In this document: piece after piece, positions 1 to 64,000 of the stretch
Layout: every line of letters begins with the position of its first letter
How positions within the stretch are numbered: the first letter of the stretch is position 1
DNA from: Chitinophaga sp. 180180018-3
GTDB lineage: Bacteria; Bacteroidota; Bacteroidia; Chitinophagales; Chitinophagaceae
NCBI RefSeq assembly: GCF_037893185.1
Contig: NZ_CP140772.1
Span: 7,122,001 to 7,186,000 of the forward strand
DNA length: 64,000 bases
Reading direction: 5' to 3'
The notes under the pieces: generated by a model
Databases searched by the model: none
Seen by the model: the letters and a program-made list of their open reading frames with translations, nothing else
What the model was told of the DNA's origin: nothing
Position numbers and translations under genes: made by a program

Positions 1-301
1 CCTTTGCGAAAGCACGTATATCATCTGCCTGGTCCTTGTAGGGAGTTGCCCTGGCGTATGTATCTGCCATGGTCATCATGGTCTGGAAAAAGAAATCCGC
101 CATCTCATCTACCATCATTTCCTTGGTCCACAGGTCAATACGCAGCGCTGCTCTTTCGGCCGGATCCCAGAAAGATACGATCATTCCTTTGGCCTTGATC
201 ATCCGTTCTTCTTTATTATCTGTAGCGCTCCACTCTATTGATTCGGGCACTTTCTGATCGTCCAGACCCACCTGGATCTTTATCGTAGATGTCTTACTCA
301 T
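1..301 (-). CDS. gldC: GldC, gliding motility protein (3' end cut by window edge)
   Basis: The first 100 codons of a small protein read leftward from the ATG at 299-301 and run off the window edge. The sequence begins MSKTSTIKIQVGLDDQKVPE and contains IEWSATDN, LRIDLWTKEMMVDEM and MADTYARAT, the conserved core of GldC, a Bacteroidota protein of about 110 residues linked to gliding and type IX secretion machinery. Only the last few residues are missing. GldC is cytoplasmic and its exact role is unclear; it occurs in non-gliding species too, so its presence does not prove motility. It is the last gene of a minus-strand run with a 30-base gap after the glycosyltransferase upstream. Identification is from recalled family motifs, not a search. 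Confidence 0.9.
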   Translation of the reverse strand, partial: MSKTSTIKIQVGLDDQKVPESIEWSATDNKEERMIKAKGMIVSFWDPAERAALRIDLWTKEMMVDEMADFFFQTMMTMADTYARATPYKDQADDIRAFAK

Positions 302-331
302 GTTTTTTCAATTAAAGCGCAAAAATAGCCA

Positions 332-1471
332 TCATTTGGCGATTTTTGCAAATGCCTGTCCAGTTGCATGTTCCCAGAGCTGTGCCGCCGCCTGTTCCCA
401 GCTACTATAGGGGCTTTCCGGCGCGGCCTTTGCCAGTAAACGGGATCTCAGCTGTTCATCTTTGTACAACAGGCTCATTTTCTCCGACAGGTCGTCCTGA
501 CTCGTCGGATCTACATACAATACCGCATCTCCACCTGCTTCCTGCGCCAATTCACTATCTATCGCAATTACCGGCACTCCGCACCGATGTGCTGCGTAAA
601 TGGGAAGCGCCAGCCCTTCGAAACGTGTTGGGTAAACGAGTGCATAAGCCGCTCCGGTCAGATCCGCCAGATCCTGCTCATTGGCATTCTCTACTATCAC
701 CACATCCTGCCTGAATTTATAACTCTGCAGGGAATTTATGATCTCTGCTCCGGCTGCTGTTATATTTCCTGCCAGCACCAGCCGTATATTACTACGCTGA
801 CGCTTTTTCAATGCGGAAAAAGCTTTCAATACGGGCATAATATTATTCCGTGGATGTATGCTTGCGGTAACCAGGAAATATTCTGCTCCCGCAGCCCATG
901 TTTTCTTCACGGCTTCCCGCTGTTCCCAGTCCAGCGGCTTATACAGCTGACTCAGACCTGTATTCAGTCGCAACAGCTTATCCGTTACACCAGGCGCATA
1001 ACGTACCAGTTCTTTATTAAGCGTATCGGACAGCACTGCCACTTTCCAGGCCCGCTCCAGGTACTGCGCCAGGTGTTTTTTCAACGACCGCTGCTGCACC
1101 GGGGTTTGCAGACCGGCATCCCGGAGAAAGGCCAGCTCCCTGATTAATAGCACCGCCGGTACTTTACTGCGTAAAGGCAGGGTACCATCGAGACCAATAA
1201 ACAGGTCGGGCTTAAACGGCTTCATCGCCCCTACCAGCTGCCATTCCAGCCACCAGTAGTTATGCCATGCCCTGGTACCTCTTCTTGGCAATATCACTGA
1301 GGTGGTATTCGCCGGAAAAGTGAGCCCGGGAGGTACATCTCCATCAAAGAAAAGCGTAAACTGATGCCCCGGCTGCTGCCGGCACATCGCCAGGATTATT
1401 TCAGTGGCCACCCTCCCGGTATCTGCAGGTGTATCCTGTCTTAAACAGGCGGCATTAACGGCGATTTGCAT
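332..1471 (-). CDS. Family 4 (GT-B) glycosyltransferase
   Basis: This 379-residue protein has the two-domain GT-B layout. The N-terminal half is a Rossmann-like acceptor domain and the C-terminal half carries the donor site, with TASIHPRNN near residue 203, RLVLAGN near 230 and YPTRFEGLALP near 280-290. It most likely transfers a sugar from a nucleotide-sugar to a cell-surface glycan or lipid; donor and acceptor cannot be read from sequence. The usual EX7E motif is incomplete: Glu285 is present but the second position (293) is Ala. It lies in a minus-strand run with a family 2 glycosyltransferase, a permease and gldC, which suggests envelope work. No signal peptide or membrane segment is seen, so it is probably cytosolic or peripheral. 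Confidence 0.85.
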   Translation of the reverse strand: MQIAVNAACLRQDTPADTGRVATEIILAMCRQQPGHQFTLFFDGDVPPGLTFPANTTSVILPRRGTRAWHNYWWLEWQLVGAMKPFKPDLFIGLDGTLPLRSKVPAVLLIRELAFLRDAGLQTPVQQRSLKKHLAQYLERAWKVAVLSDTLNKELVRYAPGVTDKLLRLNTGLSQLYKPLDWEQREAVKKTWAAGAEYFLVTASIHPRNNIMPVLKAFSALKKRQRSNIRLVLAGNITAAGAEIINSLQSYKFRQDVVIVENANEQDLADLTGAAYALVYPTRFEGLALPIYAAHRCGVPVIAIDSELAQEAGGDAVLYVDPTSQDDLSEKMSLLYKDEQLRSRLLAKAAPESPYSSWEQAAAQLWEHATGQAFAKIAK

Positions 1472-1535
1472 ATACGGTTACTTTGTCTGCAAGCATGCAA
1501 ACCTACGCAATTTTAGCATCGGGGGACCCCGTTTT

Positions 1536-1967
1536 TTACTGGGAGGATTTATTGGTAAGATAAAAAATCTGCGGAGGAGCCGCATTGGCCGGATTCCCTA
1601 CCGATGCCAGCGTTACTGTTACGGCATAGGTTTTCAAAGGCTTCAGATGCTTCAATGTAATAGTAAACGGTGTGGTAGTAACGTTGGCGATATCGTCTTG
1701 TGGTAAGGGGATTACATTGGTTTCTGTGGCTACATTCAGCGTCACTTTCACCCCCTTATCCGGCATCCGGGAAGTAATGTTCACTTTTAAGCCGTAAGTG
1801 CTGTCCTGCGCTACGTTATACTTATTCAATTGAACATCCGGCATATTGAACGCCAGGGTTTCTTCCTGTGTACCAGGTGCAGGGTTGTCCCCTTTCTTCT
1901 TCTTACAGGAAGTAAAAGTCAGCAATACGCAGGCTGATAAGGCAGTCAGACAGGCTTTCAATAACAT
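1536..1967 (-). CDS. Small lipoprotein of unknown function
   Basis: A 143-residue protein with a clear lipoprotein signal: MLLKAC, a hydrophobic stretch and a lipobox ending in Cys21 (LTFTSC) followed by KKKKGDN. The mature part is short and rich in alternating hydrophobic and polar residues (VTLNVATETN, YAVTVTLASVG), which suggests a single beta-sandwich domain of immunoglobulin or fibronectin type. I do not recognise a named family. It follows the ABC permease gene by 48 bases on the same strand and precedes the glycosyltransferase by 64 bases. It is presumably exported and lipid-anchored in the outer or inner membrane. Confidence 0.75.
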   Translation of the reverse strand: MLLKACLTALSACVLLTFTSCKKKKGDNPAPGTQEETLAFNMPDVQLNKYNVAQDSTYGLKVNITSRMPDKGVKVTLNVATETNVIPLPQDDIANVTTTPFTITLKHLKPLKTYAVTVTLASVGNPANAAPPQIFYLTNKSSQ

Positions 1968-2015
1968 ATTTCAAATTATAAGGAGATTTGAAATTAGCTT
2001 TTTTTATTATACCTG

Positions 2016-3137
2016 TCAAATTTTACTTCGCACATCCATGGCATCTCTCAATCCATTACCTAACAGGTTGAAAGCCAATACCAGTATCATGATTGCAATA
2101 CCCGGGGCCAGGGCCAGCAACGGGTTGTGGGTGATTATAAAGTTGTAGTTTTCCTTAATCATCAGGCCCCAGGAGGGTTGCGGAGGCTGAACACCTACGC
2201 CAAGGAAGCTAAGTCCCGCTTCCACCACAATAGCGGTGGCAAAATTACCTGCAGCTACTACCATTACCGGCCCCATAATATTGGGCAGAATATGCTTTAC
2301 TATAATCCTTACATGTCCGTATCCCAGTGCCCTGGCTGCTTCTACATACTCCAGCTCCCGCAGGGCCAACACCTGCCCTCTGATAATACGTGCCACTCCT
2401 ACCCACATCGTCAGTCCCACGGCAATAAACACCTGCCAGAAACCTTTACCCAGCGCCAATGTCAGGGCAAACACCAGTAGCAATGTGGGCATAGACCATA
2501 CCACATTCACCAGCCACATCACCACATCATCTGTACGGCCTTTGAAATACCCTGCCACAGCGCCGAGCAATACGCCTATGCTCAATGAGATAATCACCGC
2601 CACCCCACCAACACCCAGACTAACCCTGGTGCCGATGATCAGGCGGCTGAGAATATCACGTCCGAATTTGTCGGTACCCAGCCAATAGGTGCGGGGGGAG
2701 ATGCGTTCATGTATGGTTTTCTCCTTTAGTGCGGCCAGTGATAAACCACTTACTTCCGGCTGGTTGCTCCATAGCTTCGCCAGTGGATATATTTCTTCCC
2801 TGCCGGTAGATTCATCTACATAACGTTGTATCACCAGGGTACTGTCTCTGAATTGCCACGACCGCATGGGCACCCAGGTCATATTGGAAGTGGTACCAGA
2901 TATCAGTCGTTGTAAAAAAGAAGTTTTCGTAGCTGCCTGCCCGTTAGGTACTGCCAGCATAGCAATCCGGAATCCGGGATGCTGCCCTTCCACCTCCAGC
3001 ACCATTCTGTTGGCATTGGCCGTATGATCCGGTGCAATATAGTAAGCGGCGATACTGACGAACACCGCGAGGATAATAACAATGAGCCCGGCTACGGCTC
3101 CTTTATTGCGGTATAGTCGTTTCCAGAATGATTGCAT
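2016..3137 (-). CDS. ABC transporter permease, OppC/DppC family
   Basis: A 373-residue inner-membrane permease of the dipeptide/oligopeptide importer class. A first membrane helix (residues about 14-36) is followed by a periplasmic stretch of roughly 110 residues, then the family signature LGTDKFGRDILSRLIIGTR at about 153-171 and the membrane core. The EAA loop that contacts the ATPase is visible as YVEAARALGYGHVRIIVKHI near 264-283. The family normally works with a second permease, two ATPases and a binding protein. None is in this window, so partners must lie elsewhere, as is common in Bacteroidota where these subunits are scattered. It starts 9 bases after the end of the family 2 glycosyltransferase gene, which suggests co-transcription. 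Confidence 0.9.
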   Translation of the reverse strand: MQSFWKRLYRNKGAVAGLIVIILAVFVSIAAYYIAPDHTANANRMVLEVEGQHPGFRIAMLAVPNGQAATKTSFLQRLISGTTSNMTWVPMRSWQFRDSTLVIQRYVDESTGREEIYPLAKLWSNQPEVSGLSLAALKEKTIHERISPRTYWLGTDKFGRDILSRLIIGTRVSLGVGGVAVIISLSIGVLLGAVAGYFKGRTDDVVMWLVNVVWSMPTLLLVFALTLALGKGFWQVFIAVGLTMWVGVARIIRGQVLALRELEYVEAARALGYGHVRIIVKHILPNIMGPVMVVAAGNFATAIVVEAGLSFLGVGVQPPQPSWGLMIKENYNFIITHNPLLALAPGIAIMILVLAFNLLGNGLRDAMDVRSKI

Positions 3138-3146
3138 ATCGGGCTT

Positions 3147-4292
3147 TTAATTAACCTGCCGGCCTTTCCACTGATAACTGCCAAACTTCCCAAGCCAGCC
3201 TGCGATTACAATATAAGGAATATGAAATATCTGTCCCGGTATAAACCACAACAGCAATTCTGTTTTGTTGAAAAATTTGGCCACGGGTAAAAGGAAATAC
3301 AGTTCCAACGTTACTTTGAAGAGCAGGATGATCAGGAACCACGGCCACCATACAGGCATGAAAAGCACCAGTATTGCCATGGCCAGCAAGCCGGCATTGA
3401 ACAGATATACCAGCAGCAGCATCCAGGTCAGGCGCTTGTCTTCATACTTATCCGCCTTCGACGACCAGCGGATCCGCTGATGCAGGAATTCTTTCAGCGT
3501 ATCTACCGCCAGTGTGCGTACCACCGCCTCCTCACATTTCAGGTAACGGACCTTATCGGGATAAGCATTGTAGATTTTATACATCAGCAGCATATCATCT
3601 CCGGAGGCGATATTATCAATGCCTTTAAAGCCGCCAACTTCGTGGAATACCTGTTTTTCATAGGCCAGGTTGGCGCCGTTGCACATCGTGCCCGACGACA
3701 GTTGAGCCAGTGATCCGGTGATTCCCTGCATGGTCATGAAATCGAGCGACTGGCATCTCTTGAAAAAGTTATATTCTTTATAAAAGCTTACCGGGGCTGC
3801 AATGAATTTAGGTTGATGATATTCGTAGAACTGTACTATTGTTTCGATCCAGCGGGGGCCCATTACACAATCAGCATCGGTAGTCACAATCAGCTGCCCG
3901 CTGGCATTGGCGATCGCAATTTCAATGGCCTTCTTCTTGTACGCATTCAGGCGTTCTTCTGCGTTGAGGTATTGCCGTAGTTCCAGCAGGCGGATATTCT
4001 CCGCCGGGTAATTACGGATAAGCTCTGCCGTGTCATCGTCTGAAAAGTCATCGATGATAATCACTTCCAGCAATTCCCGCTTATAAGTTTGCCGTTGCAG
4101 TGCCTCCAGCAATGCTGGCAGGTTGGCGGCCTCATTCCTTGCCGGAATGATGACCGTTACCGCCGTAGTACAGCTGGTTTTCTGCTGAACGGGGGTAAAT
4201 TTTTTCAACCGCTTCCAGCCAAGGCTATACCAAAGCATGAGTAAGCCATATCCTAAAGCCAGAATAGATAGTATAATTACAAAAATCTGCAT
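3147..4292 (-). CDS. Membrane-anchored family 2 glycosyltransferase
   Basis: A 381-residue GT-A glycosyltransferase with an N-terminal membrane helix (residues about 2-24) and hydrophobic C-terminal segments (about 290-365). The nucleotide-sugar fold starts at VTVIIPARNEAANLPALLEA (46-65). Metal-binding TDAD lies at 138-141, a GDD at 231-233 and a QRIRW motif at 272-276; the last is typical of processive polysaccharide synthases and some lipid glycosyltransferases. It probably adds sugars to a lipid or a growing envelope polymer at the inner membrane. The gene is 5 bases downstream of the alpha/beta hydrolase and 9 upstream of the permease, so the three are likely one transcript. The specific sugar is unknown. 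Confidence 0.88.
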   Translation of the reverse strand: MQIFVIILSILALGYGLLMLWYSLGWKRLKKFTPVQQKTSCTTAVTVIIPARNEAANLPALLEALQRQTYKRELLEVIIIDDFSDDDTAELIRNYPAENIRLLELRQYLNAEERLNAYKKKAIEIAIANASGQLIVTTDADCVMGPRWIETIVQFYEYHQPKFIAAPVSFYKEYNFFKRCQSLDFMTMQGITGSLAQLSSGTMCNGANLAYEKQVFHEVGGFKGIDNIASGDDMLLMYKIYNAYPDKVRYLKCEEAVVRTLAVDTLKEFLHQRIRWSSKADKYEDKRLTWMLLLVYLFNAGLLAMAILVLFMPVWWPWFLIILLFKVTLELYFLLPVAKFFNKTELLLWFIPGQIFHIPYIVIAGWLGKFGSYQWKGRQVN

Positions 4293-4297
4293 CCGGG

Positions 4298-5107
4298 TTA
4301 AAGATTATTTTTTATGACAAGTCCCAGCTGTTCGGAAATCAGCTGATGTCCTTTATCCAGTATCACAATTTTGCAGGGAAAAGACCCATCCGCGAAGCGG
4401 GTGCCCAGTACGGGGGGAATAACGCGATCGTATTTCCCGAATATCAGGAGTGTTAAAACGTTATATTTTGATAATAATTGTTTACATGTCTTTTTATCTG
4501 GCATCATATGCCGGAGATTTGTCCAGATATTATAGACCTGCAACCGCTTCTGTGGCTCATTCATCCTGTGTAATGCAAATTTATAAATACTTTGGTTCAG
4601 CAGGCCTAGCCGCTTCCCGCTGTGGAGCAACGTAAAAAACAATTGCGGATGATAAGCATTGTACCTGAAGATTTTATTACCAATAGCCGTTTGTGTGACA
4701 AACATATGCCAGGGGTTATTCTTTAACCCATCCCCTGCCGCCATGATCAGATGATCGATCCGGGGGGCCATCTTTTCTGTAAGGCACAGACATAACCGCC
4801 CGCCCATGCTGTATCCAAGCAGGGAAAAACGATCTTTCCCCTGCCGCTGCAATACCATTTCCACGATCGCAACCAGGTCTTCTTTTTCAAACGGCCTGTT
4901 TTCCAGCCACTCCGTACTGCCATGTAAAGGCATATCCAGCGCCACCAGGGTAAACAGATCCCCCAGTGTGGCTGTCAGCGGGTGAAAATGGGCAGCACTT
5001 TCTCCGAATCCATGAAGGCAAATCAGCAGCGATGCTCCGCTTCCTTCACAGATACCGTGGATCCGGCTTTGTTGATATGACAGATAAAATTCCAGGTTGT
5101 CAGCTAT
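4298..5107 (-). CDS. Alpha/beta hydrolase without a standard start codon near its N terminus
   Basis: The protein has a full serine-hydrolase set: oxyanion-hole HGFGE, nucleophile elbow GYSMGG, an Asp in FGKYDRVIPP and a His in LDKGHQLI. The first ATG, GTG or TTG in frame is the GTG at 4943-4945, but this would cut off the oxyanion strand and HGFGE, which lie at about 5000-5015. The frame stays open to 5113 (stop at 5114-5116) and the extra residues read as a normal hydrolase N terminus (NLEFYLSYQQ). The coordinates given assume an ATA start at 5107; CTG at 5095 is another option. A conservative gene model would be 4298-4945. Substrate unknown; esterase or lipase activity is inferred. It opens the minus-strand envelope run. 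Confidence 0.8.
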   Translation of the reverse strand: MADNLEFYLSYQQSRIHGICEGSGASLLICLHGFGESAAHFHPLTATLGDLFTLVALDMPLHGSTEWLENRPFEKEDLVAIVEMVLQRQGKDRFSLLGYSMGGRLCLCLTEKMAPRIDHLIMAAGDGLKNNPWHMFVTQTAIGNKIFRYNAYHPQLFFTLLHSGKRLGLLNQSIYKFALHRMNEPQKRLQVYNIWTNLRHMMPDKKTCKQLLSKYNVLTLLIFGKYDRVIPPVLGTRFADGSFPCKIVILDKGHQLISEQLGLVIKNNL

Positions 5108-5308
5108 TAATTTTTATGATGTCGATAATGCTCCTGATGCGCGAAGATACAAGTGGTTATAAATATATCATTATATATGGATTACAATTATTATTTATAA
5201 TATGTTAAAATCTCCATGTACTTCGTTGCATGTAGTGAAAAACATTTGGACCGGGCTCGTTGCAGTCCTTTTTTCAGTAAATTACAGAACTACCAAAAAT
5301 GCAGTATT

Positions 5309-7102
5309 ATGGACGCAACAGTTGAAAATAAGACCGCGCTGAAAGGCGCTGAATTCCTGGTAAAGGAAAGTGCTCCTGAAGAAGTGTTTACCCCGGAAGA
5401 TTTTTCGGAAGAACAGCTGATGATCAAAGACATGGCTGACCAGTTCATTGCCAAAGAGATCACTCCGGTGGTGGAGCGTATAGATAAGCTGGAAGAAGGC
5501 CTTATGCCCTCGCTTTTGGAAAAAGCCGGTGAACAGGGACTGTTAGGTGCTGCCTTCCCGGAAGAATACGGAGGGCTGGGTAAAGATTTTGTAACTGCTA
5601 CTATTATCAATGAAGGCCTCGGTGCCGGGCATTCCTTCTCGGTGGCCATGGCTGCGCATACAGGCATCGGATCTCTCCCGATCCTTTATTTTGGTACAGA
5701 AGAACAAAAGCAGAAATACATTCCTAAACTGGCTACCGGTGAGATGAAAGGCGCATACGCGCTAACAGAGCCGGATTCAGGTTCAGATGCGCTGGGCGCT
5801 AAAACTACGGCCAGGCTAACGGAAGATGGAAAATACTATCTTCTGAACGGGCAGAAATGCTGGATCACCAATTCCGGCTTTGCTGATGTATTCACTGTAT
5901 TTGCGAAGATTGATGGCGACAAGTTCACTGCTTTCATTGTAGAGAAAGGCACTCCCGGATTCACACTGGGGCCGGAGGAACATAAAATGGGTATCAAAGG
6001 ATCTTCTACCCGGCAGATCTATTTTCAGGACGCGAAAGTACCTGCTGAAAATGTGCTGGGCGTGATAGGAAAAGGCCACCTCATCGCCTTCAATATTCTG
6101 AACATAGGCCGGCTGAAACTCTGTGCAGCCGCACTGGGTGCCTCCAAGAAGTGCATCAATACTTCTGTTCAATACGCCAATACCCGCGTACAGTTTAAAC
6201 AACCCATCGCCAATTTCGGTGCCATCAAACATAAGCTGGCGGAAATGGTTATCCGTACCTGGACGTCTGAATCAGCGCTTTTCCGCACTGCCCAGCTGAT
6301 AGATGAAAAGGAAAAAGAATTGCTGGCAGCAGGTAAACCCTTCAACGAAGCCTTACTGGGCGCAGCTGAAGAATACGCCGTGGAATGTGCCATCCTGAAA
6401 GTGAACGGCTCTGAAGTACTGGACTATGTAGTGGATGAAGGAGTACAGATCCACGGTGGTAACGGATTCAGTGATGAATACATCATTTCCAAAGCCTACC
6501 GCGACTCCCGCATCAACCGCATCTTTGAAGGTACCAACGAAATCAACAGGCTCCTGACGCTGGACATGACGCTGAAACGCGCTATGAAAGGGAAGCTGGA
6601 CCTGATGACGCCTGCCATGAATGTGATGAAAGAGCTGATGAGCATTCCGGATTTCGGGAGCGATGATGAAAGTGCTTTCAGCAAAGAAAAAAAGCTGATC
6701 TCCAATTTCAAAAAAGCCATCCTGATGGCCGCCGGTGCTGCCGCCCAGAAACTGATGGTCAAACTGGAAAATGAACAGGAGATCCTCATGGATATTGCCG
6801 ATATGGCCATCGAAACATTTGTAGCGGAAAGTGCATTGCTGCGCCTCATCAAGCTCACCACGCATAAAGGCGAAAGTGCTGCTGCACTACAGGCGGATAT
6901 CGTACGGACTTATCTTTACGATGCAGCCGATCGTATTAACAAGTCCGGTAAAGATGCTATCAATGCATTTGCAGAAGGCGACGAACAACGCATGATGCTC
7001 CTCGGCCTGAAGCGCTTTACCAAAGCGGAGCCATTCAATACAAAGGACGCCCGCCGGCGGATTGCAGACAAGCTCATCGAAGAAAATAAATATGGCTTCT
7101 GA
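5309..7102 (+). CDS. Acyl-CoA dehydrogenase, long form
   Basis: A 597-residue FAD enzyme that introduces the 2,3-double bond in the first step of fatty-acid beta-oxidation. Visible features are [12 protein letters not shown] near residue 155, [19 protein letters not shown] near 185, and the C-terminal FEGTNEINR near 410, which contains the catalytic Glu of this family. About 170 residues follow the core, as in very-long-chain and ACAD9-like enzymes, so a long-chain substrate is likely. The start MDATVENKT at 5309 is preferred over an upstream ATG at 5216, because the 31 residues between are cysteine-rich and unlike the family. No other beta-oxidation gene is adjacent. A hairpin follows the stop codon. 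Confidence 0.93.
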
Positions 7103-7135
7103 CCTGTTTCATAACTGGTTAGCTTTTTGCTATTG

Positions 7136-7178
7136 AAAAAATGCAGCGGATAATTACCATATCTTCGCTGCATTTTTT
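7136..7178 (+). terminator. Hairpin after the acyl-CoA dehydrogenase gene
   Basis: Arms AAAAAATGCAGCG and CGCTGCATTTTTT are exact complements (13 bases) around a 17-base loop, and the right arm ends in a T-run. This is a typical intrinsic terminator and could work in both directions because the left arm begins with an A-run. Its ATGCAG/CTGCAT stem recurs after rho (43.6 kb) and between the kinase and regulator genes at 57.7 kb. Confidence 0.8.
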
Positions 7179-7202
7179 CTAACAGCTATTTGTTGAAAGT
7201 GT

Positions 7203-8945
7203 ATGACGCTATCAGTGAAGTTCTTCTCCCAGGCTTTGATCGTACTTTGTATCCCCATTCTGGCCAGCAGTCAGGCTTCGCTCAGGCTCAGCCTGCCTTC
7301 CCGCGATCAGAATAATGTAAGTACAGCTAAGCAATTTATCGCAGGCCGTACCTGTGTTGGTTGCACTGTCAGGATCAATAACGATACAACGCATGTGTAC
7401 TCCACCGGTACTTTTGCCGCGAAATACGAGCTGCCTGTTGGCCGGAGTAACTTCGCCGTTACTACAACCTCACCTAACGGAGAAACATATACGAAAGATG
7501 TAGTATTCTACTACAACCCGCCACCAGCTCCGGTAGCCACTTCTGTTTTCCGCATAGATTTTATGGAGATAAGCCCAAGTGGGAACCTTCAGCTAAGCGA
7601 AGGAGATACCCTGCGCATCAAAATGAAAGGTTACCCAGGACAGGAAGCCAGCTGGTTCAACAATGTGCCGATCCGGGAAATGCCCTCCTCTCAAACAGGC
7701 GGTGTGCCGGGCTATTACAGCGGCATATATGTTATCAAAGCCAGCGATTCATTACTGAATGGTAAAATCATCGCCCGGCTTCGCCGCAGCAACGGTGAAA
7801 CAGCGGTGCAAGGCAGCACTTACCGTTACAGCGTCATGCGTAATGAAGTACCTTTCACCGGCCGTACCATCGATAATATGACCTATCTTACTTCCAGCCC
7901 ACATGGCGACCGCCTTGGCCCGGAAAAAATCGGATACCTGGATAAAGATGTACTGCTGCATATAGTAGGCCGTCAGGGAGATTATTATAAAGTGAGATTA
8001 TCGTCGCACAATACCGCTTTCATCCCCGAGCCGCTTGTAGATACAGAGATTCCGCAGGAACAGCTGCCCGTCAGCATTGCGGACGATGCCAGGATATGGG
8101 GCGATGAAAAATATGATTATATCTCTGTGGCGTTATCAGACAAGCTGCCTTACACTTCTACCCAATTGGTTGCTGCTAAAAAGATTATGGTGGATATCCA
8201 TGGTGTGTACACAGAAAAGAATCTCAGCAGCCAGTTACAAGGCACGAAAGAGATCACAGCTGTATCCTGGGGACAGCCCTATCCTGACGTTTGCCGCATG
8301 GTCATATCCCTTAAGCATGCTCCCTGGGGCTACCAGATCTACTATGAAAATAATCGTATAGTCGTGAAGGTGAAAAGGGTGCCGGAAAAACCCTCTTTGA
8401 AAAATCTGGTGATAGGCCTTGATCCCGGCCATGGAGGCAGTAATCCCGGGGCTACCGGCCTCACCGGCAATGTAGAAAAAAACATGACCCTGTTGATTTC
8501 CCTGCAGCTGAAAAATGCCCTGGAGCGAGAAGGCGCCACTGTTATAATGTCGCGCACTACGGAGAAGTTTGTGGCGAACGAAGACCGCCTTTCTTTCTTC
8601 AGAAAAACCAATCCCGATCTGCTGCTGAGTGTTCATATGAATTCCTCCGGCAATCCCGTAGATGTTTACGGAACTGCCACCTACTATAAACATCCATTCT
8701 GTGAGCCACTCTGTGCTGCTATTCACGAGCGTTTGCTACAAACAGGATTAAATGATTTTGGCAATAACCCCGACTTCAATTTCATCCTGAACAATCCCAC
8801 GGAATTCCCTGATGCACTGATAGAAACCTTATTTCTTAGCAATCCGGGCGACGAAGAAAAAATACTGAATCCATCGTTCCAGCGAGAGATCGTGAATGGA
8901 ATCGTCTCAGGGTTGAAAGATTACCTCGAAGAAATTAATAATTAA
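7203..8945 (+). CDS. Secreted N-acetylmuramoyl-L-alanine amidase (Amidase_3)
   Basis: A 580-residue cell-wall hydrolase that cuts the amide bond between N-acetylmuramic acid and the stem peptide. It has an N-terminal signal peptide (to about ASSQA, residue 25). A beta-rich region of about 370 residues follows and is probably for wall binding or localisation. The zinc amidase domain occupies about 400-580. Catalytic motifs are LDPGHGG (first zinc His), VEKNM (zinc Glu), SVHMNSS (second His, near 475) and ETLFLSN (catalytic Glu, near 540). Role in cell separation or wall turnover is inferred. The last codons and stop lie inside a long palindrome shared with the convergent peptidase gene. Confidence 0.93.
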   Translation: MTLSVKFFSQALIVLCIPILASSQASLRLSLPSRDQNNVSTAKQFIAGRTCVGCTVRINNDTTHVYSTGTFAAKYELPVGRSNFAVTTTSPNGETYTKDVVFYYNPPPAPVATSVFRIDFMEISPSGNLQLSEGDTLRIKMKGYPGQEASWFNNVPIREMPSSQTGGVPGYYSGIYVIKASDSLLNGKIIARLRRSNGETAVQGSTYRYSVMRNEVPFTGRTIDNMTYLTSSPHGDRLGPEKIGYLDKDVLLHIVGRQGDYYKVRLSSHNTAFIPEPLVDTEIPQEQLPVSIADDARIWGDEKYDYISVALSDKLPYTSTQLVAAKKIMVDIHGVYTEKNLSSQLQGTKEITAVSWGQPYPDVCRMVISLKHAPWGYQIYYENNRIVVKVKRVPEKPSLKNLVIGLDPGHGGSNPGATGLTGNVEKNMTLLISLQLKNALEREGATVIMSRTTEKFVANEDRLSFFRKTNPDLLLSVHMNSSGNPVDVYGTATYYKHPFCEPLCAAIHERLLQTGLNDFGNNPDFNFILNNPTEFPDALIETLFLSNPGDEEKILNPSFQREIVNGIVSGLKDYLEEINN

Positions 8946-9034
8946 TAATGAAGAAACAGCGGGAAGACCCTGGCGGATTATTATTATTAATTGCCAGGGT
9001 CTTCCCGCTGTTTCTTCATTATTAATTATTAATT
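8933..9034. repeat. Heptad-arm palindrome, copy 1
   Basis: Two perfectly complementary 42-base arms (8933-8974 and 8993-9034) flank an 18-base AT loop. Reading inward, the left arm divides into 7-base units (ATAATTA, ATAATGA, AGAAACA) and then a core GCGGGAAGACCCTGGC. The element lies between convergent genes and includes the last codons and stops of both; the amidase ends in ..INN-stop and the peptidase also ends in ..INN-stop, both encoded by the arms. It could serve as a bidirectional terminator. It belongs to the dispersed family described in the findings. Confidence 0.9.
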
Positions 9035-11226
9035 CTTCTCAAATAGCCAGCGAGTCTGGCAATAGCGTCTGCTGCTACCAAAATCTGCTCCTGGGCCTCT
9101 TTCCAACGGCGTTGTTCTATTGCCTCACGTACACCGGGAATTGTTTTTACACCGTAGCCGGTATAGAAGCCGGGGGCGTAAATGGTATGTTTGTACCAGG
9201 TACGTGCAGGGAGTCCCTGATCATTCAGCAGCTGTTGTTCCGCCTGATAAAGGGCTTTATTGGCGGCGCCGGTAAATTGTTTTCCGGCCAGCGCCTGGGT
9301 GACAGTGTCGAGGCCGGCTATGGCATTTTGTAATGGTGAGAAATCGAGGTAAGGTACCTCGGGCTTTTGCACTGGTGGCAACAGGTGTTTAGCGGTATCT
9401 GTAGCCAGCTGATATTTCCCTTCGCGCAACAGTTGGTTTTCAACGGCGGTAGATTCCCGTATAGTGGTAACCAGATCTGTCAGCTCCGTCACATAGCCGT
9501 TCACCGTTTCATAGAGTTTACGGAAATCAAAGGGGAGACTAACGGCACCGGCCATACGTAATACGGTGTGCCCGGCAGTTTGTGACAAGGCTACGCCATA
9601 ATTAAAGCCAGGATCTTTAAAACGCCGGTAGTCATCGTAGGAGTCGTAGATAGAATGGTATTCTCCGCCAGCATCTTCTCCCCCAAATCCCAGATCCAGG
9701 GAGGGTACTCCAAGGTGTTGAAGGAAGGAGGAATAATCCGATCCTGATCCCATGGCACCAATGGGCATTTCCTGTTTCGCCAGTTTCTCTCTGCGAAGCC
9801 GGGGAGTTGCTGCTCTCAATACTTCCTGTGCCTGTTTGCGCGCCAGGATGCTGACACCGGTCTGCGGATCTTTGATATCACGCGCTACTTCATTCACCAG
9901 GGTTTGCAGGGCATGAGATCCGCTGGCCCCGAGAAATCCACGACCGTTGCCGTCGGAGTTGATATACACCACTGCTTTTTCTTTCAGTTCAGCGGCATGA
10001 TCCTCCGCCCATTCTGTGGAGCCCAGCAAACCGGGCTCTTCTCCGTCCCATGCGCAGTACACCAGCGTGCGTCGTGGCTGATAGCCTTGTTTTCGCAATT
10101 CTCCGATAGCTTTAGCCTCTTCCAGCAGGGCCGCCAGTCCGCTGATAGGATCGGAAGCACCATTCACCCAGGCATCGTGGTGGTTGCCCCGGATCACCCA
10201 CTGATCGGGCTCCTCGCTTCCTTTGATCCTGGCGATAACGTCGTAGCAGGGCCGGATCTGCCAGTCGAACTGCGCTTTGAGATGAACTCTTGCCTGTCCT
10301 CCTCCGATATGATACGTAAATGGCAGTGCCCCGCGCCAGTCTTCCGGAGCAACCGGTCCCTCCAGGGCCTGCAGCAGTGGCGCAGCATCATGATAACTGA
10401 TCGGCAATACAGGTATTTTCAACAGGTTAGGAGCCTGCAGGCGTTCCAACCGTTTAGCCCCCGACGTGGCGCCAATGCCCGGCGTCAGCGGATCACCCGG
10501 ATAGATAACAATATCCATTACAGAACCTCGCTGTACACCGTATTCATTTTTGAATGCTCCTTTAGGATATACGTCTCCGTTATAATACCCATCATCTTTG
10601 GGATCGGAATAAATAATACATCCCACAGCTCCGTGTTCTTGAGCTACTTTGGGCTTGCTGCCACGCCAGGAACGGCCATACTTTGCGATGACGATCTTGT
10701 TTTTCACATTTACGCCGGTACGTTCGAGGTATTCATAATCTTCCGGCAGGCCGTAGTTTACATATACAAGCGATCCTTCTACGTCGCCGTCGGCGCTCCA
10801 GGCATTGTACGTAGGCAATTGCCCTTCCTGGCCGGAGGTAGCATCCTCTTTCAACGGAGGTTCTTTCAGCAGTGCCTTATAGGTAACGGGCCCTTTCAAC
10901 TCCACGATCCGTTCCTTTGGTGTCGGAAACAGTACCTGATAAGTAACTATCTCGGCATCCCAACCGTAACTTTTAAACCGCTGCAGGATATCTTCTGCTA
11001 CTGCTTTGCCTCCTGCGGAGCCCAGATGGTGCGGGCGGGCGGACAAATCCCTGATAGTTTCCCCGATATGGCTGCTGCTCAGCTGTTTATCGAACTGCTG
11101 CTCCAATTCAAGCTGACGGGCAGCAGCACTGCCAGCATAGCCGGTGAGTTGCTTTTCCTGGGCCTTTGTGACACCGCATATGCATAGGAACATAGCGATA
11201 ACCACGGTTCTTTTGGTTGTTGTCAT
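9022..11226 (-). CDS. Secreted M28 zinc peptidase, glutamate carboxypeptidase II-like
   Basis: About 734 residues with the three-part layout of glutamate carboxypeptidase II and transferrin-receptor-like proteins: a protease-associated domain inserted in an M28 peptidase domain, then a helical dimerisation domain. Zinc and catalytic motifs are all present: NHHDAWVNGASDP, AWDGEEPGLLGSTEW, YINSDGNG and GGEYHSIYDSYDDY. The start at 11226 gives a compact signal peptide (MTTTKRTVVIAMFLCICG, cleavage near KAQ); an ATG six codons upstream at 11244 is also possible. It probably removes C-terminal acidic residues or trims peptides in the periplasm or outside. A promoter-like AT-rich gap separates it from the divergent gene at 11409. 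Confidence 0.92.
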   Translation of the reverse strand: MTTTKRTVVIAMFLCICGVTKAQEKQLTGYAGSAAARQLELEQQFDKQLSSSHIGETIRDLSARPHHLGSAGGKAVAEDILQRFKSYGWDAEIVTYQVLFPTPKERIVELKGPVTYKALLKEPPLKEDATSGQEGQLPTYNAWSADGDVEGSLVYVNYGLPEDYEYLERTGVNVKNKIVIAKYGRSWRGSKPKVAQEHGAVGCIIYSDPKDDGYYNGDVYPKGAFKNEYGVQRGSVMDIVIYPGDPLTPGIGATSGAKRLERLQAPNLLKIPVLPISYHDAAPLLQALEGPVAPEDWRGALPFTYHIGGGQARVHLKAQFDWQIRPCYDVIARIKGSEEPDQWVIRGNHHDAWVNGASDPISGLAALLEEAKAIGELRKQGYQPRRTLVYCAWDGEEPGLLGSTEWAEDHAAELKEKAVVYINSDGNGRGFLGASGSHALQTLVNEVARDIKDPQTGVSILARKQAQEVLRAATPRLRREKLAKQEMPIGAMGSGSDYSSFLQHLGVPSLDLGFGGEDAGGEYHSIYDSYDDYRRFKDPGFNYGVALSQTAGHTVLRMAGAVSLPFDFRKLYETVNGYVTELTDLVTTIRESTAVENQLLREGKYQLATDTAKHLLPPVQKPEVPYLDFSPLQNAIAGLDTVTQALAGKQFTGAANKALYQAEQQLLNDQGLPARTWYKHTIYAPGFYTGYGVKTIPGVREAIEQRRWKEAQEQILVAADAIARLAGYLRRINN

Positions 11227-11408
11227 AAATGATGAAGATCTCATGTGATGGTGGGTAACACAAGATAATCAATAACTTCCGGTTATGTGCCATAAATATA
11301 GGTTATAGCACAATAGTCTACTTATTAAGTAGATTAATCTATATTTGTAAATCCTTTCATAGCTTTATTGCGTGAATTGAGGTCATAAACATTATAAACT
11401 GCAGTTAT

Positions 11409-11753
11409 ATGGGTAACGCGATCCAGGAGTTCAACGACTACCGGGCTAAAATGAATGAGGTAATACTGGGTAAACAGAACAAGGTGATTAACCGGCTGTT
11501 CAATCTTGATACAAATACCTATGCAGAAGGAGCATTAAGCACCAAAACCAAGGAAATGCTGGGTCTGGTGGCATCGATGGTACTTCGCTGCGATGACTGT
11601 ATAAAATATCACCTGGGCAAGGCACATGAACAGGGAGTGACTACTGAAGAGATGTATGAAATTTTCGCAGTAGCTAATATTGTGGGTGGCACCATCGTTA
11701 TCCCGCATACCCGGAGGGCAGCGGAATACTGGGAGGAATTACAGGCCCAATGA
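11409..11753 (+). CDS. Carboxymuconolactone decarboxylase / AhpD-family protein
   Basis: A 114-residue all-helical protein of the AhpD-like fold. The redox motif CDDC lies at residues 61-64, followed by a helix with His68 (CIKYHLGKA), the pattern of AhpD and related peroxidase-reducing proteins. TKTKEMLGLVASMVLRC matches the family signature. Function as a thiol-disulfide or peroxide-related reductase is inferred; true lactone decarboxylases usually lack the CxxC. It is 63 bases upstream of the ferredoxin oxidoreductase beta subunit on the same strand. The pair may share a transcript, which would place this protein near an oxygen-sensitive iron-sulfur enzyme. Confidence 0.88.
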   Translation: MGNAIQEFNDYRAKMNEVILGKQNKVINRLFNLDTNTYAEGALSTKTKEMLGLVASMVLRCDDCIKYHLGKAHEQGVTTEEMYEIFAVANIVGGTIVIPHTRRAAEYWEELQAQ

Positions 11754-11816
11754 GGGGATAATTACACCGATCTGTCGTAACTTTACGGACTCAATAATAA
11801 ATTTTAATTCAAACTA

Positions 11817-12854
11817 ATGTCAACAGCAACTATAGCTCCGCAGGCAGCCTTAACGGCAAAAGACTTTGCAACTGACCAGGAAGTACGCTGGTGCCCTGGC
11901 TGCGGTGACTACTCTATACTAAAGCAGGTACAAACCATTATGCCTGGACTGGGGATTCCCCGTGAAAACATTGTGATCGTTTCTGGTATCGGGTGTTCTT
12001 CCCGTTTCCCGTATTATATGAACACTTACGGCATGCACTCGATCCATGGGCGTGCTACTGCTATCGCATCTGGTTTGAAGGCGACCCGTCCGGAACTGAG
12101 TGTGTGGATCGTGACAGGTGATGGCGATGGCTTGTCTATCGGTGGTAACCACACCATTCACCTGCTGCGTCGTAACTTCGACGTGAATGTAATGCTCTTC
12201 AACAACCAGATATATGGTTTGACAAAAGGACAATACTCTCCCACATCCGAAGAGAATAAAGTGACCAAGTCTACTCCTATGGGCAGTATCGACCATCCGT
12301 TCAATCCGATGGCACTGGCGCTGGGTGCAGACGCGACCTTTATTGCCCGCAGCATGGACCGGGATCCGAAACACCTGCAGGAGATGCTGAAACGCAGCCA
12401 TGCCCATAAAGGCGCTTCCTTCCTGGAAATATACCAGAACTGTAACATCTTTAATGATGGCGCATTTGAGGCCTTTACTGAAAAAGGAACCAAGGCGGAC
12501 GAAACCCTTTTTGTAGAACAGGGCAAACCACTGGTATTCGGTGCCCAGAAAAATAAAGGTATCCGCCTCGACGGATTAAAACCTGTAGCAGTGGAGCTGG
12601 GCGGCGATTATAGCGAAAGCGATCTCTGGATCCACGACGAAAACGACTTCTACAAAGCTCAGTTGCTCACCCGTATGTTCGACGATACCCGTATAGAAGG
12701 CCACTTACCCCGTCCGTTCGGTGTATTCTACGAAGTCTTCCGCCCTACCTACGAAGATATCATGGCAGCCCAGCTTTCAGACGCTATCAGCAAAAGAGGC
12801 CCGGGTGACCTGGATAAGCTTTTGGCGGGTAATGAAACGTGGACCATCAGGTAG
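11817..12854 (+). CDS. 2-oxoacid:ferredoxin oxidoreductase, beta subunit
   Basis: A 345-residue thiamine-diphosphate subunit of a 2-oxoglutarate- or 2-oxoacid:ferredoxin oxidoreductase, which decarboxylates a 2-oxoacid to its acyl-CoA and reduces ferredoxin. Cluster-binding Cys are seen in WCPGCGDY (near 26 and 29), GIGCSSR (near 54) and NCNIF (near 205). The thiamine-diphosphate/magnesium motif runs from GDGDG to NNQIYGLTKGQYSPTS. Length and motifs match KorB rather than pyruvate-specific PorB, but substrate cannot be proven. The alpha (or fused gamma-alpha) subunit normally sits immediately upstream; here that place is taken by the AhpD-like gene. The stop codon TAG is the first base triplet of a long palindrome. 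Confidence 0.93.
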   Translation: MSTATIAPQAALTAKDFATDQEVRWCPGCGDYSILKQVQTIMPGLGIPRENIVIVSGIGCSSRFPYYMNTYGMHSIHGRATAIASGLKATRPELSVWIVTGDGDGLSIGGNHTIHLLRRNFDVNVMLFNNQIYGLTKGQYSPTSEENKVTKSTPMGSIDHPFNPMALALGADATFIARSMDRDPKHLQEMLKRSHAHKGASFLEIYQNCNIFNDGAFEAFTEKGTKADETLFVEQGKPLVFGAQKNKGIRLDGLKPVAVELGGDYSESDLWIHDENDFYKAQLLTRMFDDTRIEGHLPRPFGVFYEVFRPTYEDIMAAQLSDAISKRGPGDLDKLLAGNETWTIR

Positions 12855-12970
12855 AATTAGGAATAGAGAAAGAAGAATTAAGAAATAGCGCGAAGACCTT
12901 AGCAAAATTATCATCATTGCTAAGGTCTTCGCGCTATTTCTTAATTCTTCTTTCTCTATTCCTAATTCTA
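12852..12970. repeat. Heptad-arm palindrome, copy 2
   Basis: Perfect 54-base arms (12852-12905 and 12917-12970) flank an 11-base loop. The left arm starts at the stop codon of the oxidoreductase gene and the right arm ends one base before the LysE stop, so the element fills the gap between the convergent genes. After TAG-phase the arm reads as five 7-base units (AGAATTA, GGAATAG, AGAAAGA, AGAATTA, AGAAATA) and a core GCGCGAAGACCTTAGCAA. It would form a very stable hairpin in either transcript. Confidence 0.92.
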
Positions 12971-12971
12971 T

Positions 12972-13610
12972 CTAGTGTCCTAAACTTCCCAGTTCAAACA
13001 ACACCTTATACAGCAGTACCACCCCAAAAATGATCATGCTGACACCGGCTATGCGGTTAAGCCATTCTACGTTGGTGAGTGTAAGCTTGTGACGGATCTT
13101 ATCAGCAACAAACACCTTGAGGATGTCGGCAGATAAAACCAGCGACAGGCAGATAGTATACATGATAAACCGGTGGCTTACGGGAGTAGCACTATTGGCT
13201 ACGCATACGCCCAGCCAGAAGATGATAACCCCGGGGTTCAGGGTATTCATCAGAAAACCAGCCAGCCAGATTTTCAGATAGTCATGGGTGCGGAACATTT
13301 CCGGTTTTTCGTCGCCGGTGCTGATCTTCACCTTTTTGAAAAGCAGCCCGTAAATACCCATTGCAATCAGCAGGATACCGCCTCCTACGCCGATAGACCG
13401 CTTGTATTCTTCCAGCCCGCTGATGAAAGACGTTGCCAGGTTACCGGTTAATACGAACATAATATCGCTGAAAGACACACCCAGTGCGAAACTGATCCCT
13501 GCCTTAAAACCGTTATTGATGCTATATTTTATTATGGCGAATATTACCGGGCCTACCGATAAGGAAAGAAATAATCCAAGTCCCAGTCCCGCAACAATTG
13601 ATGCTATCAT
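12972..13610 (-). CDS. LysE-family amino-acid exporter
   Basis: A 212-residue polytopic membrane protein with about six helices. The start, GLGLGLFLSLSVGPVIFAII, with its Gly-rich first helix and the conserved SxGP, is the signature of LysE/RhtB translocators that export amino acids or similar small solutes. Further family features are FKAGISFALGVSFSD and MNTLNPGVIIFWLG (NP in helix 4). The substrate is unknown. It is transcribed away from the GH3-type gene with only 30 bases between that gene's end and this start, so the two are probably co-transcribed (GH3 first). Confidence 0.88.
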   Translation of the reverse strand: MIASIVAGLGLGLFLSLSVGPVIFAIIKYSINNGFKAGISFALGVSFSDIMFVLTGNLATSFISGLEEYKRSIGVGGGILLIAMGIYGLLFKKVKISTGDEKPEMFRTHDYLKIWLAGFLMNTLNPGVIIFWLGVCVANSATPVSHRFIMYTICLSLVLSADILKVFVADKIRHKLTLTNVEWLNRIAGVSMIIFGVVLLYKVLFELGSLGH

Positions 13611-13639
13611 GCTTATATTTTCCGTGTCACAACTGCAAC

Positions 13640-15178
13640 TTAACTTTTAACAGTCTTTCCTGCAAGAAATTTCTCCCAATCCTTCAGCTTCTCGCCCTTC
13701 ATGACACGGGGAAACTTATTCATGGCGCCTTCCTTGCCTTTACAACGGAGATAATCGATAAATACATCGTTAGGGAGTATTTCTACGAACACTTCCTTGA
13801 GTGCAGCAGAGCGCTCTACTGCATAATCATCGTTCACTTCGGCTAAAGTCTGGTCTATGATTTCTCTTACCTTCTCTGCATCCACTCCCTGAGAATCTGT
13901 TCCAATATACCAGCGATGGGCAAAGAGGTTCTGATAAGGGAATCCGGCAACAGTAAACTCTCTGATAGTAATGCCGAGTTTCCTCTGTACATTATCGATG
14001 GCTTTGTTCATGTTGTCGATACTCATGTGCTCCCCGCACAGGCTGAGGAACTGTTTGGTACGGCCAACAATAACAATTTCATGTTCTTTCACAGAGGTGA
14101 ATTTCACCACATCACCGATCAGATAACGCCAGGCTCCTGCACAGGTACTTAGCATCACCGCGTATTCCACATCTTCCACCACCTCATGTATCATGTACGA
14201 CTTAGGATTGGGTTTTACCTCACCCTCGCCATCAAAGTTCTCTTCATTGAAAGGAATGAATTCGAAGAAAATGCCGGCATTCAATACCAGTTTGATCCCT
14301 CTTGTTCCCGGACGGGCCTGGAAGCCGAAGGAGCCTTCTGAGGCCATATACGTTTCGATGAACGCAATGGGCTTTCCGAGCAGTTTCTGGAAGCTTTCAC
14401 GGTAAGGCTCGAACGACACCCCTCCGTGAATATATACGGCCAGATTAGGCCAGATTTCGTGGATATCCTTTACATTGTGATATTTGATAATCTCTTCCAG
14501 CACAATCTGTACCCAGGCAGGTACACCGCATACGGTACCTACGTCCCAGTCTTTCGCCTTACGGACGATCAGCTTGATACGCTGTTCCCAATTGGGTTTA
14601 CGGGATATTTTCCCACCCGGCTTGTAAAAACGGCGGAACCATCTGGGAATATTCTTGGCCTGGATGCCACTCATATCTCCCTCATAATAATCTCCTTTCT
14701 CAAACAATGAAGTGGTTCCCCCCAGCATAAGAATACCCTTTTCAAAGGAACGGGGCGGAATATTGAAGTTTGCCATGGAGTACAGCTGCTTCACGCCTAC
14801 CTTTTTCACTGTTTTTAACATCGCCCTGGTTACCGGAATATGTTTGCTGGCAGATTCTGATGTACCGGAACTCAGCGCAAAGTACTTGATCTTTTCAGGC
14901 CAGCTGACATTTGCTTCTCCCTCCAGGCAACGGAACCACCATTCCTTGTGCATTTTGGAGTAATTATGCACTGGTATCCTTTCGCGGTACTGCCCCATGA
15001 AATTGGGGCTGTCCAGGATTTCCTGAAACCCGTAGTGGTTACCAAACTCTGTATCCTTGGCCTTCTCCAGCAACCGGTGCAGTACCTGTAACTGATATTG
15101 GCGAGGCGTGCCTAACTTAAACGTGAACTTCTTCCTGATGCGCAGTGACCTGGAAATAAGATTACCTATAATGGCCAT
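13640..15178 (-). CDS. GH3-type acyl-adenylating enzyme
   Basis: A 512-residue member of the GH3 family, named after plant auxin-amido synthetases, which activate a carboxylic acid with ATP and transfer it to an amino acid. The ATP-binding loop is visible as LSSGTSESASKHIPVT near residue 105, and a later YMASEGSFGFQ and TCAGAWRYLIGDVVKFT match the adenylate-binding core. N- and C-terminal domains are both present. Bacterial members are common in Bacteroidota, but the substrate is not known. The gene lies upstream of the LysE exporter on the same strand, which could mean that the product is exported, but that is speculation. Confidence 0.9.
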   Translation of the reverse strand: MAIIGNLISRSLRIRKKFTFKLGTPRQYQLQVLHRLLEKAKDTEFGNHYGFQEILDSPNFMGQYRERIPVHNYSKMHKEWWFRCLEGEANVSWPEKIKYFALSSGTSESASKHIPVTRAMLKTVKKVGVKQLYSMANFNIPPRSFEKGILMLGGTTSLFEKGDYYEGDMSGIQAKNIPRWFRRFYKPGGKISRKPNWEQRIKLIVRKAKDWDVGTVCGVPAWVQIVLEEIIKYHNVKDIHEIWPNLAVYIHGGVSFEPYRESFQKLLGKPIAFIETYMASEGSFGFQARPGTRGIKLVLNAGIFFEFIPFNEENFDGEGEVKPNPKSYMIHEVVEDVEYAVMLSTCAGAWRYLIGDVVKFTSVKEHEIVIVGRTKQFLSLCGEHMSIDNMNKAIDNVQRKLGITIREFTVAGFPYQNLFAHRWYIGTDSQGVDAEKVREIIDQTLAEVNDDYAVERSAALKEVFVEILPNDVFIDYLRCKGKEGAMNKFPRVMKGEKLKDWEKFLAGKTVKS

Positions 15179-15346
15179 TAACTTTCTCTCTCTTTAATTG
15201 AACTACAAAAATAAGCGGAATCCCGAATATAAGTTAACTGATTAGTAAGAATTACAGATTAGGAGTTATCAATAAGTATTATATACATACTCAAAATTAT
15301 AAATGTAAAGGTAAGAAATCGTAAATTATAATTCCCTATTCGTAAT

Positions 15347-15354
15347 TACCTTTG
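15347..15354 (+). promoter_or_regulatory. Bacteroidota -7 element TACCTTTG
   Basis: TACCTTTG matches the TAnnTTTG pattern of the primary sigma factor of Bacteroidota. It ends four bases before the start codon of the inositol monophosphatase gene, so the transcript would be leaderless or nearly so. No clear TTG was found at the expected upstream distance. Confidence 0.5.
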
Positions 15355-15358
15355 CGGC

Positions 15359-16129
15359 ATGCTAAAAACAACTTTACTCAAAGCTACTGAAGCCAGCGGA
15401 AAAATACTGCAACAATATTTCAACGGCCCTTTCGAGGTCAGCAGTAAAAGTACAGTAAACGACCTGGTGACGGAGGTGGATAAAAAATCCGAATCAGCTA
15501 TTATTGCTACCATCCGGGAAACTTATCCAGATCACTTCATTCTGAGCGAGGAAGTAGGTGAGATAAAGACCAGCTCTTCAATAAAGTGGATCATCGACCC
15601 GATCGATGGTACCGTGAACTATGCCAATGGTATTCCGATCTGTTGTGTATCGATTGGGGTGGAGAAAGATGGAGAAATGATACTGGGTGCAGTATATAAC
15701 CCATTTATGAACGAGCTTTTCCTGGCCGAAAAAGGACAGGGAGCTACGCTGAATGGCAAGCCCATACAGATTTCCAGCCAGGCAAACGTCAACCGTTCCT
15801 GTCTGGTGACCGGTTTTCCTTATCAATGGCAGGATCTCCCCAACAACCCTCTCGTGGTTTTCGAAAGGGTTATTACACAGGGCATTCCGGTACGCCGCCT
15901 GGGCTCTGCTGCCATAGACCTCTGCTGGGTAGCCTGTGGCCGGTTCGATGGTTTCTATGAGCACCATCTTCAACCCTGGGATGCCGCTGCCGGCTTCCTG
16001 ATCGTTGAAGAAGCCGGTGGAAAAGTAACCGACTTTTCCGGCAAACGCTACTCTCCCTATCAAAAAGAAGTACTGGCAACGAACGGACATATCCACGGCG
16101 GATTACAAGCACTTGTTAACGGAAAATAA
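15359..16129 (+). CDS. Inositol monophosphatase family phosphatase
   Basis: A 256-residue magnesium-dependent sugar-phosphate phosphatase. Metal-binding motifs are present: Glu in SEEVGE (near 66), WIIDPIDGTVNYANG (near 79-93) and QPWDAAAGFLIVEEAGG (near 203-219). The family includes inositol-1-phosphatase, CysQ-like 3'-phosphoadenosine phosphatase and fructose-bisphosphatase-like enzymes; the fit to SuhB/IMPase is best, but substrate is inferred. It begins a short operon with thiL, whose start lies only two bases after this stop. Confidence 0.9.
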   Translation: MLKTTLLKATEASGKILQQYFNGPFEVSSKSTVNDLVTEVDKKSESAIIATIRETYPDHFILSEEVGEIKTSSSIKWIIDPIDGTVNYANGIPICCVSIGVEKDGEMILGAVYNPFMNELFLAEKGQGATLNGKPIQISSQANVNRSCLVTGFPYQWQDLPNNPLVVFERVITQGIPVRRLGSAAIDLCWVACGRFDGFYEHHLQPWDAAAGFLIVEEAGGKVTDFSGKRYSPYQKEVLATNGHIHGGLQALVNGK

Positions 16130-16131
16130 AG

Positions 16132-17166
16132 ATGGAACAGGAAAGAACTGAAATACAGGACCTGGGGGAATTTGGTCTGATCGACTTCCTCACGAGGAAC
16201 ATTGAAATACAAAATGCAAGCACCGTACTGGGTGTGGGAGATGATGCCGCCGTGATAGATCACTTCGGCAAACAAACCGTGATCAGTACCGACATGCTGG
16301 TAGAAGGCATTCATTTCGATCTGATGTATATGCCGCTCAAACACCTGGGCTATAAATCGGTAGTGGTAAACCTTTCCGATATCTACGCCATGAATGCTAC
16401 GCCTACGCAGATTATTATCAGCATTGCCTTCTCCAATCGTTTCTCTGTGGAAGCATTGAACGAATTTTACGAAGGGGTGTATGCCGCCTGTGAAAAATAT
16501 GGCGTAGACCTCGTGGGAGGCGATACCAGCAATTCTCAGAAAGGATTTATCATCAGCATTACCGCTATCGGAGAAGTTGCGCCAAATAAATTCGTAAAAC
16601 GGTCTACAGCGCAGAAAGGCGATCTGCTTTGCGTTTCAGGCGATCTGGGCGCTGCCTACCTGGGCCTTACCCTGTTGGAGCGGGAAAAAAAGATCTTCCT
16701 GGAAAGTCCGGATGTAAAGCCTGATCTCGAAGATCAGACCTATGTCATCGGGCGGCAGCTGAAACCGGAAGCCCGGAAAGATATCATCGAATTCCTGCAG
16801 GAACAGGACATTGTGCCTACTTCCATGATGGATGTCAGCGATGGCCTCAGCTCAGAAATACTGCATATTGCCAAACAAAGCAATCTGGGCGTAGTGCTCT
16901 ACGAAGAGAAGATCCCCATTGCCCAGGAAAGCCGGGAACTTGCCATGAAGTTCGGTCTGGACCCCACCGCCTGTGCATTAAGCGGTGGAGAAGACTACGA
17001 GCTGCTCTTTACCATGAAACAAGCGGACCATGATAAAATAGTGCTGAATGAACAAATCAGCGTTATTGGCTACATGACCGACATCTCTGAAGGCGCGCAT
17101 ATCCTGACCAAGGGGGGAAATAAGTTTAAGCTGGTAGCGCAGGGCTGGAACGCGTTCCAGCAGTAA
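16132..17166 (+). CDS. thiL: Thiamine-monophosphate kinase
   Basis: A 344-residue ThiL, which phosphorylates thiamine monophosphate to the cofactor thiamine diphosphate with ATP. Recognisable motifs are VLGVGDDAAVID near 40 (nucleotide/magnesium binding), STDMLVEGIHFDL near 60, GGDTSNSQ near 130 and SGGEDYELLFT near 283. Length and domain order match the PurM-like fold of ThiL. The start ATG is two bases after the stop of the inositol-phosphatase gene, so the two are co-transcribed. A long palindrome lies directly after it. Confidence 0.95.
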   Translation: MEQERTEIQDLGEFGLIDFLTRNIEIQNASTVLGVGDDAAVIDHFGKQTVISTDMLVEGIHFDLMYMPLKHLGYKSVVVNLSDIYAMNATPTQIIISIAFSNRFSVEALNEFYEGVYAACEKYGVDLVGGDTSNSQKGFIISITAIGEVAPNKFVKRSTAQKGDLLCVSGDLGAAYLGLTLLEREKKIFLESPDVKPDLEDQTYVIGRQLKPEARKDIIEFLQEQDIVPTSMMDVSDGLSSEILHIAKQSNLGVVLYEEKIPIAQESRELAMKFGLDPTACALSGGEDYELLFTMKQADHDKIVLNEQISVIGYMTDISEGAHILTKGGNKFKLVAQGWNAFQQ

Positions 17167-17180
17167 ATTCAACATAGGGA

Positions 17181-17279
17181 GAATTAGGAATTACGAAATA
17201 GCTCGAAGACCTACCTTAGTGAATGACGATATTATTATCATTCGCTAAGGTCTTCGAGCTATTTCGTAATTCCTAATTC
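17181..17279. repeat. Heptad-arm palindrome, copy 3
   Basis: The left arm begins AGAATTA-GGAATTA-CGAAATA and then GCTCGAAGACC; the right arm is its complement, with TCATTCGCTAAGGTCTTCGAGC. The arms are near-perfect: the left has an additional 4-base TACC, apparently a local duplication of ACCT, and one other difference. The element separates convergent thiL and the family 39 glycosyltransferase, and the right arm encodes the last codons of the latter (..ITN-stop). Confidence 0.88.
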
Positions 17280-18952
17280 GTAATTTCTACCGGTATCACC
17301 GGGCTATTATGCGTTGGTGGCAGATCTCCGGAGAATACACAGAATTTCAGCTGGTATTTCCCGGGCTGTTCAGGCATGACCACTTCCAGGTTAATCAGTC
17401 TCCTCAGGAAAGCTTTTTCCAGGGTCGTGGTAGATTTCACGGCGGGCAATGCATCATCTTTGTTCATAAATACATACCCTAACACCGGTTCATTCGCCCT
17501 GTTAATCGGAACAGGCTGATGATAGTCGTTATCAGGCTGCAACAAGATATTGATATGTTCACCTCGTTTGGCTTTGATCTTTTTCAGGGCGGGTTTCAAC
17601 TGTACCAGTGAATAAGAATAATATTCAGGCTGTATGTTATAATCCCAGGTACCATTGGCTGTTTTCAGGCTATCGGTGATGGGCATTCCCAGCCCGGGAT
17701 CAAATACTACCATTACGGGTTTACCCCACAAGCGGATCTCTGTATCCCAGAAGTTATATTGGCTACGCCGCGAATACCGGCTGTTAAGTCCATAGGACAG
17801 CTGTTCTGTATAGAACATGTATTTGGAGGGGCGCTGGTAACTATTCACAAACACCACCGGCTTTCCCTGGGCAACGGATGCCACCTGAGAAGTCCATTCC
17901 CGGTTGTGATGAATTTCCGGCCGTATCTCTACACCAGGCATAAAGTCCCAGACCATATAAACTCTGACAACCAGCACTAGCAACAAGCTCACCGGCAACG
18001 TATAAAGCAGCCATTTCTTCGTCCATCCCTTTCTTACAATAGCCTGATGGGCCAGGATCACGGTGGGTGTAAACAACATCACCGTCCAGTTAGCTTCTAC
18101 CCTGCCTTTAAAAGTACTGAGGAGGAAAAATACCAACACGCCTGTTATACAAAACTTCAATGCGCGTTCAAATGCATTCTGCACCGGGCAGCGGAATGCA
18201 TAATACAATATCAGCCAGCCTACGAGTGGACCGAACAACAGCAACTGACCTCCCAGGTAATCGAGCGTATAGCTGATATCATAGGAAGAAGCGTTACGCT
18301 CTACAAGATGGTACTGCAGCGAAGGAAAACCATGTGTATATTGCCAGTAGATATGCGGCAGAAATAAGAGTGTAGTAATGATACAGGCCACATAAAACTT
18401 AAATACTTTCAGCAGATTGATATTCGACAACACGGTAAAGAATACCAGCAATACCCCGTGGTATTTACTATAGAACATCAACACCATGGCGATCCCCAGC
18501 AACAGGGTGTTTTTCCATGTCTGTTCATTCAGGAAATTCCGATAGGCCCAGAAATAGACCGCTGCAAAGAATATCAGCGGAACATCCGGCACTGCCAGTA
18601 TACCTCCTATTTGCATGGCGCCCATAGCGCCGATAATGAGGTAAAAGAGAATATTATCTTTAGCGGCAATCAGCCTGGCTGTAAGCCAGAGGGTCAGTGT
18701 ATTCACGAACACTATCAGCAAACGCACCCCCAGCTCATTATGAAAAAAGCTGTAACCTATCTTTATCAGGAGGGCAATCATCGGCGGATGGTCGAAATAA
18801 CCCCAATCCATATGCCGGGAGTACACCCAATAGTAAGCCTCATCGTCCCATAATTCGGAGAACCCGGCCTGTAACAGGCCCAATAGCAGCCATGACAGCA
18901 GGAAGAGATACTTATACTGGTCTTTTTTAAAGAATTGTGACAGTGTACCCAT
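17273..18952 (-). CDS. Family 39 (ArnT/PMT-like) membrane glycosyltransferase
   Basis: A 559-residue integral membrane protein with about 11-12 helices in the first two thirds and a soluble C-terminal domain of about 150 residues. The early acidic motif in the first periplasmic loop (ELWDDEAYYWVYSRHMDWGYFDHPP, near residues 33-57; here summarised as DDEAYY plus GYFDHPP) is diagnostic of family 39 enzymes. These move a sugar from a polyprenyl-phosphate donor to lipid A, protein or other acceptors. The acceptor is unknown. It lies 39 bases after nagA on the same strand and ends inside a palindrome arm. Confidence 0.88.
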   Translation of the reverse strand: MGTLSQFFKKDQYKYLFLLSWLLLGLLQAGFSELWDDEAYYWVYSRHMDWGYFDHPPMIALLIKIGYSFFHNELGVRLLIVFVNTLTLWLTARLIAAKDNILFYLIIGAMGAMQIGGILAVPDVPLIFFAAVYFWAYRNFLNEQTWKNTLLLGIAMVLMFYSKYHGVLLVFFTVLSNINLLKVFKFYVACIITTLLFLPHIYWQYTHGFPSLQYHLVERNASSYDISYTLDYLGGQLLLFGPLVGWLILYYAFRCPVQNAFERALKFCITGVLVFFLLSTFKGRVEANWTVMLFTPTVILAHQAIVRKGWTKKWLLYTLPVSLLLVLVVRVYMVWDFMPGVEIRPEIHHNREWTSQVASVAQGKPVVFVNSYQRPSKYMFYTEQLSYGLNSRYSRRSQYNFWDTEIRLWGKPVMVVFDPGLGMPITDSLKTANGTWDYNIQPEYYSYSLVQLKPALKKIKAKRGEHINILLQPDNDYHQPVPINRANEPVLGYVFMNKDDALPAVKSTTTLEKAFLRRLINLEVVMPEQPGKYQLKFCVFSGDLPPTHNSPVIPVEITN

Positions 18953-18991
18953 GCGGCTATTCAGAATGATTAATCCGCGAATATACTGTTA

Positions 18992-20089
18992 TTAACTGTA
19001 CACTGTAGTTATCCAGTCTGAACTAATGGCTACCAGCGCGGCATCATAGCCTACTGCTATACGTCCGAGCGACTGTTCACGGCCAATTGCGCGGGCGGGA
19101 TACAGTGAAGCCATACGCAGTGCCTCTTCCAGCGGAATTTCCACTTCTTCCGCACAATTGCGTACTGCTTTGACCATCGTCAGCATGGAGCCGGACAATA
19201 CCCCTGTAGCACTGACATAGCGACTGTTGGCTTTCAGGTAGATATAGCCACCCTCTTTATTTTCCTCCACTGCATCGGTAATCAGGAAAAGCCGTTCTTT
19301 CATTATCTTTTTACTGATTCTGATAGACGCAAAATCCACGTGAATACCGTCCGCTACAACACTGGCACAAACGTGCGGATGATCGTAAATAGCTCCTACC
19401 AGGCCAGGGGCACGGCTCTCCAGCGGCGACATGGCATTAAACAGGTGGGTAGCGCGGTGTATTCCATTGTCGAACGACGTATATGCCTGGGCGTAAGTAG
19501 CATTACTATGACCTGCAAATATAGTGATGCCGGCGGCTTCCAGCTGTCGTACCAGTTCGGGATCACAGCATTCAGGCGCCAGTGTGATTATCTTCACCAC
19601 ATCCCGGCCATTTTCCAGTATCCAGTTAATATCCTCCTGGGTTGGAGGATGTATATATTGCTCCAGATGAGCACCTTTTTTTTGCGGGTTAATAAAGGGT
19701 CCTTCGAGGTGCAGCCCAAGTACCCCCTCGCCGCCCTTTGCCCAATAGGCTCTTATCGCCTTCATAGCCTCCAGCATGATCTCCGGCCCTATGGTAGCTA
19801 CAGTGGGCATGATCCACGCCGCACCGCCAGCCCTGCTATAGGCGACAGTGGCTGCCAGCGAGTCGACAGACGGATACATAGAAAAAACCTTCCCATTCCC
19901 TCCATATATCTGCAGGTCTATAAAAGCTGGTGCCAGCAGCGCCCCTTTCAGATCTATCACCTGATCTGTTCCTTTCCATCCGGCGGCAGGCTGAATGCTG
20001 GTGATTTTCCCCTGATGAGTAGTCAGTACATGATCTTCCAGGATTTCTTCTCCGGTGAAAATCCGGGCATTGAGATAGGCAACAGACAT
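18992..20089 (-). CDS. nagA: N-acetylglucosamine-6-phosphate deacetylase
   Basis: A 365-residue amidohydrolase that removes the acetyl group from N-acetylglucosamine 6-phosphate in amino-sugar catabolism and cell-wall recycling. Key motifs: HLEGPFINPQKKGAH near 128-142 (metal Glu), GHSNATYAQA near 193 (His), THLFNAMSPL near 215 (His) and LITDAVEE near 268 (catalytic Asp). It lacks the HxH motif at the first metal site, having QIYGGNG instead, as in other single-metal NagA enzymes. The VOC-protein gene ends 11 bases upstream and the family 39 gene starts 39 bases downstream, so it is part of a longer minus-strand transcript. No NagB is in the window. Confidence 0.93.
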   Translation of the reverse strand: MSVAYLNARIFTGEEILEDHVLTTHQGKITSIQPAAGWKGTDQVIDLKGALLAPAFIDLQIYGGNGKVFSMYPSVDSLAATVAYSRAGGAAWIMPTVATIGPEIMLEAMKAIRAYWAKGGEGVLGLHLEGPFINPQKKGAHLEQYIHPPTQEDINWILENGRDVVKIITLAPECCDPELVRQLEAAGITIFAGHSNATYAQAYTSFDNGIHRATHLFNAMSPLESRAPGLVGAIYDHPHVCASVVADGIHVDFASIRISKKIMKERLFLITDAVEENKEGGYIYLKANSRYVSATGVLSGSMLTMVKAVRNCAEEVEIPLEEALRMASLYPARAIGREQSLGRIAVGYDAALVAISSDWITTVYS

Positions 20090-20100
20090 AGCAGTTAAAT

Positions 20101-20499
20101 TTATAGGTGTGAATCTACTTCGTATAATTCCAGAGGCAGGCCATCGGGGTCTGCGAAAAAGGTAAAGCGTTGCTGCGTATGAGGGTCAACGCGCAAGGGT
20201 TCCGTGGTCACTCCTTTCTCACGGAGTGTTGTCGCCGCAACTTCTATATCAGCTACTGCAAACGCCAGGTGACGGAGCCCGCAGGCTTCCGGCCTGCTTA
20301 CCCGTGGCGGTGGATCAGGAAAAGAAAACAGCTCAATAATATACTGATCACCCAGGGCAAGGTCCAGTTTCCAGGAACCCCTTTCCGACCGGTATACCTC
20401 GCGTATCACACGCAGGCCCAGCACATCGGTGTAAAATGTTTTACTACGGGAGTAATCAGAACAAATAACAGCGATGTGATGAACTGCCTGCAATAACAT
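20101..20499 (-). CDS. VOC-family (glyoxalase-like) protein
   Basis: A 132-residue protein with two beta-alpha-beta-beta-beta motifs of the vicinal oxygen chelate fold. Features are HHIAVICSDYSRSKTFYTDVLG at the N terminus (His as likely metal ligand), GLRHLAFAVADIE in the middle and LPLELYEV at the end (Glu ligand). It resembles YaeR-type proteins often annotated as lactoylglutathione lyase-like, but real substrate is unknown. Gaps of 8 and 11 bases to the genes on each side support co-transcription with the omega-amidase-like gene and nagA. Confidence 0.88.
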   Translation of the reverse strand: MLLQAVHHIAVICSDYSRSKTFYTDVLGLRVIREVYRSERGSWKLDLALGDQYIIELFSFPDPPPRVSRPEACGLRHLAFAVADIEVAATTLREKGVTTEPLRVDPHTQQRFTFFADPDGLPLELYEVDSHL

Positions 20500-20507
20500 A
20501 TCTCTGT

Positions 20508-21311
20508 TTAACTATTTGGTAAGATGGTAAAATTATCAGCGTCTTTCAGGAAAGAAATGTTCTTCCTCACTTCCTCGAGGCGCTCACGTTGAAGGGTATA
20601 CGTAAAAATGTCTTCCTCGTCTGACTTACGGTAAATGATCTCTCCCATAGGATCTATCAGGCTGGTTTCGCCACTATGATAGATATTGTTGCCGTCGTTT
20701 CCTACCCGGTTCACCCCAATAGCAAACGCCTGATTCTCGATGGCGCGGGCCTGCAGCAATGTTGTCCAGGCAGTTTTTCTACGCTCCGGCCAGTTGGCTA
20801 CATATACCAGTACATCATAAGCAGGAGCATTGGTGTCGGGCTGTATAGTGTTGCGGGCCCACACCGGGAAACGCATATCGTAACAAACATTCAGATTGAT
20901 CTTCCAGCCTTTCACCTGCGCAATGAGGCGTTTGTTTCCTGACTGGTAATGTTCGTGTTCACCTGCATATCCGAACAGGTGGCGCTTATCATAAGTGCCG
21001 TAGGTGCCGTTGGGCAGCATCCAGATCAGCCGGTTCAGGTACTGGCCATTTTCTTCAATGATCAGGCTGCCGGTGATAATGATATTCTTCTCCGCTGCTT
21101 TCTTCTTCATCCATTGCACTGCTGAGCCATCCATCGTTTCGGCAAGGCGTTCGGGGGCCATGCTGAAGCCGGTGCTGAACATCTCCGGTAAAAAAACCAC
21201 TTCGGTCCGTTCCTTAATGCTGTTGATTTTCTCATCAAACATGCGCAGGTTGGCCTCTTTGTCTTCCCAATGCAACTGGGACTGTATGAGTGTTACTTTC
21301 AGATCTGACAT
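20508..21311 (-). CDS. Carbon-nitrogen hydrolase, omega-amidase-like
   Basis: A 267-residue nitrilase-superfamily amidase with the full Glu-Lys-Cys triad: FLPEMFSTGF (Glu near 42), YDKRHLF (Lys near 110) and NVCYDMRFPVW (Cys near 144). It most resembles YafV/Nit2-type omega-amidases, which hydrolyse 2-oxoglutaramate or 2-oxosuccinamate, acting in metabolite repair after glutamine transamination. This assignment is by motif and length. It is in the minus-strand run between recX (65-base gap) and the VOC-protein gene (8-base gap). Confidence 0.9.
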   Translation of the reverse strand: MSDLKVTLIQSQLHWEDKEANLRMFDEKINSIKERTEVVFLPEMFSTGFSMAPERLAETMDGSAVQWMKKKAAEKNIIITGSLIIEENGQYLNRLIWMLPNGTYGTYDKRHLFGYAGEHEHYQSGNKRLIAQVKGWKINLNVCYDMRFPVWARNTIQPDTNAPAYDVLVYVANWPERRKTAWTTLLQARAIENQAFAIGVNRVGNDGNNIYHSGETSLIDPMGEIIYRKSDEEDIFTYTLQRERLEEVRKNISFLKDADNFTILPNS

Positions 21312-21376
21312 TATCAGTTATTGTGCATACAAAATTACGGCCTGTCTGGTTAGAAACTTTTCAAATTATTGACCAA

Positions 21377-21835
21377 TCAAGGCTCATTCTTTGCAATTTG
21401 TTCAAGGGCACCGGTGATCAACTCTGATTCAAAACCGCGCTGCAACAGGTATTGCATGGCCTTATACTTTCGTTTCATCCCTGTTTCCCCGCGGAGCGAC
21501 GCGTACTTCTTTTCGGCGAGCTTATGCAATACTGCCTGGTAGGCATCTTCCTCAATCTCCTCCATCGCTTTTTTTATACACCAGGCGGATACCTGCCGCT
21601 GTTTCAGCTCCATCAGTATTTTTTTCCGTCCCCACTGTTTGATGCGGAATTTTCCTCCGGCGAAAGCCCTTGCAAAGCGTTCTTCATTAAGAAAGTTATC
21701 TGCTATCAGCTCTGCAATGGCCTGCTCTACTTCCTCTCCCCTCAACCCCAGTTCCAGACATTTGTACCTGGTTTCCTGGTGACTGCGTTCCTGGTAGGCG
21801 CAGAACTGCCGGAGCTTCAGCATGGCTGTTTGCAT
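21377..21835 (-). CDS. recX: RecX, regulator of RecA
   Basis: A 152-residue, Lys/Arg/Glu-rich helical protein of the RecX family, which binds RecA filaments and limits their activity. Typical repeats are seen: YQERSHQETRYKCLELGL near 14-31, FLNEERFARAFAGGKFRIKQWG near 49-70 and the later GFESELI. Three-helix repeats give the expected size. The gene begins 10 bases after the stop of the UvrD/PcrA-type helicase gene, so a DNA-repair pair shares one transcript. Confidence 0.88.
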   Translation of the reverse strand: MQTAMLKLRQFCAYQERSHQETRYKCLELGLRGEEVEQAIAELIADNFLNEERFARAFAGGKFRIKQWGRKKILMELKQRQVSAWCIKKAMEEIEEDAYQAVLHKLAEKKYASLRGETGMKRKYKAMQYLLQRGFESELITGALEQIAKNEP

Positions 21836-21845
21836 GTAGATCCTT

Positions 21846-24179
21846 TTATTTGACTATCATGAGTTTGGCGTAATTCAGCATGATCTTCTTTTCGCCACCT
21901 CCTTTAGGGAAAGCAATCGTAGCAATCCTGTTATTCGGCGCACCTTCCAGGGAAAGAATCGTACCGAAACCAAATTTCTGGTGTTCTACCTGCATGCCGG
22001 GTTCCATACCAGCCGGATCATCCGGAACAAAGTTGGTAGATGGCACATGGCTGGTAGCGCCCGTAAAATTCGGCTTGGGAGCAGGTTTCTGGGCGGTTTG
22101 TTGAGAAGGCTGCTGTGCAGGCGCTTTCTTCTGCATTCGGTCGAACATATTCCCACTATTCCACCCCGCATTTCCACCACCAAAGGCATTGCGCACGCTT
22201 CCTCCGCCAGCATAGCTCCGGTCGATATACTTTTCGGGCATTTCTTCCAGGAAGCGGCTTGGCTCATTCTGAACCAGGTTTCCGAAACGATAACGGCTGT
22301 TGGCATAAGTTAGCCACAGGCGTGCCTTTGCCCTGGTAATAGCTACGTAAAACAGCCGGCGTTCCTCCTCCAGCTCTTCCCGGGTGTTGATAGACATACC
22401 GCTTGGGAAGAGGGTTTCTTCCAGACCAACGGTAAATACCACAGGGAACTCCAGTCCTTTTGCCGCGTGGATAGTCATCAGCTTCACTACATCACTGTCT
22501 TCTTTATCTCCCTGATCAGCATCCGTCAACAGCGTAATTTGCTGCAGATAGGAGCCCATGCTTTTATCCAGCAATTCTCCTTCCTCATCAGGAGTTTCCG
22601 TAAATTCCTTTATAGAGTTCAGCAGTTCCTGCACGTTCTCATAACGGGCAAGCCCCTCCGTAGTTTTATCATTAAAAAGCTCCTTTACAATGCTGGTAGA
22701 TTTACCAACAGCAACTGCCACATCGTAGGCATTATGCGTGGTCAGCAGCGCCTGAAAGCTCCTGATCATGATTACAAATGCTTCAATGGCTTCCAGCGTA
22801 CCTCCTTTAAACCCGAATTCCCGGGCTCTTTCCAGCACTTCCCACATGGTGATATTGTGTTCATTGCTGAGCACCACCGTTTTTTCGATAGTAGTTTTAC
22901 CGATACCACGCACAGGATAATTGATGATACGTTTCAGGCTTTCTTCATCGCGCGTATTCATGACAATCCGCAGATAGGCCACGAAGTCCTTGATTTCCTT
23001 ACGCTGATAGAACGACAGGCCGCCGAAGATCCGGTACGGGATGGCTTTACGACGAAGGCTTTCCTCGAAGGAGCGACTCTGGGCGTTGGTACGGTACAGA
23101 ATCACGAAATCGCGGTTTTCGTAATGATTCCGCAGTTTCTGCTCTGCAATGGTGTCTGCCACAAACTTACCTTCCTCATTATCGGTCATTGTACGCACCA
23201 GTTTGATGGTGTCGCCATCGGTATTGTCTGTCCACAGATTCTTTTCTATCTGTCCCTTATTGTGTGCAATTACTTCATTGGCCACATTGAGGATAGATTT
23301 GGTACTGCGGTAGTTCTGTTCCAGCTTAACCACTTTCACATCGTCATAATCCTTTTCAAACTGGAGGATATTCTCAATAGTAGCGCCGCGGAAAGAGTAA
23401 ATACTCTGTGCATCATCTCCCACTACACAAATATTTTCATGCACAGAACCCAGCAATTTAATGATCTCATACTGAGCAGGATTGGTATCCTGGTACTCAT
23501 CGATCATAATATATTTAAACTTATGCTGATATTTGTGCAACACATCCGGGAAGGCTTTCAGCAGTACATACATTTTGAATAAAAGATCGTCGAAGTCCAT
23601 AGCGCCGTTCTTGAACGTGCGTTTGGCGTACATGTCGTAGATCTTACCGATCAGGGGCCTGTTGGCCCTCATATCTTCCTGTTGTACCAGATGATCCAGC
23701 TGATATTCTTCCGGTCCCATCAGGCTGTTTTTAGCAGCTGAGATACGGTTATAGACGAAGCTGGGTTTATAGTGTTTATCGTCGAGATTCAGTTCGTTGA
23801 TAATTGTTTTGATCACGCTTTTGGCGTCGTCTGTATCATAAATGGTAAAATCGCTGGGGTAGCCGAGTTTTGTGGCTTCTCCTCTGAGCAACCGGGCGAA
23901 TACGGAGTGGAAAGTACCGATATAGAGGTTCCGGGCCTCACTTCCGCCCAGGATTTTCTCCACACGTTCTTTCATTTCCCGGGCAGCCTTATTGGTAAAG
24001 GTGAGTGACAAAATATTAAACGCGTCTACGCCGTTGCGCATCAGGTGGGCGATCCGGGTGGTAAGTACCTTTGTTTTTCCCGAACCGGCTCCGGCTACAA
24101 TCATCAAAGGGCCGTTGATATGTATTACTGCTTCCCGCTGGCGTTCGTTAAGCTCGTCTAAGTAGTTTGCCTTCATCAC
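21846..24179 (-). CDS. UvrD/PcrA-type DNA helicase
   Basis: A 777-residue superfamily 1A 3'-5' helicase. Motifs in order: Q motif LNERQREAV near residue 9, Walker A GAGSGKTKVL near 30, DEYQDTNPAQ near 227, GDDAQSIYSFRGA near 255, QNYRST near 289, and the C-terminal motifs LMTIHAAKGLEFPVVF and VAITRAKARL. A flexible segment rich in Gly, Ala, Gln and Pro precedes a Tudor-like C terminus that begins near GMQVEHQKFGFGTIL, as in PcrA where it binds RNA polymerase. Function in repair and replication is well established for the family. Whether it is best called uvrD or pcrA is not decided. Confidence 0.95.
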   Translation of the reverse strand: MMKANYLDELNERQREAVIHINGPLMIVAGAGSGKTKVLTTRIAHLMRNGVDAFNILSLTFTNKAAREMKERVEKILGGSEARNLYIGTFHSVFARLLRGEATKLGYPSDFTIYDTDDAKSVIKTIINELNLDDKHYKPSFVYNRISAAKNSLMGPEEYQLDHLVQQEDMRANRPLIGKIYDMYAKRTFKNGAMDFDDLLFKMYVLLKAFPDVLHKYQHKFKYIMIDEYQDTNPAQYEIIKLLGSVHENICVVGDDAQSIYSFRGATIENILQFEKDYDDVKVVKLEQNYRSTKSILNVANEVIAHNKGQIEKNLWTDNTDGDTIKLVRTMTDNEEGKFVADTIAEQKLRNHYENRDFVILYRTNAQSRSFEESLRRKAIPYRIFGGLSFYQRKEIKDFVAYLRIVMNTRDEESLKRIINYPVRGIGKTTIEKTVVLSNEHNITMWEVLERAREFGFKGGTLEAIEAFVIMIRSFQALLTTHNAYDVAVAVGKSTSIVKELFNDKTTEGLARYENVQELLNSIKEFTETPDEEGELLDKSMGSYLQQITLLTDADQGDKEDSDVVKLMTIHAAKGLEFPVVFTVGLEETLFPSGMSINTREELEEERRLFYVAITRAKARLWLTYANSRYRFGNLVQNEPSRFLEEMPEKYIDRSYAGGGSVRNAFGGGNAGWNSGNMFDRMQKKAPAQQPSQQTAQKPAPKPNFTGATSHVPSTNFVPDDPAGMEPGMQVEHQKFGFGTILSLEGAPNNRIATIAFPKGGGEKKIMLNYAKLMIVK

Positions 24180-24576
24180 GACTGCTGTTTATAATTTTCT
24201 TTGTATAGCAAAAAGATGTAGTATTTCAGAAGGGTGTAAAAGTACGAAAAAGGAAGAAAGGAATAAAGTTACCATTCATCCTGAATAAGGAATTCCTGTT
24301 CATCCTTGTGGATGCGGGTACATGCTTTCAGTCTGATACAGGGGAGAACCGGAATTGGGTACAGGGTTAAATCTCCGGAACCGCCGGAATACAGGGGCCT
24401 GCAAACAACTTACAGCATACACTGTTTTTCTGTAGGATAAAACAGTTAACAGGGTATTAAAATTAGCAATCTTTAGTTTACTACCGGGTCTTCATAGTAA
24501 TTACAACAGTCGCCGACATTTCTCTGCTAAGGGTTTGCAAGCCATGGCATTTCCGGGCCTGACACGCTCAATGGAT
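24180..24576. other. Intergenic region between uvrD and the ECF sigma gene
   Basis: About 400 bases with no convincing coding frame. It lies downstream of the sigma-factor gene and upstream of the helicase gene, so it should contain the helicase promoter. I could not define a clear pair of promoter elements. No strong hairpin was found. Confidence 0.5.
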
Positions 24577-25077
24577 TCAGTGCCTGGTAATACGGGTTTT
24601 CAGCATCTTACGGGCAAAATGAATACGACTTTTCACGGTACCCAATGGCTCGTTCAGGATGGCTGCGATTTCGTAATACTTATAGCCCTCAAAATACAGC
24701 ATGAATGGTTGTTTAAAAATAATAGGCAGGCCGTAGACTGCCATCTGTATATCCTTCACTCTCAGGTCGGACTCTGCGAAGTTGCCGATAGTGGAGGGTT
24801 GATGGCTTAGCAGGTAATCGCCCACTGCGTTGTCCAATAAACGGTACTGCCGGTTTCCACGGCGGTAGTTATTGATAAAGATATTCCGCATGATCGTATA
24901 CAACCATGCCCGGATATTAGTGCCTGCCAGGTATTTGTCGTGGTTAGACAAAGCCCTGAAAATAGTTTCCTGGTAAAGATCTTTAGCAGACTCTGAATCT
25001 TTTGTTAATGTAACTGCGTATGGTCGCAGGAAATCGGCATTGCCAAGTAATAAATTGTTGAATTCGGTGGATGACAT
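24577..25077 (-). CDS. ECF-type RNA polymerase sigma factor
   Basis: A 166-residue group 4 sigma factor with region 2 (DSESAKDLYQETIFRALSNH near 27-46; TNIRAWLYTIMRNIFINNYR near 53-72) and region 4 (PFMLYFEGYKYYEIAAILNE and GTVKSRIHFARKML near the end). It would direct RNA polymerase to a specific regulon, often an envelope or stress regulon. No anti-sigma factor gene is adjacent, so the signal is unknown. The spacer between regions 2 and 4 is about 45 residues and includes the sequence NAVGDYLLSHQPSTIGNFAE. Confidence 0.92.
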   Translation of the reverse strand: MSSTEFNNLLLGNADFLRPYAVTLTKDSESAKDLYQETIFRALSNHDKYLAGTNIRAWLYTIMRNIFINNYRRGNRQYRLLDNAVGDYLLSHQPSTIGNFAESDLRVKDIQMAVYGLPIIFKQPFMLYFEGYKYYEIAAILNEPLGTVKSRIHFARKMLKTRITRH

Positions 25078-25359
25078 AACGGTTAACTTTAATCAATTTG
25101 TAATCGGCTGCGTCAGCAGCCCTTGGCTGGGGGGAACGCATGCCTGCGATAAAGCGGGCTACCGGGTTCCTTCCGGTGTCAATGACGCTGGTACTGCCAA
25201 TATAAAAGGGAGGTATCAACACCCTGATAATCGGCAGAAATGAGCCTTCTAATCAGGTGTAATGGTATTCATAAGGAATAGTTTTAGTTAAAAAATATAC
25301 TCGCATGTGGGGTGTTTTTAAGGATAACCGGGAATGCAATTCACATGTCAAACTAATAC

Positions 25360-25893
25360 TCAATGCCTTGCACGTAACCGCAGCGAAAGCCAGATCAGTA
25401 TAATACCTGTAATAATCGCGTAGCAGCCGAACATCCAGGTTAGTGTAACCGCAGCAGCAACAGGATTTGCCACCAGCAAAATACCGAAGATAATAGTAAT
25501 CAGCCCGCCCAGTATATACCAGCCTTCACCGGTGATTACCTTTCTCAGCCTGATGGCGACGATCAGCTCAAACAACCCAGCCAGCATTGCCCAGAATGCT
25601 ATCAGGTATATCAGGGCTGCGCCCGTTGCAAAAGGATTATAAATCGTCAGGATGCCAAATATAAAGCCCAATAATCCGGAGAACAGGAATACGCCCCAGT
25701 TTTCACTTGTTTTCCTGGCTGCAATAGCGCCGATGATGGCGAAAAGACCGGCGATAAAAAGATAGGCACCAAGGAAAACAATCAATGTAGTAAAAGTCAC
25801 ACCGGGCCAGCCTACGGCTAATATACCCAATGCCAGGGCAAAGATTCCTCTCAACAAAAAAATCCACCAATAGCCGCTATAAAAGTTGCGCAT
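25360..25893 (-). CDS. HdeD-family (DUF308) membrane protein
   Basis: A 177-residue protein with six predicted helices arranged as repeated hairpins: GYWWIFLLRGIFALALGILA, then TLIVFLGAYLFIAGLFAI, FSGLLGFIFGILTIYNP, YLIAFWAMLAGLFELIVAI, ILGGLITIIFGILLVANP and FGCYAIITGIILIWLSLRL. The repeated aromatic-Gly pattern G-x-L-x-x-x-x-G-I-L is typical of HdeD/DUF308 proteins, named after an E. coli acid-resistance gene. A role in acid or envelope stress is only by analogy. It stands alone between longer intergenic gaps. Confidence 0.85.
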   Translation of the reverse strand: MRNFYSGYWWIFLLRGIFALALGILAVGWPGVTFTTLIVFLGAYLFIAGLFAIIGAIAARKTSENWGVFLFSGLLGFIFGILTIYNPFATGAALIYLIAFWAMLAGLFELIVAIRLRKVITGEGWYILGGLITIIFGILLVANPVAAAVTLTWMFGCYAIITGIILIWLSLRLRARH

Positions 25894-26459
25894 GCATTCT
25901 CAGTTTATGGGTTTCATAATCGGTAAACCTGCTCATGGCCGGGTTTCTTCATTAGGGCATTTCCGTTTTCCAGTATTCTGAACAACCAGGGTATTGATAA
26001 TTTCTAAAAATGCATGTGTACTTAGATAACCTCTTCACAACATCGCTCATCTGAATAAAAGGGTGCTCTCCCTTGAAAACAATGGTTTCCCGAGATAAGA
26101 AAAGTAATAGGCGTTTTCATGCTGGTAAATTTATATGGTGACTCAAAGCGGAAACTGGTGCACTATATACTACCAGCAAAAAACCGCTAATTCCTATAAA
26201 TACCGATTGAACAACAACAGTTTATTTAAATACTAAATTGGGGGAGCCCGACTCTTATAACAAAGCCTGACCACACTTACTGACGAATCTCTACATTCAC
26301 TCAATAATTCGAATACATAATAAACTTATGCACCCACAGTAAAACATTAGGATTCTATACACAATCTAACAAAAATTGTTAAGAAAAACAAAAAGCTTTT
26401 CGAGTTTTCTAAACAATGTAACAGCAGGGTTGTTACAGGCAGCTCATCCGTTAGGATTA
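25894..26459. other. AT-rich intergenic region without a supported gene
   Basis: About 560 bases upstream of the HdeD-protein gene and downstream of the M28 peptidase gene. On the minus strand, two short frames near 26000-26120 read as plausible peptide but are offset from each other and lack a start in the longer frame; I do not call them. The segment 26180-26400 is very AT-rich. The HdeD promoter is presumably here. Confidence 0.4.
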
Positions 26460-27944
26460 CTATTTTTCATGGCGGTCTACCACCAGTTTCTGCTCTCTGT
26501 TTGCAATGTCCCAGGCTGTGTAAAATACCAGTCGCGCTCTTCTGGCAAGGAGATTAAAATCGATCTTATCAACGGTATCAGTTGGCTCGTGATAGTCGGC
26601 ATGGGTACCGTTGAAGTAAAAGATAATAGGGATGTTATGCTGGGCAAACATATAGTGATCCGACCTATAATAGAATCCCTCCGGATCGTTGGGGTCATTG
26701 TATTTATAATCGAGTTTGAAACGGGTGTAGGTATTATTCGCTTTTTCATTGATAGGGCGTAATTCGGAGCTGAGTTTATTGTCGCCTATAATGTACAGGT
26801 AATTGGTATCTTTTTCGTGGGCGGGATCGATGCGGCCCACCATATCAATATTCAGATCGGCCACTGTTTTCGCGAGTGGATAAATGGGATGGGAGGTATA
26901 GTATTGAGATCCCAGTAATCCTTTTTCTTCTCCTGAAACAGTCATAAACACCATGCTTCTGCGGGGCCTGTAGCCTGCTTTCGCAGCGTTGGCAAAAGCT
27001 GTGGCGATTTCAATCACCGCACTGGTCCCGGAACCATCGTCATCCGCCCCGTAATAGATATCGTTGCCCTGCCTGCCAAGGTGATCGTAGTGAGCAGTTA
27101 CAAAAACGAATTCATCTTTCTTGTCTGTTCCTTCCAGAAAAGCCAGCACATTCGATGGCTGCAGTACCGTTTCTGCTTTATTGAATAACAGATGAACCGG
27201 TACCTGTACTTTTGCAGGCGGTTTGTATCCTCTGTCCAGCGCTTCAATCAGGTTTTCGCCATGATCTGTACCGAGTATGTCGGCTGCAAGTGCCGGGGTG
27301 ATATAGTATATATTGGGCCGTATGATGCTGTCTTTCTCCCGGTAAATCCCCGTTGTACGGAGTTTCTGTTGATTCACCGATTTGAAACGGCCGGCTGAAG
27401 GAGATATCACAAGCACCGCTGCTGCATACCTGTCTTCCGCTATCTTCATTTTTTCTTCCAGGCTGCTTCTCTCTCCCCGTTTGTAACCATCCCGGAGCAT
27501 CACCACCTTTTTTTTCAGATCCATGGTATTATAGTCGGTGGCTGCATCCGCAAAGATCACCTGCGTAGCGTGCAGATCCTGCCGGGAGCCACTCCGGAGA
27601 TCAGCCAGAAAATCCTGCGCGAAATAATATGTTTTATTGCGAACAGTGATGGTACTGTTCAGGAGGCTATCGGAGTACAAGGGGTAATGCTGTTCCCAGT
27701 TATCCTTACCGGCTCCTGGTTTCAGACCAGCTGCTTCAAACTGGCTGATAATATAGGAAGCAGCCCGCTCCTGCCCTCTGGTAGCTGTTTCCCTGCCTTC
27801 CATTTCCGGGCCGGCAATCACATGTAATTGCTTGCTGACCGCGGCCGGAGTGATCGTTTCCCCGAATTTGGTGATAGCATCCTTTACCTGTGCAGACAGG
27901 TCAATAGCGAAGAGAGAACATAGAATAAGCAGTGCGGCTCGCAT
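26460..27944 (-). CDS. Secreted M28-family aminopeptidase
   Basis: A 494-residue zinc peptidase with a signal peptide (MRAALLILCSLFAIDLSAQ). A protease-associated domain covers about 120-250 and the M28 domain about 260-480. Zinc ligands and catalytic residues appear in AHYDHLGRQGN (His near 285), YYGADDDGSG (Asp), VSGEEKGLLGSQYY (Glu pair), NIDMVGRID (Asp) and ADYHEPTDTVDKID (His). It should cleave N-terminal residues from peptides in the periplasm or outside. It is a different subtype from the glutamate carboxypeptidase-like protein at 9-11 kb, as it has no dimerisation domain. It is transcribed alone, downstream of a terminator. Confidence 0.93.
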   Translation of the reverse strand: MRAALLILCSLFAIDLSAQVKDAITKFGETITPAAVSKQLHVIAGPEMEGRETATRGQERAASYIISQFEAAGLKPGAGKDNWEQHYPLYSDSLLNSTITVRNKTYYFAQDFLADLRSGSRQDLHATQVIFADAATDYNTMDLKKKVVMLRDGYKRGERSSLEEKMKIAEDRYAAAVLVISPSAGRFKSVNQQKLRTTGIYREKDSIIRPNIYYITPALAADILGTDHGENLIEALDRGYKPPAKVQVPVHLLFNKAETVLQPSNVLAFLEGTDKKDEFVFVTAHYDHLGRQGNDIYYGADDDGSGTSAVIEIATAFANAAKAGYRPRRSMVFMTVSGEEKGLLGSQYYTSHPIYPLAKTVADLNIDMVGRIDPAHEKDTNYLYIIGDNKLSSELRPINEKANNTYTRFKLDYKYNDPNDPEGFYYRSDHYMFAQHNIPIIFYFNGTHADYHEPTDTVDKIDFNLLARRARLVFYTAWDIANREQKLVVDRHEK

Positions 27945-27976
27945 GAGTTGCAGGTTTAATATCAGCTGTTGTTGAA

Positions 27977-28003
27977 TAAAAAAGAGCCGGCTTTACCGGC
28001 TCT
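27977..28003 (-). terminator. Intrinsic terminator after tatC-rpiB
   Basis: On the minus strand AGAGCCGG, a 5-base loop and CCGGCTCT are followed by a T-run (T6). It lies 59 bases after the rpiB stop and 33 bases upstream of the M28 peptidase start, so it separates the two transcripts. Confidence 0.85.
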
Positions 28004-28061
28004 CTATATTACTACATTTTCGTGTATTCGTAAGCGTAAAAAGGACATACGGTCACTCCTG

Positions 28062-28547
28062 TTACAGACAGGCCATTTTACGTACCCTGTCCTGATGGCG
28101 GCCTCCTTCAAACGGCGTAGCCATAAACACTTCTACCATTCTTGTTGCCACCGGGATATCTACAAAACGGGCAGGGATGCACAGTACGTTGGCGTTGTTA
28201 TGAGAACGTGTCAGCCTCGACAGTTCTTCACCCCAACAAATACCGGCTCTGATGCCCTGGTGTTTATTAGCGGTAATAGCCACTCCGTTAGCACTACCGC
28301 AAATCAGGATGCCAAAGGCAGCCTGTTCTCTTTCCACTGCAGTGGCCACCGGGTGTGCATAATCAGGATAATCTACTGAATCCTTTGAATAGGTACCGAA
28401 ATCCTTTACCTGTAAACCTTTCGACTCGAGGTAAGAAATCACTTCTTCCTTATATTCAAATCCTGCATGATCGGAACCAATTGCTACAGGTAGGGTCAGA
28501 TTAAATATAGTGTTTTCCATTTCACTTGCTGGTTTAACGTTAGACAT
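28062..28547 (-). CDS. rpiB: Ribose-5-phosphate isomerase B
   Basis: A 161-residue enzyme interconverting ribose 5-phosphate and ribulose 5-phosphate in the pentose phosphate pathway. Family motifs are AIGSDHAGFEYKE near 22, GTYSKDSVDYPDYA near 50, ILICGSANGVAITANKHQGI near 77 (catalytic Cys in ICGSANG) and RSHNNANVLCIPAR near 112. The ATG at 28547 is three bases after the tatC stop; an internal ATG at 28520 would give a more usual N terminus of 152 residues. The close spacing indicates an operon with tatC, although the two functions are unrelated. Confidence 0.95.
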   Translation of the reverse strand: MSNVKPASEMENTIFNLTLPVAIGSDHAGFEYKEEVISYLESKGLQVKDFGTYSKDSVDYPDYAHPVATAVEREQAAFGILICGSANGVAITANKHQGIRAGICWGEELSRLTRSHNNANVLCIPARFVDIPVATRMVEVFMATPFEGGRHQDRVRKMACL

Positions 28548-28550
28548 TAC

Positions 28551-29408
28551 TTAGGACCACTCTTCTACTTCCGTTTTTTTCAGGTTTTCCTCCCGGTCTC
28601 TGGACGCTCTCTTGGATATAAAGATACTGATTTCGTACAAGCCGTACAGCGGTGTAAATACAATCAGCTGATCTACAAGATCCGGAGGCGTGATAATAGC
28701 CGCCAGCACAAGGATTACTACAATCGCATGACGCCTGTAAGTGCGCAGGAATTCAGGAGTGAGAATGCCTAATTTAGAAAGGAAGAATACCAGGATAGGT
28801 AGCTGGAATAAAAGCCCCATACCCAGCACGATCTGCGTCATCAGATCAAAATAGTCATCCATAAAAAACTGGTTCACCGCTTTTTGCGTCACGGTATAAG
28901 AGGCAAGGAAGTTGATAGTGAACGGCGCCATCAGAAAATACGCAAACCCAATACCGAGGAAAAACTGGAAAGAAACCCAGAAAATAATACCCCTGGCACC
29001 TTTCAGCTCCCGCTCTTTCAACGCAGGCTTTACAAAGCGCCAGAACTCCCAGAAAATGTATGGGAATGCACAAACGAACCCGACGATGAATGCCATTCTA
29101 AACTGCAGCATAATCTGTCCCACCATCTTATAGTTGAGGAACTGTACTTTCACCGGAGTAATACAAAGCTGGTTGCTCAATCCCACCAGGTGGCCGAGTT
29201 TGCACAGAACAATGTAAGAAGGGAAATCGGCGTTGGTAGGCCCAAAAATTACATTGTCAATAATCCATTGAGTATAGACGAAACCGATTATGCTGAATAG
29301 AACGAGTGCCAGCGCGGATCTTACGAGGTGCCACCGGAGTTCTTCCAGGTGGTCGAAGAAAGACATTTCTGCTTTTTCCTCGTTATTTGAAAATAGTTTT
29401 TTTAACAT
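28551..29408 (-). CDS. tatC: TatC, twin-arginine translocase core subunit
   Basis: A 285-residue inner-membrane protein with six helices. The N-terminal signature FFDHLEELRWHLVRSA (near residues 17-32) is the site for twin-arginine signal peptides, followed by PYIFWEFWRFVKPALKERE in the first cytoplasmic loop. TatC recruits folded proteins carrying twin-arginine signals and works with TatA/TatB, which are not in this window. The loop between helices 1 and 2 is longer than in E. coli TatC, and the C-terminal tail (SKRASRDREENLKKTEVEE) is highly charged. It is first in a tatC-rpiB transcript. Confidence 0.95.
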   Translation of the reverse strand: MLKKLFSNNEEKAEMSFFDHLEELRWHLVRSALALVLFSIIGFVYTQWIIDNVIFGPTNADFPSYIVLCKLGHLVGLSNQLCITPVKVQFLNYKMVGQIMLQFRMAFIVGFVCAFPYIFWEFWRFVKPALKERELKGARGIIFWVSFQFFLGIGFAYFLMAPFTINFLASYTVTQKAVNQFFMDDYFDLMTQIVLGMGLLFQLPILVFFLSKLGILTPEFLRTYRRHAIVVILVLAAIITPPDLVDQLIVFTPLYGLYEISIFISKRASRDREENLKKTEVEEWS

Positions 29409-29590
29409 ACTCTATACGATCGAACGATGTTGAATACGGTTTCTTGTTTAGGGATCACAAATATAGTTGTTGCACATTAGAAATTCCAGTAGACAGGACA
29501 TAAAGTCCAGCATTTTTAATACCGATTTAAAGTATTACTAACAGCGACTTGAGTGAAAACAGCGGTAGAAGAAGGCAGATGAGTTGGGTC

Positions 29591-29757
29591 AAAAAAAAGA
29601 GCCAGCCCGAGAAGAATCAAGAGCCGGCCTTTCATCCATTGTTTGTTAACCCCAAAAAAGTTGAATTCGAGAATGTCTTTAGCTTCCAGTTCAGCTACTT
29701 ACCTAATTGATGGCAAGCGTTCAGAATAAGTAAGAATCACTGGTTGCGTTTTATATT
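29591..29757 (-). ncRNA. Probable small noncoding RNA (unassigned)
   Basis: On the minus strand a good promoter (29764-29794) is followed by about 165 bases and then a classical terminator: GCCGGCTC pairs with GGGCTGGC around a short loop and runs into T8 (29591-29598). The 5' part can form a long irregular hairpin: CCAGT pairs with ACTGG and, inside it, TACTTA with TAAGTA. Stop codons interrupt the first half in the frames I read. One frame is open in the 3' half but begins after a stop and runs through the terminator, so an RNA product is more likely. A rod-like fold resembles 6S-type RNAs, but I cannot assign a family. Confidence 0.6.
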
Positions 29758-29763
29758 GTAATA

Positions 29764-29794
29764 CAAAAATAACAAGAAATTCTTTTATTATCAA
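29764..29794 (-). promoter_or_regulatory. Promoter TTG-N20-TATTTTTG for the small RNA
   Basis: Reading the minus strand, TTG (29794-29792) is followed by 20 bases and TATTTTTG (29771-29764), a full match to the Bacteroidota primary-sigma promoter. It is on the same strand as the CNNM gene that ends at 30003 but more than 200 bases beyond its stop. Confidence 0.65.
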
Positions 29795-30002
29795 TGTTGA
29801 AACACTTTTTTTACAACCTTTTAACAAAAATCAAATCATTGTGTTACATCATCTATGGCAAATGTATACAATCCGTGTTAAATTCCTACTACTTTTTTTA
29901 AAAAACGTTTTAGCTAATTTGTTATTGTCTCGTTAACACTTACATTAAAGAAAAAATTATATCATATTAATATCAGATAAGACCCATCTTTAACGGTCAC
30001 TC

Positions 30003-31274
30003 CTATATCAATATTTTCATTTTCACCATCTCGATCCTCGTATCTGTAACATTCAGAATATCAAACTCATAGTCGTCGATGATGATGCGTTCTTTGATCT
30101 TTGGAATGGTTTCGTGATGGTTGATGATATAGCCTGACAACGTTTCACTTTCATCTTCCGGAAAGTCCAGACCATACCTTTCATTCAAGTAATCAAGTTC
30201 CAATCTTCCTGAAAAAATATATTCTTTCTCAGCGATCTGTTTTTCCACAAACTCTTCTTCATCGTGTTCATCCTTGATATCGCCGAAGATTTCTTCGAGT
30301 ACATCTTCGATGGTAACGATACCTGCGGTACCACCGAATTCATCCACCACCCACGCGATGCTTTTGCGTTCTTTATTGAACTTGCTGAGCAGATCTATAG
30401 CACTCATTGTTTCAGGCACAGCCAGGATTGGATGAATAATGCTGCTGATCTCTTTGGGATCCTTGAACATATCCAGCTGATGGATGTATCCGAGTATATT
30501 GTCGATACTGCCTTCGTAGATAATGATCTTCGAAAGTTTGGTATCCATAAATTTCTGGCGGGCATCGGCAAGCGGGCGATGAATTTCGAGCGCTTCAATT
30601 TCCTTGCGTGGAATAAGGCAGCCACGGATCTTCACATGTGCCAGTGACAGGGCGTTTTCAAACAGTTCTGTATTCAGCTCCTGATTGTTTTCGCCAAAAT
30701 GCTGCTGTGATTGTCTGATGAAGTGTTCTACATCCACCCGGGTGAATGATTCCCCATTTTCGAGCAATCGTACGTTAAAGAGGTATTTGAGCACCCATTC
30801 AGAGATGGAGGCCATTACATTCCCTATCACGTAAAGCGGCTTTGCAACGAGAGATATGGGCAGTGCAAAGAAGCTGAGTAATGTTTCGGGTCTGGATCTG
30901 AAAACAGCCCTGGGAATGAAGAAACCGAGGAACAGCATGAGCAGGGAAGCCAGGATGATTTCCGCGAAGATAATCAGGGGTTGCATTCCTGTTGAATCTG
31001 ACTGGGGTTTCATAGATTCCCATGCAGTCTGGAATACGCCTGCCACCATAATGCCGTAGATCACCACGGTAATAGTAAATCCTACCAGGCTGGTAGCCAG
31101 AAACCGGCTGGGGTTTTCATTCAGATTGGCCAGTATGCGGCCTGTGGCCCGTCCCTGCTTCTTTTTGAGCTCAATGCTAAGTTTATTCACATTGGCAAAT
31201 GCGGCTTCTATGCCTGAGAAGAAGCCTGCCAGCAGAACCAGGAAAACCAAAATGATTATAGTGTATCCGTCCAT
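30003..31274 (-). CDS. CNNM/CorC-type membrane protein with CBS pair (GldE-like family)
   Basis: A 423-residue protein with an N-terminal DUF21/CNNM membrane domain of about 160 residues (first helix ILVFLVLLAGFFSGIEAAF), two CBS domains (from about residue 205; IPRKEIEALE and FNKERKSIAWVVDEFGGTAGIVTIEDVLEEIFG, given here in part) and a C-terminal CorC/HlyC domain (from about 345; LDYLNERYGLDFPEDESETL). The family includes magnesium/cobalt efflux proteins, so-called hemolysins and GldE of gliding bacteria. The DEFGGTAGIVTIEDVLEEI motif is strongly conserved. No gldD is adjacent, so GldE is not claimed. Magnesium efflux is the best guess. Confidence 0.88.
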   Translation of the reverse strand: MDGYTIIILVFLVLLAGFFSGIEAAFANVNKLSIELKKKQGRATGRILANLNENPSRFLATSLVGFTITVVIYGIMVAGVFQTAWESMKPQSDSTGMQPLIIFAEIILASLLMLFLGFFIPRAVFRSRPETLLSFFALPISLVAKPLYVIGNVMASISEWVLKYLFNVRLLENGESFTRVDVEHFIRQSQQHFGENNQELNTELFENALSLAHVKIRGCLIPRKEIEALEIHRPLADARQKFMDTKLSKIIIYEGSIDNILGYIHQLDMFKDPKEISSIIHPILAVPETMSAIDLLSKFNKERKSIAWVVDEFGGTAGIVTIEDVLEEIFGDIKDEHDEEEFVEKQIAEKEYIFSGRLELDYLNERYGLDFPEDESETLSGYIINHHETIPKIKERIIIDDYEFDILNVTDTRIEMVKMKILI

Positions 31275-31316
31275 CCTAACAAAAATAATGATTTAGGAAA
31301 ACCAACGATCAAGCCG

Positions 31317-31886
31317 CTATTTTATATTTAAAAAAACTGAAACGAGTTTTTTCACTTCTTCATATGCTTTCTCCAACTCGTCATTTATTACTATCTGATC
31401 AAATTCGTGTGCGAACGACAACTCATACCGGGCTTTTGCAAGGCGCTCCTCCAGCGAGGCCTGTGTTTCTGTTCCCCTTTCACTGAGGCGTTCTCTCAAC
31501 GCTTCAATAGATGGAGGCTGTATAAAGATAGTCAAAGCATTTTCATGATACTTCTCCTTTATTGATAATGCACCTTTCACATCGATGTCGACCATCGGTA
31601 TCTGCTGATTATTCCAGATGCGTTCCAGTTCACTTTTCAATGTGCCATAATACTTACCGGCATATACCATCTCATATTCTGCAAAAGCGTTTTCCTCTAT
31701 CCGGTGGTGAAATTCGTCTGTAGTTAGAAAATAATAATCCTTTCCGTGTACTTCATTGGCGCGTGGCGTGCGAGTGCTGGCGGAAACAGAAAAGGCCAGG
31801 ACCGGCATGCTTGCCAGTAATTTTCTGACGATGGTGGTTTTACCGGCTCCGGATGGTGCGGTAACGATGATGATTTTTTTCTCCAT
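31317..31886 (-). CDS. gmk: Guanylate kinase
   Basis: A 189-residue enzyme that phosphorylates GMP to GDP with ATP. Walker A is VTAPSGAGKTTIVRKLLA near residues 6-23; the GMP-binding segment is SVSASTRTPRANEVHGKDYYF near 33-53, seen in part; later IDVKGALSIKEKY is typical. The ATG at 31886 is chosen over an upstream TTG because it gives the standard N terminus MEKKIIIVTAPSG. It lies downstream of murA on the same strand with a hairpin in between, so it may have its own promoter or be partly read through. Confidence 0.95.
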   Translation of the reverse strand: MEKKIIIVTAPSGAGKTTIVRKLLASMPVLAFSVSASTRTPRANEVHGKDYYFLTTDEFHHRIEENAFAEYEMVYAGKYYGTLKSELERIWNNQQIPMVDIDVKGALSIKEKYHENALTIFIQPPSIEALRERLSERGTETQASLEERLAKARYELSFAHEFDQIVINDELEKAYEEVKKLVSVFLNIK

Positions 31887-31909
31887 TATGTTGTTTGCTT
31901 CAAATGCAA

Positions 31910-31949
31910 AACCCAAAAACCAGTGAAATGTTCGGCTGGTATTTGGGTT
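31910..31949 (-). terminator. Hairpin between murA and gmk
   Basis: On the minus strand AACCCAAATACCAG and CTGGTTTTTGGGTT form a 14-base stem with one mismatch around a 12-base loop. The T-run that follows is short, so it may be a weak terminator or attenuator after murA. Confidence 0.55.
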
Positions 31950-31972
31950 CTGACCGGCTATAAACGGTTTTG

Positions 31973-33286
31973 CTATATTCTTTTGATATCTGCTCCCAGT
32001 TTTCTCAGACGCTCGTCGATGTACTGGTAGCCGCGATCGATCTGATCGATATTCTGGATAGTGCTTTTTCCTTCTGCGCTCAGCGCTGCAATCAGGAGCG
32101 ATACACCGGCCCGGATATCGGGCGATGACATGGTAATGCCGCGTAACGCGTGCTGGCGGCCCAATCCGATTACTACCGCACGGTGGGGATCACACAAAAC
32201 AATCTGGGCGCCCATGTCGATCAGCTTATCGACGAAGAACAAACGGCTTTCGAACATCTTCTGATGGATCATTACACTTCCCTTTGCCTGGGTAGCTACC
32301 ACCAGCACGATACTCAGCAGGTCCGGGGTAAAGCCCGGCCAGGGGTGATCCGCGATAGTAAGGATAGATCCATCCAGGAAGGTCTGTATCTCGTAGCTGT
32401 CCTGCGAAGGAATATAAATATCGTTATCCCTGATCTCCATCTGAATACCGAGTTGACGGAATTTTTCGGGGATGATGCCGAGATGTTCCACCCCTGCATT
32501 CTTGATAGTGATTTCGCTCTGGGTCATTGCAGCCAGTCCGATGAAAGAGCCAATCTCGATCATATCGGGCAGCATGCTGTGTTCGCAGCCACCGAGGTGT
32601 TTCACGCCTTCGATGGTGAGCAGGTTGGAACCTACGCCGCTGATACGGGCGCCCATTCGATTGAGCATCTTGCAAAGCTGCTGCAGGTAAGGCTCACAGG
32701 CTGCATTGTAAATAGTGGTGGTACCTTCTGCCATTACAGCTGCCATCACAATGTTAGCAGTTCCTGTAACGCTGGGCTCATCCAGCAGCATATAAGTGCC
32801 TTTTAGTCCACCATCGCCTGTTTCAAGGCGGAAATAGTTATCATCGGCTGCATATACAAAACGGGCACCCAGTTTTTCGAATCCGATGATATGGGTATCC
32901 AGCCTGCGGCGGCCTATTTTATCGCCTCCCGGTTTGGGAATAAATGCGCGGCCGAACCTGGCAAGCAGGGGGCCTGCAATCATCACCGAACCACGAAGAC
33001 GGCCTGATTTCTTTTTGAATTCGGGGCTTTCCAGGTATTTCAGGTCTACTGCATCCGCCTGAAATTCGCAGGTATCCCTGCTGATACGGTTAATTTTAAC
33101 ACCAGCATCTCCAAGCAACTCTATCAGCAGATTTACATCTACGATATCCGGAATGTTTGTGATAGTCACTTTTTCCGGGGTCAGCATCACTGCACTGATG
33201 ATCTGTAAAGCTTCGTTTTTGGCACCCTGGGGCACAATTTCCCCCTTTAAGCGGTTGCCGCCTCTTACTTCAAAAGCGCTGCTCAC
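31973..33286 (-). CDS. murA: UDP-N-acetylglucosamine 1-carboxyvinyltransferase (MurA) with Asp in place of the fosfomycin Cys
   Basis: A 437-residue enzyme of the first committed step of peptidoglycan synthesis, adding enolpyruvate from phosphoenolpyruvate to UDP-GlcNAc. Signatures are GAKNEALQIISAVML near 21-35, PDIVDVNLLIELL near 46, and the catalytic loop PKPGGDKIGRRRLDTHI near 117-133. In E. coli the residue after GG is Cys115, the target of fosfomycin; here it is Asp122, as in mycobacterial and chlamydial MurA, which predicts intrinsic fosfomycin insensitivity. The start overlaps the end of the DUF4290 gene by four bases, so the two are translationally coupled. Confidence 0.95.
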   Translation of the reverse strand: MSSAFEVRGGNRLKGEIVPQGAKNEALQIISAVMLTPEKVTITNIPDIVDVNLLIELLGDAGVKINRISRDTCEFQADAVDLKYLESPEFKKKSGRLRGSVMIAGPLLARFGRAFIPKPGGDKIGRRRLDTHIIGFEKLGARFVYAADDNYFRLETGDGGLKGTYMLLDEPSVTGTANIVMAAVMAEGTTTIYNAACEPYLQQLCKMLNRMGARISGVGSNLLTIEGVKHLGGCEHSMLPDMIEIGSFIGLAAMTQSEITIKNAGVEHLGIIPEKFRQLGIQMEIRDNDIYIPSQDSYEIQTFLDGSILTIADHPWPGFTPDLLSIVLVVATQAKGSVMIHQKMFESRLFFVDKLIDMGAQIVLCDPHRAVVIGLGRQHALRGITMSSPDIRAGVSLLIAALSAEGKSTIQNIDQIDRGYQYIDERLRKLGADIKRI

Positions 33287-33993
33287 TTGTTCCTGTTTTT
33301 ATTGAATTGTTTATTGTGCTTGTTGCTGTTGTTACCTTTATTACCGCTGTTTCCGCCGCCTTTGAATTTATTCTGCTGGAAATTCTTGCGTTTTCCGGAA
33401 CGGAATTGCTCTCCACTGCTACTGGTCGGCTGTCCTCCGCCCGCGCTAAAGCTGGTTGTGCCAACCGGTGCATTACCCGGATGATACTCGAGTTGATTTT
33501 CGCTGATCGACATCAGTTCGCCCCTGATAGCATCATCATGAACACTTTCCTTATGCCAGTTGGTATAAGCGAGTTTCATATAGTTGGCGATACATTGTGT
33601 AAATCCTTCTTTTTTCTCCGGATTCTCTTCATGTATGGCTTTATCGATGATCAGTTCCAGGTTCTTACCGAAGTGGCGATTCCTGGGATATTTTTTAGGA
33701 TAGGGCAACCTATCCGGTTTTGCTCTCAGTTTTTCTATAGTAGGTATCGGATAAGGCGATTCTACTTTCAGGGTGAAATTGGAAATATTAAAGATGTGGT
33801 CCCACAATTTATGCCTGAAGTCCTCCACATTCCTCAAATGCGGATTCAGCGTTCCCATCAGCTCTATCACGGCCATAGCATTGCGTTGGCGCTCATTGTC
33901 GTCTTCTATTGTAGACAGGTACTCCACCATTTTCTGGATATTCCTGCCGTACTCCTTCATTATCAGGTGATTACGAGTGGTATTGTATTCCAT
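33283..33993 (-). CDS. DUF4290 family protein
   Basis: A 236-residue soluble protein. The first 170 residues are the DUF4290 domain (MEYNTTRNHLIMKEYGRNIQ, HLRNVEDFRHKLWDHIF, AKPDRLPYPKKYPRNRHFG), a family I know only from Bacteroidota. The last 70 residues are low-complexity and rich in Asn, Gly, Lys and Gln (QQNKFKGGGNSGNKGNNSNK), probably disordered. Its function is unknown. The four-base overlap with murA suggests a link to cell-wall synthesis, but the tie is positional only. Confidence 0.88.
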   Translation of the reverse strand: MEYNTTRNHLIMKEYGRNIQKMVEYLSTIEDDNERQRNAMAVIELMGTLNPHLRNVEDFRHKLWDHIFNISNFTLKVESPYPIPTIEKLRAKPDRLPYPKKYPRNRHFGKNLELIIDKAIHEENPEKKEGFTQCIANYMKLAYTNWHKESVHDDAIRGELMSISENQLEYHPGNAPVGTTSFSAGGGQPTSSSGEQFRSGKRKNFQQNKFKGGGNSGNKGNNSNKHNKQFNKNRNK

Positions 33994-34075
33994 TATTTGT
34001 ATTTAAAAAATGATTTGATGCTGGGACATCATAAGTGAAGCATAATAACCGGCAACAATTCATGCAAACATAATA

Positions 34076-34187
34076 AAAATTACGAATTACGAATTACGAA
34101 ATAACGGGGAGATAACAGCGAAGTTGATCTTCGTGTTTACTATCTCCCCGTTATTTCGTAATTCGTAATTCCTAATTCGTAATTTTA
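34076..34187. repeat. Heptad-arm palindrome, copy 4, between divergent genes
   Basis: The left arm reads AAAATTA, CGAATTA, CGAATTA, CGAAATA and the core ACGGGGAGATA. The right arm is the complement but has one additional unit (GGAATTA). The inner part can pair further as ACAGCGAAG with CTTCGTGTTT. It lies between the divergent DUF4290 and alpha/beta hydrolase genes, ending four bases before the start of the latter, so it cannot be a terminator shared by two convergent genes. The GAAGACC core of the other copies is replaced by GGAGATA. Confidence 0.85.
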
Positions 34188-34191
34188 TTCA

Positions 34192-34899
34192 ATGGAACAA
34201 GCTAAATTCCCGATACTTCTCCTCCACGGCTCTCTGGGTGCCGCCTCTCAATTTCAGCCATTAGCTGCCGGTTTATCGCCACACTACGATGTACATCAGC
34301 TTAATTTCAGCGGGCATGGAGATGCTCCGTTCTCTGAACAGGGCTTCAATATTCAGGTTTTTGCAGGCGAGGTGCTGTCTTACATGGAAAGCCGGCAACT
34401 GGACTTTGTAAATATTTTTGGTTACAGCATGGGGGGTTATGTGGCGATGTACCTGGCCCGACACTATCCGGAGAAAACCGGCCGGGTGATTACGCTGGGC
34501 ACAAAATTCAACTGGAATGAAGCCACTGCGGGCAAAGAGGTCAGGCAACTGAATCCGGATCTGATACTTGAAAAGGTGCCGGCCTTTGCACAACTGCTGG
34601 AAGCCAGGCATACTGCGGCCGACTGGCGAACAGTAGTTTCACGTACTGCCCAGCTGATAGAAGAACTGGGGCACCAGGCTTTACTCAGGCAGGGCGATTT
34701 TGCGCAGATTGCCACTCCCTGTATGCTGATGATGGGCGACCGCGACAATATGGTGTCTTTCCAGGAAACTATTGAGGTATATAAATCCCTGCCCTTAGCG
34801 CAGCTGACCGTAATGCCGGATACGGCACATCCGCTCGAGAAAGCTGATGTACCGCTGCTGGCATATTATATAAGAAGATTTATTACGCAGCCGTTCTAG
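34192..34899 (+). CDS. Alpha/beta hydrolase
   Basis: A 235-residue serine hydrolase. The oxyanion segment ILLLHGSLGAASQF is near residue 8, the nucleophile elbow GYSMGGYVA near 79, the acid in MMGDRDNMVSF near 181 and the His in DTAHPLEKAD near 208. There is no signal peptide, so it is cytosolic. It resembles BioH/MenH-like esterases, but no specific role is supported. The start codon follows the right arm of a palindrome by four bases, so the 5' leader of the mRNA may contain part of that element. The convergent kynA gene ends six bases after the stop. Confidence 0.85.
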   Translation: MEQAKFPILLLHGSLGAASQFQPLAAGLSPHYDVHQLNFSGHGDAPFSEQGFNIQVFAGEVLSYMESRQLDFVNIFGYSMGGYVAMYLARHYPEKTGRVITLGTKFNWNEATAGKEVRQLNPDLILEKVPAFAQLLEARHTAADWRTVVSRTAQLIEELGHQALLRQGDFAQIATPCMLMMGDRDNMVSFQETIEVYKSLPLAQLTVMPDTAHPLEKADVPLLAYYIRRFITQPF

Positions 34900-34904
34900 C
34901 GCTA

Positions 34905-35834
34905 TTACTCATCCATGGCCATTTTTCCCCAGTTGGCATATTCTTCTTCCGTCCACAGTTCCGGGAAAAATACAATGCGCTTGTTTTTGGGCGGGAGATA
35001 TTGCTGCCAGTTGGTACCTCCGGTAGCGGCAATGTCTTCCGGCTTTTGGTGCAGGTACCTGACGGCAGATTTATAATGCATGAGCGGCCAGCGCACGTTG
35101 ATATTGAGGTCATATTCCCTGAGGAGTGGAATAACAGCCTGTTGTTCATCGGGACTCAGCTGCTTATAACGGGCCTGCATATTACAATCGCGGTAACGGG
35201 TAGCCAGTTGCAGGAAGGTATCCATATATTTCAGCTCAAACTGCTTCAGTGTCAGGGTTTTATTGCCGGTGGCCAGTTCAGTGGCACCACTTCTCCAGTA
35301 TATCTTCTCCAGTATATCCTTCAGCTCCAGGTGTTGTACTTCCCTGCGGGCAGGCTCATATACCAGGTTCGTTAATTCCGTGGAACAAATCTCGATCATA
35401 CGGAATTGTCCGCTCTGAAATCCGCTGGCGGGCAACAGTGCCATCCTGAACTGCAGGAACTGATCCTTATCCATTCCATCTACCATGATTTCGAAGGAGT
35501 GAATGAGGTTGCGGAAATAATTATTAATCCTTTTAAGCTGGGTATTGAATATTTCTGCAGTCAGTACAGGAGCAAGACAGATCTGTTCAATGGCCTGAAG
35601 GCTTAATTTAAAATACAATTCCGTGATCTGATGATAAATAATAAAAATGTTCTCATCAGGAATCGGCGTGCGGGGATGTTGTAAATTCAGCAGTACATCC
35701 AGTTGAATATAATCCCAGTATGTGAGGTAGTCCGCGTACAGTAATCCATCCAGGTAAGACGACAAGTTCTGACCCATAGCGGCATACTTTTCTTCCAGCC
35801 GCTTTATTTTTTCGGCAATTTCTGCGGTAACCAT
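34905..35834 (-). CDS. kynA: Tryptophan 2,3-dioxygenase
   Basis: A 309-residue heme enzyme that opens the indole ring of tryptophan to N-formylkynurenine, first step of the kynurenine path. Conserved segments are SYLDGLLYADYLTYWDYIQL near 21-40, FIIYHQITELYFKL near 65 (distal His and substrate-binding residues), GFQSGQFRMIEI near 135 and WPLMHYKSAVRYL near 254 (likely proximal heme His). It has a divergent neighbour upstream only at distance: the Lrp-type regulator gene on the same strand ends 59 bases before. Other pathway genes are not in the window. The path can feed NAD synthesis or catabolism. Confidence 0.94.
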   Translation of the reverse strand: MVTAEIAEKIKRLEEKYAAMGQNLSSYLDGLLYADYLTYWDYIQLDVLLNLQHPRTPIPDENIFIIYHQITELYFKLSLQAIEQICLAPVLTAEIFNTQLKRINNYFRNLIHSFEIMVDGMDKDQFLQFRMALLPASGFQSGQFRMIEICSTELTNLVYEPARREVQHLELKDILEKIYWRSGATELATGNKTLTLKQFELKYMDTFLQLATRYRDCNMQARYKQLSPDEQQAVIPLLREYDLNINVRWPLMHYKSAVRYLHQKPEDIAATGGTNWQQYLPPKNKRIVFFPELWTEEEYANWGKMAMDE

Positions 35835-35850
35835 GATGAAAATTAATCAT

Positions 35851-35886
35851 TAAGAATGAAATGGCCCAAACAGGCCGTCATCCTTA
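35851..35886 (-). terminator. Imperfect hairpin between lrp and kynA
   Basis: On the minus strand AAGGATGACGGCC and GGGCCATTTCATTCTT can pair through GGCC/GGCC, ATG/CAT and AAG/CTT with mismatches. It lies 8 bases after the lrp stop. It may terminate or attenuate transcription into kynA. Confidence 0.4.
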
Positions 35887-35893
35887 AAAATTA

Positions 35894-36361
35894 TTATTCC
35901 ACCACGTTGATAGTCCGGTAAAAGCTTTCTTCCAGGGAGATCAGGGTTTCAGTTCTTTCAATGCCTTTTATTTTCTGCAGTTCATCGTGGAGTATGCGAC
36001 GCAGCTGGGTAATATCCTTACAGATGATCTCTGCAAACATACTATAGCTGCCTGTGGTATAGTTCAGTCGTACCATTTCAGGGATCTTACGCAATTCTTT
36101 TGCTACAGTGTCGTACATGGAACTTTTCTCCAGGTAAATACCTATAAAGGCAATTACATCGTAGCCTATCATTTTTAAATCTACATGTAATTTAGTACCT
36201 TTAACTACACCCAGTTCTTGCAATTTCTTCATTCTCACGTGGATAGTACCGCCGGAAACGAAAAGTTTCTTCCCCAGATCGGCGTATGAGATCTCAGCAT
36301 TAGACATCATCTCGCTGATAATCTGTAAATCGAGTTTGTCAATATTCAAATTGTGGCTCAT
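35894..36361 (-). CDS. Lrp/AsnC-family transcriptional regulator
   Basis: A 155-residue regulator with an N-terminal winged helix-turn-helix (ISYADLGKKLFVSGGTIHVRMKKLQ, residues about 19-43, given here as IsyADLGKKLF plus GTIHVRMKKL) and a C-terminal RAM/AsnC ligand domain (from about 70; VIAFIGIYLEKSSMYDTVAK). Such proteins form octamers and sense amino acids. It precedes kynA on the same strand, which suggests it controls tryptophan breakdown, but this is inferred from position. Upstream lies the tRNA-like gene on the opposite strand with its promoter, so the gap is a divergent control region. Confidence 0.92.
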   Translation of the reverse strand: MSHNLNIDKLDLQIISEMMSNAEISYADLGKKLFVSGGTIHVRMKKLQELGVVKGTKLHVDLKMIGYDVIAFIGIYLEKSSMYDTVAKELRKIPEMVRLNYTTGSYSMFAEIICKDITQLRRILHDELQKIKGIERTETLISLEESFYRTINVVE

Positions 36362-36444
36362 TTTTACAATTTGTTTTTGAATGTATTAAAGTTAAGTGCA
36401 AATATTTAAAAAATATCGAAAATTCCAAAATTCTTCTTAAAAAA

Positions 36445-36476
36445 TTTGCAAGAAACTACCCTTCTATTTAGATTTG
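36445..36476 (+). promoter_or_regulatory. Promoter TTTG-N20-TAGATTTG for the tRNA-like gene
   Basis: TTTG (36445-36448), 20 bases, then TAGATTTG (36469-36476). It fits the Bacteroidota consensus in both boxes and spacing. The predicted start is near 36483, about 55 bases before the acceptor stem. Confidence 0.65.
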
Positions 36477-36538
36477 CATCATAATCATTACGAAAACGGC
36501 TATAGGAAAGCATTAGCAGTAAATGGTTAATAATATAC

Positions 36539-36681
36539 TGTGGGATGATGAAATTGGCAGACATGCCCTCTTGTCTCGGGGGTGGGGATCACAGGATAAA
36601 CGTAGTATAATTGGGTTGACCACTAATCTTATTTGTGCTATGGCTAACTGCCTCGTGGAGGTTCGACTCCTCCTCCTACAG
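36539..36681 (+). tRNA. tRNA-Leu-like gene with a very large variable region
   Basis: The ends fit a tRNA: TGTGGGA (36539-36545) pairs with TCCTACA (36674-36680), and a T arm GGAGG-TTCGACT-CCTCC directly precedes it. The D arm (ATGAAATTGGCAGACAT) is of the leucine type. The anticodon arm CCCTC-TTGTCTC-GGGGG (36566-36582) has a 7-base loop, but would give anticodon GUC, which is not a leucine anticodon. The variable region spans about 74 bases instead of about 15 and can form an inner hairpin (CGTAG with CTATG, GGC-TAACT-GCC). No CCA is encoded. It could be a functional oversized tRNA, a pseudogene or a tRNA-like RNA. It has its own promoter and terminator. Confidence 0.55.
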
Positions 36682-36696
36682 CTAATTGGTTTAAAG

Positions 36697-36731
36697 AGCT
36701 CGTAAGCTACCATGCTTCCGGGCTTTTTTTT
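36697..36731 (+). terminator. Intrinsic terminator of the tRNA-like gene
   Basis: AGCTCGTAAGC and GCTTCCGGGCT form an 11-base stem with one mismatch and a 6-base loop (TACCAT), followed by seven or more T. It lies 15 bases after the T-arm/acceptor end. Confidence 0.85.
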
Positions 36732-36778
36732 ATTTTAACCGGGGCCCTTCCCCGACGGGCTCTCCGCCCGGGTAACTA

Positions 36779-36806
36779 AAAGCTGACAGCCAAAGGCTAA
36801 AAGCTG
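36779..36806. repeat. Solo arm resembling the palindrome outer units
   Basis: The stretch AAAGCTGACAGCCAAAGGCT and the following AAAAGCTGTTTT reads as 7-base units (AGCTGAC, AGCCAAA, GGCTAAA, AGCTGTT) without a complementary arm. A similar run lies at 47434-47457. It is just upstream of a TATTTTTG -7 element (36820-36827) for trmB. Confidence 0.4.
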
Positions 36807-36833
36807 TTTTCTATTTTCCTATTTTTGCGCCAA

Positions 36834-37541
36834 ATGGGACAAAAGAAATTACAACGATTTGCAGATATTGAAACTTTCCCTAATGTATTGATATACCCGG
36901 AGGGTATGCAGGGAAAGTGGAATGAATTCTTTAAAAATAACCACCCTGTTACATTGGAACTGGCTTGTGGGAAAGGGGATTATACGGTGGGCCTTGCGCG
37001 GTTATTCCCGGATCAGAACTTTATAGGGGTTGATCTGAAAGGCAATCGTATCTGGAGAGGGGCTAAAACCGCCCTGGATGAGACGCTGAACAATGCCGCT
37101 TTCCTGCGTACACAGATCGACAAGCTCAATAACTATTTTGCGGCGGGCGAAGTAAAAGATATCTGGATCACTTTTCCGGATCCATTTCTGCGTAAATCGA
37201 AAGCCAAAAAGAGATTGACACATCCTAAGTTCCTGCAGCTTTTTCAGCCGTTGCTGGCACCGGGAGCTACCATTAACCTGAAAACCGACTCAACTGAGTT
37301 ATATGAGTTTACCCAGGAAGTGATTGCTGTTACCGGATGTACAGTGGTAGAAAATATTCCGGACGTATATGCGTTACCCGAAGTACCACCTCTGCTGAAG
37401 ATACAGACCTATTATGAGGGCATGCACCTGGCAGATGGCAGAACTATCCGCTATCTGAAATTCAGATTACCGGATGCTGTGTTGAACTGGAGAGAAATAA
37501 AACTACCTTCCGATGAAGCAACCGTTGGTGGAGAAGATTGA
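36834..37541 (+). CDS. trmB: tRNA (guanine-N7)-methyltransferase
   Basis: A 235-residue S-adenosylmethionine enzyme that makes 7-methylguanosine at position 46 in the variable loop of tRNA. Motifs are LELACGKGDYTVGLARLFP near 43 (cofactor site), FIGVDLKGNRIWRGAKTA near 64 and the signature ITFPDPFLRKSKAKKRLTHP near 116, which has the catalytic and tRNA-binding residues. ATG at 36834 is preferred over a TTG nine bases upstream. The -7 element TATTTTTG ends six bases before the start. Its 3' end overlaps the DUF5522 gene by 29 bases. Its position right after a tRNA-like gene may be chance. Confidence 0.94.
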   Translation: MGQKKLQRFADIETFPNVLIYPEGMQGKWNEFFKNNHPVTLELACGKGDYTVGLARLFPDQNFIGVDLKGNRIWRGAKTALDETLNNAAFLRTQIDKLNNYFAAGEVKDIWITFPDPFLRKSKAKKRLTHPKFLQLFQPLLAPGATINLKTDSTELYEFTQEVIAVTGCTVVENIPDVYALPEVPPLLKIQTYYEGMHLADGRTIRYLKFRLPDAVLNWREIKLPSDEATVGGED

Positions 37542-37719
37542 TTTCTACTATAACGCCGAGGGTTATATGGTATTTACAGAAAAATATCACCTGGAACGGG
37601 GATATTGCTGCGGAAACGGTTGTAAACACTGTCCTTTTGAATATGAAAAAGTACCTGAACCCAAAAGATCCGCCCTCCTTGCCAGTCGCAGGGAAGAAAA
37701 AGGAAGAGAAAACCACTAA
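37513..37719 (+). CDS. DUF5522 small cysteine protein
   Basis: A 68-residue protein. DFYYNAEGYMVFTEKYHLER is followed by GYCCGNGCKHCPFEYEK, with four Cys in a CC-x3-C-x2-C arrangement that could bind zinc or an iron-sulfur cluster. This matches the small DUF5522 family found in Bacteroidota. The basic C terminus (SRREEKGREN) is probably disordered. Its start lies inside the end of trmB (29-base overlap) and its end overlaps the alkyltransferase-like gene by 77 bases in another frame. Its function is unknown. Confidence 0.82.
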   Translation: MKQPLVEKIDFYYNAEGYMVFTEKYHLERGYCCGNGCKHCPFEYEKVPEPKRSALLASRREEKGRENH

Positions 37720-38071
37720 AACGGACTCTTTCTTTCAAGTCGTTTTTAAGATTGCAAGAACGATTCCCCGTGGCAGGGTCACTTCTTATGGCGCCATTGC
37801 TGATGCGTCGGGATTGAAACTCACCGGCCGGATGGTGGGCTGGGCCATGAATGCAGCAGGCAGTGCCAAACCGGCCGTACCAGCCCATCGCGTGGTAAAC
37901 AGCAAAGGAGAACTAAGTGGCAGAAGTCACTTCGCCACTCCTACCCTTATGCAGGAACTACTGGAGCAGGAGGGTGTCAAAGTAAAGGGCGATAAAATAG
38001 AGCATTTTAAAACCGTATTCTGGGATCCGGCCCAACCTGAAAAAAAGGCCAGACGGAGCAGGAAAGATTAA
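37643..38071 (+). CDS. Alkyltransferase-like protein (MGMT family, no active-site Cys)
   Basis: A 142-residue protein of the O6-alkylguanine-DNA alkyltransferase fold. FFQVVFKIARTIPRGRVTSY and GRMVGWAMNAAG are family motifs, but the active site PCHR is replaced by PAHRVVNSKGELSG, so it cannot accept an alkyl group. Such ATL proteins bind alkylated bases and hand them to nucleotide excision repair. The start ATG at 37643 gives MKKYLNPKDP; a farther upstream ATG (37538) in frame is less likely, since the added residues are not family-like. It overlaps the DUF5522 gene by 77 bases. Confidence 0.88.
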   Translation: MKKYLNPKDPPSLPVAGKKKEEKTTKTDSFFQVVFKIARTIPRGRVTSYGAIADASGLKLTGRMVGWAMNAAGSAKPAVPAHRVVNSKGELSGRSHFATPTLMQELLEQEGVKVKGDKIEHFKTVFWDPAQPEKKARRSRKD

Positions 38072-38114
38072 GTATTTATCCGGCATCCGGTTGAGGTGCA
38101 GCATTATATTCAAT

Positions 38115-38558
38115 ATGACAATACTAAAGTTAAAGCTGGATCAGGATCAATTAGTGGAAGACTTCTTCGAAAGTTCTTTCCTGATCGGTATTGCATCTTC
38201 TGTACGGGATTACCAACTGTGCTGGCATATTAATCATCACCTGCGTACCAGCTTCAGGATAAACAATCATCTCGAGATCACGTTGTCCAAAAAAACAAGA
38301 TCGTTTTATTTCCCTGTATTCGAATTCCAGGAGCCTACAATATCCGTAACCCATTATTTATACAATAATCATTGCCATGCGGAATTCCTGTTGCCAGAGC
38401 TGAAACACATCGATTTTTTGTGGATGATCAAGGGAGATTATTATCAACCCGCAGAGATAAAAAAATTATTGGAAGAATTGCGCCTTGTTCCGCCTGTACA
38501 ATTAGTATCTTTACTGGACATCAGGGAAATTAAAAACAAGATGAACCTTATTTTTTAG
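38115..38558 (+). CDS. IPExxxVDY-family protein
   Basis: A 147-residue protein that fits a Bacteroidota-specific family named for its IPExxxVDY motif. The N terminus has LVEDFFESSFLIGIASSVRD and YQLCWHINHHL; the signature region reads LLPELKHIDFLWMIKGDYY near residue 100. No catalytic residues, signal or membrane segments are evident. Function is unknown. It lies 43 bases after the alkyltransferase-like gene on the same strand. The ATG at 38115 is chosen over one at 38091 because it gives the usual MxxLKL start. Confidence 0.75.
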   Translation: MTILKLKLDQDQLVEDFFESSFLIGIASSVRDYQLCWHINHHLRTSFRINNHLEITLSKKTRSFYFPVFEFQEPTISVTHYLYNNHCHAEFLLPELKHIDFLWMIKGDYYQPAEIKKLLEELRLVPPVQLVSLLDIREIKNKMNLIF

Positions 38559-38643
38559 CGAAGGTATTGTTTACCTCCGCAAGATATTTTGACCAGATTC
38601 CGATGACGGACCCCAAAATTTTACTTACTTAAATACCTGATCT

Positions 38644-38874
38644 ATGTGGGAAGAAAAACACAACTCGCTTTACAGGGCATTTGTATTCAAGGATTTTAGG
38701 GATGCTTTTGCTTTTATGACAAAAGTTGCGCTGATCGCGGAAAAAATGGACCATCACCCCAACTGGAGCAACGTCTACAATAAAGTAGAAATATCCCTCA
38801 GCACACATGATGCCGGTGATATTGTGACTGCAAAAGACAAGTTAATGGCAGAGGCCATCGACAAATTGCTTTAA
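38644..38874 (+). CDS. Pterin-4a-carbinolamine dehydratase
   Basis: A 76-residue enzyme that dehydrates 4a-hydroxytetrahydrobiopterin. The core [27 protein letters not shown] (near 33-59) has the family's HHPxW-x-N-xYN pattern and the second His. It is shorter at the N terminus than the about 95-residue forms from E. coli relatives but has the full active site. In bacteria it recycles the cofactor of phenylalanine hydroxylase, or acts in pterin metabolism; no hydroxylase gene is nearby. It precedes the sensor-kinase gene by 21 bases. Confidence 0.9.
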
Positions 38875-38895
38875 CCAAATTTATAATAGCCTTTT

Positions 38896-40980
38896 GTGAA
38901 GCGCATTATTTTAGTGTTGCTGCTGTATTGTTATTCAGCAGAATCGTTTGCTGTAACCGACCGCGCTCCGTCAGATACATTGATAGCAGATGCCACATTT
39001 TCACTGGTGAAAATGGACTTACTGCCTTATATACAAGTGCTCTCCGGTAATGATCAATACCCAGGCATTGCGCAGGTCAGCAGACTCCCGTTTTCCAGAC
39101 AGGAGCACATTTTCCATAATTATACAAGAAACAATGGCCAGGTGAACGACTCCTGGCTAAAGCTGATCATAAAAAACACATCCGGCCAGCCTTTGTCGGC
39201 AGTATTTTTTACGGGCTGGCATGACTTTATGTACTGGTTTTCGCAGTCTCCGGGCGACACGCCTCAGCACCTGATATCCACTGGTCTGATGCTCGACAAC
39301 GGCAATGTGGAAAGATGGAACCACTACGGGTTTCCGGTACAGGTACCTGCCGGCAGCGTCCGTTCTTTCTACCTTCATATCATCAATAAATCCTACAATG
39401 AAAATGCCCTGATGCCGATACTGCTGAGTAAGGATGCATATGCAACGCTGCGCGATCAGCAACAGCATGCATTCCGGAAGGAAGCAGTTGTTATCCAGGT
39501 ATTACTGGGAGCATTACTGGTGTTTTTCAGCATCTCGGTCATCAACTACATACAATTACCTGACAGATCCTATATTTACTTTGCGACCTATGTGATGGGG
39601 CTGATCCTGTTCTTTGCATTGCGGCTGGAAACCAAGCCCTATCAGCTTTCATTCTTTCATCAATGGCCCATGCTGAAATACTACTGGGATATCCCGGGGC
39701 TGTTGTTTTGCTTTTACCTGATGTACCTGCTATTTGGCAATTCATTCCTGAATCTGACGGAACGTTATCCTTTCATGGAGAAGGCGTTCACCTGGGTGGC
39801 TGCCATTGTAGGCGGGCTGATCATCCTCTGTATGTACAGCATTGCGGAGCAGCAATTTCACCTGCCTGTAATCATATACAGCTATGTTTATTTTGTGACC
39901 CTGATACCGTTGCTGGCGGTGTTTGTAGCATTGGCAAAGCGCTCCAGACATCATCCGCTGGTCAGGTTCTTCCTCTATGGATCGGTGTGCCTGTACCTCG
40001 CCTGCCTGGGCTCTTTCCTAACGCAGGTTTGGCCACTGGGGCTACTAAGCGCGCTGGGCGAACTGGCCTCCCCTTCGGTGCTGCTGATCAGCGGCGTATC
40101 TTTACAGGCCATGTTTTTCCTGGCCGGACTCAGCTACCGGAACAAGCTGGTGCACCAGGAGCGGACACGCACCCAGGAGCTGCTTATCCGCCAACTGAAT
40201 AAAAATAAGGAACTCCAGCGCAAGCTGAACGAACAACTGGAAGAGCTGGTGAAAGAACAAACCACTGAGATACTGCGCAAAAAACAGGAACTGGAAGAAC
40301 AACGAAAAATACAACTGGAAACTGAGTACGACAAAAAACTCACGGAAATAGAACTGAAGGCTATCAGAGCACAGATCAACCCGCATTTTATTTTCAACTG
40401 TCTGAATTCCATACAGCTTTTCGTCATGCAGCGGGATTATGAATATGCCCAGAAATATCTTTCCGATTTTTCTTACCTTATCCGTAAAACGCTGGATTTC
40501 TCCCGTCGTAATTTTATTACGCTGGCAGATGAGATAACCTATTTGAATACTTACCTGGGACTAGAGAAGATGCGTTTCGAAAACAGAATGGAATATGAAA
40601 TAGTGGTGGATCCCGTTATTGCTACAGCAGAGCTGGAAATACCCGCCATGTTATTACAACCTTATGTTGAGAACGCTGTCAAACACGGTATGACCAACCC
40701 CAGGCAGCCAACAGGTAAACTATCTATTTTCTTTAACCAGGTAGCTTCAGATATGCTGGAATGTATAATAGCAGACAACGGTATCGGTATCACGCGTGCA
40801 CGTTCCATGCGGATGCTCCCCAGGAGTCATCAGTCGTCTGGTATGGAGATCAGCCAAAACCGGGCGGAGCTGCTGAATAAAATGTACAATACAGGTATTC
40901 ATATAGAAATCATTGACCGATCTACTGCCGACGAATCCGATAGTGGTACTACCGTAAAGATCCTTATACCCCAATTATAA
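38896..40980 (+). CDS. LytS-type sensor histidine kinase with 7TM-DISM input
   Basis: A 694-residue membrane kinase. A signal peptide (to about residue 20) is followed by an extracytoplasmic domain of about 170 residues, seven membrane helices (about 200-415), a coiled coil (about 420-480, rich in EL, QK and EE) and a His_kinase domain. The phospho-His is His497 in AQINPHFIFNCLNSIQ; the ATP-binding N box is LLQPYVENAVKHGM. The start is a GTG because a stop codon lies close upstream. It forms a pair with the LytTR response regulator 26 bases downstream. The ligand is unknown. Confidence 0.92.
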   Translation: MKRIILVLLLYCYSAESFAVTDRAPSDTLIADATFSLVKMDLLPYIQVLSGNDQYPGIAQVSRLPFSRQEHIFHNYTRNNGQVNDSWLKLIIKNTSGQPLSAVFFTGWHDFMYWFSQSPGDTPQHLISTGLMLDNGNVERWNHYGFPVQVPAGSVRSFYLHIINKSYNENALMPILLSKDAYATLRDQQQHAFRKEAVVIQVLLGALLVFFSISVINYIQLPDRSYIYFATYVMGLILFFALRLETKPYQLSFFHQWPMLKYYWDIPGLLFCFYLMYLLFGNSFLNLTERYPFMEKAFTWVAAIVGGLIILCMYSIAEQQFHLPVIIYSYVYFVTLIPLLAVFVALAKRSRHHPLVRFFLYGSVCLYLACLGSFLTQVWPLGLLSALGELASPSVLLISGVSLQAMFFLAGLSYRNKLVHQERTRTQELLIRQLNKNKELQRKLNEQLEELVKEQTTEILRKKQELEEQRKIQLETEYDKKLTEIELKAIRAQINPHFIFNCLNSIQLFVMQRDYEYAQKYLSDFSYLIRKTLDFSRRNFITLADEITYLNTYLGLEKMRFENRMEYEIVVDPVIATAELEIPAMLLQPYVENAVKHGMTNPRQPTGKLSIFFNQVASDMLECIIADNGIGITRARSMRMLPRSHQSSGMEISQNRAELLNKMYNTGIHIEIIDRSTADESDSGTTVKILIPQL

Positions 40981-41006
40981 TTTAGTGTATCCGTTAATGT
41001 TATGTT

Positions 41007-41756
41007 ATGATCAAGGCAATTATAATAGATGATGAAAGAAACAGCAGGGATATTATTGCCCTGATGCTGGAGAAGTATTGTCCGGAAATCACCATTGCAG
41101 ACATGGCATCAGATTGCGCAGACGGGATAGCAAAAATAAAACAGCATCAACCCCAATTAGTTTTTCTAGACCTCGAAATGCCCGATGGTACCGGATTCGA
41201 CGTACTTGCCGGCACGTTACCGGAGATCCCATTCGAAGCTGTATTCGTTACTGCTTTCGAAAAGAAATTCCTGCACGTGATTCGTTTCAGCGATGTAGAA
41301 CTGATACTCAAGCCTATAGATAAAGAAAGCCTCTTACAGGCCGTAGCTCAGGTATCTGCCCGCCTGGGCAACAACTACCAACGTAACCGGTACCAGGTAT
41401 TATTGGAAAACTTCAACAACAGCAATCCTTCAGCATGGCAACTGTTGATACCAGCCACTAACGGTCAGGCATATATTATCACGATGCCGTCGATTGACTA
41501 CCTGGAAGTAGTGGGCGAAAACTGTATGTTCTGTTTAAACACCCGCGAGCAGATAGTTGCAATGCAGTCATTCCGCTACTATGCTGATCTTTTCTCCACA
41601 TTACAATTCTATCAGATCAACAACAGCCAGATGGCGCAAATACCTAATATCCGCAGAATAGATAACAACGGAAAAGTGGTGATGAAAAGCGGAACCCTGC
41701 TGGATATTACAGAGCGCAGGCAACGAGACCTGCTACACAGGATCTCGCATAAATAA
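41007..41756 (+). CDS. LytTR-family response regulator
   Basis: A 249-residue regulator with an N-terminal receiver domain (IIDDERNSRD; phospho-acceptor Asp55 in FLDLEMPDGTGF) and a C-terminal LytTR DNA-binding domain (from about 150; YIITMPSIDYLEVVGENCMF and IRRIDNNGKVVMKSGTLLDI). It is the expected partner of the LytS-type kinase immediately upstream. Targets are unknown; in related bacteria such pairs control envelope or stress genes. Confidence 0.94.
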   Translation: MIKAIIIDDERNSRDIIALMLEKYCPEITIADMASDCADGIAKIKQHQPQLVFLDLEMPDGTGFDVLAGTLPEIPFEAVFVTAFEKKFLHVIRFSDVELILKPIDKESLLQAVAQVSARLGNNYQRNRYQVLLENFNNSNPSAWQLLIPATNGQAYIITMPSIDYLEVVGENCMFCLNTREQIVAMQSFRYYADLFSTLQFYQINNSQMAQIPNIRRIDNNGKVVMKSGTLLDITERRQRDLLHRISHK

Positions 41757-41926
41757 TTTTTCGTGTATGCCTTTCCGTATTTATATAATTTCAATTTTTC
41801 AAGGGCCTTCTCTTAGATTTTATCAAATAAACCGGCTTATAACTCCACTGTCTGTACTTTAATACCCGATAATTTCCTTTTTTAACATTTGCGCGAAGAA
41901 TACGTAACAATTTCTTAACAAAAAAA

Positions 41927-41957
41927 TTGGGTGGAATAACTTTAGGTTGTACATTTG
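41927..41957 (+). promoter_or_regulatory. Promoter TTG-N20-TACATTTG of the TetR-family gene
   Basis: TTG (41927-41929) and TACATTTG (41950-41957) are separated by 20 bases. The -7 box overlaps the left half of an inverted repeat (41954-41980), which suits autoregulation. Confidence 0.65.
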
Positions 41958-41997
41958 ACTCGCAAAACAAAAAAGTCAAACGGTCAGTTTTGTTTGC
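41954..41997. promoter_or_regulatory. Inverted repeats, candidate TetR operator
   Basis: TTTGACT (41954-41960) and AGTCAAA (41974-41980) are exact complements 13 bases apart. GCAAAACAAAA (41962-41972) and TTTTGTTTGC (41988-41997) form a second, near-perfect pair. They lie between the -7 box and the start codon of the regulator gene. Confidence 0.5.
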
Positions 41998-42007
41998 ACC
42001 CGGACTT

Positions 42008-42634
42008 ATGGCAGAACAAGACCAGAAACGAACTATCATACTGGAGGCGGCTTTAAAGCGCTTCAAACGGTTCGGCTTGTCTAAAACTACCATGGAGGAA
42101 ATAGCCAGGGATCTGGAAATTTCAAAAGGTTCTTTGTACTACTATTTTTCAGATAAAGAGTCCATCTATGCAGCGGTAGTGGAGCGGATGATAGCTGATT
42201 GTTTTATAGACATGTCGGCTTACGTGAATGAAGCACCTTCGACCATGGCAATTGTGGACCGTTATCTGGCATTGAAAGAAAAGATGTTGCTGGAATATCA
42301 TTTCCTGTTCGGGGTAAACGAATGGATAAAGGATGTTCCATCAAACCGGATGCGGCAGACCATTGAGCTGTTGCAACAGGTTGAAATTTCTTTCCTCTCC
42401 GACACCATAGCAAAAGGCGTGGCCAGTGGAGAACTCAATGGGGATACGGATCCGGACCCAACTGCGCAGTTATTGGTGAATGTATTATTCGGTTTATGGG
42501 TAATATGGTGCAAGTGGCAGGCAGCGGGTTTTGATCCTCATGATCGGGAAGCATTAAAATGTTTCATGGCCCGTGAAAAGCAAGTATTGACCATTTTTTT
42601 TAATGGGTTAAGATATCGACCAGGAATCAACTAA
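42008..42634 (+). CDS. TetR/AcrR-family transcriptional regulator
   Basis: A 208-residue regulator. The N-terminal helix-turn-helix reads ILEAALKRFKRFGLSKTTME, then EIARDLEISKGSLYYYFSDK. The C-terminal all-helical domain of about 150 residues should bind a small ligand. The start MAEQDQKRT at 42008 is chosen because it lies after the promoter and operator; an in-frame GTG further upstream would place the promoter inside the gene. It is followed by the outer-membrane protein gene (72-base gap), a possible target. Confidence 0.92.
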   Translation: MAEQDQKRTIILEAALKRFKRFGLSKTTMEEIARDLEISKGSLYYYFSDKESIYAAVVERMIADCFIDMSAYVNEAPSTMAIVDRYLALKEKMLLEYHFLFGVNEWIKDVPSNRMRQTIELLQQVEISFLSDTIAKGVASGELNGDTDPDPTAQLLVNVLFGLWVIWCKWQAAGFDPHDREALKCFMAREKQVLTIFFNGLRYRPGIN

Positions 42635-42705
42635 GGATCGCAAAGATTAATGTAGAGAATCAATATACAGGAATAGTTTTAATGAATATTTAAATTTAAC
42701 GACAG

Positions 42706-43311
42706 ATGAAAAAGTTGATTGTAATGGCCGCAGTAGCACTGTTTGGCACACAAGTAGCAAAGGCTCAGTTTTCGAAAGGCGATGTTATTTTAGGTGGTAA
42801 TCTGAATGTTCACTCCCGTTCAGATAAAGAAAAGGATGCAGATCAGAAAAAAACTTCCACTTCCTTTGGCATTAGCCCTAAAGTTGGTGTTGCCCTGAAT
42901 CAAAATTGGGTAGTCGGCGTATTTGCCAGCTCTGACTTCGGTTTCGCTAAAGCTTACGACGGAACTAAAACAAAAACTTATACCGTAACTCCAGGTATCT
43001 TCGCACGTAACTACCATATGCTGGGTCAGAGCAAGTTTGCTTTCTTCGCAGAAGCTAACGCTGGTTATCACTTTGGTGGTGAAAAAGTAAAAGATGTTAA
43101 GACTGCTACCTACAATGGCTTTACAGTAAATGTACTGCCTGGTATCTCTTACTTCGTAACTAAACACTTCATGATTGAAGGTGCTTTTGGTGGTCTGAGC
43201 TATAACTATGATCAGAAGAAAACTGAAGCAACAGGAGCTAAAACCAACACCAGCAAATTTGATTTCGATTTCCCGAGCAAATTCATGCTGGGTGTAAACT
43301 GGATTTTTTAG
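42706..43311 (+). CDS. Outer-membrane beta-barrel protein
   Basis: A 201-residue protein with a signal peptide (MKKLIVMAAVALFGTQVAKA, cleaved near AQF) and alternating hydrophobic and polar segments that end in an aromatic residue (LGVNWIF), as expected of outer-membrane barrels. Strands such as WVVGVFASSDFGFA and KFAFFAEANAGYHFGG fit an eight-stranded OmpX/OmpW-like or porin-type barrel. Function is unknown. It is downstream of the TetR-type gene and may be under its control. A palindrome follows. Confidence 0.85.
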   Translation: MKKLIVMAAVALFGTQVAKAQFSKGDVILGGNLNVHSRSDKEKDADQKKTSTSFGISPKVGVALNQNWVVGVFASSDFGFAKAYDGTKTKTYTVTPGIFARNYHMLGQSKFAFFAEANAGYHFGGEKVKDVKTATYNGFTVNVLPGISYFVTKHFMIEGAFGGLSYNYDQKKTEATGAKTNTSKFDFDFPSKFMLGVNWIF

Positions 43312-43330
43312 TCTTTAGTTAACTATTAGT

Positions 43331-43383
43331 AATAACAAGAAGACCTTAGCGATTTTAATATCTGCTAAGGTCTTCTTGTTATT
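43331..43383. repeat. Heptad-arm palindrome, copy 5
   Basis: Inner arms AATAACAAGAAGACCTTAGC and its complement are perfect over 20 bases (43331-43350, 43364-43383) around a 13-base loop. Outside this, the arms are only partly matched (ACTATTA-GTAATAA on the left; ATTAGTATTTAAC on the complement of the right). It separates the convergent beta-barrel and small lipoprotein genes. Confidence 0.85.
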
Positions 43384-43391
43384 GTTAAATA

Positions 43392-43571
43392 CTAATATTG
43401 TTTCTTCTGTTGTCCGGGAGCAAATGGTTTGGCCGATTTGGTGCCATATATTTTCTTTTGTTGTCCGGGCGGCAGGTTCTGCGAAGTGCCTTCAACCGGG
43501 TAAGTAGTAACACAACTGCTGTAAACAACAGCCATTATCAAAAGCGACAGTAGCAGTTTAATGTTTTGCAT
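43392..43571 (-). CDS. Small lipoprotein with repeated PGQQKK motif
   Basis: A 59-residue protein read on the minus strand from the ATG at 43571. It starts MQNIKLLLSLLIMAVVYSSC; Cys20 in VVYSSC fits a lipobox. The mature part has two near-copies of a motif: LPPGQQKKIYGTKSAKP and FAPGQQKKQY. This type of short, basic, PGQxKK-rich protein is common in Bacteroidota and often given misleading names. Function is unknown. It lies between a palindrome on one side and the rho terminator on the other, and has no close operon partner. Confidence 0.75.
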   Translation of the reverse strand: MQNIKLLLSLLIMAVVYSSCVTTYPVEGTSQNLPPGQQKKIYGTKSAKPFAPGQQKKQY

Positions 43572-43605
43572 GGCAGAATTGATTTAGAGTTTCTATTAAA
43601 TGCAA

Positions 43606-43639
43606 CGGAGATCACCATATCAATACTATGTGATCTCCG
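43606..43639 (-). terminator. Hairpin after rho
   Basis: CGGAGATCAC (43606-43615) and GTGATCTCCG (43630-43639) are exact complements around a 14-base loop. It is 24 bases beyond the rho stop. Its flanks (TGCAA, CTGCAATT) resemble those of the hairpins at 7.1 and 57.7 kb. Confidence 0.7.
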
Positions 43640-43663
43640 CTGCAATTGTTAAAATGCTAAAAA

Positions 43664-45388
43664 CTAGCTATTCATCGAAATGAGGAATTCTTCGTTATTC
43701 TTTGTTCCGCGCATATGTTGCAGCATGAAGTGCATAGATTCATCTGTATTCATATCACCCAGGTGATTACGCAGGATGTGTATACGTTTGAGAGAATCTT
43801 TATCCAGCAGCAGATCATCGCGACGGGTAGAGGAAGCAGAAACATCGATGGCCGGGAAAATACGTTTGTTCGCCAGTTTACGATCCAGCACCAGTTCCAT
43901 GTTACCGGTACCTTTAAATTCTTCAAAGATCACTTCGTCCATTTTAGAACCAGTATCGATCAGCGCAGTAGCAAGGATGGTCAGTGAGCCACCGTGCTCT
44001 ATTTTACGCGCAGCACCGAAGAACTGTTTAGGTTTCTGCATGGCGTTGGCTTCCACACCACCGCTCAATACTTTACCGGAAGCCGGAGCCACGGTATTGT
44101 GGGCCCTTGCCAGACGGGTTATTGAGTCGAGCAGAATCACCACATCATGCCCACATTCTACCAGGCGTTTAGCTTTCTGAAGGGCAATGGCAGATACTTT
44201 CACGTGTTTTTCCGCAGGTTCATCGAAAGTAGAAGCAATTACTTCCGCCTTCACGTTACGTTCCATATCGGTTACCTCTTCCGGACGCTCATCTATCAGC
44301 ACCACCATCAGGTAAATTTCCGGGTGGTTGGTGGCAATAGCGTTAGCCACTTCTTTCAGCAACATGGTTTTACCCACCTTCGGTTGTGCAACGATCAGTC
44401 CACGCTGACCTTTACCGATAGGTGTAAACATATCCATAATACGGGTAGAGTAGTTATTGGAAGTAGTAGTCAATCTCAGTTTCTCAAATGGAAACAGTGG
44501 TGTCAGATAGTCGAAAGGCACGCGGTCGCGTACTTCTTCGGGTGACTTGTTATTGATTGTTTCTACTTTCAGGAGGGCAAAGTATTTCTCACCTTCTTTA
44601 GGCGGACGAACAGAGCCTCTCACCGTATCGCCGGTTTTCAGACCAAAGAGTTTGATTTGGGAAGGCGATACATAAATATCATCAGGAGAACTAAGGTAGT
44701 TGTAATCTGAAGAGCGGAGGAAACCATAGCCGTCGGGCATCATTTCCAGCACGCCTTCGCTCACGATCACGCCATCGAATTCTATATTGAAAACCGGTTC
44801 TTTCTTGTTACTATTACTAGTGCTTGGAAAGCGATTCTTCTGTGCAGCAGGAGCTACGCTGACTTCAACTTCACTCGGCATTACAAAATCATCTTCTTCC
44901 GCTTCATCTTCTGCCGGTGGAATTACCACAACTTCTTCTTCCTCTTCCGGTTCTTCATCTTCTGTGAAGGAAGGGATGATAACATCATCGTCATCATCGA
45001 AAGTAAGGGAAGGAATGCTATCCAGATCTATTTCAAAATCTTTGATCTTAGGCTTTGCAGAAGCTGCAGGAGCTGGTTCTGGCTCATGCTCTTTTGTTTT
45101 ACCGCTTACTTTTTTCGCTGTTTTCTTAGCAGCAGGTTTTTCTTCAGCGGGTGCTGCTTCTTCAGCATGGCTAGGCTCGTCTTTCTTTACAGGTTTGCGT
45201 TTGCGTGCTTTCTTTTCGTCTCCGTTGGCTTGGTTATCTTCTGAGGCTAATACTGCTTGTTTATCAAGGATTTTGTAGATAAGGTCCTGTTTGTTCAGTT
45301 TTTTTGCGTTGGGAACTTCCAGTTTCTCTGCAATATCAAGCAGCTCAGGAACGAGCATGTCGTTCAGTTGTAAGATGTCGTACATCAT
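43664..45388 (-). CDS. rho: Transcription termination factor Rho
   Basis: A 574-residue hexameric RNA helicase that ends transcription. The N terminus ([25 protein letters not shown]) is followed by a long insert of about 130 residues rich in Lys, then Glu/Asp ([20 protein letters not shown]), typical of Bacteroidota Rho. The RNA-binding domain begins near [20 protein letters not shown]. Walker A is [12 protein letters not shown], where PPKAGKT is more usual; Walker B is [16 protein letters not shown]. The ATG at 45388 is chosen; a TTG four codons upstream is possible. The insert probably binds RNA or modulates activity. Confidence 0.96.
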
Positions 45389-45768
45389 CTGTGTTGTCAA
45401 ATTTTAGAAGTGTTGTGAGGCGGGTACCACTGCATACCAACATACACCAATTACAAATAATTGTTTTTGAGTCAATAAATTTAATTAGCTTATTAAATTT
45501 GATAGGGAATGATTGAGTTTAGGAACTGCTGATGAAGATGGAAAATGAACTTAATCAGGCAGAATATACCGCAAGATTAAAACAAGTTTTATTATTATCC
45601 AAAAAATTTTAAGTAATCATGCCCCAAAGTCTGCCCGTGTAGCGCACTCCGATAGGCCGGGCAAGAGTGTCAGAAGCACGCTCAAACCGCCATTCCACGC
45701 GTCTGAAGGCATTCCGGGGTCACTTTTTAACATTTCCTTTGCATCCCGGGCGTTGAAAAACGCTGACC
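45389..45768. other. Divergent intergenic region rho/asnS
   Basis: About 380 bases between the divergent rho and asnS genes. The left part (45410-45610) is AT-rich and suits the rho promoter. The part 45625-45775 is GC-rich with short inverted repeats (GCCCG..CGGGC; GCGTT-GAAA-AACGC) and no supported reading frame. It may be the asnS leader or an RNA element, but I cannot name one. Confidence 0.4.
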
Positions 45769-45798
45769 GTGGGGGTATATACTATGAAGTTTTCCACT

Positions 45799-45806
45799 TA
45801 TTTTTG
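45799..45806 (+). promoter_or_regulatory. -7 element TATTTTTG before asnS
   Basis: TATTTTTG matches the Bacteroidota -7 consensus and lies 22 bases before the asnS start codon. A clear upstream TTG is not seen at the expected spacing. Confidence 0.45.
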
Positions 45807-45828
45807 CAATCCTAAAAATTTAATTCAT

Positions 45829-47268
45829 ATGAGCCAAAGGGTGAAAGTCAAACAGATCCTGTCGGACGACAGGATGAACTACGAAGTTACAGTTAAGGGT
45901 TGGGTGCGTTCTTTCCGCAACAACCAGTTTATAGCTTTGAACGATGGCTCCACCAATAATAATTTACAGATCGTTATCAATCAGGAACAGCTGGATGCCG
46001 CGCTGCTGAAGCGTATCACCACCGGCGCCTCTATAAGCGCCACCGGTGAGATCATTCCTTCGCTGGGTAAAGGTCAGCGTGTGGAACTGAAGGTCTCCAC
46101 CCTGGAGGTGCTGGGCGATTGTGATCCTGAGAAATATCCGCTGCAGCTGAAAAACAAGCCCAGCCTGGAATACCTGCGCGAGATTGCGCACCTGCGCTTC
46201 AGAACCAATACCTTTGGCGCCGTTTTCCGCGTGCGTCATGCGCTGGCATTTGCAGTGCACCGCTTCTTTAACGATCGTGGTTTTGTATACCTGCATACCC
46301 CTATCATCACTGCATCAGATGCAGAAGGCGCAGGTGAAATGTTCAGGGTAACTACCCTGGATCCTAAAAATCCGCCAGTGACCGAAAGCGGGGATGTAGA
46401 CTATAAGGAAGATTTCTTCGGAAAGTCTACCAACCTTACTGTTTCCGGACAGCTGGAAGGAGAACTGGGGGCCATGGCATTCGGAGAGATCTATACTTTC
46501 GGCCCAACTTTCAGGGCGGAAAACTCTAATACTGCCCGCCACCTGGCTGAATTCTGGATGATAGAGCCGGAAATGGCGTTCTATGAACTGGAAGACAACA
46601 TGGACCTGGCCGAAGCTTTCATCAAATCTGTGATTGGATACGTGCTGGAAAACAACCGCGATGATCTCGACTTCCTCGCAGCCCGCCTGGTGGAAGAGGA
46701 AAAGCAGAAGCCACAGCAGGAACGCAGTGAAATGGGCCTGATAGAAAAGCTGGAGTTTGTGCTTCACAACGAGTTTATGCGCATCACCTACACTGAAGCG
46801 ATCGATATTCTGAAAAACAGCAAACATAACAAGAATAAGAAGTTCCAGTACCTGATCGAAGACTGGGGCGCCGATCTGCAAAGCGAGCACGAACGCTACC
46901 TTGTTGAAAAACACTTTAAGAAACCTGTAATACTGACTGATTATCCCAAAGAAATCAAGTCGTTTTACATGAAGCTTAACAGCGACAATAAAACAGTACG
47001 CGCCATGGATATCCTGTTCCCCGGAATAGGTGAGATGGTAGGCGGCTCCCAGCGTGAGGAAGACTACGACAAACTCGTTAACCGCATGAGGGAAATGCAT
47101 GTACCGGTAGAAGAACTGAGCTGGTACCTGGATACCCGCCGCTTCGGCACCGCCCCGCACTCCGGCTTTGGCCTGGGCTTCGAGCGCCTGATCCTTTTCG
47201 TAACCGGTATGACTAATATCCGCGACGTAATTCCATTTCCAAGAACCCCGAAAAACGCAGAGTTCTAA
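45829..47268 (+). CDS. asnS: Asparaginyl-tRNA synthetase
   Basis: A 479-residue class II synthetase that charges tRNA-Asn. It has the OB-fold anticodon domain ([20 protein letters not shown] near 22-41) and class II motifs: motif 2 as [20 protein letters not shown] near 227 and motif 3 as [20 protein letters not shown] near 444. Ser-Asn motif after FRAE separates it from aspartyl-tRNA synthetase. The start ATG at 45829 follows a -7 element; an upstream in-frame ATG at 45769 would place the promoter inside the gene. Confidence 0.96.
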
Positions 47269-47270
47269 AC

Positions 47271-47357
47271 AGCTATTAGCCATTAGTTATAAAGAGAAAG
47301 ACCAGAGCGAATAATATTTGCTCTGGTCTTTCTCTTTATAACTAATGGCTAATAGCT
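47271..47357. repeat. Heptad-arm palindrome, copy 6
   Basis: Perfect 38-base arms (47271-47308 and 47320-47357) surround an 11-base loop. Units are GCTATTA, GCCATTA, GTTATAA, then the core AGAGAAAGACCAGAGC. It lies just after asnS and before exbD, which are on the same strand, so it can be an asnS terminator, but its arms share the design of the other copies. Confidence 0.9.
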
Positions 47358-47433
47358 TTATGGATTTCTATGTTGGTTGCATCTCTATTCATGAAAGCCA
47401 CCCAAAGCTGTTTATCACGCTGGTATTCGCGTT

Positions 47434-47457
47434 ACTAACTGCTAAAGGCTAACAGCT
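47434..47457. repeat. Solo arm resembling the palindrome outer units
   Basis: AACTGCT, AAAGGCT, AACAGCT are 7-base units with no complementary arm nearby. Shares AAAGGCTAA and AGCT with the stretch near 36790. It is just upstream of the exbD start. Confidence 0.35.
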
Positions 47458-47484
47458 ATTTTCGTATACCCTAAACCGTTAACT

Positions 47485-48030
47485 ATGGCTGAAATGAACA
47501 CCGCTCCGGAAGGAGGCAAAAAAAGAGGTACCCGCGGCAATAAAAAATCTACACGTGTAGATATGACACCTATGGTAGATCTGGGATTTTTACTGATCAC
47601 ATTTTTTATGCTCACCACTACCCTCGCCCAGCCCAAAACCATGGATCTGCTGATGCCGAGAGACGACGGAAAACCTATGCCCCTGGCCGCAAAGAAAGCA
47701 CTGACTGTTATTCTTGGTCCGGATAACCGTATTGCCTGGTACGAGGGAATGGGCGACGATCCGGCAACGCCGCCGGCCGTGCATTACTGCAGCTATGCCA
47801 ATCAGAAAGGAATCCGTGATGTCATCATCCGAAAAAAAGAAGAAGTACAGGAAGCCTTCCGGAAAAACGACCTGATGGTATTAATCAAAGCAGATAAAAA
47901 AGCGAACTACAAGAACATGGTGGATATCATGGATGAAATGCTTATCAACAAGATAGACCGGTACGCTGTGGCAGACATTACTCCCCGGGAAGAAAATTAC
48001 TTTAACCAGCAGCCAGCGGCGGTCCGTTAA
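47485..48030 (+). CDS. ExbD/TolR-family biopolymer transport protein
   Basis: A 181-residue single-pass inner-membrane protein. After a short Lys/Arg-rich N terminus comes STRVDMTPMVDLGFLLITFF, the proton-conducting helix with the essential Asp (VDLGFLL). A periplasmic domain of about 130 residues follows. ExbD works with ExbB and TonB to energise outer-membrane transport, or as the TolR of Tol-Pal. No ExbB or TonB gene is adjacent. It stands alone between asnS and the dioxygenase gene. Confidence 0.9.
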   Translation: MAEMNTAPEGGKKRGTRGNKKSTRVDMTPMVDLGFLLITFFMLTTTLAQPKTMDLLMPRDDGKPMPLAAKKALTVILGPDNRIAWYEGMGDDPATPPAVHYCSYANQKGIRDVIIRKKEEVQEAFRKNDLMVLIKADKKANYKNMVDIMDEMLINKIDRYAVADITPREENYFNQQPAAVR

Positions 48031-48085
48031 CCGTTAGCTGCTGAATTTTTCCCTACCTTTACCGTTCCAAAACAATAATTCACAT

Positions 48086-49042
48086 ATGGCAACAACCCAC
48101 TCTATCCCCTCAGTGGATCTTGCAGATTTCACTTCCGGTGATGCAGGCCGAAAAGCTGCCTTCGTGCAGCAATTAGGGAAGGCTTATGAAGAAGTTGGTT
48201 TTGTAGCGGTAAAGAATCATGGGATTCCTGATGAATTGATTGCAGACCTCTACAATTACGTACAACAATTCTTCAAACTACCTTTCACAACAAAGCATAC
48301 CTACGAGATCCCCGAACTGGCAGGCCAGCGTGGCTACACTTCCTTCGGGAAAGAACATGCAAAAGGCTACGACGCACCAGATCTGAAAGAGTTCTTCCAG
48401 TTTGGCCAGACCGTGGAAGATAAAGATCCTATTGCCGTCGAATACCCGGGCAATGTACAGGTAGCTGAAGTACCCGCATTCACGCCTACTTTTTTTAAAG
48501 CGTACCGCGGCTTTGAGCAATCAGGCAAATACCTGCTGCAGGCCATCGCCCTGTTCCTGGGACTGGACGAACATTATTTCGATAACAAAGTACACAATGG
48601 GAATTCTATTCTGAGAGCGATTCATTATCCTCCTATTACAGAAGAGCCTAAGTCGGCTATCAGAGCGGAACAGCATGAAGATATTAACCTGATCACCCTG
48701 CTGGTAGGCGCCTCCGCCGATGGATTGCAGATACTCGACAAACAAAATAACTGGGTACCGGTAACTTCCCTGCCGGAACAGATCGTGGTAAATGTGGGAG
48801 ACATGTTGCAGCGGTTAACCAACAACCGCCTAAAATCAACTACCCACCGCGTAGTAAATCCACCCCGCGAACTGTGGAATACTTCGCGTTATTCCATTCC
48901 GTTTTTCCTCCATCCTCAGTCGGGCATGAAACTGGATTGCCTGGAAAGCTGCGTGACAGCGGAAAATCCACTGGCATATGAACCTATTACTGCCGGCGAA
49001 TACCTGGATGAGCGCTTACGCGAGATCGGACTGAAAAAATAA
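48086..49042 (+). CDS. Fe(II)/2-oxoglutarate-dependent dioxygenase (isopenicillin N synthase type)
   Basis: A 318-residue enzyme of the DIOX_N plus 2OG-FeII_Oxy layout. Residues about 5-120 are the N-terminal DIOX_N part (IPSVDLADF..EEVGFVAVKNHGIP). The iron triad is His-x-Asp in EQHEDINLITLL (near 193) and His in STTHRVVNPP (near 250); RYSIPFF holds the 2-oxoglutarate Arg. The oxidised substrate is unknown. Such enzymes hydroxylate or desaturate amino acids and natural products. The gene is 55 bases downstream of exbD on the same strand and ends before a hairpin. Confidence 0.92.
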   Translation: MATTHSIPSVDLADFTSGDAGRKAAFVQQLGKAYEEVGFVAVKNHGIPDELIADLYNYVQQFFKLPFTTKHTYEIPELAGQRGYTSFGKEHAKGYDAPDLKEFFQFGQTVEDKDPIAVEYPGNVQVAEVPAFTPTFFKAYRGFEQSGKYLLQAIALFLGLDEHYFDNKVHNGNSILRAIHYPPITEEPKSAIRAEQHEDINLITLLVGASADGLQILDKQNNWVPVTSLPEQIVVNVGDMLQRLTNNRLKSTTHRVVNPPRELWNTSRYSIPFFLHPQSGMKLDCLESCVTAENPLAYEPITAGEYLDERLREIGLKK

Positions 49043-49053
49043 TATCATAAATA

Positions 49054-49091
49054 GTAAAGTCCCGGCAAACTAGTGTTTACCGGGACTTTAC
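49054..49091 (+). terminator. Hairpin after the dioxygenase gene
   Basis: GTAAAGTCCCGGCAAAC and GTTTACCGGGACTTTAC form a 17-base stem with one mismatch and a 4-base loop (TAGT). It lies 11 bases after the stop. Confidence 0.75.
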
Positions 49092-49372
49092 AAATAATAT
49101 CCTGCACATAGGCAAGTCATTCCTTAATGGTTTTCAATCTGGTTATTCTTAAAATCCGAGCTTTCCCGACGTTGATGGGCAATTAACCTATCCAGTAATA
49201 ACAACTGATCACAACGGACAAAAGGCCATAATCGCTATAACTTTTACGGATATTACAAGTATTGTGCCTTTATTATTCCGGTGCCTTAGCAATATTGGCA
49301 ACACGGTTGTATTTTGTCGGGATATTTGATTACCTTATAGCCGTTGAATCGGGATTTCACTTAAAATAAGCT
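49092..49372. other. Intergenic region before the chromate transporter
   Basis: About 280 bases without a supported reading frame or strong structure. It should contain the promoter of the transporter gene. Confidence 0.4.
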
Positions 49373-50566
49373 GTGTTTCTACGTCATATTCCTTTTTTGA
49401 GAGCTGTGCTACTACATAGCATCACTGCCTACGGAGGCCCGCAAGGACATCTGGCAATGATGATGAAAACATTTGTACAGCAGCGCAAGGATGTAACAGA
49501 GCAGGAGTTGATGGAGTACAATGCCTTTTGCCAATTGTTACCGGGTGCTTCTTCCTCTCAGACCCTTACGCTGATTGGTTATAAACGCGGAGGTGTAGTG
49601 CTGGCTGTTATTACCCTCCTGATATGGATTGCGCCTGCCTGCCTGATCATGGGTTCTCTTAGTTTTCTGTTACAGTATTTCGGGAAAACCGCGCTCCATA
49701 CTGATATTTTCAAGTACGTGCAACCTATGGCAGTGGGTTTCCTGGCCTACGGCGGCATCCGCGCGTTCAAGATAAGTATCAATAGTGTGGCCACTTTCGC
49801 CATTATGGTCGTGTCCATGTTTACCGCGTTCTACCTTAAATCGCCGTGGACTTTCCCGGCGTTGATAATTCTGGGCGGAATCGTTTCCAACTTCAGTAAT
49901 AAAAGAATCCCGGGAAATACGGAGAAACCCAGGAAGATACAGTGGGGCAACATATGGCTTTTTGCCACGATATTCATATTGGCAGGTATCCTGTCGGAAA
50001 TGGCCCGAACCCATGAATGGATAACCCGGCGCCCGTTCAACCTGTTTGAAAACTTTTACCGTTTCGGCAGCCTGGTATTCGGCGGCGGCGATATCCTGAT
50101 TGCGATGATGCTGGAACAATATGTGACCCGCGCCAAATCACAGTACCTGACAGCAGAAGAGCTGCTGACCGGAGCGGGTATTATGAGAGCCCTCCCCGGC
50201 CCTACCTTCTCTATTTCTGCTTATGTAGGCGGTATGGCCATGCGCAATCTGGGCATGGGATACCAGTTCCTCGGCTGTATACTGGCGCCTGTTGCCATTT
50301 TTTTGCCGAGCCTGCTACTGGTACTTTTCTTTTTCCCTATCTGGAATAATCTAAAAAAGTACGTTGTCATTTACCGTGCCCTGGAAGGGATCAATGCCGT
50401 AGTGGTAGGGATTATGTGGGCGGCTACCCTTATCCTGTTTTTCGCCATACCCATTACCTGGTACAACCTGCTGATCATGGCCAGCACGCTGGCATTGCTA
50501 TGCTTCAGTAAACTACCATCCCCCTTTATTGTACTGACGTGCCTATTATTGGGATGGTTGTTATGA
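49373..50566 (+). CDS. ChrA-family chromate transporter
   Basis: A 397-residue membrane protein with two homologous CHR domains. Motifs: [12 protein letters not shown] near 18 and [20 protein letters not shown] near 226 and [14 protein letters not shown] near 260. ChrA proteins export chromate from the cytoplasm; some may carry sulfate or other oxyanions, so the label is by family. The start is a GTG since a stop codon lies six bases upstream in frame. Its stop overlaps the end of the convergent NtrC-type gene by six bases. No chromate-responsive regulator is next to it. Confidence 0.9.
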
Positions 50567-51904
50567 TACGGTGATATTATACTCCTTAATCTTGTTATAC
50601 AGCGTGGTAAGCCCGATTCCCATCAGCTCTGCTGCCCTGGTTTTATTGCCTTTGGCATGAGCCAGTACTTTTACGATATGTTGTTTTTCCATATCCGCCA
50701 GCTTTAAGGAAGATGAGTGTTCAATACTTCCCTGTTGAAAATCGAACGGCAACACGGGTGTATCCAGTGTATCCGTATCCGTGAGGATGGCTGCCCGTTC
50801 TATAATATTGCGCAGTTCCCTGATATTTCCTTTCCAGCTGTGCTGTTGCAGCGCCTGCAGGAAGGCCGGGGTCATGCCGGTGAAGCGTTTATTCATCTTA
50901 GGTGCAATCTGCTGCAGGAACCAGTTTGCCAGCACAGGGATATCTTTCCGTCGCTCATTCAGAGAAGGCAGGGATATCTGGAAAGCAGAAAGCCTGTAAA
51001 ACAGGTCGGCCCGGAAATGGCCATCAGCTATTTCCTGTTCCAGCTGCCGGTTAGTAGCTGCTATTACACGAACATCCGTTTTTGTTGGCCTGGTTTCTCC
51101 TACTTTATAGAACTCCTGGGTTTCCAGCACCCGTAGCAGTTTGGCCTGCAGCTCAATGGCCATCTCCCCTATTTCATCGAGGAAAATGGTGCCTCCGCGG
51201 GCCTCTTCAAAGAAACCTTTCTTGTCTTTTACCGCACCGGTAAATGCACCGGCCACATGCCCGAACAACTCACTCTCGAGTATTTCCCTGCCGATGGCGC
51301 TACAGTTAACGGCAACGAAAGGATGCTGCCGGCGCTGGCTGCCTTCGTGAATCGCATGGGCGAATACCTCCTTCCCGGCGCCTGTTTCTCCCAGGAGCAA
51401 CACGGTCATATCGGAAGGTGATACTTTCTCCGCCAATGCAATGGCGGCGCGTATTTCAGGAGATTCTCCGAGTATGCTGCTGAAATCATACTTTCCGCCT
51501 ATTTTCTTTTCCAGATCACGGATACGGAATTGCAGACGGGCTTTGTCCATCGCTTTACTTACCAGCGGCAACACCCGGTTATTATCATCTCCCTTGGTAA
51601 TATAATCAAATGCCCCGTTCTTGATAGCCTGTACCCCATCGGCGATATTGCCATAGGCAGTGAGTACAATGGTTTCTGTTTCCGGGTATTTTGCACGTAT
51701 CTGTTGTACCAGCTCTACACCATTACCATCCGGTAGTTTTACATCAGACAGGATTACCTGAATTTCTTCTTTTTCCAGGATCTTCATGGCCGCCCGTACA
51801 TTGGGCGCCTCGTGCAGCGTATAGCCCTCCAGGGCCAGCAGCCTGCTGAGCAGCTTACGCAGCTGATCTTCGTCGTCGATAATTAAAATATGGCCTTTAG
51901 ACAT
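50561..51904 (-). CDS. NtrC-family sigma-54-dependent response regulator
   Basis: A 447-residue activator. Receiver domain at 1-120 with phospho-acceptor Asp54 ([10 protein letters not shown]); AAA+ domain with Walker [15 protein letters not shown] near 172, the sigma-54 contact loop as [12 protein letters not shown] near 217, and Walker [13 protein letters not shown]. The C terminus ([20 protein letters not shown]) is a Fis-type helix-turn-helix. It activates genes with sigma-54 promoters on phosphorylation. No histidine kinase is adjacent, so the cognate sensor is unknown; the kinases at 54.8-57.7 kb are on the other strand. Confidence 0.93.
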
Positions 51905-51965
51905 AGCCCTGCAAAGATAATAATAGGTCCTATGCCTTGTTGAATTTTATCTGTTGGCAAACGGG

Positions 51966-53141
51966 TCATCTTTTTATTTCGAGCCAGTTCTTACTCCGCT
52001 TACCTTCTTCATAGCGGCTGCTGGCCTTTCTGGCTATGATACCCGGCCACTGCTGTTGGGCGGCCTTTTCAAAAAGTGCCTTGCCATTTTTTTGCGTGTA
52101 GGGGGAAAAAAGAAGCGGTTTGCCGGAGTACTGTTCCAGGAGGGCTTCTAATAGCTGCTTACGCTCCAGCAATGGCATCTGTTGCAGGTCGTGCCCATCG
52201 AGGTGCAGCAGGTCGAAAATCAGGTACACCGGGTTGTTCTGATCGCGAACGCCATGTTGCTTATCAAGTAAAATAATCTCTCCATCCATCACCACATTGT
52301 GCGAAATTTTCTCCACGGCAGCAGCAATAGCCGGAAACTTTTTCAGACAGGATTTTCCGGTTTCATCATACAGGCTAACCTGATGTTCCTGTACCGCAGC
52401 TATCGTTCTTTGTCCACCTAAAGCAGCTTCAAAAAGCCAGCCGGGGTCATCGAAGGGAGCTACTGCCTGCGTTGCCAGCATAGGTTTATATCGCTTTTTT
52501 ATTGCTTGTAAAGGGTCAACATCCGGTTCGTTTGCTAAACCTCTGACGGGTCTGTTCTTCGAAGCTGAGCGGGCTGTTTCTTTTTCTTTCAGTCCGCGTT
52601 GTTTCACCGATTCCGGCGTATAGTCTTCACTGTTATATTCCTCAACAGCGTATTTGTCTTTATGCTTGATCAGCAGCCAGGCGTTTGCATCTGCCGTTTT
52701 CATCTTTACTACAGCAAACTCCCCTTTCAACTTTTTTCCTTTCAGCACTATTTTCAGATCGCCTTTGTCCAGTTCCTTCAATGCCTCTTTATCAAAATCA
52801 TCTTTACCCGGGTTCATCAGTTCAAAGGTTCCTTTATCCCAGATATAAACGGTACCCGCCCCGTAGTTGCCGGCAGGAATAGTGCCTTCAAAATCTTTAT
52901 AATCATATGGATGATCTTCTACGGCCATCGCCAGGCGTTTATCGGCCGGATTCATAGACGGGCCTTTCGGAACGGCCCAGCTCTTCAGCACGCCGTTGAT
53001 CTCCAGCCTGAAATCGTAATGCAACCGGGTAGCGTGGTGACGCTGCACAACAAATGCATGCGATCCTTTCACCCGTTTGCCTGCAACGGGTTCCGTTGTT
53101 TCGCTGAAGTTTCTTTTCTGCTTGTATTTTGCCAGGCTCAT
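51966..53141 (-). CDS. LigD-type 3'-phosphoesterase with inactive ligase-like domain
   Basis: A 391-residue protein. Residues about 1-175 are the LigD phosphoesterase (PE) domain, with the catalytic region HHATRLHYDFRLEINGVLKS near 35-54 and DHPYDYKDFEGTIPAGNYG near 76-94, which trims 3' ends. From about 215 a ligase-like adenylation domain follows (YKPMLATQAV). The active-site motif KxDGxR is altered: the pattern WLFE-x-K-x-D-G-x-R here reads WLFEAALGGQR, so Lys is Ala240 and Asp is Gly242. DGE at 286-288 and NWLEIK at 385-390 remain. No polymerase domain or OB-fold follows. It probably works with Ku in end processing; it should not form the enzyme-AMP intermediate. It overlaps ku by four bases. 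Confidence 0.88.
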   Translation of the reverse strand: MSLAKYKQKRNFSETTEPVAGKRVKGSHAFVVQRHHATRLHYDFRLEINGVLKSWAVPKGPSMNPADKRLAMAVEDHPYDYKDFEGTIPAGNYGAGTVYIWDKGTFELMNPGKDDFDKEALKELDKGDLKIVLKGKKLKGEFAVVKMKTADANAWLLIKHKDKYAVEEYNSEDYTPESVKQRGLKEKETARSASKNRPVRGLANEPDVDPLQAIKKRYKPMLATQAVAPFDDPGWLFEAALGGQRTIAAVQEHQVSLYDETGKSCLKKFPAIAAAVEKISHNVVMDGEIILLDKQHGVRDQNNPVYLIFDLLHLDGHDLQQMPLLERKQLLEALLEQYSGKPLLFSPYTQKNGKALFEKAAQQQWPGIIARKASSRYEEGKRSKNWLEIKR

Positions 53142-53920
53142 GACGCACGTTTTTTAGTGCCGGGCTTACTCAGACTGGCTTTCAGCTGATCAAACAAATC
53201 GCTGCTGGTGGTATGTACCACATGCATTTTTTTGATCACCGGTTTCTTTCCGCTGGCTTTGGCTTTGATGATTTTCATCAACTCGGCCTTGTACTCGTCT
53301 TTATATTGACTGATATCGAAGTCGGTAGTGTATTGTTTCACCAGTTCCATAGCCATATCCAGCTCTCTTTTTTCTACTTTGATATTAGCAGGAAGCTTCA
53401 GGTCATCCGACGAACGGATCTCTTCCTCAAAACGCAATTGCTGTAACAGCAGATAATTTTCCCTGGGTCTGATGACGGCCAGGTGTTCCTGTGTACGCAA
53501 TACAAAGCGGCTCATACCAGCCTTACCTGCTTTTACAAGCGTTTGCTGCAACAGCGCATAGGCCTTTTCCCCTCCCTTTGCGGGTTCCAGGAAATAAGGC
53601 GTTTCAAAATAGATATCGTCGATTTCCCGTTCTTCCACAAACGATTCTATTTCTATGACCTTGCTTTTTTTGGGGCTGGCAGCCTCAAAATCAGTGTCTT
53701 CCAATATGATGTATTCATCTTTGTAAAGAAAGCCTTTCACGATCTGTTCCCAGGGCACTTCCTTACCGGTATTTTCATTAATACGCTGATACTTGATATG
53801 TGCTCCGTTTTTACCGTCGAGCATGTCCAGATCCAGCCGGCTATCCTGGGTAGCGCTATATAGTTTCACGGGGATATTTACCAACCCGAATCCTATTGAT
53901 CCTGACCATATTGCACGCAT
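53138..53920 (-). CDS. ku: Ku protein for non-homologous end joining
   Basis: A 260-residue bacterial Ku homodimer that binds DNA ends. It begins MRAIWSGSIGFGLVNIPVKL, the standard N terminus, followed by a core beta-barrel (YQRINENTGKEVPWEQIVKG; YFLEPAKGGEKAYALLQQTL) and a short basic C-terminal tail (KASGKKPVIKKM). It recruits the ligase LigD in other bacteria. The next gene overlaps by four bases and encodes a LigD-like PE protein without a working ligase site, so a separate ligase must seal breaks. Confidence 0.95.
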   Translation of the reverse strand: MRAIWSGSIGFGLVNIPVKLYSATQDSRLDLDMLDGKNGAHIKYQRINENTGKEVPWEQIVKGFLYKDEYIILEDTDFEAASPKKSKVIEIESFVEEREIDDIYFETPYFLEPAKGGEKAYALLQQTLVKAGKAGMSRFVLRTQEHLAVIRPRENYLLLQQLRFEEEIRSSDDLKLPANIKVEKRELDMAMELVKQYTTDFDISQYKDEYKAELMKIIKAKASGKKPVIKKMHVVHTTSSDLFDQLKASLSKPGTKKRAS

Positions 53921-54025
53921 AAATAATGGTTTTAGTTAACAAAAAGTTTACACAAATAGTACCACTATATCTAAACAGCGCGGCATAAGTTTTGGTTTTC
54001 CATCAATTAACCAAAACCTTTTTTT

Positions 54026-54373
54026 ATGGAAAAACCAGGAGAAATGACCACATTATTGCGGGTACTGGAGAAACTGCATGAAAAGGGATTTGATCATGAG
54101 TTAAAGATGAGCGATCATGGCAGGTTACAGAACCAGGATGCGCAAAAGATCTATAACCCGGAAGATCTTACTATTATCAAAACCTATCGTTTTGAAGGAG
54201 AGTCAGATCCTTCAGATGCGTCAGTACTGTATGTGATGGAAGACCGGCAGGGTATCAAAGGCTACGTGCTGGATGCCTACGGCGTTTACAGTTCTCACAC
54301 AGAGGCCGGTTTCGACGAATTTATTCAAAAGATAAAAGTGGAAGACAGGGAAGAGCAGCTGTTATTCGGCTAG
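54026..54373 (+). CDS. Conserved-looking hypothetical protein
   Basis: A 115-residue acidic protein without signal or membrane segments. It begins MEKPGEMTTLLRVLEKLHEK and has segments GFDHELKMSDHGRLQNQDAQ, IYNPEDLTIIKTYRFEGESD and VLYVMEDRQGIKGYVLDAYG. The mixed alpha-beta pattern and good codon structure support a real gene. Similar proteins in Bacteroidota are sometimes labelled phosphoribosylpyrophosphate synthetase, but no catalytic motif of that enzyme is present, so I do not accept that name. It is divergent from ku with a 105-base gap. Confidence 0.7.
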   Translation: MEKPGEMTTLLRVLEKLHEKGFDHELKMSDHGRLQNQDAQKIYNPEDLTIIKTYRFEGESDPSDASVLYVMEDRQGIKGYVLDAYGVYSSHTEAGFDEFIQKIKVEDREEQLLFG

Positions 54374-54413
54374 CACGCGAAGAGATTCGAGCAGCACATT
54401 TTCATCAGCATAC

Positions 54414-54432
54414 AACCCGCCGTTGGCGGGTT
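54414..54432 (+). terminator. Hairpin after the 54026-54373 gene
   Basis: AACCCGCC-GTT-GGCGGGTT is an 8-base perfect stem with a 3-base loop, followed by TGCTGTTTTA. It looks like an intrinsic terminator. Confidence 0.7.
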
Positions 54433-54445
54433 TGCTGTTTTATAA

Positions 54446-54489
54446 CTGCATAAGAAAGCCCCTGCCAATGCAGGGGCTTTCTTATGCAG
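54446..54489. terminator. Second hairpin with perfect 20-base arms
   Basis: CTGCATAAGAAAGCCCCTGC (54446-54465) and its exact complement (54470-54489) surround a 4-base loop CAAT. It can act in both directions and lies just after the first hairpin. Confidence 0.75.
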
Positions 54490-54834
54490 TTTCTGTTAAC
54501 AATTATACAAACCCGGCGTTAACCGTGTAAATGCTGAACTAACAGGGCTGTTTTAATGGCCCGCAGGGATATCGAGCAAAGTTCGTTCCATGGCTGCATC
54601 AAAGCTGCAGCCTGTCGGAGAAAACATTCGACATATGACGTCTGTAACGGTTAAGCAGAAAGACGAGCTCCTGCATGATTTTTTCCTGCACATAAACAGG
54701 ATGTAGAATATTCCTCCAATCTGTAGAATATGTTGCGCAGAGAGGACCCTGCACAAAAAACTTATTGCCGGCATTCCTGGTCCTGTATAAAAATTGTACC
54801 TTGAAATGCTTTCTCAACATCCGGTATAGCACAG
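54490..54834. other. Intergenic region before the CHASE3 kinase
   Basis: About 345 bases with no supported gene on either strand. It should contain the promoter of the kinase operon. I see no clear promoter boxes. Confidence 0.4.
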
Positions 54835-56271
54835 ATGCATTTTTCAGTACACAAAAAGATAAGGCTGGGGTTTATCATCGCATTTACCGTCATCGTGGCT
54901 GCATCCGTATTTTCTTATATGGTGGCAAAAAACCTGTTGGATAATGCCGGCAGACTTAACCATGCGATAGAAGTATCGAAGCGCCTGGAAGTGATTACCC
55001 GGCAACTAAAAGATGCGGAGGCTGCCAGCAGGGGCTTTACCCTTACGGGCGACAGCTCCTTTCTGAATCCCAGTATGCAGGAGCGCAGCAACAAAATAGA
55101 ACAGGAGTACCTGTTTCTCCGGACCATCACTGCCGATAATCCTGTTCAACAGCGTCACCTGGATACGTTACGGCAGTTACTGGCAGTGAAATACCAGCAA
55201 CTGGTGAAGGGGAACAAACGATCTGTTAAGTCGGACCAGCAGACGGTAAAAGAAGGCGAAAAGAATATGGATCTTATCGACAATAAGGTGAGGGATATGA
55301 TACGCATTGAAGAAGGATTGGTACAGGAAAAGTCGGAGCTTTTCCACTTCTTCGCGGTGATGTGGGTACCTATGATCTTTATTTCATCTCTGGTAGCAAT
55401 TCTTATTGGTATCTATTCCTACATCACGCTCACGAAAGAATTCAGGTTGCAACAGCATATCGAAAACCGGATGAAATCGTACCAGCGCGATCTGCAGCAG
55501 AATATCTCACTGCTGAACAAGACTAACCAGGAGCTGGAACAGTTCGCCTATGTGGCTTCTCATGACCTGCAGGAGCCATTACGGAAGATATCTACTTTCA
55601 GTGACCGCCTGCAGATGAAATATAAGGATCAGCTTCCTCCGGATGCCACACAACTGATAGACCGTATGGTATCGGCTGTTTCGAGGATGCGGGTATTAAT
55701 CAATGATTTGCTGATCTTTTCCCGGGCGGGGCGTCTGGCCCCCGAGAGCATTACCCTTGTAGACATGAACAAGTTATTGCAGGAAGTACTCAGCGACCTG
55801 GAAGTGCCTCTTGAAGAAAAGAATGCCCTCGTCACATACGATCAGCTGCCGGTTATCGAAGGAAGCGACACCTCATTCCATCAGCTATTCCAGAACCTGC
55901 TGGCGAATTCGATAAAGTTTGCGAGCCCCGACCGGCATCTGGAAATATCTATCCATCATCAGGTACTGACGGGGAAAGAATTAGGTATTGTAAAAGAAAA
56001 CCGGTGGAACGAAGTTTTCTGCCGGATCAGTCTGGATGATAATGGTATTGGTTTTGATCAGACTTATGCCGACCGGATTTTTCTTATTTTCCAGCGACTG
56101 CACGGTATCAGCGAATACTCAGGAACCGGGATAGGGCTGGCCATTTGTAAGAAAATCACCGATAGTCACAATGGTTTTATTCAGGCATACAGCGAGCCGG
56201 ATAAAGGCGCTTCGTTTGTAGTGATCCTGCCATTGAAACAAAAACCCGATATTAATGATCATAAGGCGTGA
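54835..56271 (+). CDS. CHASE3-domain sensor histidine kinase
   Basis: A 478-residue membrane kinase. One helix at about 10-32, a CHASE3 sensory domain outside (about 35-175, with RLEVITRQLKDAEAASRGFT), a second helix at about 180-203, a coiled-coil linker (QHIENRMKSYQRDLQQNISL) and the kinase core. The phospho-His is His243 in VASHDLQEPLRK; ATP-binding parts are QNLLANSIKFA (N box), DDNGIGFDQ and GTGIGLAICKK. The ligand is unknown. A gap of 46 bases separates it from the second kinase gene on the same strand, which starts with a receiver. Confidence 0.93.
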   Translation: MHFSVHKKIRLGFIIAFTVIVAASVFSYMVAKNLLDNAGRLNHAIEVSKRLEVITRQLKDAEAASRGFTLTGDSSFLNPSMQERSNKIEQEYLFLRTITADNPVQQRHLDTLRQLLAVKYQQLVKGNKRSVKSDQQTVKEGEKNMDLIDNKVRDMIRIEEGLVQEKSELFHFFAVMWVPMIFISSLVAILIGIYSYITLTKEFRLQQHIENRMKSYQRDLQQNISLLNKTNQELEQFAYVASHDLQEPLRKISTFSDRLQMKYKDQLPPDATQLIDRMVSAVSRMRVLINDLLIFSRAGRLAPESITLVDMNKLLQEVLSDLEVPLEEKNALVTYDQLPVIEGSDTSFHQLFQNLLANSIKFASPDRHLEISIHHQVLTGKELGIVKENRWNEVFCRISLDDNGIGFDQTYADRIFLIFQRLHGISEYSGTGIGLAICKKITDSHNGFIQAYSEPDKGASFVVILPLKQKPDINDHKA

Positions 56272-56317
56272 TGTTACTGATATCCGTTCTTATTGCCAAA
56301 CTACCTAACTATCAGCC

Positions 56318-57748
56318 ATGAGCGATCGCCCGATACATATTTTGATGATAGATGATGATGAAGACGATTTCTTTCTCGTAACAGAGTTACTTCATGATAT
56401 TTCCCCGGGACAATATGTATTGGAATGGGCGCCGACTTATCAGAAAGGGCTTGAAGCCATCGAACGCCGGGCGCATGATGTATTCCTGGTCGATTACCGT
56501 CTGGGGCCTCATACAGGGATCGATATCCTGCACAGGATACAACAGATGCCGGAACAGTTGCCGGTAATCATGTTAACTGGTAAAGGGGATTATAACATCG
56601 ACCGGGAAGCGATGCTGGCCGGCGCCTATGACTATCTTGTAAAAGGAGAAATCACGGCTGATTTGCTGGAAAGATCCATCCGGTATGCCCTGGATGAATA
56701 TCACCACCGACGTACGATTGAAGAAGGAGAAAAGAAATACTACGGCATCTTCGAGAAGGCGCAGGATCTGATTATACTGGCCGATTGTGACCGGCATATC
56801 ATTGACGCCAATCCCGCTGCACTTCGTATACTGGCCTATGACAGGGAAGCAATACTAAAATTGCATCTCCGCGATCTCTTTGCCTCTGCAGAACAGGGCG
56901 AGCATTTTCTGGCTGATATCAGCAACACTGCCAATGCCCACTCACGGGAATACGAATTCAAAACATCCGATAACCATAAGCGGACGGTATTAATCAATGC
57001 AGTGACGCTGGATGAAGTGGCGCAGATATTCCTTTGTGTGATCCAGGACATCACCGATAAAAAACGGGAGGAGCAGGAAAAGCAACACCAGGAAAAATTC
57101 GTCATCACAGGGCGTATTGCCAGGGTGGTAGCACACGAAGTAAGAAACCCGCTTACCAATATATTGCTGGCGGTCAGCCAGTTTAAGGAAGAAGGCACCG
57201 ACAATGATGAGGTAACACTTTATACAGATATCATCGAAAGAAACTGCACCCGCATCAATCAGCTTATCACAGAGCTGTTGCACAGCACTCGTATGATAGA
57301 GCTGCATATAGAACCTGTGGGCATCAATGCGGTTACTGAGAAAGCGTTACAGCTGGCGGAAGACAGGTTGAAACTGAATGAAATCAGCGTAGAGAAAACG
57401 TTGGTATCTCCCGACATTACTATCCAGGCAGATGAAGAAAAACTCGTCATCGCTCTCCTCAACATCATTATCAACGCCATAGAAGCCATGGTACCCGGCA
57501 AAGGCGTTCTAACCATTACGACTATACGGAATCAGGAAAGAGTAAAGCTATTGATTGGCGACAACGGACATGGTATTCCGGAAGATAAGCTCGCCAGGCT
57601 GTTTGATCCGTTTTACACCAGCAAATCCAGAGGTACGGGCCTCGGGCTTACCAGTACGCAGAATATTCTGCTGAATCATAAAGGGACGATCCATGTTGAT
57701 AGTGAGGCGGGTAAGGGAACAGTTTTTACAATAGCCTTTAGTCTTTAG
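56318..57748 (+). CDS. Receiver-PAS-histidine kinase
   Basis: A 476-residue soluble protein with an N-terminal receiver (IDDDEDDFFLV; Asp59 in LVDYRLGPHTG), a PAS domain (about 145-245, IFEKAQDLIILADCDRHIID), and a kinase core with His273 in VAHEVRNPLTN, N box NIIINAIEAM, and GTGLGLTSTQ. The reverse order of a hybrid kinase suggests it takes phosphate from an upstream kinase (likely the CHASE3 kinase) and may pass it on. It has no membrane helices. It lies between that kinase and the convergent sigma-54 activator. Confidence 0.92.
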   Translation: MSDRPIHILMIDDDEDDFFLVTELLHDISPGQYVLEWAPTYQKGLEAIERRAHDVFLVDYRLGPHTGIDILHRIQQMPEQLPVIMLTGKGDYNIDREAMLAGAYDYLVKGEITADLLERSIRYALDEYHHRRTIEEGEKKYYGIFEKAQDLIILADCDRHIIDANPAALRILAYDREAILKLHLRDLFASAEQGEHFLADISNTANAHSREYEFKTSDNHKRTVLINAVTLDEVAQIFLCVIQDITDKKREEQEKQHQEKFVITGRIARVVAHEVRNPLTNILLAVSQFKEEGTDNDEVTLYTDIIERNCTRINQLITELLHSTRMIELHIEPVGINAVTEKALQLAEDRLKLNEISVEKTLVSPDITIQADEEKLVIALLNIIINAIEAMVPGKGVLTITTIRNQERVKLLIGDNGHGIPEDKLARLFDPFYTSKSRGTGLGLTSTQNILLNHKGTIHVDSEAGKGTVFTIAFSL

Positions 57749-57786
57749 TGAAATGCAACGTATAATCTCCGCTGCATTTCACTAAA
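57744..57786. terminator. Bidirectional hairpin between convergent kinase and regulator genes
   Basis: TTTAGTGAAATGCA (57744-57757) and TGCATTTCACTAAA (57773-57786) are exact complements around a 15-base loop. It overlaps the stop of the kinase gene and lies 13 bases from the end of the regulator gene. Confidence 0.75.
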
Positions 57787-57798
57787 AATTAAAAGCTA

Positions 57799-59232
57799 TC
57801 AGTAATTTATATTGAGCAGTCGCAGCTTATTATATAATGTTTTCCGGTCTATATTCAGCACCTGTGCTGCTTTTGTTTTGTTATACTTCACTTCTTTCAG
57901 CACATTAATGATTTTATTGTATTCTGCCTGGAGGGCAACTGTTTTCAGGTCGTTGTCGTTGGAGAGGATGGCCAGTTCACCGGAAACGGGAGCTTCTTCG
58001 GATGATTGTGCGAATGCTTCTTTCATTTCCAGCGGCAGGGCCGTCATGGTGATTTCCTCCATCTCCGGTGTGAGCAGGCAGGCTCTCCGTATCACATTTT
58101 TCAGTTCACGGATATTGCCGGGCCAGTTATATTGTTGAAAACAATCCCATACTTCGGCGGATATTTTACCACAGGTTTTATCCAGTTCTCTTTCCACCTG
58201 GTTTACGAAAGCTGCCGTGAACAGGGGCAGATCTTCCCGGCGTTCCCGCAGTGGCGGAATGTAGATGGTAAATTCATTCAGGCGGTGGAAAAGATCTTCT
58301 CTGAATTTGCCTCTCTGTACAGATTCAGATAGTTTCTCGTTGGAAGCTACGATGATACGTACATCAATAGGTATTTCCTTGAGGCTTCCCACGCGGCGTA
58401 TTAATTTCTCCTGCAATACGCGAAGCATGGCCACCTGGATATCGTAGGAGAGGTTAGATATTTCATCGAGGAAGAGTGTACCGCCCTGGGCCTGTTCAAA
58501 TGCGCCTATTTTGGTACTGATAGCTCCCGTAAAAGAACCTTTTTCATGGCCAAACAGTTCACTGGCAGCCAGTTCCTTGGAAAGGCTACCACAGTCGAGC
58601 GCTACAAACGGCTGTTGATTTCTCTTACTGTGATGATGAATAAGATGTGCTACGGATTCCTTACCAGTTCCGGTTTCACCGAAAATGATCACACTGTAAT
58701 CTGTAGGAGCTACTAATTTGATCTGACGGAATAGTTCACGTGCCCCTTCGCTTTCTCCATACACATATTTATCATTCTTATCGCTCTGACTACGTGTCAG
58801 CAGGGTTTCCCGCACCTCCGGCTCTGAGCCCGATTCTACAGGCCGTACCGCCTGTCGTTCCTGTTCGGCATCCTTATGAGCAAATGCTTTATGTACCAGA
58901 TTGAGTATTTCATCGGGGTACAAGGGTTTGGAAAGATAGTCGTAGGCCCCGTTCTTCACCATTTCCACAGCTACCCTTACATCGGTATATCCAGTGATAA
59001 TAATTACTATGGTAGCAGGATTGATCTGACGGATATCCTGCAACAGTTGGGCGCCATCTGTATCTTTTAACCGGTAATCGCACAGTACCAGATCATATGT
59101 TTTTTCTCTCAGCATCTTCAGTGCTGCAGCACCGGTCATAGTACTGTCCACATCAAATCCATGCTTCCCGAGAAATTTACTCAGGAGCGTACAGATATTT
59201 ATTTCATCGTCTATGATCAAAATATTTTTCAT
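57799..59232 (-). CDS. NtrC-family sigma-54 activator with GSFTGA loop
   Basis: A 477-residue regulator with receiver (Asp52 in [13 protein letters not shown]), AAA+ ATPase (Walker [15 protein letters not shown]; Walker [13 protein letters not shown]) and a Fis-type C-terminal DNA-binding part ([20 protein letters not shown]). The sigma-54 contact loop is [14 protein letters not shown], with Ser in place of the usual first Ala, seen in some activators. It probably answers one of the two kinases upstream on the other strand, but specificity is not proven. About 70 bases separate it from the receiver-only protein. Confidence 0.93.
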
Positions 59233-59302
59233 ACTTCTTGTAATATGTGGTCATTGCTAACAAAATAGCAGGTTAAATGTACTAATTATAATAACAGGCT
59301 TT

Positions 59303-59665
59303 TCAGCATTTGATGTTACCTATTAGTTCGTCTACATGTTTTACGCTGAATGGTTTGGCAAGAAAAAAAGCAGCACCGGCATTCAGCGCGGTTTGTTTTT
59401 CCATGGCATTATCATAAGCGCTGATAGTGATCACAGGCAGCGACGGGCATTTCTCCTTGATCACCGGCAAAGCTTCCAGGCCTGATCCATCGGGCAGGTG
59501 AATATCCAGGAACAGCAGGTCGGGCTGATGTTTCAGGATTGATTGCATCCCTTCGCCCAGTTCATGCACATATTTCACGGAGTAACCATGGCGCACGAGC
59601 GTCAGCTGTAAAAGTTTGCATATATCCGGTTCGTCGTCGATGATCAGAATGTTTGGATGCTTCAT
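59303..59665 (-). CDS. Receiver-only response regulator
   Basis: A 120-residue protein that is a single receiver domain: IIDDEPDICKLL, phospho-acceptor Asp54 in LLFLDIHLPDGSGLEAL, and KPFS near the end. It has no output domain, so it may pass phosphate on or act by protein contacts. The ATG at 59665 is 8 bases downstream of the glycosyltransferase stop, giving a tight two-gene transcript. An in-frame ATG at 59725 would add 20 residues overlapping the glycosyltransferase gene; this is less likely. Confidence 0.9.
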   Translation of the reverse strand: MKHPNILIIDDEPDICKLLQLTLVRHGYSVKYVHELGEGMQSILKHQPDLLFLDIHLPDGSGLEALPVIKEKCPSLPVITISAYDNAMEKQTALNAGAAFFLAKPFSVKHVDELIGNIKC

Positions 59666-59672
59666 GGTCTTA

Positions 59673-61946
59673 TTAGTTGAAGCCGAGTCGGACAGGCTCC
59701 AGGCTATTGGGTTTCGGTGTAACATACTTGTACTTATTCCATTGTTCCATCAAAAGTCTGGCTATCAGATAACACACTGTTGATTCAGCACCCTGGTTCT
59801 GATTGACGTTATTTTTTTCCAATCCATCATAACACCCGTAAGTTAAGGGATTATATACCAATTGCCTTAAATGATTATTTCCCAGATACCAGCTAAAAGC
59901 CAGGCGCATTTTTTCCAGATATGAATTATTTTTTGTGATATTATAAAATGTATTCATTGCCAGCATAGTGTATGCAATTTCAATCGACTGTTCTCCACCT
60001 TCTTCCGGAGGTATAACAGCGTTTTTATGATACCATGTTTTGTTACTTATTACTTTCATATGACTATCAGTGAAAGTTTTGCTGCAAAGGAAAGCGAGAC
60101 TGTTTTCTCCTGTGCGGCGATACAATTCCATGCCTGTCACCTGGTAAGCCATCATGATTGCTTCCGGCAGTACAGCATTGCCGTATGTAAGGCAGGACTC
60201 ATACCAATTCCAGACGCCGTCGGCTTCGTTGCGATAATATTCGTATAGCCGTGCTGCCAGCAGATGCAGGATTTCCACTGCGCGGTCGCCTGGTTTGTAC
60301 TGGAGGAAATAGTATAGTCCTTTTATCGCAAATGCGATTGCTCTGGGCGATTGTACGGACTCCATCCAGTTGAAGCAGGGACGCAGCAATGACAGGGCGT
60401 CCTGTACTACATCGAAAGGCAGGTGCTGATGCTGTGAAAGGGCGTATCCCAGTGCCCATACAGTTCGGCCGTTGGCATCATCGAGGTTCACTTCCCGGTT
60501 CATTGCAGAGAAGCTGCCATCAAAGTCCATGTAGTTCAAAAACCTGCCAGATGGTGTCTGGCAGCGTTTTATGAAACCGATATACCTGCGCAGCAGCGAG
60601 TTGACGAAGCTGGAAGGTTTCAGTTCACTGCAATACATGCACATGGCTATGAGCGCGCGGGCGTTATCATCGAGGGTGTAGCCATACTCGGGATCAGGTA
60701 CATCATGCCGGGAGAACTGCAACATGCCCGTTTCGTCGGTCATACGATCGATATGATCGAGGTAAGGAGGTGGCAGGTTAGGCAGGATGCGATCTTCAGA
60801 GAGTGCATCACTGATTACTTCCATGTGGGCGATGGCCACATTTTCCCAGATAGAGCTGCGTGTTTTTTCGATAGCGGCTTCGCTCATTTGCCGGCGAAGA
60901 TCCGGATCGCCCAGCAGTCGCGTTGCGGCGGCGGAGAGCTGTCCGGGTTCATTAAAGCCAATGAGGCAACCGGCGCCATCGTCCAGCATTTCGCGGGCCT
61001 GTACAAAAGAAGTGGATATAACTGCACATCCTGCACTCATGGCGTATACAAAAGTACCGCTAACAGCCTGGTGCGGGTCTTTTGATGTGAAGAGGTATAT
61101 ATCAGTCAGCGACAGATAGTCGAGCAGCGTTTCCAGAGAAAGATACGCATTCACAAATCTCACATTATTCTCCAGGCCCAGTTCTTTCACCAATAATTCC
61201 AGGGAATCCCGGTATTGCTCTCCTTCATGGGAAAACACCACGGGGTGCGTCTTTCCCAACACCAGGTACATAGCTTCAGGATATTCATCCACAATGTGTT
61301 TCATGGCACGAATCCCTGTTTCTATTCCTTTATTCTCGCTCAGCAGGCCAAAGGTACTGAGTACCATTTTGCCATTCAGGTTATATTGTTCTTTCAGCGC
61401 AGGTACATCTTCTACTATGTGTGCGTGTGTACCGTGAGGAATGTGTGCAATCTTTTCTGCCGGCACCTGATATACTTCCCTGAGCAGTGTGGCAGACGAG
61501 CGGGTCATAACGATCACCTTCGCCGCCAATGTGCTGATGAGACTTACCACTTTTGTGCATTTAATATCGGGGTAGGGTAATACCGTATGGAAGCGTACTA
61601 TAAAAGGCTTATCCAGCAAGGATATCATCGCGAGCAGGTTATGGCCGAATTCACCTCCATAAAGGCCGAATTCATGTTCAAAGCAGAGCAGATCTATCCG
61701 GTTATCCCGATTTATTTTCTGGGCAAAGTCGATGCAGTTATCAATATCAAAAGGGTTTACTGTGTACGTAACTGGCCCTGTGTGCGGATCAGCAGGTTTG
61801 CCGGCTTCTCTTAATGCGGCTACCTCTATGCGGAGGTTGCCTGCAAAATTCTTATTCATGGCATTCACCAGATCCTGGGCAAAAGTTGCGATACCGCATT
61901 CGCGGGGCGGATAGGAGGTCACAAATAGCAAGGTCCTGACTTTCAT
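59673..61946 (-). CDS. Family 4 glycosyltransferase fused to a helical-barrel domain
   Basis: A 757-residue protein. Residues about 1-385 are a GT-B glycosyltransferase (VTSYPPRECGIATFAQDLVN near 9; VLSTFGLLSENKGIETGIRA near 195; FTSKDPHQAVSGTFVYAMSA near 286; SAGCAVIS). The remaining 370 residues are helical and rich in aromatic and Trp residues (GYTLDDNARALIAMCMY near 423; DDANGRTVWALGYALS near 489; WNWYESCLTYGNAVLPEA near 590), suggesting an alpha/alpha barrel of glycoside-hydrolase or epimerase type. It may make and process a mannose- or glucose-type glycan. It leads a transcript with the receiver protein. Confidence 0.85.
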   Translation of the reverse strand: MKVRTLLFVTSYPPRECGIATFAQDLVNAMNKNFAGNLRIEVAALREAGKPADPHTGPVTYTVNPFDIDNCIDFAQKINRDNRIDLLCFEHEFGLYGGEFGHNLLAMISLLDKPFIVRFHTVLPYPDIKCTKVVSLISTLAAKVIVMTRSSATLLREVYQVPAEKIAHIPHGTHAHIVEDVPALKEQYNLNGKMVLSTFGLLSENKGIETGIRAMKHIVDEYPEAMYLVLGKTHPVVFSHEGEQYRDSLELLVKELGLENNVRFVNAYLSLETLLDYLSLTDIYLFTSKDPHQAVSGTFVYAMSAGCAVISTSFVQAREMLDDGAGCLIGFNEPGQLSAAATRLLGDPDLRRQMSEAAIEKTRSSIWENVAIAHMEVISDALSEDRILPNLPPPYLDHIDRMTDETGMLQFSRHDVPDPEYGYTLDDNARALIAMCMYCSELKPSSFVNSLLRRYIGFIKRCQTPSGRFLNYMDFDGSFSAMNREVNLDDANGRTVWALGYALSQHQHLPFDVVQDALSLLRPCFNWMESVQSPRAIAFAIKGLYYFLQYKPGDRAVEILHLLAARLYEYYRNEADGVWNWYESCLTYGNAVLPEAIMMAYQVTGMELYRRTGENSLAFLCSKTFTDSHMKVISNKTWYHKNAVIPPEEGGEQSIEIAYTMLAMNTFYNITKNNSYLEKMRLAFSWYLGNNHLRQLVYNPLTYGCYDGLEKNNVNQNQGAESTVCYLIARLLMEQWNKYKYVTPKPNSLEPVRLGFN

Positions 61947-62151
61947 AATGACAGTTTTTCACAGTAAACAGTCTCTCCCGCTCCACACTTGTCATGGATC
62001 GGGATTCAGGATATTTCAAATATCAATCCAATGCCGGCCCCTTGCGGTTTTACTGATTTATCGTGAACGAAAATGTAGAAATCCTTCCACAAAAATTTGT
62101 TAATTGTCCACATGCCAGCCAACCAAAAAAATTCACATTCTATTAACAGTG

Positions 62152-62180
62152 AATATAAATATTTATATTTACAATTGTAA
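62152..62180. promoter_or_regulatory. Two adjacent AT-rich palindromes
   Basis: AATATAAATATTTATATT (62152-62169) is a perfect 18-base palindrome and TTACAATTGTAA (62169-62180) a perfect 12-base one, sharing a T. They lie in the 410-base gap between the divergent glycosyltransferase gene and the 62356 gene. They could be operator sites. The rest of this gap (61947-62355) holds no supported gene. Confidence 0.4.
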
Positions 62181-62355
62181 AACATTTTATCCCGATAGCT
62201 GGTTATTGTAGCACATTACTCATCAATAACCTATATATACCCGGATAAATATGTCCATTTGTCCATTTCAGCTTATTTTAGCTAAACCAAGCACCCAGGC
62301 TGTCATGTGAAAGACACTAAACCAATCCTTTCGTCATTTAAACCCAATTGGCGCT

Positions 62356-62634
62356 ATGCGAAACATTGCATGCACATTTAATGTAGATGGTGTTCCAACC
62401 AAAATCAATTTGCGGAAGCTACCCCGGCAACGACGTTTTCAGGCTATTATCGACCGTAATATCACGGAGTATATTATCTCTGATGAAACTAACGAGATTG
62501 AATATTATGAGGGGCCTGTATTGAGCGACTATCTGTCGACCAAGATAGCCGGATTGATCAGGCAGTATTTTCCGAATGTCAGGGCAATAGTAAAAATAGG
62601 GGAAGATAACTATGAGGGGTATGATGATTATTAA
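62356..62634 (+). CDS. Small protein of unknown function
   Basis: A 92-residue protein with no signal or membrane segment. It begins MRNIACTFNVDGVPTKINLR, has a basic stretch LRKLPRQRRFQAIIDRNITE and an acidic C terminus (IGEDNYEGYDDY). The middle reads as mixed alpha and beta. Codon use and lack of overlap with other genes support a real gene. It may be an adaptor or regulator of the signalling block nearby, but I see no evidence for any function. Confidence 0.6.
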   Translation: MRNIACTFNVDGVPTKINLRKLPRQRRFQAIIDRNITEYIISDETNEIEYYEGPVLSDYLSTKIAGLIRQYFPNVRAIVKIGEDNYEGYDDY

Positions 62635-62671
62635 GATCATCTGCATATGTAGCCTCCGGCTACCGGCGATC

Positions 62672-62706
62672 CGGTGAACTTAGTCTGTTCCGACCGAAGT
62701 TCACCG
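62672..62706. terminator. Hairpin between the 62356 gene and gpsA
   Basis: CGGTGAACTT (62672-62681) and AAGTTCACCG (62697-62706) are exact complements around a 15-base loop. It lies between convergent genes, 38 bases after the small gene. There is no T-run. Confidence 0.55.
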
Positions 62707-62721
62707 AATATTCCATTTCTA

Positions 62722-63744
62722 TCAGATAAATCCTTTTTCGAGTGCCTGAAATGCTTCTGCGGGGTGTACCTGCAGCCACAAAATGGCATATACCGCTTGT
62801 GCAACCGGCATATAGGCTCCTATTTTTTTGTTCATTTCATGCAGGCATTTGCTGGCATAATAACCTTCTGCTATCATGTTCAGCTCGAGCTGGGCTGCTT
62901 TAACGCTGTAGCCTTTGCCTATCATATTGCCAAAGGTGCGGTTCCGGCTGTGCAGAGAATAGCAGGTCACCAGCAGATCGCCGAGATATGCACTGGCGCT
63001 GTAATTGTGTGTTACCGGCTCAGTTCCCGCCACAATCGCTTTTAACTCTTCATATTTTTCCAGGAAATGCTGCATTTCCCTGAAACAGTTGGTGATAAAC
63101 ACACTGAGGAAGTTGTCGCCATACTCCCGGCCATGCGCTATACCAGCGCCCAAAGCATATATATTCTTCAACACGGCTGCCAGCTGCACACCTACTACAT
63201 CGGTGTTCACGATAGTGCGGAGATAACCTGAAGTGAATTTATCAGCGATAGTCTGGGTAGTTTCCAACTGAGTACCAGAAAAAGTGAGGTACGACAGTTT
63301 TTCATTGGCTACTTCTTCGGCGTGGCAAGGCCCGGTGATGGTAAAATACCGATCGGCAGTTAATCCGAAATGCTTTAGCAGGTATTCTCCTATCAGGTCG
63401 TTATTACTGGGCACGAGCCCTTTAATAGCAGAGATTACTTTTTTATTGTTCAGGGCATTTGCTGCCAGTCCGCTCAACACATTTTCAAGGAAAGCGGAAG
63501 GTACTGCCAGTACCAGTTCATCACAGGCAGCTACTATTTTCTGCAGGTCGTTACTAAGTGTCAGCAGGCTGGTATCAAAGTATACGGAGGTCAGATAATG
63601 CTTGTTATGATGTCTTAACTGCAGGTGTTGGATAGTGTCATCATTCCTGATCCACCAGTGAATATGATGTCCGTTGTCTGTCAGGATCTTTGCCAGCGCA
63701 GTAGCCCAGCTACCGCTGCCTATAATTCCAATACTCTTACTCAC
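62722..63744 (-). CDS. gpsA: Glycerol-3-phosphate dehydrogenase [NAD(P)+]
   Basis: A 340-residue cytosolic enzyme that reduces dihydroxyacetone phosphate to sn-glycerol 3-phosphate for phospholipids. The nucleotide-binding motif GIIGSGSWATALAKIL is at 5-20; AVPSAFLENVL near 82; SAIKGLV near 109; the catalytic Lys is in AAVLKNIYALGAGIAHG near 196. NFLSVFITNCFREMQ and YSASAYLGDLLVTCYSLHSRNR are further family blocks. It is co-directional with the RND adaptor gene upstream, separated by a palindrome. Confidence 0.95.
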   Translation of the reverse strand: MSKSIGIIGSGSWATALAKILTDNGHHIHWWIRNDDTIQHLQLRHHNKHYLTSVYFDTSLLTLSNDLQKIVAACDELVLAVPSAFLENVLSGLAANALNNKKVISAIKGLVPSNNDLIGEYLLKHFGLTADRYFTITGPCHAEEVANEKLSYLTFSGTQLETTQTIADKFTSGYLRTIVNTDVVGVQLAAVLKNIYALGAGIAHGREYGDNFLSVFITNCFREMQHFLEKYEELKAIVAGTEPVTHNYSASAYLGDLLVTCYSLHSRNRTFGNMIGKGYSVKAAQLELNMIAEGYYASKCLHEMNKKIGAYMPVAQAVYAILWLQVHPAEAFQALEKGFI

Positions 63745-63768
63745 ATTGCAAATTTTTATGCAATATAG

Positions 63769-63843
63769 AGAATTAGGAAATAGCGAGAAGACCTTAGCGA
63801 ATAATTATCCATCGCTAAGGTCTTCTCGCTATTTCCTAATTCT
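63769..63843. repeat. Heptad-arm palindrome, copy 7
   Basis: Perfect 32-base arms (63769-63800 and 63812-63843) surround an 11-base loop. Units AGAATTA and GGAAATA precede the core GCGAGAAGACCTTAGCGA. It lies between two minus-strand genes, starting 4 bases from the adaptor stop and ending 25 bases before the gpsA start. Confidence 0.92.
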
Positions 63844-63847
63844 TATA

Positions 63848-64000
63848 TTATTTGGCTTGCCCTTCAAACAGCTGGTTCTTAGGTACCAGCTTTACTTTCT
63901 TACCATTATCGAGCAGGCGTGAAATGGCGGAGTAAGGGGCTGAAACTACCTGATCGCCTGCGCTCAGGCCGGAAGTCACTTGTATCCAGGCGTCGTCCTG
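63848..64000 (-). CDS. RND efflux periplasmic adaptor (C-terminal end, cut by window edge)
   Basis: The last 50 codons of a gene that starts beyond the window. The sequence QDDAWIQVTSGLSAGDQVVS and then APYSAISRLLDNGKKVKLV resembles the end of HlyD/AcrA-type membrane-fusion proteins, in which a VxxGLxxGDxVV motif precedes the terminal strand. These link an inner-membrane pump to an outer-membrane channel. The stop is TAA at 63850-63848. Confidence 0.75.
   Translation of the reverse strand, partial: QDDAWIQVTSGLSAGDQVVSAPYSAISRLLDNGKKVKLVPKNQLFEGQAK

What the first reader, a model, noticed from the sequence alone, without database searches (positions are those of the whole stretch)
8933..63843. 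A family of intergenic palindromes with 7-base units in the arms and a GAAGACC core
Seven copies (8933-9034, 12852-12970, 17181-17279, 34076-34187, 43331-43383, 47271-47357, 63769-63843) share a design. Outer arms are built from 7-base units (NNAATTA, GGAATTA, CGAAATA, NNNATTA) in one phase, followed by about 11 bases ending in GAAGACC (AAAGACC in copy 6; GGAGATA in copy 4) and usually TTAGC. Arms are perfect or nearly so over 20-54 bases, far longer than a terminator needs. The unit number varies from 2 to 5. Copies 2, 3 and 7 share most units (AGAATTA, GGAAATA/CGAAATA, GCNCGAAGACC). Positions are convergent, co-directional and divergent. I interpret this as a dispersed repeat family whose arms grow by slippage and are kept complementary, possibly doubling as terminators. 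A REP-type element mobilised by a RAYT-like transposase is one option. I know of no name for this family, but cannot search.
Basis: partly seen in the sequence, partly recalled or inferred. Interest (0 to 1): 0.8.

Follow-up and report, generated by a model that had tools for sequence, protein, structure and literature searches.

The report
Mobile palindromes at bacterial gene ends
In Chitinophaga bacteria, near-perfect mirror-image DNA elements of about 120 bases, built of 7-base units, have spread to many gene ends, where their two halves change in step; what spreads them is not known.

Summary
In detail: all seven palindromes are present, and four shuffled windows gave none. They belong to a dispersed family in a Chitinophaga genome, about 260 copies by extrapolation. 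The full-length consensus is a 116-base palindrome: five 7-base units of GAATNNN type, then a GCGAAGACC-like core. Units keep fixed positions relative to the core and neighbours are not unusually alike, so local slippage is not supported. In C. solisilvae, 20 copies (chosen by length) sit between almost entirely unrelated flanks with no target duplication seen: copying between loci. In 49 aligned copies, 339 cells changed on both arms and 36 did not match. Orthologous palindromes show mirrored changes and, at three loci, inverted interiors, as expected from hairpin-templated template switching. The palindromes reach to the stop codons at gene 3' ends, where relatives carry short hairpins or palindromes of other unit types. 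A RAYT is unlikely as mobiliser: none was found in the own genome or C. solisilvae, and two that were inspected elsewhere lie beside a different REP. Best reading: mobile palindromic terminator modules with unknown mobiliser. Termination is inferred, not shown. Closest known kinds: ERIC and REP elements.

The parts
8933..9034 (.). Copy 1: palindrome, arms 42 nt, 100% complementary; core GCGGGAAGACCCTGGC; between convergent ORFs 7203-8945 (+) and 9022-11244 (-); both stop codons lie inside the arms
12852..12970 (.). Copy 2: full-length palindrome, arms 54 nt, core GCGCGAAGACCTTAGC; its first bases TAG are the stop codon of ORF 11817-12854
   Evidence: model match 8.3e-28 at G000:C1:7134854-7134968
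17181..17279 (.). Copy 3: palindrome, arms 32 nt, core GCTCGAAGACC; right arm reads one unit longer; supplies the stop codon of ORF 17273-18952 (-)
34076..34187 (.). Copy 4: palindrome with GGGGAGATA core; right arm holds one 7-base unit more than the left; divergent gap
43331..43383 (.). Copy 5: short palindrome, arms 20 nt, GAAGACCTTAGC core, TTAG-type outer sequence
47271..47357 (.). Copy 6: palindrome, arms 43 nt with one mismatch, units CTATTAG/CCATTAG, core AGAAAGACCAGAGC; starts 2 bp after the stop codon of ORF 45769-47268
63769..63843 (.). Copy 7: palindrome, arms 32 nt, two units, core GCGAGAAGACCTTAGCGA; the sequence to the right reads as the end of a minus-strand gene
57731..57799 (.). 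Additional decayed palindrome with TTTAGTC/TTTAGTG units and AAATGCAACG core; overlaps the stop codons of convergent ORFs 56318-57748 and 57799-59232
54444..54491 (.). For contrast: ordinary short hairpin without units (AACTGCATAAGAAAGCCCCTGC and complement)
7135..7179 (.). For contrast: short hairpin GAAAAAATGCAGCG / CGCTGCATTTTTTC, core of the second class without unit arms

Best explanation
These are copies of a non-autonomous, dispersed palindromic element, about 115-125 bp at full length, that sits at gene 3' ends. Each full arm is five 7-base units (GAATNNN) followed by a GC-richer core (GCGAAGACC and variants); the whole can fold into one long hairpin on either strand. Shown by sequence: copies share one consensus in register, are scattered at many loci, are near-identical between unrelated flanks in one relative, and end at or inside the stop codons of neighbouring genes. 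Shown by comparison: relatives have ordinary short hairpins or other palindromes at the same places, substitutions appear in both arms together, and the interior can be inverted. Inferred: (1) the hairpins are bidirectional terminators, and the element also supplies stop codons; (2) arms are kept matched by replication template switching within the hairpin, which copies one arm from the other; (3) copies spread by DNA copying with an unknown mobiliser that is probably not a RAYT; (4) different lineages run their own unit vocabularies (periods 7, 8, 9, perhaps 11), so gene-end hairpins turn over fast.
For: Dispersal: 53 places of GAAGACC-N2-32-GGTCTTC in the own genome against 1 for the reversed pattern; 13 arms of 24+ nt with lag-7 match 0.4 or more in 400 kb of about evenly spaced stretches, about 264 per genome by extrapolation; the covariance model gives 150 matches, its scoring cap, at 81 distinct places, all E under 3e-13. 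Size: 45 of 78 binned lengths are 110-130 bp. Young copies: 20 copies of C. solisilvae (G054), chosen for a length of 123-124 in the list, have AATTACG...CGTAATT ends, flanks that match between loci in one pair only, and the loop in both orientations; BLAST of one copy with 600-bp flanks gives 97-99% at four other G054 loci, over the element alone. Gene ends: 60 convergent, 47 co-directional, 4 divergent of 111 placed, against 129/376/122 for all gaps of 40 bp or more; 125 of 167 neighbouring stop codons lie within 10 bp of the edge or inside the arm; in 38 convergent gaps the median DNA left outside the palindrome is 0 bp. Arms: 339 both-side changes, 13 one-side, 23 unpaired of 2251 cells, 0 of 500 shuffles as high; arms found singly by profile pair off in 77 cases with 2.3% mismatch within copies against 19% between copies. 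Orthologous hairpins: 92 both-arm changes, 14 one-arm, 8.2 expected if independent. Interiors inverted: G018 against G019/G066/G034 (by eye; one search scores 0.49 reversed and 0.09 direct against G034), G055 against G059, G042 against G029 (by eye).
Against: No transcript data, so termination is untested; a simple terminator scan of 8000-19000 reported none of the three palindromes there, although its loop limit of 8 nt excludes loops of 11-35. No transposase or target duplication was found, so the spreading step has no agent; only PF01797 was looked for. Palindromes were mostly found as palindromes, which favours matched arms; the single-arm search lessens this bias, but of its 18 unpaired arms 4 lie in no palindrome. 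Shared mirrored changes among copies may be inherited through copying and are not independent events; the 56 orthologous pairs overlap in species and both members had to be palindromes. In the quasi-palindromes of G042/G029/G038 one-arm changes outnumber mirrored ones, 6 to 2 over three comparisons. The automatic rule scored 6 alike loops as same orientation and 1 as inverted; the other two inversions were judged by eye. The C. solisilvae copies were chosen by length, so their uniform size is partly my choice.
Confidence: 0.62

Rival explanations
1. REP-type element moved by a RAYT (TnpA-REP, Y1 transposase).
For: Dispersed intergenic palindromes; no target duplication seen, as in REPs (recalled); Y1_Tnp is present in 17 of 75 genus genomes, including 7 of the 10 with 13 or more GAAGACC pairs and 8 of the 22 with 10 or more model matches.
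Against: Own genome and G054, the two with most GAAGACC pairs (53 and 68), have 0 Y1_Tnp hits; in G044 and G045 the Y1_Tnp gene lies beside or between copies of a different REP-like sequence, with no GAAGACC in 3.3 kb (2 of 17 loci read); elements are about 120 bp and symmetric.
Confidence: 0.07
2. Ordinary terminators whose arms grew at each locus by 7-base slippage, with the second arm copied from the first.
For: 7-base phase; two window copies differ by one whole unit between arms; relatives have short hairpins at the same sites.
Against: Adjacent units are not alike (0.054 against 0.079), units are in register with the core across loci, ordered strings of 3 units are shared 39 times against means of 4.5 and 6.6; a preferred full length; near-identical copies at unrelated loci in G054. 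Units three apart are more alike (0.185), so an old duplication of 21 bp remains possible.
Confidence: 0.08
3. Dispersed copies, but arms kept complementary by selection on RNA pairing (stepwise compensatory change), not by DNA template switching.
For: Position at gene ends fits RNA hairpins; covariation is very strong.
Against: One-side (G-U) states are 13 cells against 339 both-side, while stepwise change should leave many; loss of one pair in a 50-bp stem should hardly matter (inference); inverted interiors have no obvious RNA-level cause.
Confidence: 0.14
4. Natural-transformation uptake sequences arranged as inverted pairs at terminators, as in Neisseria.
For: Lineage-specific short core in inverted pairs at gene ends.
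Against: The core is not enriched outside palindromes: GCGAAGACC 1 found, 1.2 expected; GAAGACC 36 found, 34.5 expected in a masked sample of 464 kb.
Confidence: 0.02
5. Three-frame translational stop modules: units exist to place stop codons in every frame.
For: Arms often supply the stop codon (34 of 76 convergent gene ends).
Against: All three frames closed in 17 of 79 arms against 18.3 in shuffled arms; units with a stop 0.739 against 0.731 by chance; other lineages use a period of 9.
Confidence: 0.03

Closest known systems
ERIC / IRU elements of enterobacteria (recalled; no sequence comparison made)
   Same: About 127 bp, palindromic, dispersed, intergenic, non-autonomous, mobiliser unknown
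   Different: ERIC is an imperfect palindrome with conserved arms; here arms are near-perfect, built of 7-base units, diverge between copies while matching within a copy, and fill the gap up to stop codons
REP / REPIN elements with RAYT (PMC3733652, PMC2817692, PMC3116915: search listing and start of abstract only)
   Same: Dispersed extragenic palindromes, possible terminators, no target duplication seen
   Different: REPs are 20-40 bp (abstract of PMC3733652); no Y1 transposase here in the own genome or C. solisilvae, and in two relatives it goes with another palindrome
Bidirectional intrinsic terminators at convergent genes (PMC7566282: search listing only)
   Same: Same place; GC-richer stem between A-rich and T-rich arms
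   Different: Arms of 35-58 nt in many copies, far beyond need; sequence shared between loci
Heptanucleotide repeats: TAACTGA repeats of Beggiatoaceae, Cyanobacteria and five Bacteroidetes (PMC4679880: passages read)
   Same: 7-base units, mostly intergenic, stop codons in the units
   Different: Those are direct repeats (169 sets and one indirect in one genome); here the arrays are arms of palindromes with a core, and identical neighbours are not favoured
Template-switch mutations that create and maintain hairpins (PMC8794818: passages; PMC8604942: abstract and outline)
   Same: Multi-base mirrored changes and loop inversion are the published marks of the process
   Different: Published for RNA genes and yeast coding genes; here it would act on hundreds of dispersed gene-end palindromes

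Membership tests
REP/RAYT | RAYT (Y1 transposase) gene in the genome | tested here: not met
   0 PF01797 hits in own genome and in G054, G027, G034, G037; present in 8 of the 22 genomes rich in matches
REP/RAYT | RAYT gene accompanied by the same palindrome | tested here: not met
   G044 and G045 loci carry CCCAGGGCT-AGCCCTGGG, no GAAGACC; 2 of 17 loci read
REP/RAYT | 20-40 bp unit | tested here: not met
   45 of 78 binned lengths are 110-130 bp
MITE | Target-site duplication | tested here: not met
   own genome: equal 4-mers at 2 of 78, 0.43 expected; equal 6-mers at 0 of 78; none seen by eye in the 19 G054 rows
MITE | Terminal inverted repeats shared with an autonomous parent | not tested
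   no parent element was looked for beyond PF01797
MITE | Defined ends at many unrelated loci | tested here: met
   G054 copies, chosen by length, and BLAST ends at four other loci
ERIC-like dispersed intergenic palindrome | Long palindrome, many copies, intergenic, no coding | tested here: met
   1 element mostly inside an ORF, 111 placed
ERIC-like dispersed intergenic palindrome | Sequence homology to ERIC | not tested
   no comparison made
Intrinsic terminator | GC-rich stem followed by T-run at a gene 3' end | tested here: inconclusive
   gene-end position met; consensus reads TCTNTTTCTTAATTC after the core; simple scan did not list them
Intrinsic terminator | Transcripts end there | not testable with these tools
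   needs 3'-end mapping
Template-switch maintained hairpin | Mirrored changes in orthologous stems | tested here: met
   92 both-arm, 14 one-arm, 8.2 expected; the reverse in the G042/G029/G038 quasi-palindromes, 2 against 6
Template-switch maintained hairpin | Loop inversion between relatives | tested here: met
   three loci, two of them by eye; 6 alike loops not inverted
DNA uptake sequence | Motif over-represented outside the palindromes | tested here: not met
Rfam RNA family | Match above gathering score | tested here: not met
   0 matches in the window and in 4 loci with elements

The most novel reading that the evidence does not exclude
Self-spreading terminators: a palindrome that needs no transposase of its own but moves by replication template switching or by single-stranded hairpin DNA, overwrites whatever lies between two stop codons, and is kept perfect by copying one arm from the other. 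Each Chitinophaga lineage then carries its own competing vocabulary of such gene-end modules, which replace one another as species diverge.
Probability: 0.25. Interest if true: 0.87.

Novelty: new variant of a known kind. Interest (0 to 1): 0.68.

Why it matters
If right, the 3' ends of genes in much of a genus are rewritten by dispersed palindromes within the time that flanking genes diverge by a few per cent, and terminators behave as mobile modules. The within-copy identity of arms with high between-copy divergence, together with inverted interiors, makes the question whether stems evolve by compensatory selection or by template switching directly testable in a culturable bacterium. The missing mobiliser would be a new one, or a known one in an unknown role.

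Tried and rejected
Rejected after tests: RAYT mobilisation; local slippage; three-frame stop function; uptake sequence; known Rfam family; target duplications. Tried and inconclusive: loss of the hairpin nuclease SbcCD as the permissive step. SbcD (TIGR00619) has no hit in the own genome and is above cut-off in 2 of 22 genomes with 10 or more model matches against 21 of 53 others, but 19 of the 22 are among the 25 genomes that align best with the window region (no tree was built), G048 and G065 have SbcD and many matches, and a palindrome of score 42 occurs with SbcD present in Chitinophaga sp. CF118. So the loss is not required. Literature: the listings (titles, starts of abstracts) of nine searches showed no paper on these palindromes in Chitinophaga; subscription journals are mostly not held. 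Limits: gene calls were longest-ORF guesses; at the copy-4 site that caller took a probably spurious ORF and called the gap co-directional. The own-genome sample of 1.26 Mb is the window, 40 stretches chosen around pattern hits and 20 about evenly spaced ones, so all counts but the density estimate come from an enriched sample. The unit phase was set by best match to GAAT, which favours the first four positions.
Full report
What was checked. All seven palindromes are present at the given coordinates. A hairpin scan scoring +1 per pair and -3 per mismatch finds 9 palindromes of score 15 or more in the window; 4 dinucleotide-preserving shuffles give 0. The window is bases 7,122,001-7,186,000 of a single 8,131,986-base contig.

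Size of the family. The pattern GAAGACC-N2-32-GGTCTTC occurs at 53 places in the own genome against 1 for the reversed pattern. I took 40 stretches around these places and 20 about evenly spaced 20-kb stretches. With the window this is 1.26 Mb and holds 112 palindromes of score 19 or more. The evenly spaced part, 400 kb, holds 13 with arms of 24 nt or more and a lag-7 match of 0.4 or more, so about 264 per genome by extrapolation. A covariance model built from 49 copies gives 150 matches, which is the scoring cap of that search (4306 candidates), at 81 distinct places, all with E below 3e-13.

Anatomy. The consensus of 49 copies with arms of 42-60 nt is a 116-base palindrome: GAATTAA GAATANA GAATGAA GAATTAA GAAANAG AGCGAAGACC TTAGCGAATAATA, then the complement. 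The best lag is 7 in 85 of 103 arms, 12 of 103 after shuffling. 79 of the 103 arms are of GAATNNN type; in their 303 units the first three positions are nearly fixed (94-98%), the fourth is T in 77%, and the last three vary (the phase was chosen by best match to GAAT). The unit next to the core is mostly GAAATAG, GAAATAA or GAAACAG, the next GAATTAA, then GAATGAA/GAAAGAA/GAATATA, then GAATAGA/GAATATA and others, then GAATTAA and others. Neighbouring units are identical in 0.054 of 224 cases (0.079 expected), units three apart in 0.185 of 81. Three consecutive units are shared between loci 39 times; 4.5 and 6.6 are the means of two kinds of shuffle. Arm ends lie 37-40 nt from the core in 41 of 78 copies, and 45 of 78 binned lengths are 110-130 bp. 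So this is one element with a preferred full length and shortened copies, not a set of locally grown arrays. A second class in the same genome has TTTAGTC or CTATTAG-type units and an AAATGCAGCGGAGAT-like or AGAAAGACC core.

Arms change together. On the 49-copy alignment 36 of 47 pairs have changes on both sides; 339 cells changed on both sides, 13 on one side, 23 are unpaired, of 2251. Shuffles reach a mean of 77 both-side cells, never the observed value, and sliding the partner column gives 18-53. Because copies were found as palindromes, I repeated this with a profile of one arm only: 172 arm hits, of which 77 pairs face each other and 18 hits are single; of the 18, 12 still lie in a palindrome of score 18 or more, 2 score 15 and 4 have none. 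In the 77 pairs the arms differ at 79 of 3478 positions (2.3%), arms of different copies at 19%, and 67 of 77 left arms match their own partner best. One single arm, L029:5266-5316, is a half element in the gap between two minus-strand ORFs.

Place. Of 111 placed palindromes 60 are between convergent, 47 between co-directional and 4 between divergent ORFs; all gaps of 40 bp or more are 129, 376 and 122. The distance from palindrome edge to the neighbouring stop codon has a median of 2 bp; 125 of 167 are 10 bp or less, and 59 of the 167 stop codons end inside the arm. In 38 convergent gaps with GAATNNN palindromes the gap median is 107 bp, the palindrome median 114 bp and the left-over median 0 bp. 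At window genes the stop codon is close to the homologous place in the eight relatives compared and is often made by the palindrome itself, for example ATC-AGG-TAG-AATTAGG here and CAA-TAG-CTTTTAGC in G034 and G037. ORFs were called by length, so single cases can be wrong; the copy-4 gap was miscalled.

Relatives. The region aligns in 75 of 75 genus genomes. Of the 30 loci fetched, 27 hold at least one hairpin of score 13 or more and 3 (L083, L091, L092) none. Palindrome scores reach 82 in G034 and 106 in G054. In the clade G042/G029/G044/G038/G045, with 88-93% identity in the region, G042 has a GAATTA-unit palindrome at two sites where G029 and the other three have short hairpins of another sequence; at the first of them it reaches both stop codons. 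At another gene end both G042 and G045 have it while G029, G044, G038 and G011 do not, so at least two changes happened there.

Mirrored changes and inversions between species. In 56 pairs of orthologous hairpins of one class, 92 positions changed on both arms, 14 on one, 1088 on none; 8.2 are expected if arms were independent. The pairs are not independent and both members were required to be palindromes. In the G042/G029/G038 quasi-palindromes it is the other way round: 2 both-arm, 6 one-arm over three comparisons. Interiors are inverted at three loci: G018 against G019, G066 and G034 (by eye; one search gives 0.49 reversed and 0.09 direct against G034, just under my threshold of 0.5), G055 against G059, and G042 against G029, where the hairpin with its AT-rich flanks is turned round between outer CGCAAAG-type arms (by eye). 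The automatic rule counted 6 loops in the same orientation and 1 inverted. Arm homogenisation and spacer inversion are the described results of template switching between inverted repeats (PMC8604942, abstract; PMC8794818, passages).

Movement. I fetched 20 of its copies, chosen for a length of 123-124 from the capped list: sharp ends AATTACG...CGTAATT, mostly 121 bp between them, the same loop in both orientations (5 one way, 6 the other, 9 not classed), and flanks that match between loci in one pair only, L289 and L300 (the edge table lacks L300). BLAST of one copy with flanks gives 97-99% at four other G054 loci, over the element alone, and 78-86% at G000 copies. In three copies (L294, L297, L300) the two arms carry units in different order, as if arms of two subfamilies had met. 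One copy (L288) sits at the apex of an older palindrome with ATTTNNNN-like units. No target duplication is visible in the own genome or, by eye, in G054.

Mobiliser. PF01797 gives 0 hits in the own genome and hits in 17 of 75 genus genomes, none in G000, G054, G027, G034, G037, G018, G019, G066, G048 or G011, but in 8 of the 22 genomes rich in model matches. In G044 and G045, the two loci read, the gene lies beside or between copies of a different REP-like sequence. No other candidate was tested. SbcCD loss is neither required nor excluded as a help.

Spread of the family. Outside the genus 4 of 118 genomes of the order have matches, two of them 9 or 10 (a few were read).

Verdict. The element behaves like a mobile palindromic gene-end module; its arms evolve in concert. 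Dispersal is well shown, arm copying by template switching is likely, termination is plausible and untested, and the agent of movement is unknown.

Noticed in passing
L302 (G044) 2014-2278 and L303 (G045) 1297-2107: A Y1 transposase gene beside (G044) or between (G045) copies of CCCAGGGCT-AGCCCTGGG: an apparent REP/RAYT pair of its own in Chitinophaga.
   Followed up: partly
G042 site 15635 and G029, G038: Nested palindromes: outer arms of CGCAAAG-type units enclose an AT-rich stretch and an inner short hairpin; the inside is inverted between G042 and G029.
   Followed up: partly
L252, L224: Palindromes with 11-base periodicity (TAAACAGGTAG in Chitinophaga sp. CF118; another in C. oryziterrae), in genomes that have SbcD.
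   Followed up: no
G042 11259 and 93177, L305, L306: Palindromes whose inner core reads like a terminator turned inside out (GAGGGCTCTTTTAT then ATAAAAGAGCCCTC).
   Followed up: no
between window ORFs 31317-31916 and 31973-33286, at orthologous sites in relatives: A hairpin CAAAACCCAAA...TTTGGGTTTTG conserved in sequence at this gap in G042, G029, G044, G038, G045, G055, G059 and similar in G019, unlike the fast-changing gene-end palindromes; perhaps a leader structure.
   Followed up: no
L029:5266-5316: A single arm of the element without its partner, in the gap between two minus-strand ORFs: a half element.
   Followed up: partly
75 Chitinophaga genomes: SbcD is patchy in the genus: above cut-off in 23 of 75 genomes.
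   Followed up: partly
G054 L288: A GAATTACG-type palindrome at the apex of another palindrome with 8-base units, giving a joint palindrome of score 112.
   Followed up: no
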